A stretch of 64,000 nucleotides of DNA. Origin: Paracyclopina nana. Lineage: Eukaryota > Arthropoda > Copepoda > Cyclopoida > Cyclopettidae. Shown here piece by piece: positions 1 through 64,000 of this stretch. The translations under genes were made by a program, and so were the position numbers. The first letter of the stretch is position 1; every line of letters begins with the position of its first letter. Where the stretch lies: the NCBI GenBank assembly GCA_019096065.1, contig JAGUCH010000009.1, forward strand, positions 444,001 through 508,000, in the 5' to 3' direction. The notes below the pieces were generated by a model, which did no database searches, had not been told where the DNA came from, and saw nothing but the letters and a program-made list of their open reading frames with translations.

Positions 1-999
1 AAGATTAGTGCGTACTCGCTCAGACAAGATCTTCCGAGAATTTGTTTTTCCGCGAAAATTTGCGGTATTGATATGCTATGGTGTTATCATCCCATTAGCA
101 GCCAATAACGCCACAATTCAGAGTTATTTTTCAAACCTATTGCCTTTATTTTTTAATTTGAGTTGCAAATAGATATATTTCCTTCTTAATCATGTAGACA
201 AATAGTCAAGAAATATTTTTGAGCAAAAAACTTGTCTATTGTTAAGTTAAACTAGCATAGTATAAGTCAAAATCTATTTTCTGCAGTACATAAATCTTTC
301 GTAGATGTCCGAGTCTCTTCAGCGCCCTCAAGCGGGACTTCATGGCATTTCTCAAAGCTCAATACAAGCTTTACGTAATTTCGAAAAGGCGGATGACAAG
401 GCAGGAAAAAACTTGACTTTTAGTAGTGATGGAACGCGTTTGAACTTAAGTTGGACTACATAAGCATTTAACTCGAACTCGTTCGAAATATATTACTGGA
501 GATCTCGGAAAACTCAGAAGCAATTTTCTCGAAAGTGAATTTAGCTAAAAATTGAAAAGGAAAATTACTAATATTTGCTCATAAACTTGTGATTGGTTCT
601 TGTCTGCTTTCTTCTTTAGGGAAAATTCATTAAATTCTAGCTGTAAATAGCAGGCTATGCAGCAATGCTTGTTACTAGAAGTAACTTGGATTTTGAATAT
701 TGCTAACTTGAAGGAGCTAATTTTTTATACAACTCTTAGAAGAACTCTAAAGTTGCCAACTGTACAATAATGAGCATTATTTCTTCACATGTGACGAAAA
801 AAGTCATTATTGTACGGTAGATGCTAGCGCACGCCAAATCTCAGCAAAATACAGGGATTTTCACTTCACTGCCGTATGTAGTGAACCCACCGCCAAGCTG
901 ACAAATGACCACTTTTCCAACCACCTTTTTTTTCTGGCCAAATTAAGTCAAAAACGACGTTTCCGACCACCGTTGATAACTCTGATTATTTTGGGGCTG
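1..999. other. AT-rich stretch without a recognised gene
   Basis: No reading frame of convincing length or composition and no RNA gene was seen. The stretch is AT-rich and unstructured apart from a short imperfect palindrome around 770-815 (TACAATAATG and CATTATTGTA). Confidence 0.5.
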
Positions 1000-1340
1000 T
1001 ATACCAAAAGCTGTTAAAAGCCAGTTTTTGCTTAAAACAGCCCAAGTGAAACGATATGTGATTACAAAAGCTCTTATCTGGTGGCACCATAAAAGCCAAC
1101 ATTTTTAATCTCTGCTGTGATTGGTGTACAAAAAGGTGGAAAATTTCAAATTAGGTTGCAATTAAAGAACATAAGCTTATTCATGCTTTTTTCAGCTGAT
1201 TAGCCTAATTTTTTTTCACAAAGTACCACAAGACGTAATAGGGATCCAATATTAATTTTTGAATATTTGATAAACAATCCATAAGAGAAGGCAATTTTTA
1301 CAGACAAATTACGAATTGCTATGATGCTGCCGGCAAAGTC
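1000..1340 (+). repeat. Dispersed repeat, copy 1
   Basis: This segment aligns collinearly, with many substitutions, to 10625-10960. Shared landmarks in order are AAACAGCCCAA, TCTGGT(A/G)GC(A/G)CCATAAAAGCCAACAT, GGAAAATTTCAAATTA, CTGATTAGCCTRATTTTTTTT and a final GAATTGCTAT. Both copies have the same orientation. No coding capacity is visible, so it is probably an old non-autonomous mobile element. Confidence 0.55.
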
Positions 1341-1404
1341 AGCAGAGCCAGCCTACAAATGCAACAAAAACTTAGCCAAATTCATTGAATAAGCATATTC
1401 AGCA

Positions 1405-2505
1405 TAGCTAACTATGGCAATTAGAGCAATCATCAAGATCAGCGTGATCAGCGTGATCAGAGTGATCAGAGCGATCAGTGTGTTCCGTGTGACAAGTGTG
1501 TTCACTGTGATCAGCGTGATCAGAGCGATCAGCGTGATCAGAGCGATCAGTGTGTTCTGGTTGACCACTTTGTTCACTGTGATCAGCGTGATCAGAGTGA
1601 TCAGAGCGATCAGTGTGTTCTGGTTGACCATTTTTTCGCTGTGATCAGCGTGATCAGAGTGATCAGAGCAATTTGTGTGTTCTGTGTGACCTTCTTGTTC
1701 GCTGTGATCAGCCTGATCAGAGTGATCAGAGCAATCAGTGTTCCATGTGACCACTTTGTTCACTGTGATCAGTGTGATCAGAGTGATCAGAGCGATCAGT
1801 GTGTTCTGGTTGACCACTTTGTTCACTGTGATCAGCGTGATCAGTGTGATCAGAGTGATCAGAGCGATCAGTGTGTTCTGGTTGACCACTTTGTTCACTG
1901 TGATCAGCGTGATCAGAGTGATCAGAACAATTTGTGTGTTCTGTGTGACCATTTTGTTCACTGTGATCAGCGTGATCAGAGTGATCAGAACAATTTGTGT
2001 GTTCTGGTTGACCATTTTGTTCACTGTGATCAGCGTGATCAGAGTGATCAGAACAATTTGTGTGTTCTGTGTGACCATTTTGTTCACTGTGATCAGTGTG
2101 ATCAGAGTGATCAGAGCGATCAGTGTGTTCTGGTTGACCATTTTGTTCACTGTGATCAGCGTGATCAGAGTGATCAGAACAATTTGTGTGTTCTGGTTGA
2201 CCATTTTGTTCACTGTGATCAGCGTGATCAGAGTGATCAGAACAATTTGTGTGTTCTGTGTGACCATTTTGTTCACTGTGATCAGTGTGATCAGAGTGAT
2301 CAGAGCGATCAGTGTGTTCTGGTTGACCATTTTGTTCACTGTGATCAGCGTGATCAGAGTGATCAGAGCGATCAGTGTGTTCTGGGTGACCACTTTGTTC
2401 ACTGTGATTAGAGTGATCAGAGCAATCAGTGTTCCATGTGACCATTTTGTTCACTGTGATCAGCGTGATCAGAGCGATCAGTGTGTTCTGGGTGACCATT
2501 TTGTG
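1405..2505. repeat. GATC-rich minisatellite (about 63-bp higher-order unit)
   Basis: A tandem array built of a 9-bp subunit of the type GTGATCAGA. It is arranged in about 63-bp units, each with several subunits followed by TGTGTTCTGGTTGACCA and TTTGTTCACT. Because subunit and unit lengths are multiples of three, long frames are open on both strands (up to about 350 codons). Their low-complexity products are repeat artefacts, so I do not call them genes. Confidence 0.9.
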
Positions 2506-2508
2506 CTA

Positions 2509-3330
2509 GTTATTTTGCACTAGGAGACCAGTCTTGTCAAAACTAGATGAAAAAAAGGCCAAGATTTGGTCTTTGTCAAAAAATGCAATTTTGCTCTGGC
2601 AATTGTTCACGTTGCGCGATTTTTTCTCGTAGCTCAAAAAATTTCAAAAAAAATTGCTAGTTTCAATTCTTATTTTGCACTAGGAGACCAGTCTTGTCAA
2701 AACTAGATGAAAAAAAGGCCAAGATTTGGTCTTTGTCAAAAAATGCAATTTTGCTCTGGCAATTGTTCACGTTGTGCGATTTTTTCTCGTAGCTCAAAAA
2801 ATTTCAAAAAAAATTTCTAGGTTCAGTTCTTATTTTGCACTAGGAGGACAGTAGTGTAAAAACTAGATGAAAGAAGGCCAAAGTTTGGCCTTTGTCAAAA
2901 AATGCAATTTTATTCTGGCAATTGTTCACGTTGCGCGATTTTTTCCCGTAGCTCAAAAAGTTGCAAAAAAATATGCTAGTTTCAGTTCTTATTTTGCACT
3001 AGGAGACCAGTCTTGTCAAAACAAAACTAGATGAAAAAAAGGCCAAGGTTTGGTCTTTGTCAAAAAATGCAATTTTTCTCTGGCAATTATTCACGTTGCG
3101 CGATTTTTGCTCTTAGCTCAAAAAATTGCTAGTTTCAGTTCTTATTTTGCACTAGGATACCAGTCTTGTCAAAACTAGATGAAAAAGGCCAAAGTTTGGC
3201 CTTTGTCAAAAAATGCAATTTTGCTCTTGCAATTATTCACGTTACGCGATTTTCGCACCTTGTTTAAAAAATGTCAAAAAATATACTAGTTTCTGTTCTC
3301 CTGCACTAGGAGACCAGTTTTGTCAAAACC
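2509..3330. repeat. About 160-bp tandem satellite, 5 copies
   Basis: Five to six tandem units, each opening with TTATTTTGCACTAGGAGACC, start near 2509, 2671, 2831, 2990, 3142 and about 3298 (partial). Each contains GTCTTGTCAAAACTAGATGA and a GTTCACGTTGCGCGATTTTT block. The later units carry indels and the last is truncated where a C/G-rich tract begins. Confidence 0.88.
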
Positions 3331-3765
3331 CGCCCCCAGGGGCCTGGGGGCCCGGGGCTGGTACCCCCGGGCTCCTTAGGGTCAGGGCTACACACTTGCA
3401 TTGGAATTGACCCACGACCCCCATCGGGCCCCAAGTTAGCCCTACCCCCAGCTAGCGGAGCAAACGACTAGAGAGACTGGACTTTAAATTTTCACCCATT
3501 CGGGAATCGCTCAGCGATTCGCCCATTACCCTTCCGTGACCTACCGCAACCTACCGCAACCCCCCCAGATGACCCTTGGGGAGACCTAGAACCCAGATTT
3601 TGACCCCGATTTTGGGCCCCGCCCCCACTACATAACCCGAAACTGAGCTACTGAGCACATTTCTAACCCACTATACCTTGCAATGACCCTAACTTTGGCC
3701 CCCTGACCCCGATTTTGACCCTGTTTAGGGGGGGGGGGAGGGGGGGTAACCCGAATATGGGAATA
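3331..3765. other. C/G-rich low-complexity tract
   Basis: Base composition changes abruptly from the flanking AT-rich DNA to runs of GGGGCC, GACCCC and CCCCAG, ending in a G tract near 3728-3744. No coding evidence was seen; it reads as degenerate GACCCC-type repeat. Confidence 0.6.
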
Positions 3766-3784
3766 TGGACCCCGTTCTTTTCGC

Positions 3785-5640
3785 AGATTACCACTCAGAA
3801 CGAGCCCAAAAACTGATTTTTCACATACAGCTGAGTCCTTTATGGAGCCAACTCTGCACAGTCAGCTGATTTCAAAACTGCTGAGTCACTTTCTCAGCAC
3901 TCTGCATCTCGGAAACGGTGAGAGATATCAAAAAACTTATTTAGCAAAAGTTGCTCAGCACTCCAAAATACCCTGAAAAACCGAGTCTCAGCATGTCAGC
4001 TAAGTGACTCAGCAATCTAAAATGAGCAGATACAGCAAAGTCATTGAAGCAAAAGTTGCTGCAAATAAATCAAACATCATTTTGGCTGAGTCTCAGCAAA
4101 GTAAAGAGCTGACTCAGCAACTCTAAATGTTGTACAACAAATCTGAAATTTGATATGCAAGTAGCCCTTGATGTTCCCATCATTTCTCATATAATGAAAT
4201 TTTCTGAGAGACCGCTCCTTCTGGGGCCCGATTTCCATACTTTGACCCCAGATATCTCAGCAATGGAGCGTCTCAGCACACTTCAATTTAGTGTTTTGAA
4301 GTCAGGCTGAGCTCCTCTACAAGTTTTGCTTCAAAGTCAAGTCCATAAAATGATTTGCCAAAAAGTCAAGTATTCCTAAGGGGGTGGTAGCCTTAGAAAA
4401 AGTGGCCAATTTTTCAAAGTGCTCGGATCAAGCTGAAACTCAGCTCAGATTTATTTACTGTTCTGAAGTTGTGCTTGCAATTGTTCGATTTTAAAACTGT
4501 TTACACCTATGGAATCCTGAGACTCAGCAGATCTTTTTTTATTTTATAGCAAACTTGATATCTCCACTTTTACTTGCGCTAGTTCTTAATGAAAAGCCCT
4601 ATGTTGTACGTAGTACATAGTACTATACTTTAAAAACTTGGTAAGCATGCCAAAATTCGAAAAATGCTCAGATATATGATCTCTTTACAGTTTTGAAAAT
4701 GGGAGATAAAATGGAACACTTTTTATTACATAGTAAACAAGATATCTCAGCTAGAAGTCTCCGTAAAACTCAGCAGTTAGGCTGCTATATAGCGGTAAAC
4801 TTTGGTGCCCGATATCTCCTGTTCTAGACCAGATATCTGGCTCCAATTTAAACCTATGAAGTCAGGGTAACCTTCTTCAACCTTTATTAGCAGTTTATGT
4901 CTGTATTTCAACTTAAAATTGATCGCCCGAAATTTGACGGGAACCGTTTTTCGCGGAAATTTCAACTTTAGAAAGCTACAAAGTCTTCAAATTCATGAAA
5001 AAGTCCAAGAAAACAACAAAAGGAAGACTGGCAGCAAGAATTGCCCCATTTAGAGTAGTTTTAGCCTCCAACACAAGCCAAATTCGGGCCCAAAATGAAA
5101 AGTAAACAAAGTCTAAAGTAGTAAACTTCGGGGAGCGATATCTCAGCAACGGAGCGTCCCAGCGCACTTCTTTTTGCGGCTATGAATTTGTCTTGACATT
5201 CTCTATAACAATTATTAGTAGTCAAAGTCCCTCAGCGCATTTTTGTTTACGAAGTTCTCTAGTGCTGAGCGCTCAGCGCTATCTCCGCTCGTAGTTGTCT
5301 GATTTTAAAACTGTTTACATTTTTGGAATCCAGAGACTCAGCAGAAACTACTTTTACTTCATAGTAAAGCTCATATTTCCCCTTTAAAACCAACTAATTC
5401 TGAACAAAAAGCCTTATGTAGTACGTAACACATAAGGCTGCGTTTCATCCGACTAATCAATGCCAAAATTCGAAAAATGCTCCGATTTTGGAACTATTTA
5501 CAGTTTTGAAAATGGGAGATCAAATGGAACACTTTTTATTACATAGTAAACAAGATATCTCAGCTTGAAGTCTCCGTAAAACTCAGCAGTTAGGCTGCTA
5601 TATAGTAATATAGGTATATAAATCGATTAGCCAAAAGCCA
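3785..5640. repeat. CTCAGCA-rich region with internal duplication
   Basis: The heptamer CTCAGCA and close variants recur dozens of times at irregular spacing. Within it, about 4600-4795 and about 5420-5606 are direct copies: both contain TTGAAAATGGGAGAT, GGAACACTTTTTATTACATA, and the stretch from AGTCTCCGTAAAACTCAGCA to GGCTGCTATATAG. No gene is supported. Confidence 0.6.
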
Positions 5641-6640
5641 AAAAATCCAAAATATGGGCTCAAATTACCAAAAAAAAGATTGCCATTCCCACTCACACAA
5701 ATGCAGACAGTCAATTAATCAGCCACTACAGATTATTATTAATTAGTTATTTCTTTCCCTTTTCGCAAAGTTCTTGCTGTGATATAATATTTTCAGGAAT
5801 TCGCTACAGAAAAAGTTCAAAATTGCAATTTAGGTTTAGTTTAGATTATTACGTAACCTAATGGCTTTAAGAGCGCCAAGCATCTAACGCCATCTGTGGC
5901 GGTTTAGACAACTAAATCGGCGCAGTGCAAGCAATCAAGTATTTTGCTGAAATTGATTTGTTTTGATGTGAGTGCTGCCAGATTTTTTTTACTTCTCAAA
6001 AGATCTCGATTTTGGCGTTTTCTGTTAAACTCTGGCAAAAAATGAAACTGATCATATTGATAAAATTCACAGTATTCAATATTTTTTCGTCAGACGGGGT
6101 ACCACAGTATAGTCCGACAGCTCATAGAAGTGAAGCTCAGCTAGTATGTCACCTTATATTATAGATCATCTTGGGGTACCCCATAGAGAAAATCAGCTGT
6201 ACTCATTTGGAACACTTTACTTAGAAAAAATCCCCCATGAACTATTCCAAATGTTGCCTCTGTATGTTACCCGATAACGTAGGAAGTTCTAGAACCCTAG
6301 GCTTGGTGAATAAAGCAACGTCTCAATTTTGCAGAGTTGTAGCGTGAAAGGTTACACCCCACTTTTGATTGCCTTTGAGATGTTCAAGTGCTTTAAGAAA
6401 AACAATTGTAAAATATGCAAATCAAAAGGGCCTTAAATTATTGAAGAGCTCATAAATAAATTTTGTTTTGCAAAACGTGATTTTAACTGAAGGAAGTGGT
6501 CACTTTAATCATGAAATTAAAATCTGCGTTTTGGTAAAAATGTACTTATTCTGCGGGTGATAATTGACATTCATCGGCGGAAAATGGTATAATTAAGAGC
6601 TCCGCCCACAATTTTCTAATCAGTAAACATCTAAACACAT
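5641..6640. other. Intergenic DNA with a diverged hairpin element
   Basis: No gene was recognised. About 6160-6310 contains GAGAAAATCAGCTGTACTCAT and CCCATGAACT, the same core as the hairpin elements at 11408-11615 and 11823-12017, so a diverged third copy is likely. The remainder is AT-rich and forms the upstream flank of the F-like gene. Confidence 0.45.
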
Positions 6641-6654
6641 TTGGGATCCAGGTG

Positions 6655-6663
6655 ATATAAAAG
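6655..6663 (+). promoter_or_regulatory. TATA box of the F-like gene
   Basis: GATATAAAAGG lies about 60 bp before the first ATG (6717) and about 30 bp before TTCATCATTCC, a plausible initiator. This marks the downstream gene as having its own polymerase II promoter rather than depending on an LTR. Confidence 0.6.
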
Positions 6664-6716
6664 GGAACAATTTCAATATAATTCATCATTCCAGATTGAG
6701 TAACCGTTGTGACAAC

Positions 6717-8541
6717 ATGGTAAGCATTTATTTTTACTACTTTTAAAAGTTACATTGAAGCTGATCCTTCTTATAGGTAATGATGACGCAAACAATTTTT
6801 CACATATTGTTAGCAATTTCCTTGATCCAGGCAGTACCCCTAAAGCCAGCCTCAATCAATGCTAATTCAGGCATTTTCTTCAAACAAATAGGCCAAATGT
6901 CCCAGTCTGTATCCTATTGCCATTTGCATTTCAACCTCAAGATCCAGCCTTATCTGACCATAATTGATGAACTTCATGAGATTGTTACTAACTCTGAAGT
7001 TAAGAGCCCCTACTCACTTCATAGTGTTGATTCAATAATGGCGGACATACAGCTCGAAACAACTATATTTTTTGAGCCGGCTCGCTCTGTGACAAGTGTT
7101 TATGACCATCGCCCAAAACGTCAACTGCTTGTGGGTTTAGGACTTGGCTTGCTAGCTGGTAGCATATTTGGCCTGTATAATGGGGAAGAAATTTCAGCTC
7201 TCAAGGACAATCAGGTATTTTTGCAATCCCAATTTTTTGCCATGTAAATGTAACATGGTCGCAACAGGCAACTAATACATTGAAATAATCAACATTGTGT
7301 CCTTTCAGGATCAAATTGTTCACAAAGTGGATGAAATGGACAAGAGGATGGTGGTCCTGGAGGAGAACATGAAGATCGTATCAACAACATTGACTGAGAT
7401 GTCAAAGCTTCCTGACGCAATTTCAAGATTATCCCTCAAAATTGAGCATGATAAACGGGTTGGTATAATGATTAATGAAATCAACAAAGTGGGACAAGTT
7501 ACCCAAGCCCTTCTGGAGCATAAAGTAAGTAAGCAATTGTTCCACTTTTTTGACATTGACAAGGCCCATAATGAAGTTACCAGAGCTGCTCATGACAGAG
7601 GCTTTCATTTGTTCAGTCCTCATATAAGCTTCCTATTTGAATGTGATGTAACTTACATGGCCCAGCCAGATTACTCCATAGATATATTTGTCCACATTCC
7701 CATGACTAGGTCCAGGGATAATTTGAAATTGTACAAATTGATTAGCACTCCCCTCCCTATTAATGATGGCAAGTTTTTCATTGACATTGAAAATGATCAA
7801 GAAATCATTGCTATGAATGATGATCGAACTAATTTCAAGTCGCTGACTATGGCAGAGCTTTCTCAGTGTAAGGACATGTCAGGAACTTATTTGTGCAAGT
7901 CAGACAATATTGTCTACCACAATTCAATTTTTTCTCATTCTTGCACTGGAGCTCTGTTCAATAAAGACCATAAAAACATCTTGCACCAATGTGTTTATAA
8001 TGTCATCCCTCCCAAAGATTTCGTGCGACAATTATCTCCCACTCGCTTTTTTACATATTCTCATGAGCAACAAATTGCTGACAAATATTGTAAAATCAAA
8101 GTAGGAAATAACTGGATCCAAGAGCGTAGTATTATATTTCTTGATGGTTTTCAAGTTTTAAACCTCGACCCTTTATGCCATGTTGTTGCTGCTCATTACA
8201 CATTTGTTCCTCAGTTTGATTTAGAGACAGAGGGAAATGCCATAAGCATGGAATTCAATTGGCTGATTGATAGCAAGTCTTTGGATCCTGTCTTACCAGA
8301 TGGATTCTCTGACTTACTACTTTCCATTAGCAACAAAACTATCCTTTCTGGGACAAAAAAGTACAATGAGCTTGTGTATGAAGGCAAAGCAAAAAGATTT
8401 GAGCTTGATTCTAAAAACTTGAAAATCCTCTCTCTTGGTAGCCCAGTAGCCACAATTTTCATAATTGGTATTTGTTCTCTCATTGTATACTTCTGCTGCT
8501 GCAAAAAAAGTATGGAAATCAATCTTCCAAGTAAAGTTTGA
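6717..8541 (+). CDS. Baculovirus-F / errantivirus-Env-like membrane fusion protein (candidate domesticated gene)
   Basis: A three-exon gene: 6717-6719 (only the ATG), 6777-7214 and 7309-8541, with GT-AG introns of 57 and 94 nt and frame kept, giving about 557 residues. It opens with a hydrophobic signal peptide. A furin-type RPKR site (7110-7121) is followed by a Gly/Leu-rich stretch like the fusion peptide of the F-protein family. Next come a heptad-rich helical region, a Cys-containing ectodomain, one membrane anchor near the C terminus (ATIFIIGICSLIVYF) and a short tail with three cysteines. This is the layout of baculovirus F and insect errantivirus Env, which drive low-pH membrane fusion. 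Here the frame is intact, the gene has a TATA box and a poly(A) signal overlapping the stop, and no gag, pol or LTR flanks it. I infer a host-retained env comparable to Drosophila Iris. Any cellular role is unknown. Confidence 0.8.
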
Positions 8542-8546
8542 ATAAA
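8541..8546 (+). terminator. Poly(A) signal of the F-like gene
   Basis: AATAAA overlaps the last base of the TGA stop codon, so the 3' UTR must be very short. Confidence 0.65.
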
Positions 8547-9289
8547 GAGTACATTTTACCAAGAAATATATTGAGTATTCATTTTCCAAACACACAGTGC
8601 ACATTTCCTGATTTAACATGAACAATAACAATTTGAGAGAATACCGTATTAGAAAAAGTTGCGACATTAACAAAAGTGCAAGGAGAATGACATCAATGAG
8701 GTCAAAGTCTCTGACACAAAGCTTTGGGAGTCGCTTGGCATCGAAGACTCCCTGTGCTTGTCTACTAGCTACTTAATAAACTTAGAGAGTGGACAACGCC
8801 AAAAGTTGGCACTATGGTTTCAGCTGCCAATTTCAAAAGTGGTTCTCCTATTGGAAGCGAATAAAGAAATCTGAGGCAATTGCTTACCTTAATTTAGAGT
8901 TTAAAATGAGTCCGCTGAAGGAAAAACCGGAATCCTTTGCTAAAGAATTTAGTATTTAATTTTTCGTAAACGATATTAAATATTTGAATAATTTGATAAG
9001 GAATGAAAAGTGTGTTTTGAATTTTCCCGCTCCACTTGCTACTCCCTAGGTTTTGTAGAAAATAATTATATCTTTCCGATTTGCTTAAAAGGTTACGTGA
9101 AAGGAAACAGCGCAAAATTGCGGATTTTGTTGTCCTCTCTCTAAGTTTATTTAGTACCTATTGTCTACTATGAATTTTGTCCAACAAGTTACAGCATGAT
9201 GTCACAAAACCTGCCCTGACTGACCGCCTTCCAGCCACAATATCTGAACTAATTACCAATTACTAAAAAATTAAAATCTAGATAAGATG
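8547..9289. other. No gene recognised
   Basis: AT-rich sequence downstream of the F-like gene; neither strand holds a frame with protein-like composition. Confidence 0.5.
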
Positions 9290-9670
9290 ACATAACAAAA
9301 TTACTTTAAAAAGTAAACATACAGCTGACTTCATAACGTAAACATTCATCTGACTTTAAAAGTAAACATACAGCTGACTTTAAAAAGTAAACAAACAGCT
9401 GACTTAATTTGTAAACAAACGTAAATAAACGATCTTAAAAAATAAACATACAGCTGACTTTAAACAGTAAACAAACATCGGACTTGAAAAAGTAAACAAA
9501 CAGCTGACTTAATTTGTAAACAAACGTAAATAAACGATCTTAAAAATTAAACATACAGCTGACTTTAAAAAGCAAAAAAACAGCTGACTTTAAAATGTAA
9601 ACAAACAAAATTTGGCTTAAAAAAGTGATTAAACAATTAAAAAAGTTACTTAAAAAAGTATCAGCTGACA
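9290..9670. repeat. AAACA-CAGCTGACTT minisatellite
   Basis: Irregular tandem array of a roughly 25-bp unit, GTAAACAAACAGCTGACTTTAAAAA with variants. A longer period including AATTTGTAAACAAACGTAAA TAAACGATCTTAAAAA occurs twice (about 9403-9440 and 9508-9545). Confidence 0.8.
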
Positions 9671-10399
9671 TTGAATAACATATATTGTCATTTATAACAA
9701 TGGATGATTCGCCTAACCAAAGTCCACTTTTTGGCAAATTCTCTTATACGCAGTCCATCTAAAAGCAGGCTACTTAAACGCAGTCAACCTTTCTGCATAA
9801 TTATTAAACATTCCAAGCTTTATAATATGAGCGCAGATGAAGTGGTACCTGTGGCAAGTACCACTGCAGAAAAATCTTAAAATGTTCAAACTTAGATATG
9901 TGGACAGAGTAGGTAGTAAACATATAGTTACAGGCTTTTTCAGATGAACACATATTTGGTTAGAACTAAACCAATTAAAAGAGTTTGCTGCCTAAAAACT
10001 AATCTGCAAGTCTCTCCAATGCTCTGAAACTATGCAAGCTGCAACTTTATTTGACTGGGCAATAAACTTAGAAAAACCAAAAATTTCAAATGCCTGTTCT
10101 ACTTTCGTGTTCAATCTTATGATTACCTAAATGAAGTCAAATAACATCTGATAGACAGGAATTTTGAAGAATCAATGGTATAGGCCAGGATCTCGGGTAA
10201 CATATGGGCTAGATCTGTCTACAAGTCAATGTGAAAATAAATCCTGTATACCTAATATATAGTCACTGATTTTTTGAAACCATTATAGTTAATATCACTT
10301 CTTTTTTGTGCACAGAAATTGTGATTTAATTATGACTGTGAATTGCTGACTGCATTTAGGTGGACTGAATTTAATTGCACTGCGTTTAGGTGGATTTGT
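9671..10399. other. No gene recognised
   Basis: AT-rich, no coding or RNA signal seen on either strand. Confidence 0.5.
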
Positions 10400-10980
10400 T
10401 GTTTGGCAGATATACCCATTTGACATGGCTATGCTACATAGGTGATCAAAAATGGGCTATTTTTTTGGCTTTTGGTGCACAAATTCTGGAAAATTTATTT
10501 ATATGACATAATCTACGGATAAAATGGCACCCATTTAAGCCATAAAACCATATGCCACTGTAAGGTAGTACAGCTGTATACATGACGCTTTGACGGAAAA
10601 GTGTGAAAAAAATATTTTAAGGTTACGCACTCAAAAGCTGCTAAAAGTTGCCTCTATTTTCATAAAACAGCCCAAATCACAAACTACGTGATGAAAAAAG
10701 TTTTTATCTGGTAGCGCCATAAAAGCCAACATTATTTAATACTGCTATGATTGGTCTAAAAAAAGGCGGAAAATTTCAAATTACATTGCTATTGAAGAAC
10801 TTTAGCATTTTCCCGGTTTTTTCTCCTGATTAGCCTGATTTTTTTTAGCTAAGTATCATGAAATGTAATAGGGGTCAAATATTATTTATCGAATTTTTGA
10901 GAAATCATATGGGAAGGCCAATTTTTTGGCAAATTTCGAATTGCTATTTAGCTGCCTCTGTAGTGAACATACTACACGGC
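10400..10980 (+). repeat. Dispersed repeats (two families abutting)
   Basis: 10420-10560 matches the middle of the CGCCATCTAG repeat family: TTTGACATGGCTATGCTAC, GCTTTTGGTGCAC and CTACGGATAAAATGGCACCC, compare 57300-57420. 10625-10960 is the second copy of the repeat seen at 1000-1340. No coding capacity. Confidence 0.6.
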
Positions 10981-11407
10981 TTTTCACGCTAGGGTGCGCT
11001 GACTGTACTACGTGACAGACGCCATCGTTCCTTATAGTATTTTACTTGCTGCTTTTTGGGGCTGGGAAGGTAACGTAAAAATTGCCCTAGGTGAGTAAAT
11101 GAAACCAAGCCGAATCTTGAACCGAGCGAAGCGAGGGGAATAGTGAGGCGAGAAGCAGCAAGTCTTTTATTAACTGTGACCGATTTTCCGAGCGAAATGA
11201 ACTTGCCGAAATGCCATGTTGTGACGTCACGGGGTTTGCAAAAAGCTGACACAATCGGCAAAGTGAATTTACTCTCAAGTAAAACGGGTTACAGTTAGTA
11301 AATACTTTTTTACTACACAGGATATTTAAATACCCGACACCAGCTAATGATGAGAAAACCTGCTAAGGACCAGGCCGGTGAGTTCTTGTCGCTGCTTTAC
11401 TATAGCA
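10981..11407. other. No gene recognised
   Basis: Open frames on the minus strand here are short and lack recognisable domains. Nothing else is supported. Confidence 0.45.
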
Positions 11408-11615
11408 CTAGGGTACTAGATATTCCTCCGCGACTTCGTAATGCTACGTAATAGGGTGAACCGTAGAGAAAATCAGCTGTACTCATTTTGTTCAATTTAC
11501 TTCATAGAATTCATAGAAATCCCCATGAACTGAACAAAATGGGGTCAGCTGATGCCTCTACGCGTTACCCTATAGCGTAGTAAAACGAATTCGTGGAGGA
11601 ATATCAAGAACACTA
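11408..11615 (+). mobile_element. Hairpin MITE-like element, copy A
   Basis: About 205 bp from GGTACTAGATATTCCTCCGC to CGGAGGAATATCAAGAACAC. The ends are inverted (GATATTCCTCCG against CGGAGGAATATC). The interior continues as an imperfect palindrome: TACGTAATAGGGT against ACCCTATAGCGTA, and ATCAGCTGTACTCATTTTGTTC against GAACAAAATGGGGTCAGCTGAT. No ORF, so non-autonomous. Confidence 0.75.
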
Positions 11616-11822
11616 TATAGCACACAGTCTGACTGAGCCGTGGTAGGCTTCAAGACAAAATTTCAATAGAATTCTTTGGATTTCACTTCCAAAAAGTTCC
11701 ATAACCTGCCTTAAATTATCAAAAAGTGCCCAAATTGCATACATTAAAAAAAAGACAGAACTTATCTAGGAGCTCTGTTGAATACGCGTGAGATTAGCCC
11801 GCTTGCCTCCATGACTGACAAT

Positions 11823-12017
11823 GGTACTAGATATTCCTCCGCGACTTCGTAGTACTACGTAATAGGGTGAACCGTAGAGAAAATCAGCTGTACTCATTTT
11901 GTTCAATTCACTTCATAGAAATCCCCATGAACTGAACAAAATGGGGTCAGCTGATGCCTCTACTCGTTACCCTATAGCGTAGTAAAACGAATTCTCGGAG
12001 GAATATCAAGAACACTT
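11823..12017 (+). mobile_element. Hairpin MITE-like element, copy B
   Basis: A near-identical copy of 11408-11615 in the same orientation, only about 200 bp downstream. It lacks a short TTCATAGAA duplication present in copy A. Ends and palindromic core are as in copy A. Confidence 0.75.
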
Positions 12018-12403
12018 TGACTGACACATAACTTGACCTCACGCGCTATGTAGTATGAACCCAGTATTGCCCTGACAATGCTAAAAGATAACAAGATTCA
12101 TGCTTGATGATTCATGATTTTAAAAAATGTCTTACCTTGTGTTCCTCCAGCCAATTTGGAGACAGTTTCATATTTAGATTTCTTATAATTTCTCGCATTA
12201 ATAATTAGCTGATTCACCAAGGTTGTGGCAATTTTCATGTCTTTACAAGATTAGCGCCACTTGGGTACTGATCAGCTGATTCATGAATGGGTCAGTTTTA
12301 GCGTCATAGTCCTCCACAGTGCAATATCAAATAAAATACGCTACTTTCTGTCCTCGAGATCGGCTGATGCAATTCGGCTTGACTTACTGATTTCCTAATT
12401 GCT
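12018..12403. other. No gene recognised
   Basis: Unique-looking AT-rich spacer between the hairpin element and the 15-bp minisatellite. Confidence 0.45.
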
Positions 12404-13140
12404 ATGTGACAAATGCCTATGAGACAATTTGCTATGAGACAATATCCTATGAGACAATTTGCTATGTGACAATTTGCTATGAGCCAATATGCTATGTGAC
12501 ATTGTGCTATGTGACAATATGCTATGAGACAATATGCTATGAGACATTATGCTATGAGCCAAAATGCTATGAGACATTATGCTATGAGACATTATGCTAT
12601 GTGACAATTTGCTATGAGACATTATGCTATGTGACAATATGCTATGAGACATTATGCTATGAGACATTATGCTATGAGACATTATGCTATGTGACAATTT
12701 GCTATGAGACATTATGCTATGTGACAATATGCTATGAGACATTATGCTATGAGACATTATGCTATGAGACATTATGCTATGAGACATTATGCTATGAGAC
12801 AATTTGCTATGAGACAATTCGCTATGAGACATTATGCTATGAGACATTATGCTATGAGACATTATGCTATGAGACATTATGCTATGAGACAATTTGCTAT
12901 GAGACAATTTGCTATGAGACATTATGCTATGAGACATTATGCTATGAGACATTATGCTATGAGACATTATGCTATGAGACATTATGCTATGAGACATTAT
13001 GCTATGAGACATTATGCTATGAGACAATATGCTATGTGACAATATGCTATGAGCCAATATGCTATGTGACCATTTGCTATGGGACCATTTGCTATGGGAC
13101 ATTAGGCTATGAGACAATTTGCTAAGGGACAATTTGTAAT
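12404..13140. repeat. 15-bp minisatellite, about 49 units
   Basis: Tandem units of GCTATGAGACATTAT with variants (GTGAC for GAGAC; AATTT or AATAT for ATTAT). The 15-bp period keeps frames open on both strands as five-residue repeats (SHSIM on minus, CYETI on plus). These are not called as genes because no unique flanking coding sequence or start context supports them. Confidence 0.9.
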
Positions 13141-13435
13141 GGGTCCTTTTTTCAAATCAGTATATATACAATATAACCTTGTTGCCTTATTGGCTATGGA
13201 ACATTTTATTATGTTCCAAGAATATAAAACAATTAATTCGCAATTTTTTGTAAAGCTGGACACATGCGCGTAGCCCAGCTTGAGCTACATAAGCAAAAAG
13301 CTTGGGATTGCTCGAACCAAATTTTGAAAAGCTTGAAAAAGCTTGAAACCCAAAAATGCAAAGCTTGAAAAAGCTTGACACCCAAAAAAAACTTAATCCA
13401 TTTTTAATCAAAACAAAAAGGGCTGATTTTAAAAT
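13141..13435. repeat. AAGCTTGAAAA repeat, left part
   Basis: AAGCTTG recurs six or more times between about 13290 and 13400. The same motif resumes after the retroelement (36690-36830), so both appear to be parts of one array that the element has split. Confidence 0.65.
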
Positions 13436-13440
13436 TAACT
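13436..13440. repeat. Left target-site duplication TAACT
   Basis: TAACT directly abuts the LTR at 13441 and recurs directly after the other LTR at 36566-36570. Confidence 0.75.
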
Positions 13441-14342
13441 GGTGTGCGACGGTCACACCCTCTGAAGCCTAGGATGGTTAGCATCGGCTTCATGGTCGCG
13501 GTACCGTTCGCAGCCTCCGGGTGCTGGCCGGATGTCTACTCGCCTTGGACCCAAAGCCGCAGCCTCAGTGCTCCAACTCTGGCGAGATACATCACATGGC
13601 AAGCTTCAGTGCTGTAGACCAGTGATTGGGCCTCCTACCCACGTCCTCAACGGCCTCAACAGCCTCAGACTAGGGTGCATAACTGCCCAGGAAACCTCTA
13701 TACAAGTTATGGTCGAACAAAGTCAAACAGGGTTGTCTTATTCACTCGGCTTTTAACACCACACAAATTAATGGCAGCAAATACAAAGAAATAAGTACTG
13801 CAGCAAATATTCTTGTGGCCATCTTCTTCATGCCTCAGCACACTTTGGAGAACTTTGGTGGGACAATAGCAGGGCAGAGCTCACTCAATGGGCCATGTGC
13901 ACTTGGTCCATGTCTTGTTTCTCTGAAGTCCCCCATCGAACTCCCCGAGTCTTCTCCTTCTTCTCCACTCGATGCATCGCAGCAAGTTCCATCAGCTTCC
14001 ATCTGCTTCTCTCCGTTATCATGCAGCTGCAGGTCCTCTCTATGTAGCAGCTAGCAACTCCTCCACTCAAGGTCAGGTGAATTGCCATAGGTAAGGCTCA
14101 ACGCATAGGTAGTAGCAGCAGCAGCAGCAACAATCAGAGAGTTGGAGGAGATGAAAAGGTGTTTTTTGAGAAGGGAGGTTTTGTGATTTTGAGATGGTGA
14201 TGTAGCGGTGAATGGGCAACCTTCCGGACTTCTGGCGGCTCCACGGGCTCCACGGTTTCCACAGGTTCCACTGGAGGGGTCCAATCAAGTCCTATTCTGG
14301 TCGTAACGTGCACCAGAGACATGATGTACTTATTGCCCATCA
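13441..14342 (-). repeat. 3' LTR (902 bp)
   Basis: Apparently identical to 35661-36565 except for one fewer GCA in a GCA run near 14117-14134. In element sense it begins TGATGGGCAATAAG and ends GACCGTCGCACACC, so the end is CC rather than the usual CA. The terminus GGTGTG...CACACC (plus strand) is palindromic. Short frames inside it recur in the other LTR simply because the DNA is duplicated. Confidence 0.92.
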
Positions 14343-14354
14343 TTCCCCGGCCCT
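14343..14354 (-). promoter_or_regulatory. Polypurine tract
   Basis: In element sense AGGGCCGGGGAA lies directly before the 3' LTR start TGATGGG. This is the expected position for priming plus-strand DNA synthesis; two C residues interrupt the purine run. Confidence 0.55.
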
Positions 14355-14446
14355 AACTTTTTCAGCTTTTGAAATAGTTTTTAAGCTCTAAAAATATAAA
14401 AAAGGTGTCATTGATCGCTTACATCACATTAAGGTTGATACAGTTA

Positions 14447-16331
14447 TTATACTAACGTCGCGCCTCCCAGGCCCCTCATTCGCACAGTAAGGCGCTGATT
14501 TTGGTCAGCATCTTTCTTGCGATCTCCTCTATTGTAGCGAAGCCGTGGGCGGGACGTATTAGGTCTCACATAGCCTCCATCATCATAACATCGGCTGCAT
14601 ACTCGCCGCCTTTTCCAAATCAATATGCCCATACACGTGAATCCCAGTGCTGCAGACAATAGGCTCACCGTCAGGATTATTTCCCAATTATTGAATAAAC
14701 CTCCAAGTTCATCTTCAGGGAATTTTGTAAAGAACTTCACCATATCACTTTCCCAAGGAGAGTCCTCGTATCCAGTACTTTGAGTTCCAAGGGAAACCTT
14801 ACAATTGCTAAGGATCTGATAGGATCCTGGTTCCAATACCACCGAGTTCTTGAAGTCATTTAAACAAGTCCTATTAATCATTGCACTTGAGACCAAATTT
14901 AAGAACCCTTTATAATTAGCACATCCCACATCAGTGAGCGTGTTAGTTTTAAGTGGCTCTAATTCACAGGCGTCAAAAGGGTCACCCAGAGCTAGCCCTA
15001 AAAGTACTTTAGCACAGTGCTGGACTCCTTCTGTCAAGTCAAAGTCCTTGTTTTCACACACGGTTAAATTATGGTCATGAACGAAGCAATCACTATAGAT
15101 GGGTATTTCCCGAGACACAAACACTAGATCATTTCGGCGGGTCAAATACCTATCATGCAGTAAGAATCCGTTTTTGCTTCGTGACACAATATGATATGTG
15201 ACCTCAGGGGTAGGGTCCATTTCTTTATACCCAACTATTCCCTGAGTGACAAAGTCTCCACTCTGCTCAGTGTTCGCCAAAGGTTCATAAACATTAGTAA
15301 TGGTGGCCGCATTTCTGTCACTATTATGCGCCAGAGTTGGTAAGCTGAACCGTGTGCCTGCCTGCCCAAAATTTCTGGCAAATTGCACAACTGTGTCAGC
15401 ATATGACAATACTTGCTGCAGATCATTTGGTAATAATCCAGACTTCAAAAATACCTTGCTAAAACCTTTCAGTAGTCGAAAGGCCAAAGAAACTTTCGGT
15501 GGTACTCTCAGTGGAGTGGTATTTGCTATCATGCCATCGGTGAATTTTGTCGATTTACCTGATTCTGCTAGGGCCATCACGGCGTTGTAGGCCTTTTCAA
15601 GGAAGCTTTTCCTCCCAGACAATTCAGATTTGACAAAGTCCTTATGGGTGATGACAAAGTCATTTTGAACACATATTGTTGCCTTCCCATCACTGTGTGG
15701 TGCATGGGCTTTAACTGACGTCATGGTCCTCGGCCCTTGTCCCACAGTGAAATACCCCGTGATACACGGGTAACCTGCAATTATCTCATCATCCGGTTTA
15801 AGCTCATACCCCACTTGAGGAAATGTGGTTTTCCCATCCAAGGACATAGGTACCTCATTGACGATCCGAAACTTTACACATAAAGTTACCTTAGTGGCAA
15901 GAGGGCTTTCCTTTGCCGTATAACGTAATAGTTCTAGAAAAACGTCCATGTCTTCATAAGTTTTAGGGGCAAATGGTACAAACCCTTGACGTTTGGAACA
16001 AGCTTTGTCGATGGTGTTGGGTACTCTCTTCTCCAACTGCCAACATATTCCCAATATGGACCAAGTCCTCCTTGTCCTTAACTTCTTTTACCACGGTGTC
16101 AATATTATTCAGGACGCCAATTGTTGATTGCAAAAGGCCACTGTAATCCTTCGTATCTAACACCATAGCCTTTTTCACCATTCTAGGATGATGGACCACT
16201 CTAACTGGAACTAGGGCATGTCCGGAATGGCAAAGTGCCTCATCCAGTACGAACTGAGTATTTGGGTAGTTGGACAGGCCCCAAGTGCCAGATCCCAAAA
16301 GGGTGAGTATGAAGGCCAATTCAAACGACAT
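14447..16331 (-). pseudogene. env: Envelope-like type I membrane glycoprotein, reading frame broken once
   Basis: Two overlapping frames cover one protein. The upstream one (16331-15963) starts with an ATG and a hydrophobic signal peptide. The downstream one is open from about 16054 to 14447 but lacks a nearby ATG, starting at a TTG. Its product is Cys-rich, has N-glycosylation sites, a single membrane anchor near the C terminus (about 14608-14680) and a basic, Arg-rich tail. The frame changes between about 15965 and 16054; this could be a mutation, programmed frameshifting or an unrecognised small intron. No furin-type site is obvious, and the fusion-protein family was not identified. Location just upstream of the polypurine tract fits env. 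Confidence is good that it is a viral-type surface glycoprotein and low on which class. Confidence 0.6.
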
Positions 16332-16386
16332 CTTACCAGCACAAACTCTGATCAGAAACTATTTGGGCCCCAAGACCGCTAACTTT

Positions 16387-16395
16387 CCTTATAAA
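16387..16395 (-). promoter_or_regulatory. TATA-like box before the env-like frame
   Basis: TTTATAAGG on the minus strand lies about 56-64 bp upstream of the ATG at 16331. It could serve an internal promoter, which is unusual for an LTR element. Confidence 0.35.
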
Positions 16396-16696
16396 CCCAG
16401 ACAAGTATGGGCACGCCACCTCACTATGTCTAGACATTCTTTGCTTTTTTCCATTGGTTTTTTATTATCATAGCATGTCGACATGTATGGTAAAAAGTTA
16501 AGAGTATTGGCCCACAACCAAGTATTTTATCAATATGTACAATTCGATTCTGAAGGGTAATTTCATTTTTTAGAACTGCCCGACAAATCCATTAATCGCC
16601 TCAGTGAATACCTTGATGTCGCTGGGGGTCATTTCCTCCATTTTAGCCTGGAGGAGATAGTTCACACGCTCCTTATTCTTATCGACTTTGGAGCGC

Positions 16697-17866
16697 TTAG
16701 CGTGCAAAATGTCTGGTCCATTCGTTCCTGCGCCAAAAGGGCGCCCGCGCTACATCGGCGTACAGTCTAGGTCCTCGCCTTGGTTTTTGTTGCCAAGACT
16801 TCTCCACAAACGCAGCTAGTTTTTGGGGCCTGGCCCCGGCTGTGTACCTCACGCATTGCGGATATGTCCCAATGGCTCGATCGACAAACTGGGCTACCAT
16901 GGTAGGCAGGAGTGCGGTCATATCGATCTTCACGTCCAATTTTCGTGGTGCTTGAGCCACGCCATTGTTAAGGCAGGACGGCGGTCCCACATACAGTTGC
17001 AAGTAAGGCGACGTCAAATCATGGAACATCCGCGGATCCCAAAATGATGAGTCCAATGTTGGCATGATCTGAATGCAGCCTCGCTTGGTATAATGTTTGG
17101 AGACTACTACAGGGAGTTGAGCTCCACCCTGTCCACGGATTCCATGCACATAATACCCAACAGCTGTTGGGCTCTGGACGGCAGACCAACTCCTGACATT
17201 GGCCAACTTATGGACATTCTCGTCATATTCCATCTTGTCAGGCAAGTTGTAGACTGGTAGATTGTCTAGCATCGGAAATATAACAAGAAAATCGGGAATC
17301 TCCCCTCCTTTACTCACTGGCTCGATAATCAATTCAATGCAGTCAAAGTTTTTCACCTTCAATGGCCTACGAGGCTCGGTCCGTTCATAGGGTTCTCCAT
17401 TTATCCTAATCGTTAGGTCAAAAGGCACCTCCTTTCCAACAGTCATGACCTCTTTCGTAGCTATCTTCAACAGGCTTGCATCATAATGCTGCTGTATAGT
17501 AGCTCTGGTCCGGCTCGCCTCCCTCGCATAGGCCTGTAGACCCTCCATGTGGGGAGGCCTGATCAAATCCTCAAATGGCAATGGGTACCCCAAACTGGAG
17601 GATACCCTTTCCAATGGGACCTCGAGGGGTTCCTCTTGGTCCTGGTGCCTAGTCGTCTGATTCTGGGCTTGATTCTCAATATTGACAGCAGGCATGTTGC
17701 GATCCATAACTGGCTCATCATCCTTTAGGAGCTCACTAACCTCATGCTCGTTGAACTCTCCAGTCTTATCAGTCTCCATCATGGAGACCAATGCAGATTC
17801 TCCTTCCATGGATTCGGTGATCAGAGACATCCTTAGGTTATCGAGGCTATTCAAGCTATCGCTCAT
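16697..17866 (-). CDS. 389-residue protein of unknown function in the retroelement
   Basis: An intact frame. An in-frame ATG also exists at 17944, but a TATAAAAAG sits between it and 17866, so I prefer the 17866 start. The N-terminal ~100 residues are acidic, Ser/Gln/Glu-rich and probably disordered. The rest (from about residue 100) is a folded-looking, beta-rich domain with a Lys-Val-Lys-Asn-Phe-Asp-Cys stretch and aromatic/proline-rich segments. The C-terminal 50 residues are strongly basic (Arg/Lys/Trp-rich). There is no signal peptide or membrane segment. The gene lies between env and the antisense genes, on the same strand as gag-pol. I do not recognise a family; a nucleic-acid-binding, matrix or movement-type structural role would only be a guess. 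Confidence 0.65.
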   Translation of the reverse strand: MSDSLNSLDNLRMSLITESMEGESALVSMMETDKTGEFNEHEVSELLKDDEPVMDRNMPAVNIENQAQNQTTRHQDQEEPLEVPLERVSSSLGYPLPFEDLIRPPHMEGLQAYAREASRTRATIQQHYDASLLKIATKEVMTVGKEVPFDLTIRINGEPYERTEPRRPLKVKNFDCIELIIEPVSKGGEIPDFLVIFPMLDNLPVYNLPDKMEYDENVHKLANVRSWSAVQSPTAVGYYVHGIRGQGGAQLPVVVSKHYTKRGCIQIMPTLDSSFWDPRMFHDLTSPYLQLYVGPPSCLNNGVAQAPRKLDVKIDMTALLPTMVAQFVDRAIGTYPQCVRYTAGARPQKLAAFVEKSWQQKPRRGPRLYADVARAPFWRRNEWTRHFAR

Positions 17867-17899
17867 TTCCAGACTGTTGCTGTAGGGCCGTAAACTGCC

Positions 17900-17909
17900 C
17901 TTTTTATAC
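17900..17909 (-). promoter_or_regulatory. TATA box of the 389-residue ORF
   Basis: GTATAAAAAG on the minus strand, about 35 bp upstream of the ATG at 17866. This suggests the ORF is transcribed from its own promoter. Confidence 0.45.
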
Positions 17910-18232
17910 GCATCCTTACAGGTATGCCCCACACTCTCGGGCATTTAAATGCGTGGGTTGTCCCTTTTTAAAAAAACCCAAGGTCATTTTTTGTCTAGGT
18001 AAAAAAGAACAAGGTAACAGGACTTATACCACTTCCTTATAAGATGGGCGCGTGCGCGCACGCTCATCGTTAAGTTGCACGGACATTTTTGACTTCCTAG
18101 ATCGAGAAACGTAGCGAGGGTGCAGCAGGCAGTTGCAACTCTCAGCTTTCACTTAATGTTGATCATTCTCCCATCGGACTTCGTCCAAGCTGGTCACTTT
18201 TCTAGAGATATTCCAATCCCAATCAACTCGCG

Positions 18233-19282
18233 ATGGTCATTTTAGCCTGGGTTTCTCTAACTCCAGAGGGCAGCTCTACAGAGGCTCCCACTGAGGTTCC
18301 AATCCAGCCATCAACGGTGGATCCTGCGCTAGTGGATTCTCAAACCACGGGCCCAGTAGGTCCTACTGTTGCTATTCCTGAGAGTGGCATTTCTGAAGCT
18401 GAGGGTGGACCTGGGTTTGACCCAGCTCCTGTTGATCCCTTTGAGGTGGAGGTGTTTGACCCCCGAGATTTAATGCCAGCGGTACCAAATGGTTATCGTC
18501 CCGTTGCCCCTCAGAGGGACTGGATCGATGAGGTTTTCAATTATCACCGATACGGTGTAATGGGGTGGATCGGTCTTGGAGCCTCCATTGGGATGGCTTT
18601 GGTAAGTTCAACTTTATGGCTAGTTTTGCAACTATGGCCAAATTTTATTTACCACCTCTTCCTTACAGATTTTGCTTGGCATGTTGGTGTACTTCTGCGT
18701 GTGGACATCACGGTGGTGCCGTAGGTTCGTGGCCACGTTTCGAGCTATTCGTACGGAGTCAGCGGCTGCCCGTGGAGCCATGCAAATGCTTCCAACAAAG
18801 GCCCCATCTGAGCATGCAGCGGTATTTCACTGCTGTACACCAGAGGTCCGAGCTTTGCCAACAGCCCCGATTATGCGTGACCCTGATGTCCATTCGCTCC
18901 AAATGGCAATGGCTGCCATGGACCCCTATGGAACACTACGCCGGAATCCCAGCATCATGTCCGGGCTGGCCCACATCTATGACGTCCCTAATCCCAAGGG
19001 CTGGGTAAGGACCTATCAATTTATGAACTGTAAACAGGTTGCTCATGTACTCTTTTTCATGCACCTTTTCAGGTACCTGTTACTGAAGGGTGCGGGCCGC
19101 GGACTTTGAAGAGACGATCTCGCCGGGCTCGAGCCCGAGATAACCGTCGCTTGGATTCGGCAGCGGAGTCCATCCCGGACAAGGACGAAATCACTGAGGC
19201 TGAACCTCTCTCCATCGCAGATGAGGACCAGGATTCAGCTGGATCAAAGGCTTCCCAAGACGTCAACAGCGATGCCAACTAA
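18233..19282 (+). CDS. Antisense spliced gene 1: small single-pass membrane protein
   Basis: On the strand opposite to gag-pol. Three exons, 18233-18601, 18669-19004 and 19073-19282, are joined by two canonical phase-0 introns of 67 and 68 nt (GTAAGT...TTACAG and GTAAGG...TTTCAG), giving 304 residues. Residues 1-110 are Pro/Thr/Glu-rich. One hydrophobic segment spans the first splice junction (GASIGMAL then ILLGMLVYFCVW), followed by Arg-rich residues. The tail ends in a basic cluster (KRRSRRARARDNRR) and an acidic Ser/Asp-rich terminus. There is no signal peptide, so the Pro-rich part would be outside only if the anchor acts as a reverse signal-anchor. An AATAAA at 19586-19591 can end the transcript. 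Family unknown. The exon-intron design resembles antisense gene 2. Confidence 0.65.
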
Positions 19283-19585
19283 GGATCGCCACGAACTTGC
19301 GAGACGAAGATCGCTCTCTTTTCGCACGTTTTTAAGCGCGTTTTCTGTAACTTTAGCACTTTGTCCTTCTTATCGCGTGCGAATTCTCACTTTATAACTT
19401 GCATTTCCCGCAGTCTTCGCGGACTTTTCCACTTTTTCGAGATCTCGCAAACTTTTCGAGGCCTCGCAGACTTGCAGACTTCAAAGCCGGCTTTTGGCAA
19501 TTGCACTCGTCTTGTTTTTATTTTGATCTCAAAGCTTCCAATATACTCGAGTATATACTATAGTACTTGTATTCTATATATATGT

Positions 19586-19591
19586 AATAAA
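19586..19591 (+). terminator. Poly(A) signal for antisense gene 1
   Basis: AATAAA on the plus strand about 300 bp after the stop at 19282. Confidence 0.4.
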
Positions 19592-19766
19592 GAATTCGAA
19601 TTCAAGTGGGGTAGCAGGTATTAGCGAAGCCGTTACCTTCATCTAACAGCGCTCCCAGACTTCACGTAGAGGCGCGTAATAAAAAGAGGCTTTTTCACGT
19701 AAAATTTGGCCGATTTCAGACCGGATTTTTCTGGTAGCGTGCCTTGTTTACTAAAAAGTCCAAAAC

Positions 19767-20306
19767 ATGGCGGGCTTCCTTCACGGCTTGTTCGTAAGTT
19801 TTTATTTCGATTAAAATCCGTTGAATCCTTTCGTAAAACTGTATCTTTTTCATTGGGAATGTAGAATCCTTCTACCACAACAGTGGCCCCCGCCACTGAG
19901 GCTCCCGTAGGGGCGCCCCCCGCGGCCGAGTCCGCGGCGGGGTGGCCCCAGCCACCTGCGGCCCCGCCCGCAGCCCCTTTGGGCCATCAGGAGGCGTGTC
20001 CTCCCTGCCCCGTTCAGGGCTTCGTAAGTGCATTATTCGTTATCTATTTGGTCAAAGCTCGACTTTTTTCTCGTATTACAGGCCGAAGAGATCCTCTAGG
20101 GCGTGGCCCTGAACGTGGCAGGGGCGGCCACGTATTACGTGGTGGTGCTCCCCGCCCTCGTCTGGGTCCATCGGACGAAGCCGAGAGGCCTCTACCGGCT
20201 TGTCAGCCGCGTGTGGGCGGAGCCCGAGGACCTCCCCCGCATTTCTGCGTGGGTCCTCCGCATGATGGGCGTGGCGGAGGCGGACCCCCTCGAAGGAGTC
20301 GTCTAG
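19767..20306 (+). CDS. Antisense spliced gene 2: GC-rich small membrane protein
   Basis: Best model: exons 19767-19793, 19865-20023 and 20100-20306, all phase 0, 130 residues. The donors are GTAAGT. The third exon uses the acceptor TCTAG at 20099; the alternative TTACAG at 20081 would bring an in-frame TAG after five codons, so that isoform would be truncated. The protein has a very Ala/Pro-rich first half with a CPPC motif, then a hydrophobic segment (VAGAATYYVVVLPALVWV) and a basic tail. Layout and the phase-0 intron next to the membrane segment match gene 1, suggesting paralogues. It is markedly GC-rich compared with everything around it. A further GTAAGT at the stop (20304) and TTTTGCAG near 20367 suggest a spliced 3' UTR ending at AATAAA 20470. 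Confidence 0.5.
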
Positions 20307-20678
20307 TAAGTCTAACTTATTCACTTAAGCTATCACAGCTTCACTATATTCATCTTATCTTTTGCAGAAATCGTCTCGTTATCGGTAGGCCACCGCACCG
20401 GCCAGGGCTGGCCCCAACGTGGCCCAAGGCCAGCCCGCCCCCCTCGCCTGGAGGCCTCCCTTACGGGACAATAAAGTCCACGTTCATTGTACTTTTGTGT
20501 CTACTGTGTTTACCGCAACTCATTTCGCGTTTACCTCAGCAGATAGCTCAGCCTTATGAAGCTCAGCACCTTTCTAGTCAAGTTCAGCAGTTCATTATCA
20601 TAGCCAAGCACATTTCGAGTCCAATTTTTTACATTTCATGGCCAAAAGGACCGTAGACCATATCTCAGGTGTCAAGAA
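20307..20678 (+). other. 3' region of antisense gene 2
   Basis: Contains a possible 3'-UTR intron (GTAAGT at 20305 to TTGCAG near 20367), a short GC-rich exon and AATAAA at 20470-20475. The remainder is AT-richer with no coding signal. Confidence 0.4.
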
Positions 20679-21038
20679 TTGCATTTTATTAGCGAATCAT
20701 TAGCGGCCCAAATCCACAGATTCGGGCCTGTAAATAAGCTAGCATTCCAGCTCGACCTTGACGGCCTTGACACTGCAAACGATGCTTCAATGTTCAAGAA
20801 AAGCGTTCACTATAGCCCTGCATTCCAGCTCGGGCTTGATGCAGCACCATATTTGAGTGTCTGTGATTACTACCGGCCAAGCGTTGGTGCTTATGGGCTA
20901 CCAATGCCAATTTGGCATCCTTTTTTTCCTTGGGCATTCCGGCTCGGCCTTGAGTGCGGCGAAGGAAACGTAGTCCCTACAGGACTGGAAAACCGGCCGT
21001 ATGTCATTGCACATAGCAAAAGCAAGCTCAAGCACTAG
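20679..21038 (+). other. Open frame over a GCATTCCAGCTCG repeat, 119 codons
   Basis: The frame contains three variants of a short repeat, encoding FQLDLD, FQLGLD and FRLGLE. The underlying DNA motif GCATTCCAGCTCGGNCTTGA occurs near 20742, 20820 and 20936 and again, outside the frame, near 21811. The start may not be an ATG in a good context and the composition is only weakly protein-like. It could be a repeat rather than a gene. Confidence 0.25.
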
Positions 21039-22289
21039 GCAATGGCACAATATTCTTTTCCATATCAGGCTAGAAGAGGTGTATTTTTCATTTTCTCACA
21101 TGTCAGTCTACAATGTGTGCTGACCTAGCTTGTTTTGCTAGTGCTGTGTTTAGCGTAAATTGAGTTCTCCACCAAAAAAGAGGGGATTCATGTGGCAACT
21201 GCAAGATAGCCATATTTCAGCACTTCTTTTATTTAACAATATGCCTAATCTTTGTGCACTTTGAACCTTTTCTACTGTTAGTCCATCTGGCGATCATTAG
21301 CGGTATCATTATAACATTAGTCATTTTCATTCTCTTGACTTTTATGCAACGTTTTATTTTATTCCTTGTACTCGCATAATAAATCCCGGAATTTGAGTCA
21401 CCACTCGAGCCAAGTATGGCCATTTTTGAGTTTAGTTAGGTTCAAAAACCTTCCCAGGTGAATTGTAGGTGCACCGGCGGTTCCAATCTTCATTGTTCGT
21501 TTTAGCCTTGGGCAAAACGTTTTTAGTATGTGGTTAGGCGCATGGTGGCGCCACCATTCTACATCTCCAAGTGAAGCCGCTCAAACTGGTTTTTTCTAGT
21601 GTGGGAGCGTCTCTGGATTTTTGTTCCATAACAACTTTTTGCCCCCCTTGGAGTCGGGTATCTGTTCGACAAAAGCTGGCTCAGCGTCTTTGCGCAATGC
21701 AACTCACATTTCAGTCTATCTTGCTCAAATGTTTTTTGTCTAGCCATTTTGAACAGACTCATAGATTATGTTTTATCTGTTATCACTGACTTGCATAGCT
21801 ATTATAGCTCTGCATTCCAGCTCGGTCTTGATGCGTGCATCAAGTTCAGGTGCTCATAACCGAAATTAATTTAAAAGATTGAGGTTGTCAGCACCGATCT
21901 TTTCAGCTAATTTCGGTTAGCACTAATAATAAGATCCATAAAGCAAATTTTGCACCTTTATGTGCTAGTGTTCAGATTTATAGTTTTTGTGGCACTTTGC
22001 CATTTCCAGTTTTATCTAGAAATTTTGTTTACAATACTTTCTCAGAGCGCGAGTGCGCTCAAAATTTGTGAAATTTTTGGGGCGCAGGCTGCATTTCCTG
22101 CGGCTACGTATATATACTCCCCCCTCCACAATTTTCTGCATTTTGTGGGAACTGTAGTGAGCAGTCACACAAAATTCAGGTAAGTATGTTTTCGAATCTT
22201 TAACTATAAAAGATTTAGCAGCTAGGCTAATTTTATTCAATTTTTTATTTGAACTATGGCGCCCGTGGGCACCCTCCATAATATCAAAA
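21039..22289. other. No gene recognised, inside the retroelement
   Basis: AT-rich, with scattered short frames on both strands. A plus-strand TATATATACTCCCC sits near 22106. One further copy of the GCATTCCAGCTCG motif is at about 21811. Function unknown. Confidence 0.4.
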
Positions 22290-23795
22290 ACCTAAATCGT
22301 GCCATAGTAAGAAGAGAAACGCGGCACATATTGAACTTTATTTTCATTGAGAATTACAATTTCGTTTGTCACACATAGACTGTTGGGCAAATGAAATGTA
22401 AAATGGTATTTTATGGGGAAACACTTGTTCACCTCCAAGATACCCCATTTGTATCCAAAGCTGATGAGTTCACCAGCATATAGGTTTTTTGTTGTCTTTA
22501 GTAGCCACAAAGGAGCGGCCCATTCCAATAGAGAGTGGGTCCCTACATTTTGTTGAGGCATGAAGACCATAGTTTGGGCTGATTATTCGCCCAGGCACAA
22601 AGCTGTACTTAGTATTTCAAGATCCCTTCTTAGGGAGATGAATCCCATTTTTGTACAGATTTCCATGTCCATTCTACTCAAAGTCCGGAGGCGTCACGCC
22701 TAGACCTGCGTTATGCAACCAGGTCATGGTCGAGACACTCTGATATTATAGGCACAGTAGTCGTTGCAACAGAGTTTTTGTTTTATGGCATATACTACTG
22801 TGGTATCGTTTCCATGCCAGAACATGTGTGATTTATAATCGTCCTTTTTTATCGATGCCCAATCCTCATTTCAGAGGTTGTGCATTTTCCTAATTTCTTC
22901 TGGAAGTTTTCAATATCGTTCCAAGATTTTATATAGTAATGCGGCCAACACAAGCCCTCATGCGTATTGTGAGGTTTATTGTGTCCCACTTGCACAGTGC
23001 CTAGTGCCAACTTTTGCTGTACTAAGGTACGAATGTCCCAGTAGCTATCAACCCACGCGAGGCATGGAGTGGATAGCGGTTCCATTTGGACATAGCTCAG
23101 TGGAGCTTTAACCATAGTTTTCAACACATAGCTATTCAGATGGGGCATTACGCCCATCTGCAACTTCCCTCTTGCATGGCGTGTTTATAGTACTTTACTT
23201 TATATAACTTATATAATAGTTAACTTTATTCAGGCCAATCGGCCTATCGTCTATTGTAAGCTTGGCCTCCTACTATAGTAGTAAGGGGCAAGCACACGTA
23301 AGTACCGGTCAAATTTTGATTTGCATCGGTATTTATCAGGAAACAGGACAAAATTATTTGTCCCATCAATATTGTAAAAATAACCTACGCAAACTTCATT
23401 TATTTTGTCAAAGCAAGCGAGGTTTGGTTTGTTGTTGGATTGAACAATCCCTGGAGGAAGTCCAAATCCAGTGCCTTGTGGCTTCCATCATTTTTATACA
23501 TACTTCTAGAACCGCTAACGAACTGCAGAGAGTATGTTTCGTTAGTTGTTTTCTTGCTGTCAATGTACTGTTCAGCAACTTATCACCTTTATGCATATTG
23601 TACCTTACTGGCGGGCATGTGAAGAGACATTGCCCGTTCGTGTCCATTTCTATGATCTTTTTGGCAAGTGGCCAAATTCAGGTCCGCAATCGACATATTG
23701 CATTAACTTACTTTTGGGTGCGCTTGATTGGTAAAACGGTGCGCCCATATTGGACTGACAAAGTAAAGGTAGTGACCCCATAAAATATGGGCACT
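22290..23795 (-). pseudogene. Decayed coding region directly downstream of pol
   Basis: On the gag-pol strand, several protein-like segments lie end to end in different frames. They include one with NGQCLFTCPPVRYN (about 23625), one with CFDKINEVCVGYFYNIDG (about 23380-23420), 23163-22849 (PLSTPCLAWVDSYWDI), one with SHMFWHGNDTTVVYA (about 22810), and 22570-22292. All are Cys-, Tyr- and Trp-containing like a secreted or envelope ectodomain. Frameshifts and stops separate them, and no intron boundaries explain the changes well. The location just 3' of pol is where env normally sits. I read it as a former gene of unknown, possibly glycoprotein, type. Confidence 0.4.
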
Positions 23796-23830
23796 AAGAT
23801 TACCGTCATCACGTCCTTTCTTACGAATCT

Positions 23831-26800
23831 CTATTTAAACTTCTTAAAAGCTAGCTTGTATAGTTCATCATAGGTGAGACGCAGCCGCTTCATTTCATTT
23901 ATGTTGCTATCATCTTGGTGATCCATGCCAGTCGCTTTAAGAAACTGAATATAATCAGGGACTGCAGCCATGTTTTTATTCAGTTTCCAATTAGGAATTA
24001 CCTCTTCTAGTAACTCTCTCTCTTTTTGGTCAGGCCTTTCTTTCGTATTTGTAAACCTAACACGGGCGAATTCCTTGTCCTCCCGATCTAAAGGAGCTAT
24101 TCGTGGAATATTAGGAAAGTATTTTTGTTCTTTACCAGTTTTGCTTTTCTCTTTCTCATACTTTCTTATGCCCGCTAACTTCCTGTAATCTACAGTTCCC
24201 TTTCTCTCCCGCAGTTGTCGTCTGGGAAGGATCCGTATTGGAGCGGGCTCACTAATCTCGGGTTCAACTGTTGGTTGGACAGCGGCCGAGGATTCTGGTT
24301 CCTTTGGTTCGGCGAATGATGTGGCTGCCGAACTACTCGGCTGGTCAGAAGACACCAAAAGGTTCGTGTCAAGGAGCTGTTGAACATTCTGTGAAGGACT
24401 TGTATCCTGTTCAGTTGTCAATGCTGCTTCGGAACGAGTCAATGCTTCAGAGGGATCAGGCTGAGCAATCGCAGGAAGACCCGCAGGTACGTTCTTTTTA
24501 TTATACTTTTGAAACCCTGCCAGGGAGCGATAATTAACGTTTTTTCTTCTCCTTAGGTTATGAGGAAGAAAACTTAATGGAGACAACTTTTCTGGTTCAT
24601 ACGGGGCCCGTACAACAGCCTCAGGTGGCTTCTGAGTACCCGGTTGTGGAACTACTGGGCCAGTTTGCCTGACAGTGGGGTGTGCAACCCCAGGAGTAGC
24701 TTGATGAGCAATGTGCTCCTTTTCAGTCATAGCCAGGTCACCCAAAGGTGTAACCTTTGCCGAAAAGTGCTCAAGTACGTTTGTGCTTGGCACAGTTTGT
24801 GGTACTCCCGCATTTGGTAACTCACTATTTCTTGGTTGCAAATCAGGTTTTCTGACCGGACTTTTCATTATAGTATACCGAACTTGAGGCTCCCCTCCTT
24901 CAGCTCCATAAATCTCCGGTTTCGGGGCACTGGGCCCTTCCATAGGATTATCGATTGGTGGAGAGGGAGGCCGTTTACGTGGTGAGAGTTCTAACTGGCG
25001 TCGTACAATATCGATTGCTTTTTGAACATTCTGTTTAATGCTTTTTGTCAGCGGTGTACGCCGCAGATTTTTACGAGCAGTATAATAAATTGTAGTTGTG
25101 TCATCACTATCACTACTTTCATGTTCATCGTCGTGTGTATTTCCGCCGAATGGATCAGTAGGCAGTGCTAATTGCATACTTTCCAGGCCAGCAGATAAAG
25201 ATTCTAGGTCAGTGTCAAATTTGGAAGGTGCGATGAAAGATGCTGCTTTTTCAACAATCTCCTCTATATTATCATTGTCCTTATTAGGAGTTGCAGACAT
25301 ACTTTGGTCAGGAGTGTGATATTTCTCCGGACTTTCAGGTATATCTGGCACACGTTGATCACGGTATTGGCCACGAAAGGCCCACTTTACAGGGCTGACC
25401 CCTGCAAGTGTCCCTTCACTGACGTTCGAGCGATCAGGAGTACTAATATGGTCAGGTTTGACACTTGGTAAATTCGGGTATAATCTTTCTTGTTGGGCCA
25501 TTTCAGCAAAAGTAGGAGGGCCACGTTGGCTCAAGGCCAGCATGTCCTCATAAAATGCTTCATTGGGCCCTGTATTTGCACTTAGTGCAATTGCTTGTTC
25601 AATAAAATCATCAGTGCCAGTGTCAGACAAAGAATCACTTGCTTCTTTGTGGAGAATATTATTACCAGCATTGTCAGCTAGGTATTTTTCTTCTAACTTC
25701 TTACGGTCATATTGTTCCCATTGCTTTTGCACGAGTTGTTTATTTTCCTCCTGTATTCGCAAAATATCTGAGGGCTTAAACAAGCTCGCTGCCTTTTGCA
25801 TGAGAATAGAACCAGAGCGCTTATAGGTTTGGTGAATCGCACTTGGCTCTGTGTCCATTGATGTGGACTGTGAAATCAATGAACTTTGCGAGGCCACTAT
25901 ACTAGAGGCCTTTGTGTGACCCCGCAAACTATAATCATGACTTTCAGGGGCTGCCCCTTCAAGAAATTCAATAACCTCATTCCTTGCTTTTTTACGTAGA
26001 ATTTCTTCCGGAGTGTAAGGTCGTTTCAAGAGGTTGGACAACTTTTCCGGAAGAAATCTATATAGTTCGTGGAATCGGTATAACTTTACATGATCTAAGC
26101 TTACTTCACGAGTAAGCCCATCATAAAGATACGGCTTTACAGTCACAGTTGAATGCTGTCCAATGTCAATAACTTCAAACAAATCATCCATAAATTTATA
26201 CCGTTGTTTATTTATGGGATGTTTTATAACTAACACTAATGATCCAATCTCTGGTTTAAAGGAAGGTCTTTCAGTAGCCTTCATTTTTTCTAAGTGGAAC
26301 TGTTCTTCTAGATCATATTCACGCATGCGTTGACGCCATTCGGCTTTATGAATTTTGTCCTCGCTTTCACTAAGTATTTCAAATACATCCCGTCCTAAAT
26401 GATAGAACGGCATTTTATCGAAAAATAACGAAAAAGGTGTGGGGGTGATCTTCACCCCTTTATCATCAGTATATGCCAAATAAGTAAGAGGGCGATTATT
26501 TATTGCGTAAATAGAAGTCTTAAACACATCGCATAACCTCATATTGTATGAGTTAGAGTTTAGGACTAAAGCACTTCTTATTATTCGTATAGCATTTTCA
26601 GCGTAAGCGTTCGAATGCTTGTATGGCGATAAAGTTCGGTAATGACATAACTCCTTAATTTTATAACGATCAACAAGGCGTTGGAGGGCCTTATTAGTCG
26701 TTAGCTGGGCACCATTATCTGCAAGTAATGTTTTTGGCACCCCAAACAAAGAAATTACTTCTTCCATAGCATTCGCTACCTGCTTATATTTAGCATCCAA

Positions 26801-28033
26801 TAGTGGTTTAGCAATTATCATCTTAGAATAAACATCGACAAATACTAACAGGTCTTTTGCAGAAGACCCTTTGACTAAAGTGTCATCGAACTTGGCCAAA
26901 TCAATCATTACCAATTCCCATGGCTGAGTCGGGATGCGGAAACGCCCCTTCCCAACAAACCTAGTATTAGCTTGGCGGTATAAAGCACAATGCATGCACG
27001 CACCAATAATAATACGACTGATTCTGGCTGAGTAAGTTGAATACATAGATTGGGTAAAAAGAGTATTAGTCTTTTTACTTCCCAAATGGTTATGTAGCAA
27101 ATGAATACATGCCATCAGGTACACACAGCTGGGCATACTCATATATACTTTCGTATTGGTCGCAACGCTAAAAGGTAACTTTACATTCTTGCGAATGACC
27201 AACAGGGCACCGTCAAGGACACGATATTTTACCGCAACATCTAGTGGTACTTTCTCTGGAGGCGAAAGCATAATTAAATTTATTATCTTTTGTGTTTCTT
27301 CACAATTTTGTTGCAACTTAATGAGTAGGTTGCGTGTAATTCCTGGTAAATGTGGCGATATTCGCCGTTTAACAGTGACTGTATCTACTCTTAAGTTATT
27401 TTCTATATGATTCACTGGCGAATCAAAATCAGCTTCACCATGAAATGAATGGGATAATTTAGAAAGTATCTCGTCCTCAAGAATTTCATCATCATCATGT
27501 TTTGCTTGGAGTAAGGTTGACGTGTCGTCGTGCACAAATGGCGGCTTCGTGCCGATCATGTCAACCCATTTGTCATTTAGGCGATGCAACCTTTTCTGGA
27601 GTAGAGTCTTACTCATAGTTCCAGAATTCACAAGTGTATCATACACATGTGTAAGTAATTCCTGTGTTGTAAGCACCTTATCTTTGATCGCATCGGGTAG
27701 AGGGTATTTATTTGAATAAATATCCTTAGTAATCTGTCCCGCAATAGAGTAAGGCGCATAAAATACAGTTTCACCTTCTGGTGTTTGATGGTATTTATTT
27801 AATAATACATCAACTACTTCTACCTCTGTGCGAGGCACAGCCCTCAATTTCCATGCTACAGGCAGGGAATAAATACGAGCTGCTAATCTATGAGTAAATG
27901 CATCTTTACCAGTAAACGAACTAGCCAGCACGCTGGCTATTGATAGACAATCCGTAACTATGACTAGCCGCTCATAGGCGAATAGTATGCTTTTAAAATG
28001 GTTTATCATTGTTAAAACTCCTAATGCTTCACG
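23831..28033 (-). CDS. pol: Pol, second part: RNase H (C-terminal part), integrase and long disordered extension
   Basis: This frame continues directly, in phase, after the UAG at 28036-28034. Its first codons encode REALGVL, the expected RNase H glutamate helix, so the ATG at 28009 is probably not a true start. Numbering from that Met, RNase H ends with a conserved IVTD (Asp20). Integrase follows with an HHCC-type zinc module (His near 303-308, Cys338 and Cys341) and catalytic Asp370, Asp431 and Glu471, with 39 residues between the last two instead of the classical 35. A beta-rich C-terminal domain lies near residues 600-660. After that come about 700 residues rich in Ser, Pro and Glu with no known domain, carrying two copies of a basic motif (LRRRKNVNYRSLAG and LRERKGTVDYRKLAG). 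Confidence 0.85.
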   Translation of the reverse strand, partial: REALGVLTMINHFKSILFAYERLVIVTDCLSIASVLASSFTGKDAFTHRLAARIYSLPVAWKLRAVPRTEVEVVDVLLNKYHQTPEGETVFYAPYSIAGQITKDIYSNKYPLPDAIKDKVLTTQELLTHVYDTLVNSGTMSKTLLQKRLHRLNDKWVDMIGTKPPFVHDDTSTLLQAKHDDDEILEDEILSKLSHSFHGEADFDSPVNHIENNLRVDTVTVKRRISPHLPGITRNLLIKLQQNCEETQKIINLIMLSPPEKVPLDVAVKYRVLDGALLVIRKNVKLPFSVATNTKVYMSMPSCVYLMACIHLLHNHLGSKKTNTLFTQSMYSTYSARISRIIIGACMHCALYRQANTRFVGKGRFRIPTQPWELVMIDLAKFDDTLVKGSSAKDLLVFVDVYSKMIIAKPLLDAKYKQVANAMEEVISLFGVPKTLLADNGAQLTTNKALQRLVDRYKIKELCHYRTLSPYKHSNAYAENAIRIIRSALVLNSNSYNMRLCDVFKTSIYAINNRPLTYLAYTDDKGVKITPTPFSLFFDKMPFYHLGRDVFEILSESEDKIHKAEWRQRMREYDLEEQFHLEKMKATERPSFKPEIGSLVLVIKHPINKQRYKFMDDLFEVIDIGQHSTVTVKPYLYDGLTREVSLDHVKLYRFHELYRFLPEKLSNLLKRPYTPEEILRKKARNEVIEFLEGAAPESHDYSLRGHTKASSIVASQSSLISQSTSMDTEPSAIHQTYKRSGSILMQKAASLFKPSDILRIQEENKQLVQKQWEQYDRKKLEEKYLADNAGNNILHKEASDSLSDTGTDDFIEQAIALSANTGPNEAFYEDMLALSQRGPPTFAEMAQQERLYPNLPSVKPDHISTPDRSNVSEGTLAGVSPVKWAFRGQYRDQRVPDIPESPEKYHTPDQSMSATPNKDNDNIEEIVEKAASFIAPSKFDTDLESLSAGLESMQLALPTDPFGGNTHDDEHESSDSDDTTTIYYTARKNLRRTPLTKSIKQNVQKAIDIVRRQLELSPRKRPPSPPIDNPMEGPSAPKPEIYGAEGGEPQVRYTIMKSPVRKPDLQPRNSELPNAGVPQTVPSTNVLEHFSAKVTPLGDLAMTEKEHIAHQATPGVAHPTVRQTGPVVPQPGTQKPPEAVVRAPYEPEKLSPLSFLPHNLRRRKNVNYRSLAGFQKYNKKNVPAGLPAIAQPDPSEALTRSEAALTTEQDTSPSQNVQQLLDTNLLVSSDQPSSSAATSFAEPKEPESSAAVQPTVEPEISEPAPIRILPRRQLRERKGTVDYRKLAGIRKYEKEKSKTGKEQKYFPNIPRIAPLDREDKEFARVRFTNTKERPDQKERELLEEVIPNWKLNKNMAAVPDYIQFLKATGMDHQDDSNINEMKRLRLTYDELYKLAFKKFK

Positions 28034-31000
28034 CTAAAACGAGTGGTACGAGAGGCAAACTGATAAAGGAAAGCGTGCGCTGTGTGCACCAACACACACA
28101 GCTTTACCATCCTCATTCACCTCCATTAATAAAGCTGATGTGCTAATTACCCCAGAATCAACCACTAAATAACCTTCTTTAAAACGTGGCAATGCCAGTG
28201 ACATACCTGTTTTAATCTCGTCTATTACTTTATAGAAACATTTTTCTTGGAAAGCAGTGAAGGTGAACTTTCCTGTTTTCCCTTGCGCTGTTTGTAATAC
28301 ATCTAGCAGTGGAGCTGTGTATGTAGCCATATTAGGACAGTACTGGCTTAACCAGTTTGTCATTCCAATAAACTTTTGCAGCTGTTTCTTGGTTGTGGGA
28401 ATAGGGAAATCATCAAATGCAGACCTGAATTTATCGGGCATTCGCATAGTCATAATCCCATTTTCGTCAATAGATATTAGGTGCCCTAAGACTGTAGCTT
28501 CTTTAACACCTAATTGTGTCTTTTTAATTTGTAATAGGGCATTTAAGTCCTTGAGGCTTTGAAACAACTTCCTCAGATCACCTAAATGTCGTATGTAATC
28601 ATCCAATGTAGCAGGCCTAGGCTCGCCAGGGTTCTTACAGGCCACAACCAAATCGTCTACATATACACATGTAAAGGGCAATATCTCAGGGTTAAGGGCC
28701 TGTTGGAGGAGCTCTGCGAACATTCTCGGAGCAATGGCGATCCCTTGTAGGCATGACTTACTTTTCAGAAAGACTGATCTATATATACTGCGAGGGGACG
28801 TTACTGCAAAGCAGCACATATCAGCACTATCAGAGTCCACAGGTAAGTTATCGTATCCGGATGTTACATCGAAAGATGACATTAAACACGAATTAGATAA
28901 CATCCCTAGCAAGGTAGGGATAGGTGGCACTATGTGCTCCGAAGTCGTAAATATCAGATTTTTATTAAAAGATGTTAAGTCAACTAGTAGCCGAGGCTTG
29001 CGTTGCTTCATAGGCAGCTTTTCATCATTTGGCCTTGAAGTCAAGAAACAAGGGCAAGCCGAGTACCTATTAAGTGACTTATCCACAATTTCAATTAATC
29101 CAGATGACAGCATTAATGCTATTTTACGGTCAACCTGCGTAGTTTCATACTCCGACATGTTAAATACTTTTGGCACTAATGGTTTATCATCCTTTAACTG
29201 GAACTTCATGGGTTCGACATTCCATAGCCTATATGATCTAGGATCCTCCGAGAATATAGTCTTATATTCTATTAAGAGGTCCCTAAAGTCTTCTCTGACC
29301 TCATCCGGAATGTGTTCTAGATCCATGTTCAGGATCGTGTCTGGTTTCAATGGAAATGTATAACCTGCTACTCCATTTAAAACACGGAGGGGGTCAAATT
29401 CACTTGGAAATTTCAAAAGGAGATTATAAACCTCATCATATAGTTTTTGGTTATTTCTCTCATCTTTAGAAAGCTCCAGGCTAGCTGATACGAGGTCTAG
29501 TTCAGAAGGACTTTTTAGAACTGTTTGTCTGACACTGGTATCCACAATAGGACCTTCGTAAATAGTAGTGAAGCTCTTAAGTGGCACTTTGATGCCCATG
29601 TTCTTTGCCAAGCAAGGCTTGCACGAGCAACCATGTGGTTCAAGTACAAATGGTATAAATTTACCAAATTTTGTCTTTATATCCTCTTTGGTAAGGTCAT
29701 CAGGGTACATTTGTAACCCAGATAACACTAGCAATGCAGCGGTGGTTGCCATACAAAGTGGGTCACCTACATGCACATCGCCATCCATAAGTGTTCTGAT
29801 CCACACGTCGTCGGCCACATTTTGGTACCGTAATTGACCAATTATTATGTACATAAGCGTGGTTAAGTAGCCAATATTCTCAGCATGTTCGCTAGGGACA
29901 TGGAATATTAACTCAACATTGTTGGACAACTTAAACATGATACCATGAGCTCCAAGAACATTTAGTTCAAAATACTTATCTAGTTCATTTCTTTGATAAG
30001 CAAGGGGGTAATTCTCATACTCATGTATCATCATAGTTATTATGACCCTATCCATCCCATTGAGGTAGGATTCAATAGGACACAAGGCAATGGTCATGCA
30101 TGGTGGGCAAATATACTTATATTTTAGCCATACTACTTTAAGTTTATCCACCATCATATTCATCTTTATTACAATGCGCTTTTGTTCGCCAGACAAAAGT
30201 TTATGCCCTGGGACAATAACAGCCCACGGTAATTCATCCCATTTTTCTCGTTTCATAAATTTGCTAATTATCACATCAGTTATCTCTTCGTAACCATCAC
30301 TTTGGTTAGCTGAGATAAATACGTAATTTCCTTTTCTACTAATCATAGGCTTGTGGCTTCCCCTTAATGGCTCATAGGCATTGAAAAAATGCATATCAGT
30401 AAAGGAAAGTCCATTTATATCAGTAAACTGCACAATTACGTGCGAATCTAAATAATTGCAGTAACATGACTCCATCTCATGCTCCAGAGCCTTTAGACTA
30501 ATGTTAGCCACATGGGCTGCAACCGTACTTTTAAACTTCTGTTTCTTGACAATCCTGGCTCGCCCAATCACTGCATGTGCATTTAAGTAGATGGGATCCT
30601 CAGTATTATTCCCAATATTTACTGGGAAAGTACCTTTACGAGTGACTGCAGTAAGTGCCCCCTCAGAGGTCACTCCGCGGTACTCGTTACTAGGCATAAA
30701 GTTTAAGTACTTATCCACCAACCCGGAATAGACATTCTTCTGGCGGTGAGTACGACTAAGTTCGTCATCTTCGTCCGAGTCAGAATCTATTTGGATATCA
30801 TTACTGATGACAGGTAAATCATGAGGTAAACTAGCCATGGCAGTCACTTCTTCTCCAGGGAGCAGAGTGATCCCTTCATTTATTGCTACTGGGTAGAAAG
30901 CCTCTTTTGATAGTAATAGTGGAATTTTCTTATGCTTAGATTTTCCAGGAAAATCAATAAAGTGCTTTCCATCTTTACTAGTCATCCGGACATTATTGTC

Positions 31001-31834
31001 CACTAATAACGAGTTCCCTATCATTAATAGTGTATCGCAATCAGACACAAGGAAAACAGCCTGTCTGATTAAAACACGATTTCCAAATGCAACTTGAATA
31101 GAGACAGCTTCATTCCCTGGGAATTCTTCTCCATTAAAGTTCTTAATTACATAATTAGTTTCAACTCGAGGTAGAGTGTAACCAATCTTGTCTTCGATCA
31201 GTTTTACAAGGGTGCGTGATATTATCTGCACCATTGCTCCACTGTCAAATAAAGCATGCAAACGTATTTTTCCAGTTATCTCCACTGGTATAAAATACCT
31301 TTCACAAACATTGTGTAGCTTTAATGAGTATATACTCAGCATGTCATCTTCAAGTTCCGGATTCGGTAAAGGTTCAAAATGTGTTACTGGCTCTGCTTCA
31401 TTAGCATTTACCGAGGCCAGATGTGTAACGATACCATCATTACTACAAGTTTTTTGCTCATCACTCGTGCTACCTTTTACAAAGTAGTACCATAAAGCTA
31501 TTATTGCTCCACTACAGATTACTGTAATTGGCCAATAATCCCAACCAAATAAGCAATATTGACATATTGTTATTGCAAACAGTATTATGCTAATCTCAAT
31601 TACAGTCATAGTATGCTGATGGACAAACCGACTTTTTCTACCCCTTATTGCAAGGACCAGAGCCTTTTTGTCCTCACTTCCACGAGTCATAATTTCGGCA
31701 TTTTTCACAGATTGCTCCTTTAAATAATCAAAGTAAGCTCGTCCTACTTCTTTGTTACATTCTCCCCTCATAAATGAAGGCAAGATGTAACTATCTTTAT
31801 CATTCTTATTGGGAGTTTTTGTACTTGGTCCCAT
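28034..31834 (-). CDS. pol: Pol, first part: membrane segments, protease, reverse transcriptase, start of RNase H
   Basis: 1,266 residues ending in a UAG. The ATG overlaps the gag stop (TAATG). Residues 78-119 form two hydrophobic segments separated by WDYW, unusual for Pol. An aspartic protease follows with the active-site LFDSGA at 195-200. Residues about 330-800 match no domain I can name and include an Asp/Glu cluster and Cys/His pairs. The RT has a SSFDVTSGYDNLPVD palm motif and catalytic YVDD at 1058-1061, then LGHLIS and the FIGMTNWLSQYCPNM connection typical of Ty3/gypsy. RNase H begins near 1218 (VVDSG) and the frame stops inside it. The product would process Gag-Pol and make cDNA. 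Whether the UAG is suppressed or is an inactivating mutation cannot be seen. Confidence 0.88.
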   Translation of the reverse strand: MGPSTKTPNKNDKDSYILPSFMRGECNKEVGRAYFDYLKEQSVKNAEIMTRGSEDKKALVLAIRGRKSRFVHQHTMTVIEISIILFAITICQYCLFGWDYWPITVICSGAIIALWYYFVKGSTSDEQKTCSNDGIVTHLASVNANEAEPVTHFEPLPNPELEDDMLSIYSLKLHNVCERYFIPVEITGKIRLHALFDSGAMVQIISRTLVKLIEDKIGYTLPRVETNYVIKNFNGEEFPGNEAVSIQVAFGNRVLIRQAVFLVSDCDTLLMIGNSLLVDNNVRMTSKDGKHFIDFPGKSKHKKIPLLLSKEAFYPVAINEGITLLPGEEVTAMASLPHDLPVISNDIQIDSDSDEDDELSRTHRQKNVYSGLVDKYLNFMPSNEYRGVTSEGALTAVTRKGTFPVNIGNNTEDPIYLNAHAVIGRARIVKKQKFKSTVAAHVANISLKALEHEMESCYCNYLDSHVIVQFTDINGLSFTDMHFFNAYEPLRGSHKPMISRKGNYVFISANQSDGYEEITDVIISKFMKREKWDELPWAVIVPGHKLLSGEQKRIVIKMNMMVDKLKVVWLKYKYICPPCMTIALCPIESYLNGMDRVIITMMIHEYENYPLAYQRNELDKYFELNVLGAHGIMFKLSNNVELIFHVPSEHAENIGYLTTLMYIIIGQLRYQNVADDVWIRTLMDGDVHVGDPLCMATTAALLVLSGLQMYPDDLTKEDIKTKFGKFIPFVLEPHGCSCKPCLAKNMGIKVPLKSFTTIYEGPIVDTSVRQTVLKSPSELDLVSASLELSKDERNNQKLYDEVYNLLLKFPSEFDPLRVLNGVAGYTFPLKPDTILNMDLEHIPDEVREDFRDLLIEYKTIFSEDPRSYRLWNVEPMKFQLKDDKPLVPKVFNMSEYETTQVDRKIALMLSSGLIEIVDKSLNRYSACPCFLTSRPNDEKLPMKQRKPRLLVDLTSFNKNLIFTTSEHIVPPIPTLLGMLSNSCLMSSFDVTSGYDNLPVDSDSADMCCFAVTSPRSIYRSVFLKSKSCLQGIAIAPRMFAELLQQALNPEILPFTCVYVDDLVVACKNPGEPRPATLDDYIRHLGDLRKLFQSLKDLNALLQIKKTQLGVKEATVLGHLISIDENGIMTMRMPDKFRSAFDDFPIPTTKKQLQKFIGMTNWLSQYCPNMATYTAPLLDVLQTAQGKTGKFTFTAFQEKCFYKVIDEIKTGMSLALPRFKEGYLVVDSGVISTSALLMEVNEDGKAVCVGAHSARFPLSVCLSYHSF

Positions 31835-34398
31835 TATTGTTTACGAGCAGGTCGTGTCTTCCAACACTGTTCTCCCCTAAACTCAAGGTGCAATCCTTTA
31901 CACAACGGGCACAATGTGCCATCGTTTCTAATTGAGGTCAAATTCGTGTTTGGGTAATTTGTACACTGTGTAGCGTAATGCATTTGGTTGCAGAACAAGC
32001 ACCCATTAGTCTGAAGAGGGTTTCCTTCAGGCAACTTAGATGTATCTATGTTAAAAGTTTTTCCCAACCTATTTATTTTCTCGGATGGTGATTCAGCTTT
32101 CATCATAGCTACTTCAACAGCTTGCCTACTCAACTCAAAATTTGCTCGAGCCAACTCGCATTGTAGCTCATTTATTATTTTAGCACTTCGTTGACTACGG
32201 CCAGAGGCTGCTGACATAGTGCTAGCACTGTCTAACACCTCTTCTTCAGTAGCTTCAACCATAGCAATTCTAGGTTTGGCACGCATATTGGGTACCATTG
32301 GCAGCCTCTCCTCTTTATGAGCCCTATCCAGGTCCCTTGGCACATAGGTACCTAGGTCACTGCCAATCAAGTTCATCATGATATTGTAGGCGTGCAAACT
32401 CCTAGCAGGTATATTCGCTCTCAGCAGATAGTCGTTGTATTTGTTTACTAATGACTGGTAATTCTGAGGCCAATGACGTCCTAAAAGTGCAAAACCATCA
32501 GAGATGGCTTCAGAGACTGCATGAGCATCTCCGCCATCTCCAATGGTTGTGCTATGTATCTTCATTCGCAGTCGAAGAATTGCCTTAAGTGTGGCAGTGA
32601 AGCACTCAGTAGGCTTCCGGATCATCTCCTGAATGAGGAAATATGGATCCTCTTTACGCACAAACTGCGTGTAGTTAAAGATATCTTGCCATAGCAATTC
32701 CATACCATCTTTTCCTTCTCCAGCCATCCCCTTAAAATACTCACTAGTATTCTGGGATGAAGCCTCACACATGGCTGTTAACAAAGCTGCATGAGACCAA
32801 TGCTGTCTGCCAGCCTCGTTCGCCATATAGTCCAGAAAATTTATTATATTCTCAGCAGTTAATGAGGAACTATGTAAATCAAACTTTTTAGTATATTTGT
32901 GCCTAATCTCCTTCATTGACTGTGAGCTTGCATACTTAACATGGCCATTCGTAGGTGCAGCGATGTAACCTCTCATGGTAGTCGGATCATAAATGCTCCT
33001 AGAAGTGTCAGCTGATACTCCAGCGGCCACACTTATTTCAGGGGTCTTCAAGTAGCCCTCTGCCAATATCTGCTTTTGGAGAGAAGTAAACTCGTCCCTC
33101 GTGCTAAGTACACTAAAGAGCTTCTGCATCTCAATCAATTTCTTTCCTGAGGATAAGTTTGGGTCAACCATCTGAAGGATTACTCGTCTGGCTGATTCCA
33201 CATCCTTAATCTCGTCGGTGTTAATTAACTTCAGCCTCTCTGAAATCGGAGCAGACTCATCGTAGATGACGTCAGTTTCCGGCACCATTCTTTCCTTCGT
33301 CGCAGCATCTACTATGCTTAAGGTTCTTTCTAAATTCTTACTGAAGATAGACTCTACTTTTGCCCCAACCATGTGCTTAGCCGTGATTTGTGCAGAGGCA
33401 ATGATTTTATTTGCCGTGCTTGCATCATGCATTTTCGTGTAGTAAGCTTTTACCGTGTTCAATTCCTGAATATTCAAATGGCCTCCTGACAACATCTTTT
33501 GTACCATCCTATGTACAACTTCCATTGGAGGAAGCGTGACAGAATTAGTCAAGTTGTGCAAATCACGAGGATTCATTTTAGTCGAGGTTAGGACTGAATT
33601 ATTTTGGCCATTCAGATCAACACCTGTAGTGAACTCATGATGGTTAGTCCCAGGTGGACTTGCTATCGAGGACATATCTGGAACAGCATTACTCGTCTCA
33701 TTGTTTGGAAAATGTACACTCTGGCCTGAAGTTTTCTGTGGCTTCAGGTTAAGCGGCTCATTTAGGAAATAATCGATTTGTAGGCCATAAAGCCTTGCTA
33801 CAATAGAAAATCCATCTCCAAATGCCCGTATCTTTAGCCAATTTCTGGATATCAATGTCGCAACCATTTCATGCGTCCCTGACATTGCGTAGGTCATGGA
33901 GCTTCCATCAACTTCTTGGATACGCTGCAGATCTTTCTTTTCCTCAATACGAGTTAGGAACTCATCCAGACCAAAACAAATGCATAATAAAGCACATGTC
34001 GTGCTTGTCAATGAATTAGGGTCAAGTGCATCAATATATTTAACCACATTTACAACCTGGCCTACTGGATCTTTAAGAGGCATAGTACTAATGATTGCCG
34101 TAATATGATCATCCAACGGTCTAATTGGCTCCCTAGGAACAATTACTATTCGAGTCCTATCCCATACAGCTGCTATTTGTGCTGGGGTTACCGTAACAAA
34201 CTCTAGTGCTTCAGGGTAAGCAACGTGTGGCAGAAATCTTTGCAAGACAGTCCTGCTGGTCCCATTTGGGTGGCATTGGGATAAGTACCCTTGAAAAGTG
34301 TCCTCACTAATCCCAAGATGGTGCAACAATCGCTCCTTGACTTTCGTAACTTCCTCAGCCAGAGTAGGTCCAGCGATCCTAGAATCCTGATTTGCCAT
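31834..34398 (-). CDS. gag: Gag polyprotein
   Basis: An intact 854-residue frame starting at the ATG at 34398. The bulk is helical, with predicted coiled-coil character around residues 720-780. Near the C terminus are two CCHC-type knuckles, C-x2-C-x3-H-x4-C at about 800-812 (CLFCNQMHYATQC) and C-x2-C-x3-H-x7-C at about 830-845. Paired knuckles separated by a short Arg-containing spacer recall BEL/Pao Gag. Gag would assemble the virus-like particle and package the RNA. The stop codon TAA overlaps the pol ATG by one base. No separate promoter is evident; expression is expected from the LTR. Confidence 0.82.
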   Translation of the reverse strand: MANQDSRIAGPTLAEEVTKVKERLLHHLGISEDTFQGYLSQCHPNGTSRTVLQRFLPHVAYPEALEFVTVTPAQIAAVWDRTRIVIVPREPIRPLDDHITAIISTMPLKDPVGQVVNVVKYIDALDPNSLTSTTCALLCICFGLDEFLTRIEEKKDLQRIQEVDGSSMTYAMSGTHEMVATLISRNWLKIRAFGDGFSIVARLYGLQIDYFLNEPLNLKPQKTSGQSVHFPNNETSNAVPDMSSIASPPGTNHHEFTTGVDLNGQNNSVLTSTKMNPRDLHNLTNSVTLPPMEVVHRMVQKMLSGGHLNIQELNTVKAYYTKMHDASTANKIIASAQITAKHMVGAKVESIFSKNLERTLSIVDAATKERMVPETDVIYDESAPISERLKLINTDEIKDVESARRVILQMVDPNLSSGKKLIEMQKLFSVLSTRDEFTSLQKQILAEGYLKTPEISVAAGVSADTSRSIYDPTTMRGYIAAPTNGHVKYASSQSMKEIRHKYTKKFDLHSSSLTAENIINFLDYMANEAGRQHWSHAALLTAMCEASSQNTSEYFKGMAGEGKDGMELLWQDIFNYTQFVRKEDPYFLIQEMIRKPTECFTATLKAILRLRMKIHSTTIGDGGDAHAVSEAISDGFALLGRHWPQNYQSLVNKYNDYLLRANIPARSLHAYNIMMNLIGSDLGTYVPRDLDRAHKEERLPMVPNMRAKPRIAMVEATEEEVLDSASTMSAASGRSQRSAKIINELQCELARANFELSRQAVEVAMMKAESPSEKINRLGKTFNIDTSKLPEGNPLQTNGCLFCNQMHYATQCTNYPNTNLTSIRNDGTLCPLCKGLHLEFRGEQCWKTRPARKQ

Positions 34399-35637
34399 TC
34401 TTATCTTGTAAAAGGCGTGACGGAGTCACACTGAGTATTTCTTATCTCTTAGAGGTGCAACGGAGTCACACGCAATATTCTGGTCTTAGTACACTACTGT
34501 GTGTACTAAATTCGGCAATACCGAATTAAAAGCTATACGCTGTTCAAAGCACAGGGAAGCTTATCCTAGTTACTACGCCGCGTCAAGTGACACAGAGAAA
34601 AAGGTTGCAATTGCTAAGCTCGTTTATTTATTTTTTGTCAAGGCTATGAGCGGCCAAGACAAAACACACACACAAACGCACGCACAAATACACACACTCA
34701 CTTATTACAATATAAAAGATGGAGTAAAATTTGGCACTACTGGTGCCAACAGGTGTATGGATGGTAATTTCTTCTAAGTCTCTGAAACAAAGGTGCATCA
34801 ACTTTTTACGCAAAAAAGGTATGCCACTTCGCCAACCAGTGTCGACTCAGTGAATGAAAAAATAAAAGTTTGCCCACTCCTCCTCGAGTTGCGGGCCGGC
34901 CAACCTTCCCTGTGCCCTCGGCAACTTGTCCAAGGTTAGCCAGTTTTTTGGGCCCCAAACACGCATTTTCCTTTGTGGCTCCCACTCTGGCTCCACGCGT
35001 GGCCTATTTGGGGTTTGTTGACTCACAACGGAGTCATGGATTACATCATCTTCTTCCATCTGTGTGGCCAAACCCACGGACGAGACCCACTAGTGTCGCA
35101 ACACTCTTGCGCTCACTCGCCCCATTATGGATAGGCAACAGAGGCTCAGGTCGCAACCTGCACCTTGGCTGGCTTTCCGGCTGCCATGGCACCCATACTC
35201 CAAGCTATGCCATGCGGAGCCTGCACGCATGCATTCACCTCCGGGAAAGACAGTGTCATTGTTACTTTGTGTAGGCCCATCATCATAACAATGGTCCATG
35301 GAAGACATCATCAACGGGCTGGTGGTACGTCACGGCCTGTACCTTCTTGCACTCCCCGCGCGCCAGTTCCAACCCGCCAACGGCATCAATGCGCAATTTG
35401 GGTCTAAGGGAATCTAAAGCCTACGCACCACATAGGCCCAAATGCCATCGGAGTGACCCCCATCGGCTCGTCAGCCTTCGGGATTTTTGCTTTTGTACTG
35501 TAGTAGACACACCCTGATCGCAATCAGCGTGCGGCCCAACCTGCGCCGCAGAGCAGGAATCTTGATCCACACCAAGACATTTTCCGGGACTTCGTTGTAT
35601 TTTGGTCTTCAAACCTTTAGGAGAGAAAGTGGCCTTC
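34399..35637 (-). other. Element leader (5' untranslated region)
   Basis: 1.24 kb between the primer-binding site and gag with no convincing coding frame. It holds a CA-rich stretch (34661-34702, plus strand) and a segment at about 34530-34620 that matches 47190-47275 in inverse orientation. Just upstream of the gag ATG are two imperfect copies of GTGTGACTCCGT (34410-34470), each followed by a partial complement, suggestive of small RNA hairpins. Confidence 0.6.
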
Positions 35638-35656
35638 AATCCCTCCGGGGCCTCCA
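35638..35656 (-). promoter_or_regulatory. Primer-binding site, tRNA-Thr type
   Basis: In element sense TGGAGGCCCCGGAGGGATT, four nt from the LTR edge. It begins with the TGG that pairs with tRNA CCA. Animal threonine tRNAs that end in GGGGCCTCCA would pair over the first 11 nt, with a two-base mismatch thereafter (GA for CT). This is based on remembered tRNA-Thr sequence, not a search. Confidence 0.65.
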
Positions 35657-35660
35657 AAAT

Positions 35661-36565
35661 GGTGTGCGACGGTCACACCCTCTGAAGCCTAGGATGGTTA
35701 GCATCGGCTTCATGGTCGCGGTACCGTTCGCAGCCTCCGGGTGCTGGCCGGATGTCTACTCGCCTTGGACCCAAAGCCGCAGCCTCAGTGCTCCAACTCT
35801 GGCGAGATACATCACATGGCAAGCTTCAGTGCTGTAGACCAGTGATTGGGCCTCCTACCCACGTCCTCAACGGCCTCAACAGCCTCAGACTAGGGTGCAT
35901 AACTGCCCAGGAAACCTCTATACAAGTTATGGTCGAACAAAGTCAAACAGGGTTGTCTTATTCACTCGGCTTTTAACACCACACAAATTAATGGCAGCAA
36001 ATACAAAGAAATAAGTACTGCAGCAAATATTCTTGTGGCCATCTTCTTCATGCCTCAGCACACTTTGGAGAACTTTGGTGGGACAATAGCAGGGCAGAGC
36101 TCACTCAATGGGCCATGTGCACTTGGTCCATGTCTTGTTTCTCTGAAGTCCCCCATCGAACTCCCCGAGTCTTCTCCTTCTTCTCCACTCGATGCATCGC
36201 AGCAAGTTCCATCAGCTTCCATCTGCTTCTCTCCGTTATCATGCAGCTGCAGGTCCTCTCTATGTAGCAGCTAGCAACTCCTCCACTCAAGGTCAGGTGA
36301 ATTGCCATAGGTAAGGCTCAACGCATAGGTAGTAGCAGCAGCAGCAGCAGCAACAATCAGAGAGTTGGAGGAGATGAAAAGGTGTTTTTTGAGAAGGGAG
36401 GTTTTGTGATTTTGAGATGGTGATGTAGCGGTGAATGGGCAACCTTCCGGACTTCTGGCGGCTCCACGGGCTCCACGGTTTCCACAGGTTCCACTGGAGG
36501 GGTCCAATCAAGTCCTATTCTGGTCGTAACGTGCACCAGAGACATGATGTACTTATTGCCCATCA
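35661..36565 (-). repeat. 5' LTR (905 bp)
   Basis: The upstream copy in element orientation. It matches 13441-14342 throughout, apart from one additional GCA. It should carry the promoter for the gag-pol RNA. Confidence 0.92.
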
Positions 36566-36570
36566 TAACT
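36566..36570. repeat. Right target-site duplication TAACT
   Basis: Directly follows the LTR end CATCA and matches 13436-13440. Confidence 0.75.
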
Positions 36571-36840
36571 AATACTTGAGGGAGAACTTAAATCTAAGTT
36601 AAAGCTATATCTGTCATTATTTGCGCTTTTTGGGTAATTTTGTCAAATCTGGTGACTAATCGCCATTTTTTATGTTAAAATTCTAAAAAAGTGAAAAGCT
36701 TGAAAAAAGCTTGAAATGTGAAATTTTGAGCTTGACAAAGCTTGAAAATAATTTTCAAAAGCTTGGGATCGCTCGAACACTTTTCAAAAAGCTTGAAGCT
36801 TGATCAAGCTGAAAATTTCCGGCTCGTTCCATCACACAGT
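36571..36840. repeat. AAGCTTGAAAA repeat, right part
   Basis: AAGCTTG recurs from about 36690 to 36810, including AAGCTTGGGATCGCTCGAAC, almost the same as AAGCTTGGGATTGCTCGAAC at 13300. This supports the idea that the retroelement split one pre-existing array. Confidence 0.65.
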
Positions 36841-37818
36841 CACTAGGCATTTCATTCAATCCTCTTTTTTACAAAAATCTATGTAATGGATAGTGCTGTT
36901 ATTCTATAGGTACAAAGTGTCAAGATATTTAATTCAAGTAATATAATCAATATTCAATAATGGACCGTCATTGGTCCTTAAAAAATATTAGATCAATATA
37001 TTCATCCCATCCTCACCTTAGTGAAAGTAAGCAAAGATATTGATCTTAATGTTAAGACAATGATGCAAGTAAAATTAATGATATCTAACTTTGACTGGAG
37101 CTGCTGACATTTTTGAATCACTTTAAAGAGTCTACTACTTAATCAAATTAAGAAGATTGAAATCGCGCCTTTTGGTTTTGCCATAAAAAGTGATACCAAG
37201 AAAAGCAAAATTGAGTGATTTAGCAAGTCATTCCATAAACAATATTCCAACATGGGCTACCGTAAAGTTAAAATGAAATGATAGCAGCGCCATCTGTGAG
37301 CCAATAGGTCAAACCAAAATACGTTGAAAAACGCTGTTTTTCCATTAGATTAAAAATGAAAAATGCTGAAAATTATTACATTGCTAGAAATGTCAATTTT
37401 TAGTGAAATTCTATGCTAGGTTCAGGGATGGCTTTTGGGTAAGCCAGGCACCAATTAAATTCCACAATGGTTATGCATAATAAAAGTGACTGTATTGTTA
37501 AATGAAATGAATGCAGGTATTTTTTGCTACCACTTTGGATGGCCCCACCGCAGCAATGGTAAAAATTACCAGAAGTGGATTTTGTCAGTTATTATCATTT
37601 TGGCCTTTTTGGCTGCCAAATGGCGATATTATAGCTAGTTCTCATATTTTTCTAGCTAGGCTCCTAAAACGTTAAGCAAGGCTAAAATAGCTAGGAAAAA
37701 GCTGTTTATTGTGCTGATATTTGCAAATATTCGAATTTTTTTCTGATTTTGACTCAAGTAAAGCATTCCTTCACCACTATAAAAATTATCAGTGTCAATG
37801 TTGTCTTTGTTGTCACTG
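36841..37818. other. No gene recognised
   Basis: AT-rich intergenic DNA. A single GCGCCATCTGTGAGCC near 37288 is reminiscent of the CGCCATCTAG repeat family. No coding signal. Confidence 0.45.
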
Positions 37819-37819
37819 A

Positions 37820-38155
37820 TCAGTGTCCAAAGTGAGCCATCGCCTATTCTACCTGGCCCTGCCCCCATCTGTGTTCATCCCAGTGATGACCATGATCAAG
37901 CAGACGTGCATGTCTCCCTCTGGATGGTCCCGGATCATCGTTGAGAAGCCCTTTGGCAAGGACTCGATCTCTTCGGCCGCCCTGTCCAACCACTTGTCCT
38001 CATCGACCACTACCTGGGCAAGGAGATGGTGCAAAACCTCATGACACTCCGGTTTGGCAACCGGATCTTCAGCCCCACCTGGAACAGGGATAGCATTGCG
38101 TCCATCACCTTCAAAGAGCCCTTTGGCACTCAAGGGCGTGGTGGCTACTTTGACA
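37820..38155 (+). pseudogene. Glucose-6-phosphate dehydrogenase fragment
   Basis: An isolated GC-richer island encodes [26 protein letters not shown] and LSNHLSS in one frame. In another frame it encodes [18 protein letters not shown] and [16 protein letters not shown]. All are in the order of animal G6PD around the substrate-binding RIDHYLGKE motif. The frame shifts between LSNHLS and IDHYLGKE, where roughly ten codons are missing, and both ends stop abruptly. No introns interrupt it, so it may be a retrocopy fragment or a relic of gene duplication. Confidence 0.8.
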
Positions 38156-38199
38156 AGTCAAAAGACCTTTCAGAGAAAATATGTATATGCTGGGGTGGT

Positions 38200-38580
38200 C
38201 AAATTCATTTAGGTTGCTGTGACAAAAAGCAATGCAATGGTGGGACACAAAATTTGGTGAGACATATAATTTGGTAGAACTAAGTCACTGAACAGTCTTG
38301 GTGGAATTAAATTGATGGTAGCTCATGGTGGGACACAAAATAATGTGGTGAGACACACAACTTGCTGGGACAAAGTCATAGAGGCCTCCTAATGGGACAA
38401 GAAGAAAAGGTGAGACACAAAATGTGGTTGGATGCTCAATAAGTTGGGACACAAAACATGATGGGACATAGTCATGAAAACTCAAGTTGTGGGACAAGAT
38501 TGACGGTGGGGCAAAAATTCAATGAGAGAGAAACATTTATTTTGGTGGGACAAAGACACAAAAATATTAATTTGAGACAA
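38200..38580. repeat. Degenerate GTGGGACACAAAA minisatellite
   Basis: GGGACA or GAGACA followed by AAA recurs about every 15-30 bp (TGGTGGGACACAAAATTTGGTGAGACA and variants). Confidence 0.6.
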
Positions 38581-38916
38581 AAAAGAAGATTTATATCATA
38601 ATTTCCACAAGTTTTAACTTCTAATTTATTAATTATCTTTTGAAAAAGGAATTTGAAATTGGCTTCTCATTTATCTCGAATCAAATGGACTTTTGGCTGT
38701 TTTCGCCCATTTTCGGCCATATTTCGCATCACAATTCCGGTCGCACCGCAGCGCGCGAAATTCAAACTGAAAAATGTCAACAACAAACACTGAGAAGTGA
38801 GAAAAGTCTCATTAATCATAATTTTAGTGGAAATCTTCAATTCTTCATTCAGGTGAAATTCAACACTGCAAACAATAACACAATTTTTGACATAATTACT
38901 TTTTTCAGTCGTCAAA

Positions 38917-41789
38917 ATGGCGGACTTTTATGTTCAGGACAAGTTTCGGCAAAAGTTCGCCTCGATTTTCCACTGCGCTCAATCCGGAATCGAAAGCGCG
39001 GCGGAGTTGGACCAGTTGAGCTTAACCAGTTTGAGGGAGTCGATCATGGCGCTCATTTTGGCGGAAATCGAGGCGCAATCGCCGGTGACGCTGAATAATA
39101 TCAACAATTGCTTCAACCGCGTGCAAAAACGCCTCGGCTGCGCCTTCATCGATCTCATGGTGAAAGCCGTGGAGTTTAACCAGTTCATCGAGTTCGAGTT
39201 CGTCATCGCCGTCGCCAGCAACTTGAGTCCGGACATGGTACACAAATTGTTCACAGAGTTCAAATCCGCCCTCAAGGTGAACACTTTATTTTGCTAATAT
39301 TTATACTAATAGAGTCTGGATCAAGAATGTTCTTTTTTTAGGCAAAAAACTAGTGCTTATCTGGGAAGTGGAGTCATTTTCTTAAGAAATGAGACCTAAG
39401 TTCAGGATTGAATATTATTAGGTTAAAATATGGCTTGTCTTGAATTTACAGAAGAGTCTGGGTAGGGAAAAATGAGACCTGATTTTTATTTGGAGAAAAT
39501 GGAGTGTTGCTTCAAAATTGAGTGTCAGACCCAAAAATACACTTTTTCAGATCTTAAAAAATTGAGTGTCACACCCAAAAATGCACTTTTTCAGATCTTA
39601 AAGAGTTCAAATCCGCCCTTTATTTAATTAAAATCAATATTTTGCTATTGTAGATAATGAAAAAAAGTCACTTGATAGTTGATAAATATTTATCTTTGAT
39701 TGATTGTAGATTCTTATTTATAAAAAAGTAGACCAGTACAAAAGACCAAATGAAAATATTTGTTAGCTCATTGTCAAATTTTGAGTCTCATTCAAAATCA
39801 TCAGTTGAATTATAGGCAAAAATACTAACTTATGATATTAGATTAAAAGTTGAGTCACACTCTGAAAAATGAGAGCTCCAATTTCATAACTGAAGTGAAT
39901 GTTAAGAGTATTTTTAATCCTTAAATAAAAGTCAACTCAATTAATGTCTCATTCTGAGTTTGGTTGAGTCAGTTCAATAATCTGAAAGAAACGGATTTTT
40001 GGCATTTTTTTTTGAAATCTAAAATTCAGGAAAAGCCTAAGATAAACAGATCTGGATTTTTACTCCTCAAAGTCCTCGAGGCTCGAGGTCTGGAAAAGTA
40101 TCTCACTGCTTTCCAAATTAGGATATATTTTATGTTAGGAAAACATAAATACATCTTTTTGCATATCAATCAAATGTGTATTTTATTTATTTAATTTTGT
40201 TTAACATCATACTTTTTAATTTGTTTTAGGGAGCTCCAGTTCCATTGAGGTTTCTCATCATTTGTGATGAATATGTTTTCTGTGAAGCTTCAGCAACATC
40301 AATCGCATTATTCGAGCGCATACATAGCCCATTTTACTGTAGCCAAGTGGAAGCTTGTGCATCGGATCCGGATTTTGTAGCAAGGCTTCTACGATACTTG
40401 GACAAACGTGTCAACATTGTCTGCCTTGCCAACCTCAAACTAAACAATCCTCAAGAAAGATTCATTGTCACTGCCAACAAAGGTTACTTCAAAATTCTAA
40501 ATGAATCATTAATTATTATTTTTTATCATTAATAGATAATGCTCATATCGGACTGATTCATTATTGGGTGGAGTTGACGTTCAAAAAAGAAACAGTGCCA
40601 ATGTTTGCAAAGGCAAAGTTGGAACCTGACGAGTGCCAAAACCTCAAAGAACTCATTTTCCACATCCTGATTAGCCAGCAAAAGTACGACAAGGACTTGC
40701 CACCAATGCTGGAGATTATCAGCACTCAAGTAAAACATTTTGTTATTCATTAATCGAACAATGTACTGATTAACTTTTCAGAAACAATTTGCTACTTGGA
40801 ACTTTTCGGCACACTTGTCACAAGAGTTGAACCAGTTGTTGACAAAGATGGACTTTACTTTGCTTGTTGATAAAGTCTTTGAACGGGCTGCAAACATGAA
40901 GCTGGTTAATTTGAACTGGCCAAACTTGCTCAAAATCGTCTCTGCCACCATGGTCTACCGACCAGACCTCCAAAAACTCATGCATGGTATTGCAATTTAA
41001 TCTATTACTTATTGTCATTTTTTTCAAAACTATTATGTCAATTAAATGTTAAATTCAGTTATTTAATTTGTTAACATATACATGTGGTATATATAGCTCA
41101 TCTAACTTCAATTACATTATTTTTATGCTATGCATTGTATGATACAAATGAATTTATTTTCAGCTACAATGGAGAACAAGTTGTATCGCTACATTGATTA
41201 CATCGAAAACAAGCAAAGACGACATGAGTTCATTGCGATGCTCATTTTGTGCAGGCAAATGAGCCTTGAGCCAGTGGGCAAATTTGACTCTTATGGCAAA
41301 TTGTACGTGCATTACTTTGCCACTGGCAAAGGCATTGCTCCCTATGCAAACAAGCTGACCAATCTTCTCAAGTACTTGACATTCATTGCTCCCTATGAGC
41401 CAGCTTGGACTCTGAGGACTCACCTGGCTCACCCCTTGCCTGTCCCTTTCAATTTGAGGGACAAGGCTGCAGATTACTACAATCTGGCACGAACAAGGCT
41501 CAAGGATCTTCGCGAAGAAGAAAGAGGATCTTCTTCGATCCTCTTCTCAGCATTGGGAGACCTTGACAATGCTACTGAAACAGATCAAGAAATTGACAAG
41601 GTTGTTGCCATGTTTGAGGCAAACATGTGCATGGAATTGCCACCTTATGTGCATGAATTGAGTGTCTTTAAGCGCTCATACTTCACTGGCATTTTCCTGC
41701 CCAGGTTGCTTTTCCTCCAGGAAGTCGATCCTCAAGAGTCGAGATCCCTGCTAGTTCAAGCTCTTCGAAATGCTGGCAAATTGTCATGA
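38917..41789 (+). CDS. FANCA: FANCA-like Fanconi anaemia core complex protein, short form
   Basis: Five exons, 38917-39276, 40230-40482, 40536-40729, 40782-40986 and 41164-41789, keep frame and give 545 residues. The last exon matches the middle of vertebrate FANCA: an AADYYNLARTRLKDL segment, then an Asp/Glu-rich helix with VVAMFEAN, and FKRSYFTGIFLPRLL close to a stop at SLLVQALRNAGKLS. Vertebrate FANCA (about 1,450 residues) continues for roughly 900 more residues that are absent here. FANCA acts in the nuclear core complex that ubiquitinates FANCD2/FANCI in crosslink repair. A polypyrimidine-AG (TTTTTTCAG, ending about 38907) sits just before the ATG, so the 5' end is cis- or trans-spliced. 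Assignment rests on remembered family sequence. Confidence 0.7.
39277..40229 (+). other. First intron of the FANCA-like gene
   Basis: 953-nt GT-AG intron, AT-rich, with a duplicated ATTGAGTGTCAGACCCAAAA / TTGAGTGTCACACCCAAAAA motif near 39520-39600 and many AATGAGACCT-type words. No gene inside. Confidence 0.6.
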
Positions 41790-42382
41790 CCTAAGCTTTT
41801 GAACATGTTACCAATAAAACATCTATTGCTTGCTGTCTAAGCAAAAATACTAACATAGTAGCTTAACTTATTGAAATAGTTAGCTGACAAATTTGTAAAT
41901 TAAGTTGTTATCAAAGTATAAATCATGAATTAAATTATTAAACCTTCTTCACATTAAGCTTTTTGATATGCAAATGTTGCTTTTTTCTGCAATTGTATAG
42001 AAGGTATACTGGTTACCTCTTTTGGGCTTTTCAAAGTATTGGGATCCACAAAGCATAGAATAAGATTCCACTTAATCTGTGCTCAGTTAAAAAAGCCTGT
42101 ATTGATTATTACTAACTCTGTTCAAGTAGACTGCTTTAAGATGGACTGAATATAGCCATAGGTTTGGTTCAACAACTCTTCACGTCAGGAAAATGAAGTT
42201 GCTTCTCATGTCTTAATCAGCTTGTTCTCCAATAAAGTCACTGTTTGGAAGTGTGTTTCAGCTAACTATTATTAGTTCATATAATTGTTTCTTTGTTGAC
42301 AGTCGACATTCGAATAGTTTCTTCTGTATGCAACACTCAATGTAATTTGTTCGTTCGACAGAAGTCTCTGAATAGTAAGCAT
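41790..42382. other. Intergenic spacer between convergent FANCA-like and TIM17 genes
   Basis: AATAAA at about 41814, close to the FANCA-like stop, is the likely poly(A) signal. No gene seen. Confidence 0.5.
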
Positions 42383-43801
42383 TCACTGGTATGATCCAGG
42401 ATTGGGTCCAAGTCCAGCTGGATCTTGTGGTGCCATTCGGGGATCCACAGGCCTGAACATGGCTGAATTATACCTCGACAACAAGATGCCAACGCCCTCG
42501 ATGACAGCCAACAAAAATCCACCAACAACTGCACTCCCAACCATTGTCACTGGGCCATTCCTGAAAATAAACTTATGAATTACGACTTTGATCATTCCAG
42601 CGCTTTACAATCAAACCAAGTCTTGATGGTTCATTGGCTAAAGATATGGGCTTGCAAGTAAGCAGTCCTGGTTCAAAACCCATTATTACTATTATTTAAT
42701 TGAATCGGCTCTTGAGGCAACTCATGAAATTAATTTCATAAACCTGCAACCAAGCAAGTATTGATAACTAAATCATGCATTTATCAAAGCCTGCCCTCAC
42801 ATCCATGTTCAATAAGTGAACAAGCCAAAAGTATGCTCATTTGATAGAGGATAACACATAGTTTGAGGCCTGGTTAATTAACTTGGCTATGGTCTGATTC
42901 CAAGGTGAGAATGTTATGTTATTCAATGGCCCTTAGGTTAAGTTGGTCAAACTGTGGGCAGATATGGACCCGAGCCCAAAGCGAGTTGAGCAAAACCTTG
43001 GCTTGTTAATCACTTTCGTCCAGTTCTGAAGTAAGTTGGTCAAGTCCCAGGCATGTCAAGTTGGTCATGGTCCAGTTCTGAAGTGAGTTGGTCAAGTTCC
43101 AGGCACTTGTTTATATTAGTGCCCAGTTCTTTAGTAAGTATTCCAGATAGTTTAAGTTGGTCACAGTCAAGTTAGGTTCCAGGCCTCTAAGCTTAGTTCT
43201 TTATACATTAAGTTTGTCGCGGTCCAGTTCTGAAGAAAGTTGGTCAACTTCAAGTTAGTTAGAGTACACCATGGTCTAGTTCTGCAGAAATTTCGTCCAA
43301 TTCCAAACACACATGTGAAATCCACTAAAACTAGACAAGCAAGTCCAAAATTCCTTGCTTGCATTTGCTTTGCTTCATCTGATGGACTCGCTTGATTTTC
43401 ACCAATAAAAAAGGAACTTGAAATCTAAAATACCTGGCTGCCATGGCGGCTCCAGCTCCGGCTCCGGACATGATGGAGTTCCAGGGATCTTCCTTTTGTC
43501 TGAGATGTGCCAGTGAGCACTCGAGTGTGCTGAAGCAAAGACACCAGGCTGCGAATTGTCCGCCGAGGAGCGGCGCTCGCTCCTTCAACCTCACAAATCC
43601 CGCTACAGCTCTCCGATTGAATCCTCTAGGCGCGTTTCTCGCTCCGCTCACAAATCCAAAGAGACTTCCACCGATGATGCCCATTGTGAAGGCTCCGCCG
43701 CAGTCGCCCACAATTCGCCACGGACTGTAAATAATTGCTGGGTTGATTCATAATAACGAATTTTCAATATTTTACCAGGGCTCTCTGTTGTATTGATCCA
43801 T
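42383..43801 (-). CDS. TIM17: Mitochondrial inner membrane translocase subunit Tim17
   Basis: Three exons, 43801-43776, 43724-43434 and 42560-42383, restore the frame and encode 164 residues. The N terminus reads ...YNREPCPWRIV across the first junction, the Tim17 signature, followed by [10 protein letters not shown], four hydrophobic helices and [11 protein letters not shown]. The last exon encodes [28 protein letters not shown]. Tim17 is a channel-forming core subunit of the TIM23 complex that imports presequence proteins. Length is close to the usual 160-170 residues. The gene is divergent from GTF3C5 with about 470 bp between start codons, which may be a shared promoter. Confidence 0.93.
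42900..43300. repeat. AGTTGGTCAAGT repeat in the Tim17 intron
   Basis: Degenerate tandem words AAGTTGGTCA, GGTCCAGTTCTGAAGTGAG and TTCCAGGCA recur throughout the 873-nt second intron. Confidence 0.6.
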
Positions 43802-44270
43802 TTTATTCAAGTTTAAGATGGACCTTCTTCAATTTGACGATATTTCGCTCATGTGTTGTGATTTTGGATGTTTATTTTGGAGGAGCGGTTTTCAAAGTCG
43901 ATCCTGATCCTAAAACCAATAATATTTTACAATATTTTCCAAATTGACTTTAATGACACATTTCTATTAAAACATGAAAAATAATACATTAATCAATCAA
44001 GATTTTAATGTTTAAGCCAAGCCAAGAGCCATTTTAGTGTATTTCCGAGAAGTATTGTGCCTTAATTTTAAATGTTTGCTTTCCGTGTTCGATTTCATAA
44101 ACAAAAACAGTTACAACTCCAAAAGTGTTAAAAGAAACTACAAAAGTCCTCAAAAACGCCAAAATTTCTCTTTAAAAAACCCGAAGAAGTCAAAGTGTTC
44201 AACTCTGATTTTGTTTACAATTTTCAATATTTACTCAAATTTCAAATTTTGGCTGTTGTTGTTTTTAAAA

Positions 44271-46053
44271 ATGGCGGAGAAGCCCTCAAGGCTGATTTGC
44301 ATCGAGTACCCGGCCAAGGTGAACAATGTGGACAAAATGGTGGAGACTTTGGGCGGATTAGAGAGCATGAACGAAGTGTTTTCGACGCCGAATCGGAGGC
44401 TCGAGCTCAGATTCCGACCGGAATCTTTTGGCTGTAAACCGGCGTGCGGCGAAAAAACGAGCAAAAGCACCTCAATGGTGATCAAAGTGAGAAGGCAGAA
44501 AAATAGCGTGACCAACGAAACCAGAATTGTCCACGAAATCCTGGATCCCGTCGATGCCACCTATCAGTTCCACAATCTGGCAGATTTCCAGTACTTGCCC
44601 ATGATTGTGAGGAAATCAGATGATAATCAAATAACTTATGAAGACATCGAAGATCGAGTCAAAGTCAACGTGCTAAAAAGTCTGCGAGACCTGAACGCAG
44701 ATGACTGCCCATTGTTTTTGCTACCCGCGGCCTTTTCCAGAATGGACACACCGCAGGTAACCTAAGATTATAGGATTTCAAATTTAAGGCTAGAATTTAG
44801 AGTTAAGTCTAGGTTTTAGGTTTCACTATGGACTTTAGATTTCAGACTAGATTTAAGGTTTAAGTTAACACTATATAAAATTTTCTGATCTGATTTTTGA
44901 TTCCAAGATTTTGGGCTTGGTATGACATTTTAAAGACTTGAAATGTTAACTATGATCAAAGAATCATCTTAAAAATTAAATATATTTAAGACTTGAGGAC
45001 TGTTTTTGGTTTTAACCCATCTTTAAATGAAATTTCAAAATTAGTTTTTTTTTTGTAATCCAAAAAAGTGAAGCTTGTATTCATTCTAAAGGACTACTTC
45101 TTTCGCAAAGAAGCTCGCGAGGAGAAAACGAATAATGAACTCCCTGAAAACATCATTGGCCGAACCAGACAGCGAAGATCCTTGCACAACATTTTTGTCA
45201 CCTATGAAGTTGAAGCCATTCCGGAGAAGCCGAAAGAAGGCGCTGGCACTCAATTGGCGGCGAACATGATCGACGCCTCAGATGTCGAGAGGATCAAGGC
45301 CATGTTTCGGGATCAACCGGTTTGGCTCAAGGCCGCCCTCGTCCATTTGAGTGGGATTCCTGGCAAAAAGGTCAAGTTCATCCTGCCTGTGGTCGCCTAT
45401 TACTTTTCATCCGGACCGTGGCGAAATCAGTGGGTCAGGTTCGGCTATGATCCAAGGCTTGACAGCTCGGCCGGGCCTTACCAAACTCTGGATTACAGGT
45501 GATTTCAGTGAATTTTTCTAATTAAAGATTTTTGCATATTGCTCTCAGGCTGAGAATCGGAGGCGGAGCAAGGAACTTGATCAAGGTGAAAAGGGCCAAT
45601 AATGTGCTCAATCCTTATCGGAGCACAAACACCTCAAAGCCAAGGACTTCGCTGATCCAGTTTGATTCCAATGATCCTTCGATCAGCAACAAGACCACTG
45701 AAGAGGCCATTTCAAATGACGAAGAAGAGAACGAGAGGATCAAGGATCATTACATTTTCAGGCCAGGCAGGCTGCCACCATCGAGGCAAATGTTCTACCA
45801 GTACCAAAGCATTGAGATTCCGGAGGCGCAAGTACTCATTGGCAAGTATCGCAGTGTGAGCGATCAGTGCAACGAGAAGAATGGATGGTACAAGTCGGGT
45901 CTGGATGTCAAGCTTCGAAACATCCTGGCCGAAACCATCAAAAAGGCCTGCTTCGAGGATGACTCCATGTCATTTGCCTCCTCAACTGCTGCCACGCCTT
46001 TAAATGCCAATTTGTCCGAAGAAGAAGACTCTGATTCATCTGCAAGTGAATAA
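44271..46053 (+). CDS. GTF3C5: TFIIIC subunit 5 (tau95/TFIIIC63 family)
   Basis: Three exons, 44271-44756, 45074-45498 and 45549-46053; the second intron is 50 nt. Product 471 residues. The N terminus has CIEYPAKVNNVDKM and RLELRFRPESFGCKP, the dimerisation triple-barrel region. The centre has SSGPWRNQWVRFGYDPR, the hallmark of the DNA-binding domain, and the third exon has LPPSRQMFYQYQ. The C terminus is acidic and Ser-rich (SEEEDSDSSASE). The protein is part of TFIIIC, which binds the A box of tRNA promoters and recruits TFIIIB. The AATAAA signal overlaps the stop codon (TGAATAAA). A partial copy of its 3' end follows immediately. Confidence 0.93.
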
Positions 46054-46096
46054 AAAATGTATTATTTAAACCATCAATCGAGAGGGGTCCTACTAA

Positions 46097-46366
46097 ATGT
46101 TCTACCAGTACCAAAGCATTGAGATTCCGGAGGCGCAAGTACTCATTGGCAAGTATCGCAGTGTGAGCGATCAGTGCAACGAGAAGAATGGATGGTACAA
46201 GTCGGGTCTGGATGTCAAGCTTCGAAACATCCTGGCTGAAACCATCAAAAAGGCCTGCTTCGAGGATGACTCCATGTCATTTGCCTCCTCAACTGCTGCC
46301 ACGCCTTTAAATGCCAATTTGTCCGAAGAAGAAGACTCTGAATCATCCTCGTCGGCAAGTGAATAG
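46097..46366 (+). pseudogene. Tandem partial copy of the GTF3C5 3' end
   Basis: Repeats 45790-46053 with an offset of 307 bp, starting abruptly at ATGTTCTACCAG. It is nearly identical but has a synonymous GCC/GCT change, a 6-bp insertion giving SESSSS instead of SDSS, and TGAATAGAAA in place of TGAATAAAAA, so the poly(A) signal is lost. There is no promoter or upstream exon, so it is not a functional gene as it stands. Confidence 0.85.
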
Positions 46367-46369
46367 AAA

Positions 46370-47175
46370 ATTCATTTAATAATGTTATTTAACCATCATG
46401 AGGTTTGGATGTGTTCTTCAGTGTTTTAAGCCATTGCCTTTGCAGTGATTGGAATTGGTTTTCTAAAATCATATTATGCGTCTCATCCATAAGCATTTAA
46501 TTTCATGAAATTGTAGTAATATAATGTATTTATTTCAGCCTATATTGATATTGGCCCAATTTCTTTTGAAGGTCTTGGAAGTGGTAATATTGTAGAAGGG
46601 CGTTGTAATATGAATAGCAATAGGCAAAAGTCATGTTAGTCCCTGCTAGTGATATTTGAAAAAACATACTTTTGGTGCGAAAATCATGGCAGTGTGGGTT
46701 TTTTATTCAACATTTTATTCCATCACTAGATTTTTAGTATCTAGCAAATATGAGGCTAAAATGTAGAAATGCAAGCTAATTTGGGAATAAAGCCAAATCA
46801 TTGAAGTACTGCCTAGTTCATGTATTCCCTCAAACATGTGATGCCAAGCAGCATGGAAATGAGATAATTCGATGACGAATTTGTGACAGCAGGACGTGCA
46901 TGAAGCCTGGTTGGTTGCTCCCGACCCGGATCTTCTGAACCTTGGACGTGCCTGCGTAGGCGAAGCAGACCGAAATCTTTCCTCATTCACCTGGCTGAAT
47001 CAGTCTGGCTTTGTTCCTTTTTGCGGTAAGTTGAAGTCACCTTGATTCTCCGGAATCATCCCCTTTAGAGCAATAAGGATTGCTCACCCCAACAACTGTG
47101 TGCCTTAATTATTGTGTGAGTATAATTGGGAATACCAACCAGTAGTGGGCTGGTGTTCCTTTGAAATAAACGATC
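46370..47175. other. No gene recognised
   Basis: AT-rich, followed from about 46900 by a more balanced stretch that may belong to the retroelement relic beginning further right. No 5' LTR could be recognised. Confidence 0.4.
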
Positions 47176-47447
47176 TTATATAGCAATTGCAACCTTTTTC
47201 TCTGTGTCACTTGACGCGGCGTACTAAGACAAGCTTCCCTGTGCTTTGAACAGCGTATAGTTAGTTTTTCGGTATAACCGACCGAGTGCGACCCTTAAAA
47301 GCATTAAAAGTGCTTTTAATTCGTGCGCTGGAAAGAGAGTGCAACCCAAGTTGCACGAAAGATTGGATTTGGATTGAGTGCAACCCAAGTTGCACGAAAG
47401 ATTGGATTTGGATTGAGTGCAATTTATTGCGCTCCTGAAAAGTAAAG
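47176..47447 (+). mobile_element. Leader of a diverged relative of the giant element
   Basis: GCAATTGCAACCTTTTTCTC through TGTGTCACTTGACGCGGCGTA and CTTTGAACAGCGTATAG matches, in inverse orientation, the leader at 34530-34620. It is followed by two and a half direct copies of a 39-bp unit (about 47337-47420). Each has GTGCAACCCAAGTTGCAC, a perfect 7-bp hairpin, just before an ATG at 47448. Confidence 0.65.
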
Positions 47448-47879
47448 ATGGTTGACGCTTTGATCAATGCTCTTAAGGAGCGTTTGAACGTCACCGAGGA
47501 GGAATTAAACGCCTTGATGTGGCCTTGCTGCTCCTCTGGAGAGAGCAAGCCCATCCAGGTTGTCTTTTTGGAATGGGTGAAATACCCTCAAGATTTGGAC
47601 GACGACTGCCAGAGGGACCAAGTGGTAAAAGCTTGGAACGAGAGCCTAATGAAAGGCCGTCCCATAAATATTGGAGATGAGCTGGAAGTTATCCTCCAGG
47701 CACTGGTGAGCATTCTGAATAAAAAGAGAATCACAGATCCTGCCTTTGGATCAAGGCATTTCGATTGGAGCAACAATGATGCTCTAGTTGAATATATGTG
47801 TAAAGGAGGTACCAACTCTTCTGTTGAGTACTTCCGATGTTCAGAAGTAAGTATAGAGGTTCTGTGGAAGGACCTCTAA
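47448..47879 (+). CDS. Gag-like N-terminal ORF of the diverged relative
   Basis: 143 codons beginning at an ATG, located exactly as gag is relative to the shared leader. The first 30 residues (LINALKERLNVTEEELNALM) loosely parallel the start of the giant element's Gag (TKVKERLLHHLGISEDTF). No zinc knuckle, protease or RT follows, so it would be a truncated or repurposed Gag. It could be a relic or a short non-autonomous element protein. Confidence 0.4.
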   Translation: MVDALINALKERLNVTEEELNALMWPCCSSGESKPIQVVFLEWVKYPQDLDDDCQRDQVVKAWNESLMKGRPINIGDELEVILQALVSILNKKRITDPAFGSRHFDWSNNDALVEYMCKGGTNSSVEYFRCSEVSIEVLWKDL

Positions 47880-48089
47880 ATTATGGGGCATAATAGTTCA
47901 TTATATCCCATTGGAAAAGGTTGCAGAGCAAGATGTGGAGCCATGCAGGTTTACGTACGCATCACTCTGGAGAATTTGATCGACTTTATCCATTAGTTGA
48001 TAAAAGTATGTCGAAAGCTGGAAAACTTAGGGAATGATGGACAACTTAGTTCATGCACTCTCTGGCACATAGCATAGGTATGGATGGAC
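47880..48089 (+). other. Residual internal DNA of the relative
   Basis: 210 bp between the gag-like frame and the LTR-like segment. No pol or env remains, so an internal deletion is inferred. Confidence 0.4.
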
Positions 48090-48501
48090 TGATGGACAAC
48101 GAGTACATCACTAACCTGACACGCAAGTATATATTCAAGTATATGGTCGAGATTTGCAAAGGACTGACACCCTGGCGTGGAGCCATCCGAGGATCACCAG
48201 AGGCCCTGTCTATTCACCGCAATATCACCTGCTTCAAATCACCCAATAGCCTTCTTCTTCTTTCCTCGCTACTCCCAAATCTCCATGCACTACTCACCAC
48301 CCACACAGCTATTGGTATGTTATAGCTGCTGCATGGAAAGTGGAGCCACAGTTGGTGCCAATTCACCCGACCTTGGGCGAAGCTGCCAGTCAACAATGAG
48401 GAAAGAGAGGATTCGAGGAGTTACTTCAGAGAAACAAGATGTAGGCCTCAGAGACGATACTTGCCCTTCCTAGGCTTTAGAGGGTGTGACCGTCACACAC
48501 C
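48090..48501 (+). repeat. Diverged LTR of the same family (about 410 bp)
   Basis: Starts TGATGGACAACGAGTACATCA (giant element: TGATGGGCAATAAGTACATCA) and ends CTAGGCTTTAGAGGGTGTGA CCGTCACACACC (giant element: CTAGGCTTCAGAGGGTGTGA CCGTCGCACACC). In between are CAATTCACCCGACCTTGGGCG and TTCAGAGAAACAAGATG in matching order. It is half as long as the giant element's LTR, through internal deletion. Flanks TGGAC and AGGAC are a near duplication, so a solo LTR is also possible. Confidence 0.75.
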
Positions 48502-48663
48502 AGGACCGCAGAGGAGCAACACCGAGGACATTTCCGAGGACCAGAGAAGAGCTGTGAAACCAAAGAAATTAGCCACAAGAAGAACCTTTGTTACATATTG
48601 TGTTTCCACGATGACATGCGGTTTGTTATATTATGCAGGTGAACGAGGCTTTGCTTCGTCAAA

Positions 48664-50502
48664 TTATTGCTTAAATATTTCATCTTTGTACCATTGGGGC
48701 AAAACAACATTGACATCCTGATGTCGAGGTTTGACCACGTGGACCTCAGTTGTGTTGGGGTCCCACCAAAATTTGTACACTGTGAGATCATCATCTTGCA
48801 TCAACGTGGATTTGGCAAAAGTCAAAAAAGCGTCAAGGAAATTCATGCAGACATTGGGCAGCCAAAAGTTGGCACCAATCTGAGGCATCTTCGCTGTGGG
48901 GTAATCGGTTAACCGGTTCACGATGCCAAGGTCATTTCGAAAGCCACAGACAACAACGGGAATGCATACGAGGAAGCTTTGACACCACCATTTGATGATT
49001 TTGTGTCGAGCAAAGCTGAAACATAAATAAATAAATCTCGATTGGAAAGTGGTTTTTGGCAATTTTGGTAAGGACTCATGAGCAAGGTAGGCAAGCCACA
49101 TTTTTTTAAAGGCTTGATATTAATACTACTAAAAAGCATAAATATACTATGTCATTTTCTTACGATTTATATTATTGCACTATAAAAACCATCTACTCAA
49201 AGCTAGCGATTTCCAATCAGAATTAAATCGATCTCAACAAATAAACAATCGAAAATTGAAAAAATGTAAGCTTGTCAATGTTTCACATGTGCCCTTGCCA
49301 AAAATTAAATAGACAACTCACATTTTTTGTCTTCAACGCAATAATAAGTTGGTTACCTTGTTTCCAGCCTTGGGCTGTCGATGACACGACAAGTTTTGAG
49401 TTCGATGAAGTGGCCATCTTGGTTCAAGTCCAAGTCATCCGGATTGATTGGTCCGTCGGAAGGCGTTCGCAGTCTGAAGCCATCCATTTCGGCTCCATAC
49501 ACAAGTGAATGTTGGCCAAGTCTGGCACGAAAAAGGCAGCAGAACTCCTCATTTTCATTGACTGGTGGCAGCTTTCGATTCTCACTCAAGTTGTCTTCGC
49601 GTTCGCTCCGAAGACCATCAAGGGCAAACTGCTCAAACTTGTAACCCCATGAGCACATCCTGGTTTGGTTTTCAGATTTGTTGGCCTCAGCCTGAAAATG
49701 TGATTCATTATAAATGCTAATCTAACTTTGTCAAGTTTTTCAGGATTTGACTATGATGCTCAAGTTTTTCAAATACCTTAATTTTTGCCTCGGTATCCAT
49801 TTGTCGAAGATAAATAGTCCCTTTGTATTTGACAGCAAAAATCTGCCAACCTTCTCGGTGTTCATAAGGAGTACACATTATGGTCGTTAAAAGGCCTCGA
49901 AATGACACAAAGTCAGTAGACAAAGACCTCAAAGGCTCCGTTTGGTGACCAATATTGGCTGGATCTGCTGGGGGCACTTGAAAGGCTTCGCGGTTGTGCA
50001 GAATCCACTTGAGCAAAAATGAGATTCCCTCTTCGAGTGAGTGTGATGGATTTTTTCGGACCACCTTGTCCATGCCTTCATTGAGATCCCAATTCACTTT
50101 CTTGTAACTTGATCCAGCCTGTGGACTGAAAATATGGAAATAAACATGACAAACTGTCACCTAGAGTATTTCAAGTCTTGTGCATTTCAATTCACAATTC
50201 ATGAGTATTTCAAGCCTTGAGAGGTTCAAGTCAAGTTTATTTATGGGAAGATTAGGTGCTTTCAAGTCTTACCCATTTTTGAGTCTTTCTGGGCAAAAGA
50301 AGAGCAATTGGCTTCGATTCGGGACATAATTGCGCTCGGCGTTGACGGAAAAACCGCCTATGATTCTTGGCCTTCGGAAGAACGGAAAACGCTTGTCATG
50401 AACAGACGGATCCGGATTTGGCGATCGGATCACTTCAAGATTGCTCTTCTTTGCTTCGTGCTGCTCGTTTCCGCTAATCTCAGCCTCGCTATGACGCTTC
50501 AT
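48664..50502 (-). CDS. DXO: Decapping exoribonuclease DXO/Rai1 family
   Basis: Four exons on the minus strand, 50502-50273, 50125-49777, 49691-49357 and 49015-48664, giving 421 residues. Hallmarks in order are FPFFRRPRIIGGFS, FRGLLTTIMCTPYE, WGYKFEQF, the metal-binding pairs GAEMDGF and FIELKT, then HKIIKWWCQSFL and a final WYKDEIFKQ. DXO removes incomplete or NAD caps and degrades the RNA body 5' to 3'; the acidic residues in ExD and ExK coordinate the two metal ions and all are present. Length is near the human protein (396). It is divergent from ACAT1, with 926 bp between start codons. Confidence 0.93.
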
Positions 50503-51428
50503 TTTCGCGACTTTTCACTTTGTTTACATTTCAACTTTTGCCTGCGTCCATTTGACGGGAGAAAATATTGCGTTGTTTTGATGATTTTTTATATGCGTAC
50601 TCCATCAACTGAGCGTAGTTTTCTAAGGCAAAAAGCAATAGTCAAAAGGCATTGAAACTGGATTATTACTAAAGATTGGTGTCGATTTCTAAGTTGAATA
50701 CTGCTCAAATATTTTGAAAGTAACTCATAAACACTTTTAATTTTTACTTAGCATGAAAAAAATCGGAAATCGCATTTTCTATTGTAAGATTGTTTTGTTT
50801 CCGCTCCAATTTTCTGCCAAACCACCGTTGTTACGCATAAAGTTGACAAATTTCTGAATTCGTTCAAAATCTCAAGAAAACATGAACCGGATCGGTAAGA
50901 ACGGTAGAGGTCATTACAATCCCAAACATGTCCCTCTATTTCCCACCCTGACCGATGCCAAAACATGAAACCATTGATGTTGAGCCCATCTTAAGCGAAG
51001 ACTTTATAGGAAAAGAGGACTTTTAAGATTATTGTCATAGGAGATACCGGAGTGGGCTAACCGTGCTTGACTTATCGCTTTTGCAGTTGGAAAAAGTAGT
51101 CCAACTGATGCTTTTATTTGAGTTGATTTCAGGGAGAAAATGATATCTCTCCAAAGGAGGAAACAGGCACTGAAAGTCTCATCACTCAGTTACTCTAAAT
51201 AACTGGCTAAAGGGGCTTTCCATGTGGTGCTTTTTTGACACTAAGTTACCAAAACTCGACACTACAATCCGTGCTAAATATTTTAGCCTTTTGTTAAATT
51301 GCATTTGAAACTAGGCCTGCCCGCACCCATTTGTCGAGTCAGTGGACGGATAGCAACACACTTACCTGCATCTAAAAACAGCTGACAGTAAAAGTCAACA
51401 AATTCCGTCAAAACACCAAGGGTCAAAA
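50503..51428. other. Divergent promoter region between DXO and ACAT1
   Basis: No recognised gene. A short plus-strand frame at 50882-50968 (28 codons) has no family. A minus-strand frame starting at 51468 overlaps ACAT1 exon 1 and is dealt with among the rejected items. Confidence 0.45.
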
Positions 51429-53141
<1,713 letters not shown>

Positions 53142-53143
53142 AT

Positions 53144-53218
53144 GAATAAAAAAGATCCTAGTCAGAAATGCTCGTGAGAAATCAAAAAAGTATATTGTTT
53201 ATCTCTTTTGCTTTGCAG
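53144..53218 (+). promoter_or_regulatory. Intercistronic poly(A) signal and splice acceptor (operon-like)
   Basis: AATAAA at 53144-53149 (end of ACAT1), then a pyrimidine-rich TTTATCTCTTTTGCTTTGCAG ending at 53218, two bases before the CC2D1 ATG. The whole intercistronic gap is 79 bp. This is the layout of spliced-leader operons. A conventional 5'-UTR intron with its upstream exon inside ACAT1 is the alternative. Confidence 0.5.
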
Positions 53219-53220
53219 AA

Positions 53221-56200
53221 ATGAAGAAGAATCCCCGAAAATCCTCTTCTGGCGCCACGCGAGATCACCTGATGAGCTTGGGACTCGTGCCAGGCTTGGA
53301 CGATCCGGATGACAACGATGAAGACTTGGAGGCAGAGCTCAACAAGCTCATGTATGGCAGCAGCAAAGCTGTAGTCAAGCCCAAGAAGAAGACGAAAATT
53401 GAGCCTAACCTGGACGCCCTGGTCGCTCAGTGCCTTGAGGACATTCCTAGTGACGCTGATGAGGATGACACCGACGAAGATCCTGAACTCCTTGACGAGC
53501 TAGCTCAGTTCGAGGAAGGTGCTGATGAAGACGTCATCTCTATGAAGGAAGAAAACACTGAAGAAACCACGTGCGCTGGCCAAAGTTTGCTTGGGCTGAT
53601 TCAAGCGCGGATCGAGTTGTACCAGAGCGCTGAAAAGGCTGCCAAAGAGGCTGGTGACGCTGCCAAAGCTCGAAGGTTCGGCCGAGGCCTTGCCACGCTG
53701 CACGAGCAGCTGAAAAAGGTCAAGGCTGGCAAGGCTGTCAGCGAAGAGGACATTCCTCCCCAAATCAGCAAGGCTCCACCATCATCTTCACCTCTGAATC
53801 CGGAACCAGCTCCCATGGTGCCAAAAGCAAGAATAGAAGAATTGCAGCCTGACCAAGACCCGATCATCAAAGAGCTGCAAGACAAGAGGAGCTCCTACCG
53901 ATCTTTCGCTTTGGCAGCCAAGAAGAGTGGGGACAAGCAGAACGCGATGCGAGGCCTCCAATGCGTGAAGCTCTGTGACGACCTCATTCAAAAGGCCTCC
54001 AATGGGGAGCCGGTCGACTTCCAATCGCTGCCAGAGCTGAATTTGCAAAGAGCCTTCAGCAGGGACGACCCAATCAGCATTCCGGAGAATGTGGAAGACA
54101 TGCCACCACCTGATCCGCAGGTGTTTGGGGCCCCGCCTCCACCGTCCTCCGTTGAAGAGGCGCTGCAGCAGAGGCTGCAAAAGTACGCCGAGGACGAGGC
54201 CAAGGCCAAAGAGGAAGGCCACAATCAATCGAGGGTCCGGAGGCTGGGACGGATTGTGAAGCAGTACGAGGAAGCCATCAAGTTACACAAGAGAGGACAG
54301 CTGGCCTCCGTGTTGGCCGAGCTTCCCTGTCCTCCAGGATTTGGGCCCATACCCATGCCTGGAGGGGACATTCAGCCTCCGGCTCCACTTCCTGAGGAAG
54401 TGAAGCAAAAAACGCCATCTATGGACAACAAAGCTTTAGCAGCGCCCCCCAAAAAGCACGTGTCATTGCAGGAAAGGCAACTGCTGGAGTTGCAAAGGAG
54501 GCAAAGCCAATTCAAGTCGGCTGCGCTAAATGCCAAGAAGAGCGGCCAACTTGAGCAGGCCAAGGAATATCTGAGGCAGGCCAAAGGCTTTGATAACCTC
54601 ATCGAGGCCGCCAAAAGTGGCCTCCCTGTCGACTTCAAAACATTGCCCGTGGCGCCCCAAGCAGTAAAAGGTACCATTTTTAGTTACTTAAGTAAGGGAT
54701 ATGCTGAAATGCGCGAAGTGCGACAATTGTGATATGCGATGCGCGACGAGCGCAATATGCGATGTGCCCAACGAGACAGGTGGATATGCGATGTGCGACA
54801 AGTGCGACATGCTAAAAGCGCAATATGTGATGCGAGACAAGTTTGATTTGCGATGCGCGACAAAATTTAACAGATGCGTCTGCGATGTGCGATAAGAGAC
54901 AATGGGTATATGCGATGCGCGACAAGCGCAATATGCGATGTGCGCAAAGTGACAGGTGTGATAAAATGCGACAAAATCGCAATTTTACAGGTGCGTCTGC
55001 GATGTGCGCTAAGAGACAATGGGGATATGCAATGCGCGACAGGCGCGTGTGCAAAGTGTGGGAAATGCTATGTGCGGCAAGTGCAATGCATGACAAGTGC
55101 GATGCTCGAAAAGAGCGATATGTGTTGGGAGAAAAGTGCGACATGCATAAAGCGCCTTTTGCGACAAGCTCGATATGAGATGCGCGAAAAACGAGATATG
55201 TGATGCGCGACAAGCGCGATATGCAATGTTTAACAGGCGCAATGTGTGACTAGTGCGATGTGCGATGCACGAAAATGCTTGATGTGCGCGACAAACTAAA
55301 AAAACGCGCGGCAGATTGCTGAAATGATCGAAATAATCATTATAATCTATGTCGCGCATTTAAGCAGTATGTCACGTTAGCTGCGCATTTCAGAAGTCAT
55401 ACATGTCGCGGAATTGAGTAATTTGTCGCGCATTTTTAATAGGCATGCATGACGCACTTTTAAGTAGTTTGTCGCACTTGTCGCGCATATTTATAGCTTG
55501 TCGCGCATTTTTAATAGGCATTCATGTCGAGCATTTCAGTACTCATTCATGTCGCAATTTTTATGTGTTTGTCGCGCATATCGCGCATTTTTGCACAATT
55601 AAGCATATTTTGTCGCTACATGTATATTTCAAAAAAAATAAGGGAGGGCTGTGATTTGAAATGCATGAAGGAAATTCCAGCTTTGCATTCATGTTGCCAC
55701 ATCCTCTGGATCATCTTATTTTCTTTGGCTGTAGATGTGGCGATGGATTTCGAGATCGTATCAACGGAGGAGTGCTCAGCGACGACCGCAGACTCGAGCA
55801 GCCGGACGGAAATGTACATGAAACTTGAGCAAGATTTGCTCAGCCAAATCAAAATGTGTCAGGCCAACCGAGTGTACTTCAAATCGACTGGAGATGTGGC
55901 GAGCGCGAACAAGTTCCAGCAAATGGAAGAGCACACCAAAAAGGACCTGGACACGCTGAGGTTCGCCTTCAAGAGGGGCGACCCCGTGCCCAAGTTTCAC
56001 TACGAAGTCAGAGCCTTTTCCAAGGTTGTGGTCTGCTCAGATTTGGCAGATAACGAGCTGGAATTCACCGTGGTGCAGGCCATCAACCTCAATGTAGCCA
56101 AGGATGCTCACACCTATTGCAGGTATTTGTTGGGATAGATGTCCACGCCTGATATTAGTGGAATCGGCTCAAGGAGTTCTTTGTATGGATGCCTATACCA

Positions 56201-58656
56201 GGAACTACAAACAGAACGCACGCAAAACTACAAATAACGGACGCGCACATGGATCTACAAAACTTTTTTTTATTAAACCAACCGCATATGGACCTACACT
56301 GAACCAAGCGCACTGAAGCTACATTTAGCAGATACGCACATGAACCTACATAAAAAGCTGCTAGCACAATGAACACAGAATATTCACACATGAAACTACA
56401 TTTGACTAAACGCACTTTTGAAAAAATGGTAGTTGCGAGATTGTAGCTGTGTTATTATTACAATTTTCTGCTCAGCTAGTTTCAGAAAATTTTCTTGCTA
56501 ACACAACATGCAAAATGGAAGTAAGTACTATAAAAATTTGTATATACAAAAAACAGCATCATACCGCACCAAACCGCACCGAATAGCACCATACCGCACC
56601 ATAACAAAAGGAGTAATAAAAAAATTTAACTTAATAACAAAATTTCATAATCGCAGATATTTCAGGGTTCAAACCCCAGTCATTCCTTAACTTTTTTATT
56701 TCTTTATCTGGCTTAAGTTATGGTAAAGTCCAGCTTTGTTATTTAGGATAGTCTTACTCTTGTGGATTCTTATGCGCTTGGTTCATTGTATATTGATGTG
56801 CGTTCGTTCTGTTGTCCAAGTGCTCTTTGATTTGCTTGTAGTTTAGTGTGCGTTTCCGTCATTTGTAGTTCATGTGCGTTTAGTTGTATGTAGATTCATG
56901 TGCGATTGGGGTTGTTTACATTCTGGCCCAAAAATCTTTGTAGTTTGATGTGCACTCTGTTTTGTAGTTTCATGTGCGATCAGTTGACTGTAGGACAAAG
57001 TACGCGCCCCCCTTTGTATGAGCCAGAGGAGGGGCAAACTTTTGCGATAGATGGCGCTTTATGAGCAAGTATTTGTGGACCAACTGCCGTGCGCGAAACT
57101 TGTCACGTGACTGCGAGCGGCAATTTGATTGGCTGATAGATAGAGCTAGGCTCCAAAAATTTGGTTTTAACATTGATAAGATTGAACATTTGCGTGTGTC
57201 GATTAAAGTTTTATGGCGTGAAAGGATGTCGTGTTTTCTGTAGATTATGCTATAAGCCAAAGGCGTGAAGTCACTGGATTCCATGCGCCATCTAGCCCCG
57301 CATTTGACATGGCTACGCTACGGGCTATTTTTTGGCTTTTGGTGCACTAATTCTACAAACTTTATTAATATGACATTTTCTACGGATGAAATGGCACCCT
57401 TTCAATCCATGAAACCATATTCAACTCACACAAATATCCAAGATTTTCATTGTTGAAACCAAATTTTTCTAGCCTGGCTCCGCTGATCAGCCAATCAAAA
57501 TGCCGCTCGTGATCACGTGACAAGTTTCGCGCGCGACAGTTTTTGCCAATATACTTGCCCTAAAAGCGCCATCTAGCGAAAAAGTTTGTCCCTACAATGG
57601 CTTATTAATTGTCGACAATGATATCAAATTGTACTTGCTCAAGTTGACAGGCTATAATAAGAGACTGACGTAAAGTAGCTAGATTCGCAGCGCCATCTAG
57701 CCTGCAACTTGGGCAAGTACCATTGACATGGCTTCGCTATATAGACGGCCTAAAATTGGGAGTTTTTAAGCTTTGGGAGAACTTGAGTCCTTAACTTCAT
57801 TGATAAGACCAAATGTACCAACTCTGTTGAGAAAAGCAATATTGTAACTTGTCAGGTAAATTCATTTTTTCTGGAAAATTTCAGACTGGCTTAAGCATCT
57901 GCCAAAGATGTTCCCAGAATGGCATTACTTGTTGTTAGTGGCCAAATTATCTGAAAAGTTGGCTTTTTTGGTCTCATTTTATTTCCAACTAGCGCAACTG
58001 AAACACTATGCACATAAGCATAACAATGACATTGATGTAGGGCGACCCCAGCGGCCATAAAGGGCAACAGCTGGGATTATAATAGTTCGAAATGAAACTC
58101 AATTTTGAGCTCAACTCCCAAGTGTTTCTAAAAAATGTCGGTAGATGGGGCGTCTTTGTTATGAATACTAAAATCATCTTTTTTGGCCTTAATCTGATTG
58201 ATGATAACACTAAGGAAAGAAGATAGGTTTTCTTTGATGCCTGGCAAGTTCTCTTTCTCTGCTTGCAGGCTCGAATTTCCATACCCCAAGGAGGCCTCGA
58301 CCAAAGACAAGAGTGGAGTCGTCAAGGATACCAACTGCCCCGAGTACAACCACTCCATCAAGGTGCCATTGAACGTCAAAGACAAGTCTTGTCAACGGGT
58401 TTTCAAGCGACACTCGGCCAAAGTCGAGGTGTGGAACAAGGTGGGATTCTTGAGGAGTGACGTGTGCATTGGGATTGTTCAAGTCAAGCTTCAGCCTCTG
58501 GAGACGCAGTGCGTGCTCCATGACAGCTTTGCTCTCATGGATGGCCGAAAGGCGGTTGGAGGCCAAGTTGAGGTCAAACTGCGCATTCGCAACCCTTTGG
58601 TGACCAAGCAGATTGAAAAGGTGGAGGAGAAATGGCTGGTGATCTCCTTTCTGTGA
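53221..58656 (+). CDS. CC2D1: CC2D1/Lgd, ESCRT-III (CHMP4)-binding protein
   Basis: Three exons, 53221-54670, 55735-56122 and 58269-58656, restore frame and give 741 residues. The donor at 54671 is GTACCA, a weak but phase-correct site. Four DM14 repeats lie at about residues 120-180, 215-275, 305-375 and 415-475, each with a KKSG or KEAG-type turn and an FxxLP end. An acidic N terminus precedes them and a C2 domain (LEFPYPKEA, GFLRSDVCIGIVQVKL) ends the protein. The family binds Shrub/CHMP4 and regulates endosomal Notch trafficking. Length is slightly below Drosophila Lgd. The introns are large and full of inverted minisatellites. The 3' end overlaps a tandem duplication shared with the convergent gene. 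Confidence 0.93.
54700..55620. repeat. Inverted TGCGATGCGCGACAAGCGC minisatellite in CC2D1 intron 1
   Basis: From 54710 to about 55300 the sequence is a degenerate array of TGCGATGTGCGACAAGTGC-type words. From about 55340 to 55620 the complementary words (TTGTCGCGCATTTTTAATAG, GTCGCACTTGTCGCGCAT) follow. The intron RNA could therefore fold into a long imperfect hairpin. Confidence 0.75.
56140..57000. repeat. Inverted GAACTACA/CGCACATG minisatellite arms in CC2D1 intron 2
   Basis: About 56140-56420 carries words such as CTACAAATAACGGACGCGCACATGGA and AACCTACAT. About 56770-56995 carries the complement (TTTGTAGTTTCATGTGCGA, TGTGCGTTTAGTTGTATGTAG). They are separated by about 350 bp that includes CGCACCATACCGCACC-type short repeats (56565-56605). 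Confidence 0.7.
57030..57605. mobile_element. Head-to-head pair of CGCCATCTAG-family repeats
   Basis: 57030-57175 is the inverted complement, with mismatches, of 57452-57600: GGCAAACTTTTGCGATAGATGGCGC against GCGCCATCTAGCGAAAAAGTTTGTCC, with GTCACGTGA and GATTGGCTGAT in both arms. A full plus-strand copy runs 57265-57605. No transposase. Confidence 0.7.
57640..57810 (+). repeat. CGCCATCTAG-family repeat, 5' part
   Basis: AGTAGCTAGATTCGCAGCGCCATCTAGCC followed by TTGACATGGCTTCGCTATATAGACGGCCTAAAA; truncated near 57800. Confidence 0.65.
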
Positions 58657-59252
58657 TTTTATTTTGAGAGCTCGCAATCATATATACAACACGATCAGAA
58701 TTCAAGCTTCTCCTTTTCATGGGTAGCCTCAAAGTCGTCATTGTCATCCTCATCGGACTTTGTCTTCGTGCTTGCCACTTCGCAAACTAGGCAAAAAATG
58801 ATGATGAGCAGCACAACTCCACTCACGACAATGATGGCAACAAGTTCAATGCTGAGATTGGGGTTTGATCCACTCTCGATTGTGTCCACCTTGGGTTGCG
58901 GCTGGTCAGCATTGGAGTCCTTAACCAAGCTGATTGAAAATGTGGAGGAGAAATGGCTGGTGATCTCCTTTCTGAGATTTTATTTTGAGAGCTCGCAATC
59001 ATATATACAACACGATCAGACTTCAAGCTTCTCCTTTTCATCGGTAGCCTCAAAGTCGTCATTGTCGTCCTCATCGGACTTTGTCTTCGCGCTTGCCAAT
59101 TTGTAGAATAGGCCAAACATGATGATGAGCAGCACAACTCCGCTCACGACAATGATGACTTTAAGTTCAATGCTGAGATTGGGGTTTGATCCACTTTCGC
59201 TTGCGTCCACCTTGGGTTGCGGCTGGTCAGCATTGGAGTCCTTGACCAGTTC
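58611..59252. repeat. 321-bp tandem duplication at convergent gene ends
   Basis: Copy 1 (about 58611-58931) and copy 2 (about 58932-59252) each contain the last about 45 coding bases of CC2D1 (GTGGAGGAGAAATGGCTGGT at 58621 and 58942), a 40-bp spacer, and the last about 240 bp of the opposing FN3-like gene. The copies differ by scattered substitutions. Confidence 0.85.
58695..58928 (-). pseudogene. Tandem partial copy of the FN3-like gene 3' end
   Basis: Encodes a 77-residue relative of the anchor and acidic tail of the adjacent gene (SGSNPNLSIEL, then a 22-residue membrane segment, then KTKSDEDDNDDFEA) and ends EKEKLEF instead of EKEKLEV. It lacks a signal peptide and extracellular domain. 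It might serve as an alternative 3' end if spliced from the upstream gene, but I see no acceptor that would do so cleanly. Confidence 0.75.
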
Positions 59253-59850
59253 ACTTGACGCTATGGCATTGTCAATGCTGGCTGAGGGATTCAAATAAGA
59301 GTTGTGTTGTGAAGTTTTGAAGCCAGCGATTGGTGATTTGTTCCAGTCAATGCCCCCTATGATGCCCTTGTCCTCCCTCGCGACAGCTTGGAACTGGTAG
59401 TCCACCTTAGGCGTGACTTCGATTAGCATAAAGTCCATGCTATTTGGTACCAGCTCTGTGGTCTTGTAACCTAGAAAATATATCTTTAACCACTTTTTTA
59501 GCGGATTACAAATGGCTTCAAGATTTTCGCATGGTCATTGATCAGTGATGACAGCTTGCCGAATCTTACATCTAAGACATGAAATCCGGAATGAAGTGCT
59601 TCTCACCTTGTGGAGCATTCTTCTGCCAATACTTGACGAGAAATTGGTCTGCACAGTCCTTTTGGGCAACCAGACCGAACCAAGAAACCCTGACTGTTTT
59701 GATGTCCACCTGTTCAACCAGGGGAGGCCCGGTGAACGAGGGCTTTTTTCCGGGCTCCCAGCAAAAAGCGTGACTTTGGCGGACAGGTGTGCAGGTGAGC
59801 AGCACGGCCCAGATGAGGCCCAATATTCCCCCCCGGGGCTTGGACGACAT
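59016..59850 (-). CDS. Secreted-type single-pass membrane protein, probably with one fibronectin III-like domain
   Basis: Two exons, 59850-59607 and 59470-59016, joined in frame (intron 136 nt), 232 residues. The ATG at 59850 is followed by a signal peptide (GGILGLIWAVLLTC). The ectodomain has VRVSWFGL, then KDCADQFLVKYW, and in exon 2 VTPKVDYQFQAVAR, the B, C and F strand pattern of an FN3 fold. Then come a Ser/Asn-rich stalk, a membrane segment (VIIVVSGVVLLIIMFGLFY) and an acidic tail (KTKSDEDDNDDFEA). I cannot name an orthologue. It is transcribed toward CC2D1. Longer upstream reading exists without an ATG advantage, so I keep the start that gives the signal peptide. Confidence 0.65.
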
Positions 59851-60064
59851 GATGGCGTTACATGGGTTCACCATGATCGGATGCTCAATCACATGATTGA
59901 GTCTTGTCCGACTTGGTGCACGCTTCAGGCCGGACTGCCGAAAGTCCGCAACGGACCGCGAAGCGTCGAGCTTGCGTGGGCGCTTGGCATCCTCAAACAT
60001 ACGCACTCAAAGGTTTCATTGCATTGGAAATCGCTTCAACCGCAATATTTTCTTAGGGAAGTAA

Positions 60065-60400
60065 AATAAAATGTGGTCGCAAATGTGGTCTAAAAAGTGG
60101 TCTTAAAAGTGCTTACAAATTTGGTCACATTAGTGCTCACAAAAGTTGTCGCAAATGTGGTCACAAACGTGGTCACAAAAGTGGTCGCAAACGTAGTCTT
60201 AAAAGTTGTCCAATAAAGTGGTCTTGAAAGTGGTCTTGAAAGTGGTCTTGAAAGTGTTCTTGGCAAATGTGGTCACAAAAGTGGTCGCAAAAGTGGTCCA
60301 ATAAAGTGGTCTTAAAAGAGTGGTCACAAAAGTGGTCACAAAATTACGCGTAAAAGTGGTCTTAAAGTGGTCATAAAAGTAGCATACTGAAAAGCTACGC
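60065..60400. repeat. AAAGTGGTC minisatellite
   Basis: About 25 degenerate 12-15-bp units: AAAGTGGTCACA, AAAGTGGTCTTA and AAATGTGGTCGCA. Nothing recognisable follows up to the POLR1G-like stop at 60730. Confidence 0.75.
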
Positions 60401-60729
60401 GTGCGCCAAGTAAAATTAAGTGGTTCAATATTTAAGTAGAATTGACCATGAATTGATGTAAATTGTGCGTAGCAAACAATCCACGCACATATTTTCCTTA
60501 AATGACAATTTTGACGTATTTCCAATGTCTTTGAATTAGCAGCGCTAATTTAGGTTTAAATTTTTTTACAAGTCCTATCGAAATGAGGTCTGTTCGAAAT
60601 TAAGGCCCGGTTCACCAACAAATGATGGCATACTTTTTTTTCAAAAGAGTAAACTGCAGGTTTTTGCCAAATATTTTAGCACAATTGAAAAGACAAAATA
60701 AACACCATAAAAACTGTGGCGTTGCATGG

Positions 60730-61544
60730 TTATGTATCTCGTTTTCTTTTTTTGCGCAAGCTTTTGGCAGGTGAAGAGGCAACTTTGCTTATTACTTCAG
60801 GTGGATCCTCAAGGCCGAAAAAGGGATGTCTTCTTTTCAGCCGAGGCTGCGGAACTTTTTCATGTACTTCTGGTTGCTGCTTGGGTTCTTGGCCAACGTT
60901 GACGTGACGAGTGAGCGTAATTTTTCCTTTGAACTGTATCGAGACTAAAGTTGGGTAAATTAGAGGTAAACAATGGTGCCAAAACAAGTTAGATTTACCC
61001 GCTTCAGCTTCCTCTTCATAGTCTTCGAACTGGTCAAATTCTGCTTGCTGACCTCGTTTACGAGCCAGTCTGGAATCTCGAAACTTGCCAAAGGCTTTTT
61101 CAGCCCTCAGCCCTTGCTTGATTCTAGTGGCCACAAGATCTTTGCTGTCTTTCGGAAGAACGAAAGGTAACTTGAACTTCTTCTTGTCAACAGCCGAATC
61201 CAGCTTTATCCCATTGTCCAATTCGAGCACTGCATTGGAATCAGCATCGAGTGACAGCACTTGTCCCTCATATCGATCTCCTTTAATCTGGATGTGTAAT
61301 CAAGAAAAAGTAACATTAGCCAATGTTTTAAATCAAGTTGTCATGCACTGACCTTTTTGGGTACTTTTAACAGCCAAACTTCGTCTGCGCTTTGAAGCTC
61401 CTTCAGGCTTAAATTCACTCTGCCTTTGAAGATTGGCTCATCATCAGGCCGGTTAAGTTTTTTCCTCAACTTTTTCTTCCTGATTTGGGCGCCAGTTAAA
61501 CCCTCTTCCTCTTCCTCACTCAAGTCTGGACAAAATAGATTCAT
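60730..61544 (-). CDS. POLR1G: Probable RNA polymerase I subunit RPA34/POLR1G
   Basis: Three exons, 61544-61353, 61287-60999 and 60944-60730, keep frame and give 231 residues. After an acidic start and a Lys-rich stretch (IRKKKLRKKLNR), the protein has LKELQSADEVWLLKVPKK, which resembles the WLI/VWL-x-K-x-P segment of the RPA34 and TFIIF-beta dimerisation barrel. It ends with SIQFKGKITL, VPQPRLKRRHPFFGLED and a basic tail (SLRKKRKRD), the order seen in POLR1G. POLR1G pairs with RPA49 in Pol I. The similarity is weak, so the family is tentative. The ATG directly follows TTGTTTTTACAG, a splice acceptor, and the duplicated loqs end stops only about 65 bp upstream. Confidence 0.5.
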
Positions 61545-61560
61545 CTGTAAAAACAACATA
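61545..61560 (-). promoter_or_regulatory. Splice acceptor abutting the POLR1G-like ATG
   Basis: On the minus strand CTATGTTGTTTTTACAG is followed at once by the ATG at 61544. With the loqs-type gene upstream on the same strand, this looks like a trans-splice acceptor of a downstream operon gene. Confidence 0.45.
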
Positions 61561-61597
61561 GATAAATACGTTATTATCATTATGGCGATACTGTAGC

Positions 61598-61889
61598 AAA
61601 AACGGTGCTTTATCTAGTCATAATTCTAAGGTACTGCAAAGCATTGGCAGCAGAGTTGATCCTGGCCAAATCTGAGGTTTCGCCAATGCCAAAACACACG
61701 GCAACTGGGTTGATCGATAGTTGCACAAAGTAATGGTGCTTATTGTCTTTGGATTTCTCCTCCACTTCCTTAAAAGTGACATCAAATTCTTGCTCCTGAG
61801 CAATCTTCATCAGGACTGCTTCGGGCTCATTCTCAAGCGCTTGGTTGAACTCCTTCTCCACGTGCAGTCCAGCCAAGTGTGGACATGGC
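61598..61889 (-). pseudogene. Tandem partial copy of the loqs-type gene 3' end
   Basis: A direct repeat of 61890-62181 with an offset of 292 bp, carrying the third dsRNA-binding domain and stop. Amino-acid differences include HVEKEF for HMEEEF, FKEVEE for FVEVEE and LSINP for LSTNP. It lacks its own start and the first two domains. Located between the gene's stop and the downstream gene. Confidence 0.82.
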
Positions 61890-61901
61890 AAAAACGGTGC
61901 T

Positions 61902-62939
61902 TTATCTAGTCATAATTCTAAGGTACTGCAAAGCATTGGCAGCAGAGTTGATCCTGGCCAAATCTGAGGTTTCGCCAATGCCAAAACACACGGCCACTGG
62001 GTTGGTCGATAGTTGCACAAAGTAATGGTGCTTATTGTCTTTGGATTTCTCCTCCACTTCCACAAAAGTGACATCGAACTCTTGCTCCTGAGCAATCTTC
62101 ATCAGGACTGCTTCGGGCTCATTCTCAAGCGCTTGGTTGAACTCCTCCTCCATGTGCAGTCCAGCCAAGTGTGGACCTCGTCCAATTTTCAAATCGCGGT
62201 GAAACTTGAGCAATTGCGCATGTCCATTTTCACCCCTTTGTGATGCTGATGTCTTTTTGGCAATGCCCTGAGCGAGGTCATCTTCGTCAATCATTGCTAA
62301 GCTCTGGTCATTATCTCTCTCCACGGGCATTGACCTCAAAGTTTGCAGCATCTTGAAGGCTGCCTGTCGCTTGGCCAGCTTTTTGCTCTTGCCAGATCCC
62401 GTTTCCCTGAGATTTCCCCCAACCGAGCAGACCATGACGAAGCTGCGCTCATGCGGAGCTCCTTTCTCCAGGCTGACCTCATAATTAGGCGGAGGTAGGC
62501 GTCGATTCATGCATGTTTCTTGCAAGTCTCCAACAGGATTGCCATCGATGCCGTCATCATGGGGCGACATCAATTCCGCATCAAGGTCTTTGGGAAGATC
62601 GACCACCTTGGCAGCCGTGGGAGTCATTGTAGGTACCTCTGACGAGGATGACAACGCCATAAGTTTATCCAGCATGGCCTTGGCCGCGGTGTGCTTGGCC
62701 TTTTTCTTGCTTTGCCCACATCCCGTGGCCACGAGGTCACCCACAGACACGCGGTACTTGAACGTGGGCTCGTGCACGGCGCCTTCAATTTGAACCAGAT
62801 CATACTTCGGAGTTATTCCCTTTCGCACATAAAGCTCTTGCAACAGCGAGACGGGCGTTTTTGGCGCGAGTGCTGCCAAAGACTTGGCGGATTGACCACT
62901 CACAGAAAGGGACTCGAGTTTTTCAGTCGTCTCGTTCAT
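61902..62939 (-). CDS. loqs: Loquacious/TARBP2-type dsRNA-binding protein (Dicer partner)
   Basis: Intronless, 345 residues. First dsRBD at about residues 29-95 (TPVSLLQELYVRKGITPKYD, then GCGQSKKKAKHTAAKAML). Second at about 140-205 (RRLPPPNYE, ERSFVMVCSVGG, GSGKSKKLAKRQAAFKML). Third at about 265-342 (HHYFVQLSTNPVAVCFG, DLARINSAANALQYL), the divergent type that binds Dicer instead of RNA. A Ser/Thr and Asp-rich linker joins the first two. This is the domain order of Loqs, TARBP2 and PRKRA, cofactors of Dicer in miRNA/siRNA processing. The lack of introns could reflect retroposition, but the gene looks intact. A partial copy of the third domain follows it. Confidence 0.9.
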   Translation of the reverse strand: MNETTEKLESLSVSGQSAKSLAALAPKTPVSLLQELYVRKGITPKYDLVQIEGAVHEPTFKYRVSVGDLVATGCGQSKKKAKHTAAKAMLDKLMALSSSSEVPTMTPTAAKVVDLPKDLDAELMSPHDDGIDGNPVGDLQETCMNRRLPPPNYEVSLEKGAPHERSFVMVCSVGGNLRETGSGKSKKLAKRQAAFKMLQTLRSMPVERDNDQSLAMIDEDDLAQGIAKKTSASQRGENGHAQLLKFHRDLKIGRGPHLAGLHMEEEFNQALENEPEAVLMKIAQEQEFDVTFVEVEEKSKDNKHHYFVQLSTNPVAVCFGIGETSDLARINSAANALQYLRIMTR

Positions 62940-64000
62940 TTTCTTTATTTTTTAATATTTTTTTCCACAAATGCGCCGCCGCGCTGCGTGCAAATCGAGT
63001 TGTTTTTGTTTAGTGTTTACGTTTTTGCGCGAGCCGCGAGGTTACCAGATACGATGGGGAGCTTCTGCACAAAAAGAGGAAAAAAACGCCAAATCTTCTA
63101 AACAAAAATGTGATGTGGTGTGGCAGCCTTTTTTAAATGCCATTAAATACCATTCTGATGACTTATTAGGCTTTTGGGCTTTTTCATTTTGTTTGAGCGG
63201 AGTTATTTGGGCAGTGCACAGTGGGCCACGGAGACCCTTATTTCTCCATTTCAGCCAAATTATGAAATCCAGTTTCAGACACTTTTATATCTTAAAATTG
63301 TTTGAATGGGTTCTTGGTGATCAGAAATGACCATTTAAAAGGCTCTAAATTCAATTCGATTTATGAATTGGTGATCATTTTTGAGAAGCATCCCAAATTT
63401 GCCAAAAAAGTCAAATCAAAAAGAAATGTCAAAAAGTGGCTACAAGTGGCTACTGTTCCCTTAGAACTTCAATTTTTTTTTGTTCTTAAATTAGAGTTAG
63501 TTTAAGTATTTTAGGCCTCAAGAGAACAGGATTTCATTAAAAATAAGGGTCAAAATTGACCCTAAAAGATGACTCTTCTATTTGCATGTAAAACTAAACT
63601 AAATATTAGCAGAACTTTTAAAGTCCATGGTTGTCCAGCCCATAACACTGTCAAATCAGAGGAAAAATAATATAAACAGGGTTGGATATCAAAAAAAGTG
63701 CGTGCATTTGCGTAAGACTTTCCTAGAAAGAGTCAAAAGTTCCAGTTTTACAGTAATATTTGGAGCTTCGTTAATGCGCTGCCGATTTGACGAAAAATCA
63801 TAAATGGAGGAAAATACTTCTACGGGACCCACTGTGCAGTGGCTAGATATCCAGCGCACAGAAATCCCGAAATCACACAATAATGCACACTCGGCTCATA
63901 ATTAGCTATATAATCAAGATGATCTTATAATCACCTCACATGCCTCACAATCCTCATAGTCCTCACAATCGAAATTAGCTAAAATAATTAATTTTGCTCA
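62940..64000. other. Upstream region of loqs and AT-rich end of window
   Basis: No gene recognised on either strand. It contains the candidate inverted-repeat element listed next, and CCTCACATGCCTCACAATCC-type repeats at the very end (about 63930-63970). Confidence 0.45.
63219..63834. mobile_element. Candidate 616-bp terminal-inverted-repeat element
   Basis: Left end CAGTGGGCCACGGAGA and right end (complement) CAGTGGGTCCCGTAGA form an imperfect inverted repeat. Both sides are flanked by TGCA, a possible 4-bp target duplication. The similarity may extend outward (GCAGTGCA against CCACTGCA), which would change the ends. No transposase frame, so non-autonomous if real. Confidence 0.35.

What the first reader, a model, noticed from the sequence alone, without database searches (positions are those of the whole stretch)
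13441..36565. A 23-kb LTR retroelement that carries extra genes on both strands
Seen: two 0.9-kb direct LTRs apparently identical but for one GCA, TAACT duplication on both sides, PBS, PPT, gag, pol, env-like gene, a 389-codon unknown ORF and two spliced genes on the opposite strand. Ordinary Ty3/gypsy or BEL/Pao elements are 5-10 kb with at most gag, pol and env. About 9.4 kb of unexplained gene-bearing DNA lies between pol and the 3' LTR. Inference: an unusual retroelement or endogenous retrovirus-like lineage with accessory genes.
Basis: partly seen in the sequence, partly recalled or inferred. Interest (0 to 1): 0.88.

Follow-up and report, generated by a model that had tools for sequence, protein, structure and literature searches.

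The report
Giant retroelement with antisense membrane-protein genes
This is a 23-kb virus-like jumping element of an animal genome that carries extra genes of its own on both DNA strands, two of them apparently spliced genes read backwards, and much the same gene layout recurs in distantly related element families of this genome, so it looks like a distinct old lineage and not an accident.

Summary
Window 13441-36565 is one complete LTR element read from the minus strand: LTRs of 905 and 902 bp with no mismatch and one 3-bp indel, TAACT on both sides, gag, a very long Ty3-type pol, then about 9.4 kb before the 3' LTR. It is not a one-off insertion or assembly join: 28 of 31 gag-to-accessory distances among copies are 16.2-16.7 kb. 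The 3' block holds an accessory ORF (ACC), an env-like membrane protein, two predicted spliced antisense genes (AS1, AS2) for single-pass membrane proteins, and about 3 kb without coding signal. AS1, ACC and env show third-codon-position excess among copies. The order antisense gene(s), ACC, env recurs in five other loci read, with env identity down to 26%; AS1 has a predicted intron inside its membrane segment in each, and AS2 has an in-frame TAG before its membrane segment in the four lineages where it was found. TATA-like boxes stand upstream of ACC or env in 7 of 8 regions scored. This copy is damaged in pol, env and ACC. Best reading: an old lineage of giant Ty3/gypsy-type endogenous retroviruses with a two-strand accessory cassette; a new variant of a known kind. 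Host unnamed; no expression data.

The parts
35661..36565 (-). 5' LTR (905 bp)
   Evidence: 0 mismatches and one 3-bp gap against the other LTR; flanked by TAACT
13441..14342 (-). 3' LTR (902 bp)
36566..36570 (.). target-site duplication TAACT
13436..13440 (.). target-site duplication TAACT
35639..35656 (-). PBS-like stretch (TGGAGGCCCCGGAGGGAT), 4 bp after the 5' LTR
   Evidence: sequence; a 16-base part of its complement occurs 73 times in the genome, both strands; no tRNA at 7 sampled sites
31834..34398 (-). gag, 854 aa, C-terminal zinc-knuckle-like C-x2-C-x3-H-x4-C
   Evidence: no significant Pfam match; 47% identical gag over 683 aa in second family
28034..31834 (-). pol, first piece, 1266 aa: two hydrophobic segments near the N-terminus, protease (DSGA), about 570-aa stretch without a match, RT (YVDD), start of RNase H; its ATG overlaps the gag stop by one base
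23831..28009 (-). pol, second piece, 1392 aa: rest of RNase H, integrase, long C-terminal extension; separated from the first piece in this copy by an in-frame stop
   Evidence: one open frame through here in 17 of 20 other loci
20600..23830 (.). stretch without detected coding signal
   Evidence: 4 ORFs tested, no significant third-position excess
19767..20475 (+). antisense gene AS2 (predicted): exons 19767-19793, 19865-20023, 20082-20305, 20368 on; in-frame TAG 20097-20099; AATAAA 20470-20475; Pro-rich N-terminal part, then one hydrophobic segment
   Evidence: splice sites, TAG and AATAAA kept in the 7 aligned rows; 72% identical over 54 aa in second family
18233..19591 (+). antisense gene AS1 (predicted): exons 18233-18601, 18669-19004, 19073-19282 (304 aa), AATAAA 19586-19591; single-pass membrane protein with basic tail
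   Evidence: variant sites at codon positions 1/2/3 = 19/20/60 over 19 copies; same three-exon structure in second family
16697..17866 (-). accessory ORF ACC (389 aa from the ATG after the TATA-like box; 415 aa from an upstream ATG; shortened here, 455-458 aa from the upstream ATG in 10 of 19 other copies)
17900..17908 (-). TATA-like box of ACC (TATAAAAAG)
14447..16331 (-). env-like gene, split by a frame change in this copy into 16331-15963 and 16054-14447; 628 aa in other copies; C-terminal membrane segment
16387..16393 (-). TATA-like box of env (TATAAGG)

Best explanation
It is a provirus-like copy of a giant Ty3/gypsy-type endogenous retrovirus. Shown by sequence: LTRs, 5-bp target duplication, gag, a PR-RT-RNase H-IN pol, an env-like membrane protein, ACC, and two antisense genes with conserved splice signals, kept as a set between at least two families and in part in further ones. 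Inferred: the 5' LTR drives the genomic RNA that makes Gag and, by stop-restart at a one-base overlap, a separate membrane-anchored Pol; ACC and env are made from their own TATA promoters; AS1 and AS2 are transcribed by host polymerase from the other strand, spliced, and exported as mRNAs for small surface proteins that help assembly, trafficking or dealing with the host cell. Their introns survive retrotransposition because the packaged RNA is the opposite strand, in which those splice sites are not read. AS2 makes a short and a membrane-anchored form, by alternative splicing or stop readthrough at the conserved TAG.
For: Copy number and fixed spacing. 16 of 18 LTR pairs have equal scores against the same query (counted), as expected of young insertions; two pairs, the window's among them, do not. 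Ty3 Gag-Pol is the best of 12 solved relatives of the RT (E 2.5e-18). Third-position excess: AS1 60 of 99, ACC 32 of 48, env 27 of 43 variant sites. Second family with gag 47%, pol 65-67%, AS2 72% over 54 aa, AS1, ACC 47% and env 45% in the same order and orientations. Further loci: L081/L076, L080/L075, L089, L090. Of 40 rows that cover nearly all of env at 89% identity or more, 37 have no stop; 19 further near rows cover only part of it, as broken copies or pieces would. TATA-like box within 70 bp upstream in 7 of 8 regions scored, one of them a near copy of the window family, against 286 of 4250 overlapping internal windows.
Against: No RNA or protein data. The window copy is damaged in pol, env and ACC. 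No significant homology of env or ACC to Pfam families or solved structures, none of the AS1/AS2 exons to Pfam nor of the AS2 membrane part to solved structures, so 'envelope' rests on anatomy alone. No furin-like R-x-K/R-R site in two env proteins. AS2 was not found in the 6.3 kb read of L080 and none was recognised in L090. AS2 has the weakest codon signal (21 of 38, p 0.004). AS1 between families rests mainly on position, intron placement and membrane segment; its sequence identity is low (34% over 32 aa). Start codons used for the TATA count are my choice.
Confidence: 0.77

Rival explanations
1. A nested insertion, host-gene capture or assembly join: an ordinary Ty3 element into which an unrelated 9-kb segment fell once.
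For: The block is long, has GC-rich parts and about 3 kb without coding signal. Insertions do occur in some copies (LTRs 28.1 and 29.1 kb apart in two and 44.6 kb apart in one).
Against: Same spacing in 28 of 31 places counted; the same genes in families with pol only 65-67% identical, and ACC, env and an AS1-like gene where the integrase part is 35% identical; gene-by-gene selection signal.
Confidence: 0.03
2. The antisense reading frames are relics, and the antisense transcript, not its protein, matters (for example a regulatory or dsRNA-forming RNA).
For: Antisense noncoding RNAs are known in other retroelements (PMC7264820, passages read). AS2's codon signal is weak.
Against: AS1 third-position excess p 2.6e-8; exon 2 is 336 nt in both families and introns keep phase and place; AS2 membrane segment 72% identical over 54 aa between families.
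Confidence: 0.12
3. The ACC-env-antisense cassette came as a unit from an unrelated virus, fused to a Ty3-type retroelement, and still works like that virus's gene block.
For: Own TATA-like boxes and coding on both strands are unlike the usual single-promoter retroviral plan; no relatives were found for ACC or env in the databases searched, and no Pfam family for the AS1/AS2 exons.
Against: No donor virus was found; absence of hits in databases that may hold few animal sequences says little. Pol and cassette occur together in the window family, the second family and L090.
Confidence: 0.25

Closest known systems
Retand / Grande lineage of plant Ty3/gypsy elements (PMC11963269 and PMC7264820; passages read)
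   Same: Long pol-to-3'LTR region with antisense coding regions conserved across families; Grande's antisense gene is transcribed from its own promoter; no clear similarity to other proteins for many of them.
   Different: Plants; pol-3'LTR 2.9-6.6 kb in Retand; no sense ORF with membrane segments there; antisense proteins carry a TRP28 domain (Retand) or are nuclear (Grande); the word intron occurs in neither main text. Here predicted spliced membrane-protein genes plus ACC plus env, 9.4 kb.
Burro giant gypsy-like elements of planarians (PMC6431247; passages read)
   Same: Animal, Ty3-type, internal region up to 25 kb, accessory domains and an env-like region.
   Different: Accessory domains lie in a 4,873-aa sense polyprotein and accessory ORFs, env between gag and pol; the word antisense does not occur in that review.
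env-carrying Ty3/gypsy elements of animals (Chary and Hayashi 2025; only its mention and reference entry in PMC12859917 were read, the paper is not held)
   Same: Old, widespread enveloped Ty3/gypsy lineages in metazoans.
   Different: Whether they include giant elements with antisense genes could not be checked here.
HTLV HBZ and other retroviral antisense genes (mentioned in the PMC11963269 and PMC7264820 passages; that HBZ is spliced is recalled)
   Same: Protein coded on the strand opposite gag-pol.
   Different: HBZ is a nuclear protein; here two membrane proteins with two and three predicted introns.
Bdelloid rotifer Juno/Vesta/TelKA elements (PMC5408684; passages read)
   Same: LTR elements with extra ORFs, including small membrane proteins and, in one lineage, env.
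   Different: The extra ORF is described as an ORF3 downstream of pol; total element sizes were not looked up.

Membership tests
Ty3/gypsy (Metaviridae-type) LTR element | LTRs with short target-site duplication | tested here: met
   902/905 bp LTRs, TAACT both sides
Ty3/gypsy (Metaviridae-type) LTR element | Domain order PR-RT-RNase H-IN | tested here: met
   (DSGA, RT with YVDD, HHCC-like motif and rve in order; rve match at 31.2 bits is just under Pfam's cut-off of 32.6; RNase H by position and by the reach of the Ty3 match)
Ty3/gypsy (Metaviridae-type) LTR element | RT closest to Ty3 | tested here: met
   best of 12 solved relatives is Ty3; no RT tree was built
Ty3/gypsy (Metaviridae-type) LTR element | TG...CA termini | tested here: not met
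   TG...CC in element orientation; that termini vary among such elements is recalled
Endogenous retrovirus (enveloped) | env after pol: signal, ectodomain with cysteines, membrane anchor | tested here: met
   628 aa, 16 Cys, hydrophobic segment from about residue 550, 3 N-glycosylation motifs before it; signal peptide judged by eye
Endogenous retrovirus (enveloped) | env homologous to a known viral fusion protein | tested here: inconclusive
   no significant Pfam or PDB sequence match; single-sequence folds unusable, mean pLDDT 32 for env
Errantivirus | baculovirus-F-like env with furin site | tested here: not met
   no R-x-K/R-R motif in two env proteins, no Pfam match; the defining feature is recalled
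Plant Retand lineage | antisense protein with TRP28 domain (PF04195) | tested here: not met
   no Pfam match for five AS1/AS2 exons
Giant retroelement (internal region over 20 kb, as used in PMC6431247) | internal region over 20 kb | tested here: met
   14343-35660 = 21,318 bp (boundaries)

The most novel reading that the evidence does not exclude
An ancient lineage of ambisense retroviruses: enveloped, Ty3-derived, with Pol made apart from Gag and anchored in membranes by its own N-terminal hairpin, and with a cassette of separately promoted genes on both strands, including a two-form surface protein switched at a conserved TAG. Antisense introns would be kept for good because they are invisible in the packaged RNA.
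Probability: 0.45. Interest if true: 0.87.

Novelty: new variant of a known kind. Interest (0 to 1): 0.74.

Why it matters
Retroviruses and LTR elements are usually described as one promoter, one strand, about 10 kb. This lineage combines features that are rare one by one (over 20 kb, genes with introns on the opposite strand, internal promoters) and has kept much of the set while its proteins diverged to about 25% identity, so the extra genes are probably useful to it. It offers a natural test of how large a retroelement genome can be, how antisense introns are kept through an RNA cycle, and what extra surface proteins do for an enveloped retroelement.

Tried and rejected
Rejected: one-off nested insert or assembly join; coding function for the 23.8-20.6-kb stretch (four ORFs tested); ctenophore host, raised by size and GC of Beroe ovata (91.6 Mb, 41.97% GC, PMC11184263 passages) but contradicted by 73 zf-C4 matches (that ctenophores lack this domain is recalled); nematode host, no Col_cuticle_N match (weak, nothing rang in the controls either).

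Led nowhere: three protein database searches (ACC, pol piece 2 residues 1-620, env profile) gave nothing at E 1e-3 (in 29 and 82 only the best-sharing candidates were scored); viral contigs with pol piece 1, 10 pattern matches, none confirmed; PHROGs none for env, second-family ACC and gag; COX1 none; two single-sequence AlphaFold jobs, mean pLDDT 33 and 32, not used for fold searches; primer tRNA not found. Of ten literature searches, nine bore on the element and one on the host; in the titles and abstract starts listed I saw no animal LTR element with spliced antisense membrane-protein genes. Only listings were seen except for the six papers read in passages (PMC12859917, PMC6431247, PMC11184263, PMC5408684, PMC11963269, PMC7264820). 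The key 2025 paper on envelope-carrying elements is not held.

Results against the reading: no AS2 detected in L080 (6.3 kb read) and none recognised in L090; in L081 the AS2 tail looks frameshifted; of eight regions scored for a TATA-like box, env of L075 had none; the seven positives include L077, a near copy of the window family. ACC of L080 was printed but not scored; it shows TATAAAAG by eye. The control windows overlap one another. The env intactness count leaves out 19 partial rows. The gag-ACC count leaves out a tandem pair of copies and places lacking one match.
Full report
What is there. The window is G000:C9:444001-508000 of a 92-Mb, 10-contig genome. Its neighbours are animal-type genes. 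On the minus strand lies one LTR element, 13441-36565, 23,125 bp. The LTRs are 905 and 902 bp; 902 aligned bases show no mismatch and one 3-bp gap, and TAACT flanks both ends. gag is 854 aa with a C-x2-C-x3-H-x4-C motif. The pol start codon overlaps the gag stop by one base, TAATG; the frames of the second family give the same one-base overlap. Pol is very long: two hydrophobic segments near the N-terminus (both families), a protease with DSGA, about 570 aa without a match, RT with YVDD, RNase H, integrase and a long C-terminal extension. Its best solved relative is Ty3.

State of this copy. Pol is interrupted by an in-frame stop here; of 20 other loci fetched at the matching offset, 17 read open throughout, one has a stop elsewhere, one is rearranged, one is not homologous there. 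Env is split here by a frame change; 5 of 6 other copies fetched read 628 aa. Genome-wide, 40 rows cover nearly all of env at 89% identity or more and 37 of them have no stop; 19 further near rows cover only part. ACC is shortened here; 10 of 19 other copies read 455-458 aa. Open frames therefore exist elsewhere; which copy or change is not discussed.

Family. Searches with ACC, LTR, gag and AS1 DNA each returned 40 scored matches, a ceiling of the tool, so counts are lower bounds. Grouping them gave 31 places with exactly one gag and one ACC; 28 of these lie 16.2-16.7 kb apart. The 40 LTR matches form 18 pairs and 4 singles; 16 of 18 pairs have equal bit scores, as expected of recent insertions, though equal scores do not prove identity.

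The opposite-strand genes. AS1 has three predicted exons (369, 336 and 210 nt, the last with the stop), introns of 67 and 68 bp, a poly(A) signal, one membrane segment and a basic tail. Over 19 copies, variant sites fall at codon positions 1/2/3 as 19/20/60 (counts, with exons 2 and 3 relabelled by one base to the exact exon starts; p 2.6e-8). ACC gives 9/7/32 over the same 19 copies and env 12/4/27 over 6 copies. Four ORFs in the 23.8-20.6-kb stretch give no significant excess. AS2 has a 9-codon first exon, a Pro-rich second exon, a third exon with the membrane segment, and a predicted intron that begins inside its stop codon; splice sites and AATAAA are kept in the 7 aligned rows, the window and 6 copies.

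Other families. An env search gave 12 rows at 43-45% identity and one at 65%. Around one of the former (L079, L078, L069) lie gag 47%, pol 65-67%, AS2 antisense 72% over 54 aa, AS1 antisense, ACC 47% and env, in the same order and orientations. AS1 there has again three exons, the second again 336 nt. The 65% copy (L081/L076) has AS2, AS1, ACC and env; L080/L075 has AS1, ACC and env, AS2 not detected in the 6.3 kb read. The ACC search also gave two far groups, 9 rows at 25-27% and 7 at 23%; one locus of each was read. L089 has ACC, env (28%), an AS2 match (46% over 54 aa) and an AS1-like antisense membrane protein; its pol lies outside the stretch read. L090 has the integrase part of pol (35%), ACC, env (26%) and an AS1-like antisense gene. 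In the window family, L078, L081, L080, L089 and L090 a predicted intron falls within the AS1 membrane segment (exons read by eye in the last four).

The TAG in AS2. In the seven aligned rows, L078, L081 and L089 the third exon opens with a few codons and then TAG in frame, right before the membrane segment. The TAG may be a second splice acceptor or a stop that is read through; either gives a short and an anchored form. This is inference.

Promoters. Within 70 bp upstream of the start, a TATA-like box stands in 7 of 8 regions scored (ACC and env of the window family, ACC of L078, env of L069, env of L076 and L077, ACC of L081; missing for env of L075), against 286 of 4250 overlapping internal windows. 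For ACC of the window the ATG after the box was taken as the start. ACC and AS1 diverge from a shared spacer.

How it probably works. The LTR transcript makes Gag and restarts for a membrane-anchored Pol; ACC and env come from their own promoters; AS1 and AS2 come from the other strand after the provirus is in place. Introns on that strand cannot be spliced out of the genomic RNA, so they persist through every cycle. The proteins' roles are guesses: surface or trafficking helpers for AS1 and AS2, assembly for ACC. No significant match to known proteins was found for ACC and env or, in smaller searches, for AS1 and AS2 exons.

Known or new. Antisense coding genes between pol and the 3' LTR are established in plant Retand/Grande elements, Grande's with its own promoter (PMC11963269, PMC7264820; passages read). 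Giant Ty3-type elements with env-like parts are known in planarians (PMC6431247; passages), extra ORFs in bdelloid rotifers (PMC5408684; passages), and old enveloped Ty3 lineages in animals (mention in PMC12859917). The combination seen here was not seen in the listings of the nine searches named under Tried and rejected, which cover open-licence papers only. I therefore call it a new variant of a known kind. On rechecking, confidence was lowered by 0.01 because the further families carry only part of the set.

Noticed in passing
12280-13254: A 15-bp tandem repeat array about 190 bp from the 3' LTR, open in reading frames on both strands.
   Followed up: no
G000:C4:863909-903941: Two copies head to tail with gag starts 22,282 bases apart, about one internal region plus one LTR, as if they share an LTR.
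   Followed up: no
G000:C2:2182715-2228260: An LTR pair about 44.6 kb apart, probably one copy with another element inside.
   Followed up: no
31478-31618 (pol N-terminal part): Two hydrophobic segments ahead of the protease in pol, also present in the second family although the sequence there is only 20-28% identical.
   Followed up: partly
14450-14461 (env C-terminus): Env ends in G/A-A-T-L-V in the window family and in L069, L073, L075, which resembles a PDZ-binding tail (recalled motif); L089 and L090 end otherwise.
   Followed up: no
G000 whole genome: 73 zf-C4 (nuclear receptor DNA-binding) matches and a tandem 5S rRNA array on C1; host not identified.
   Followed up: partly
41000-63000: Flanking animal genes: FANCA-like, Tau95-like, thiolase, CC2D1-like with DM14 repeats, Staufen-like.
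   Followed up: no
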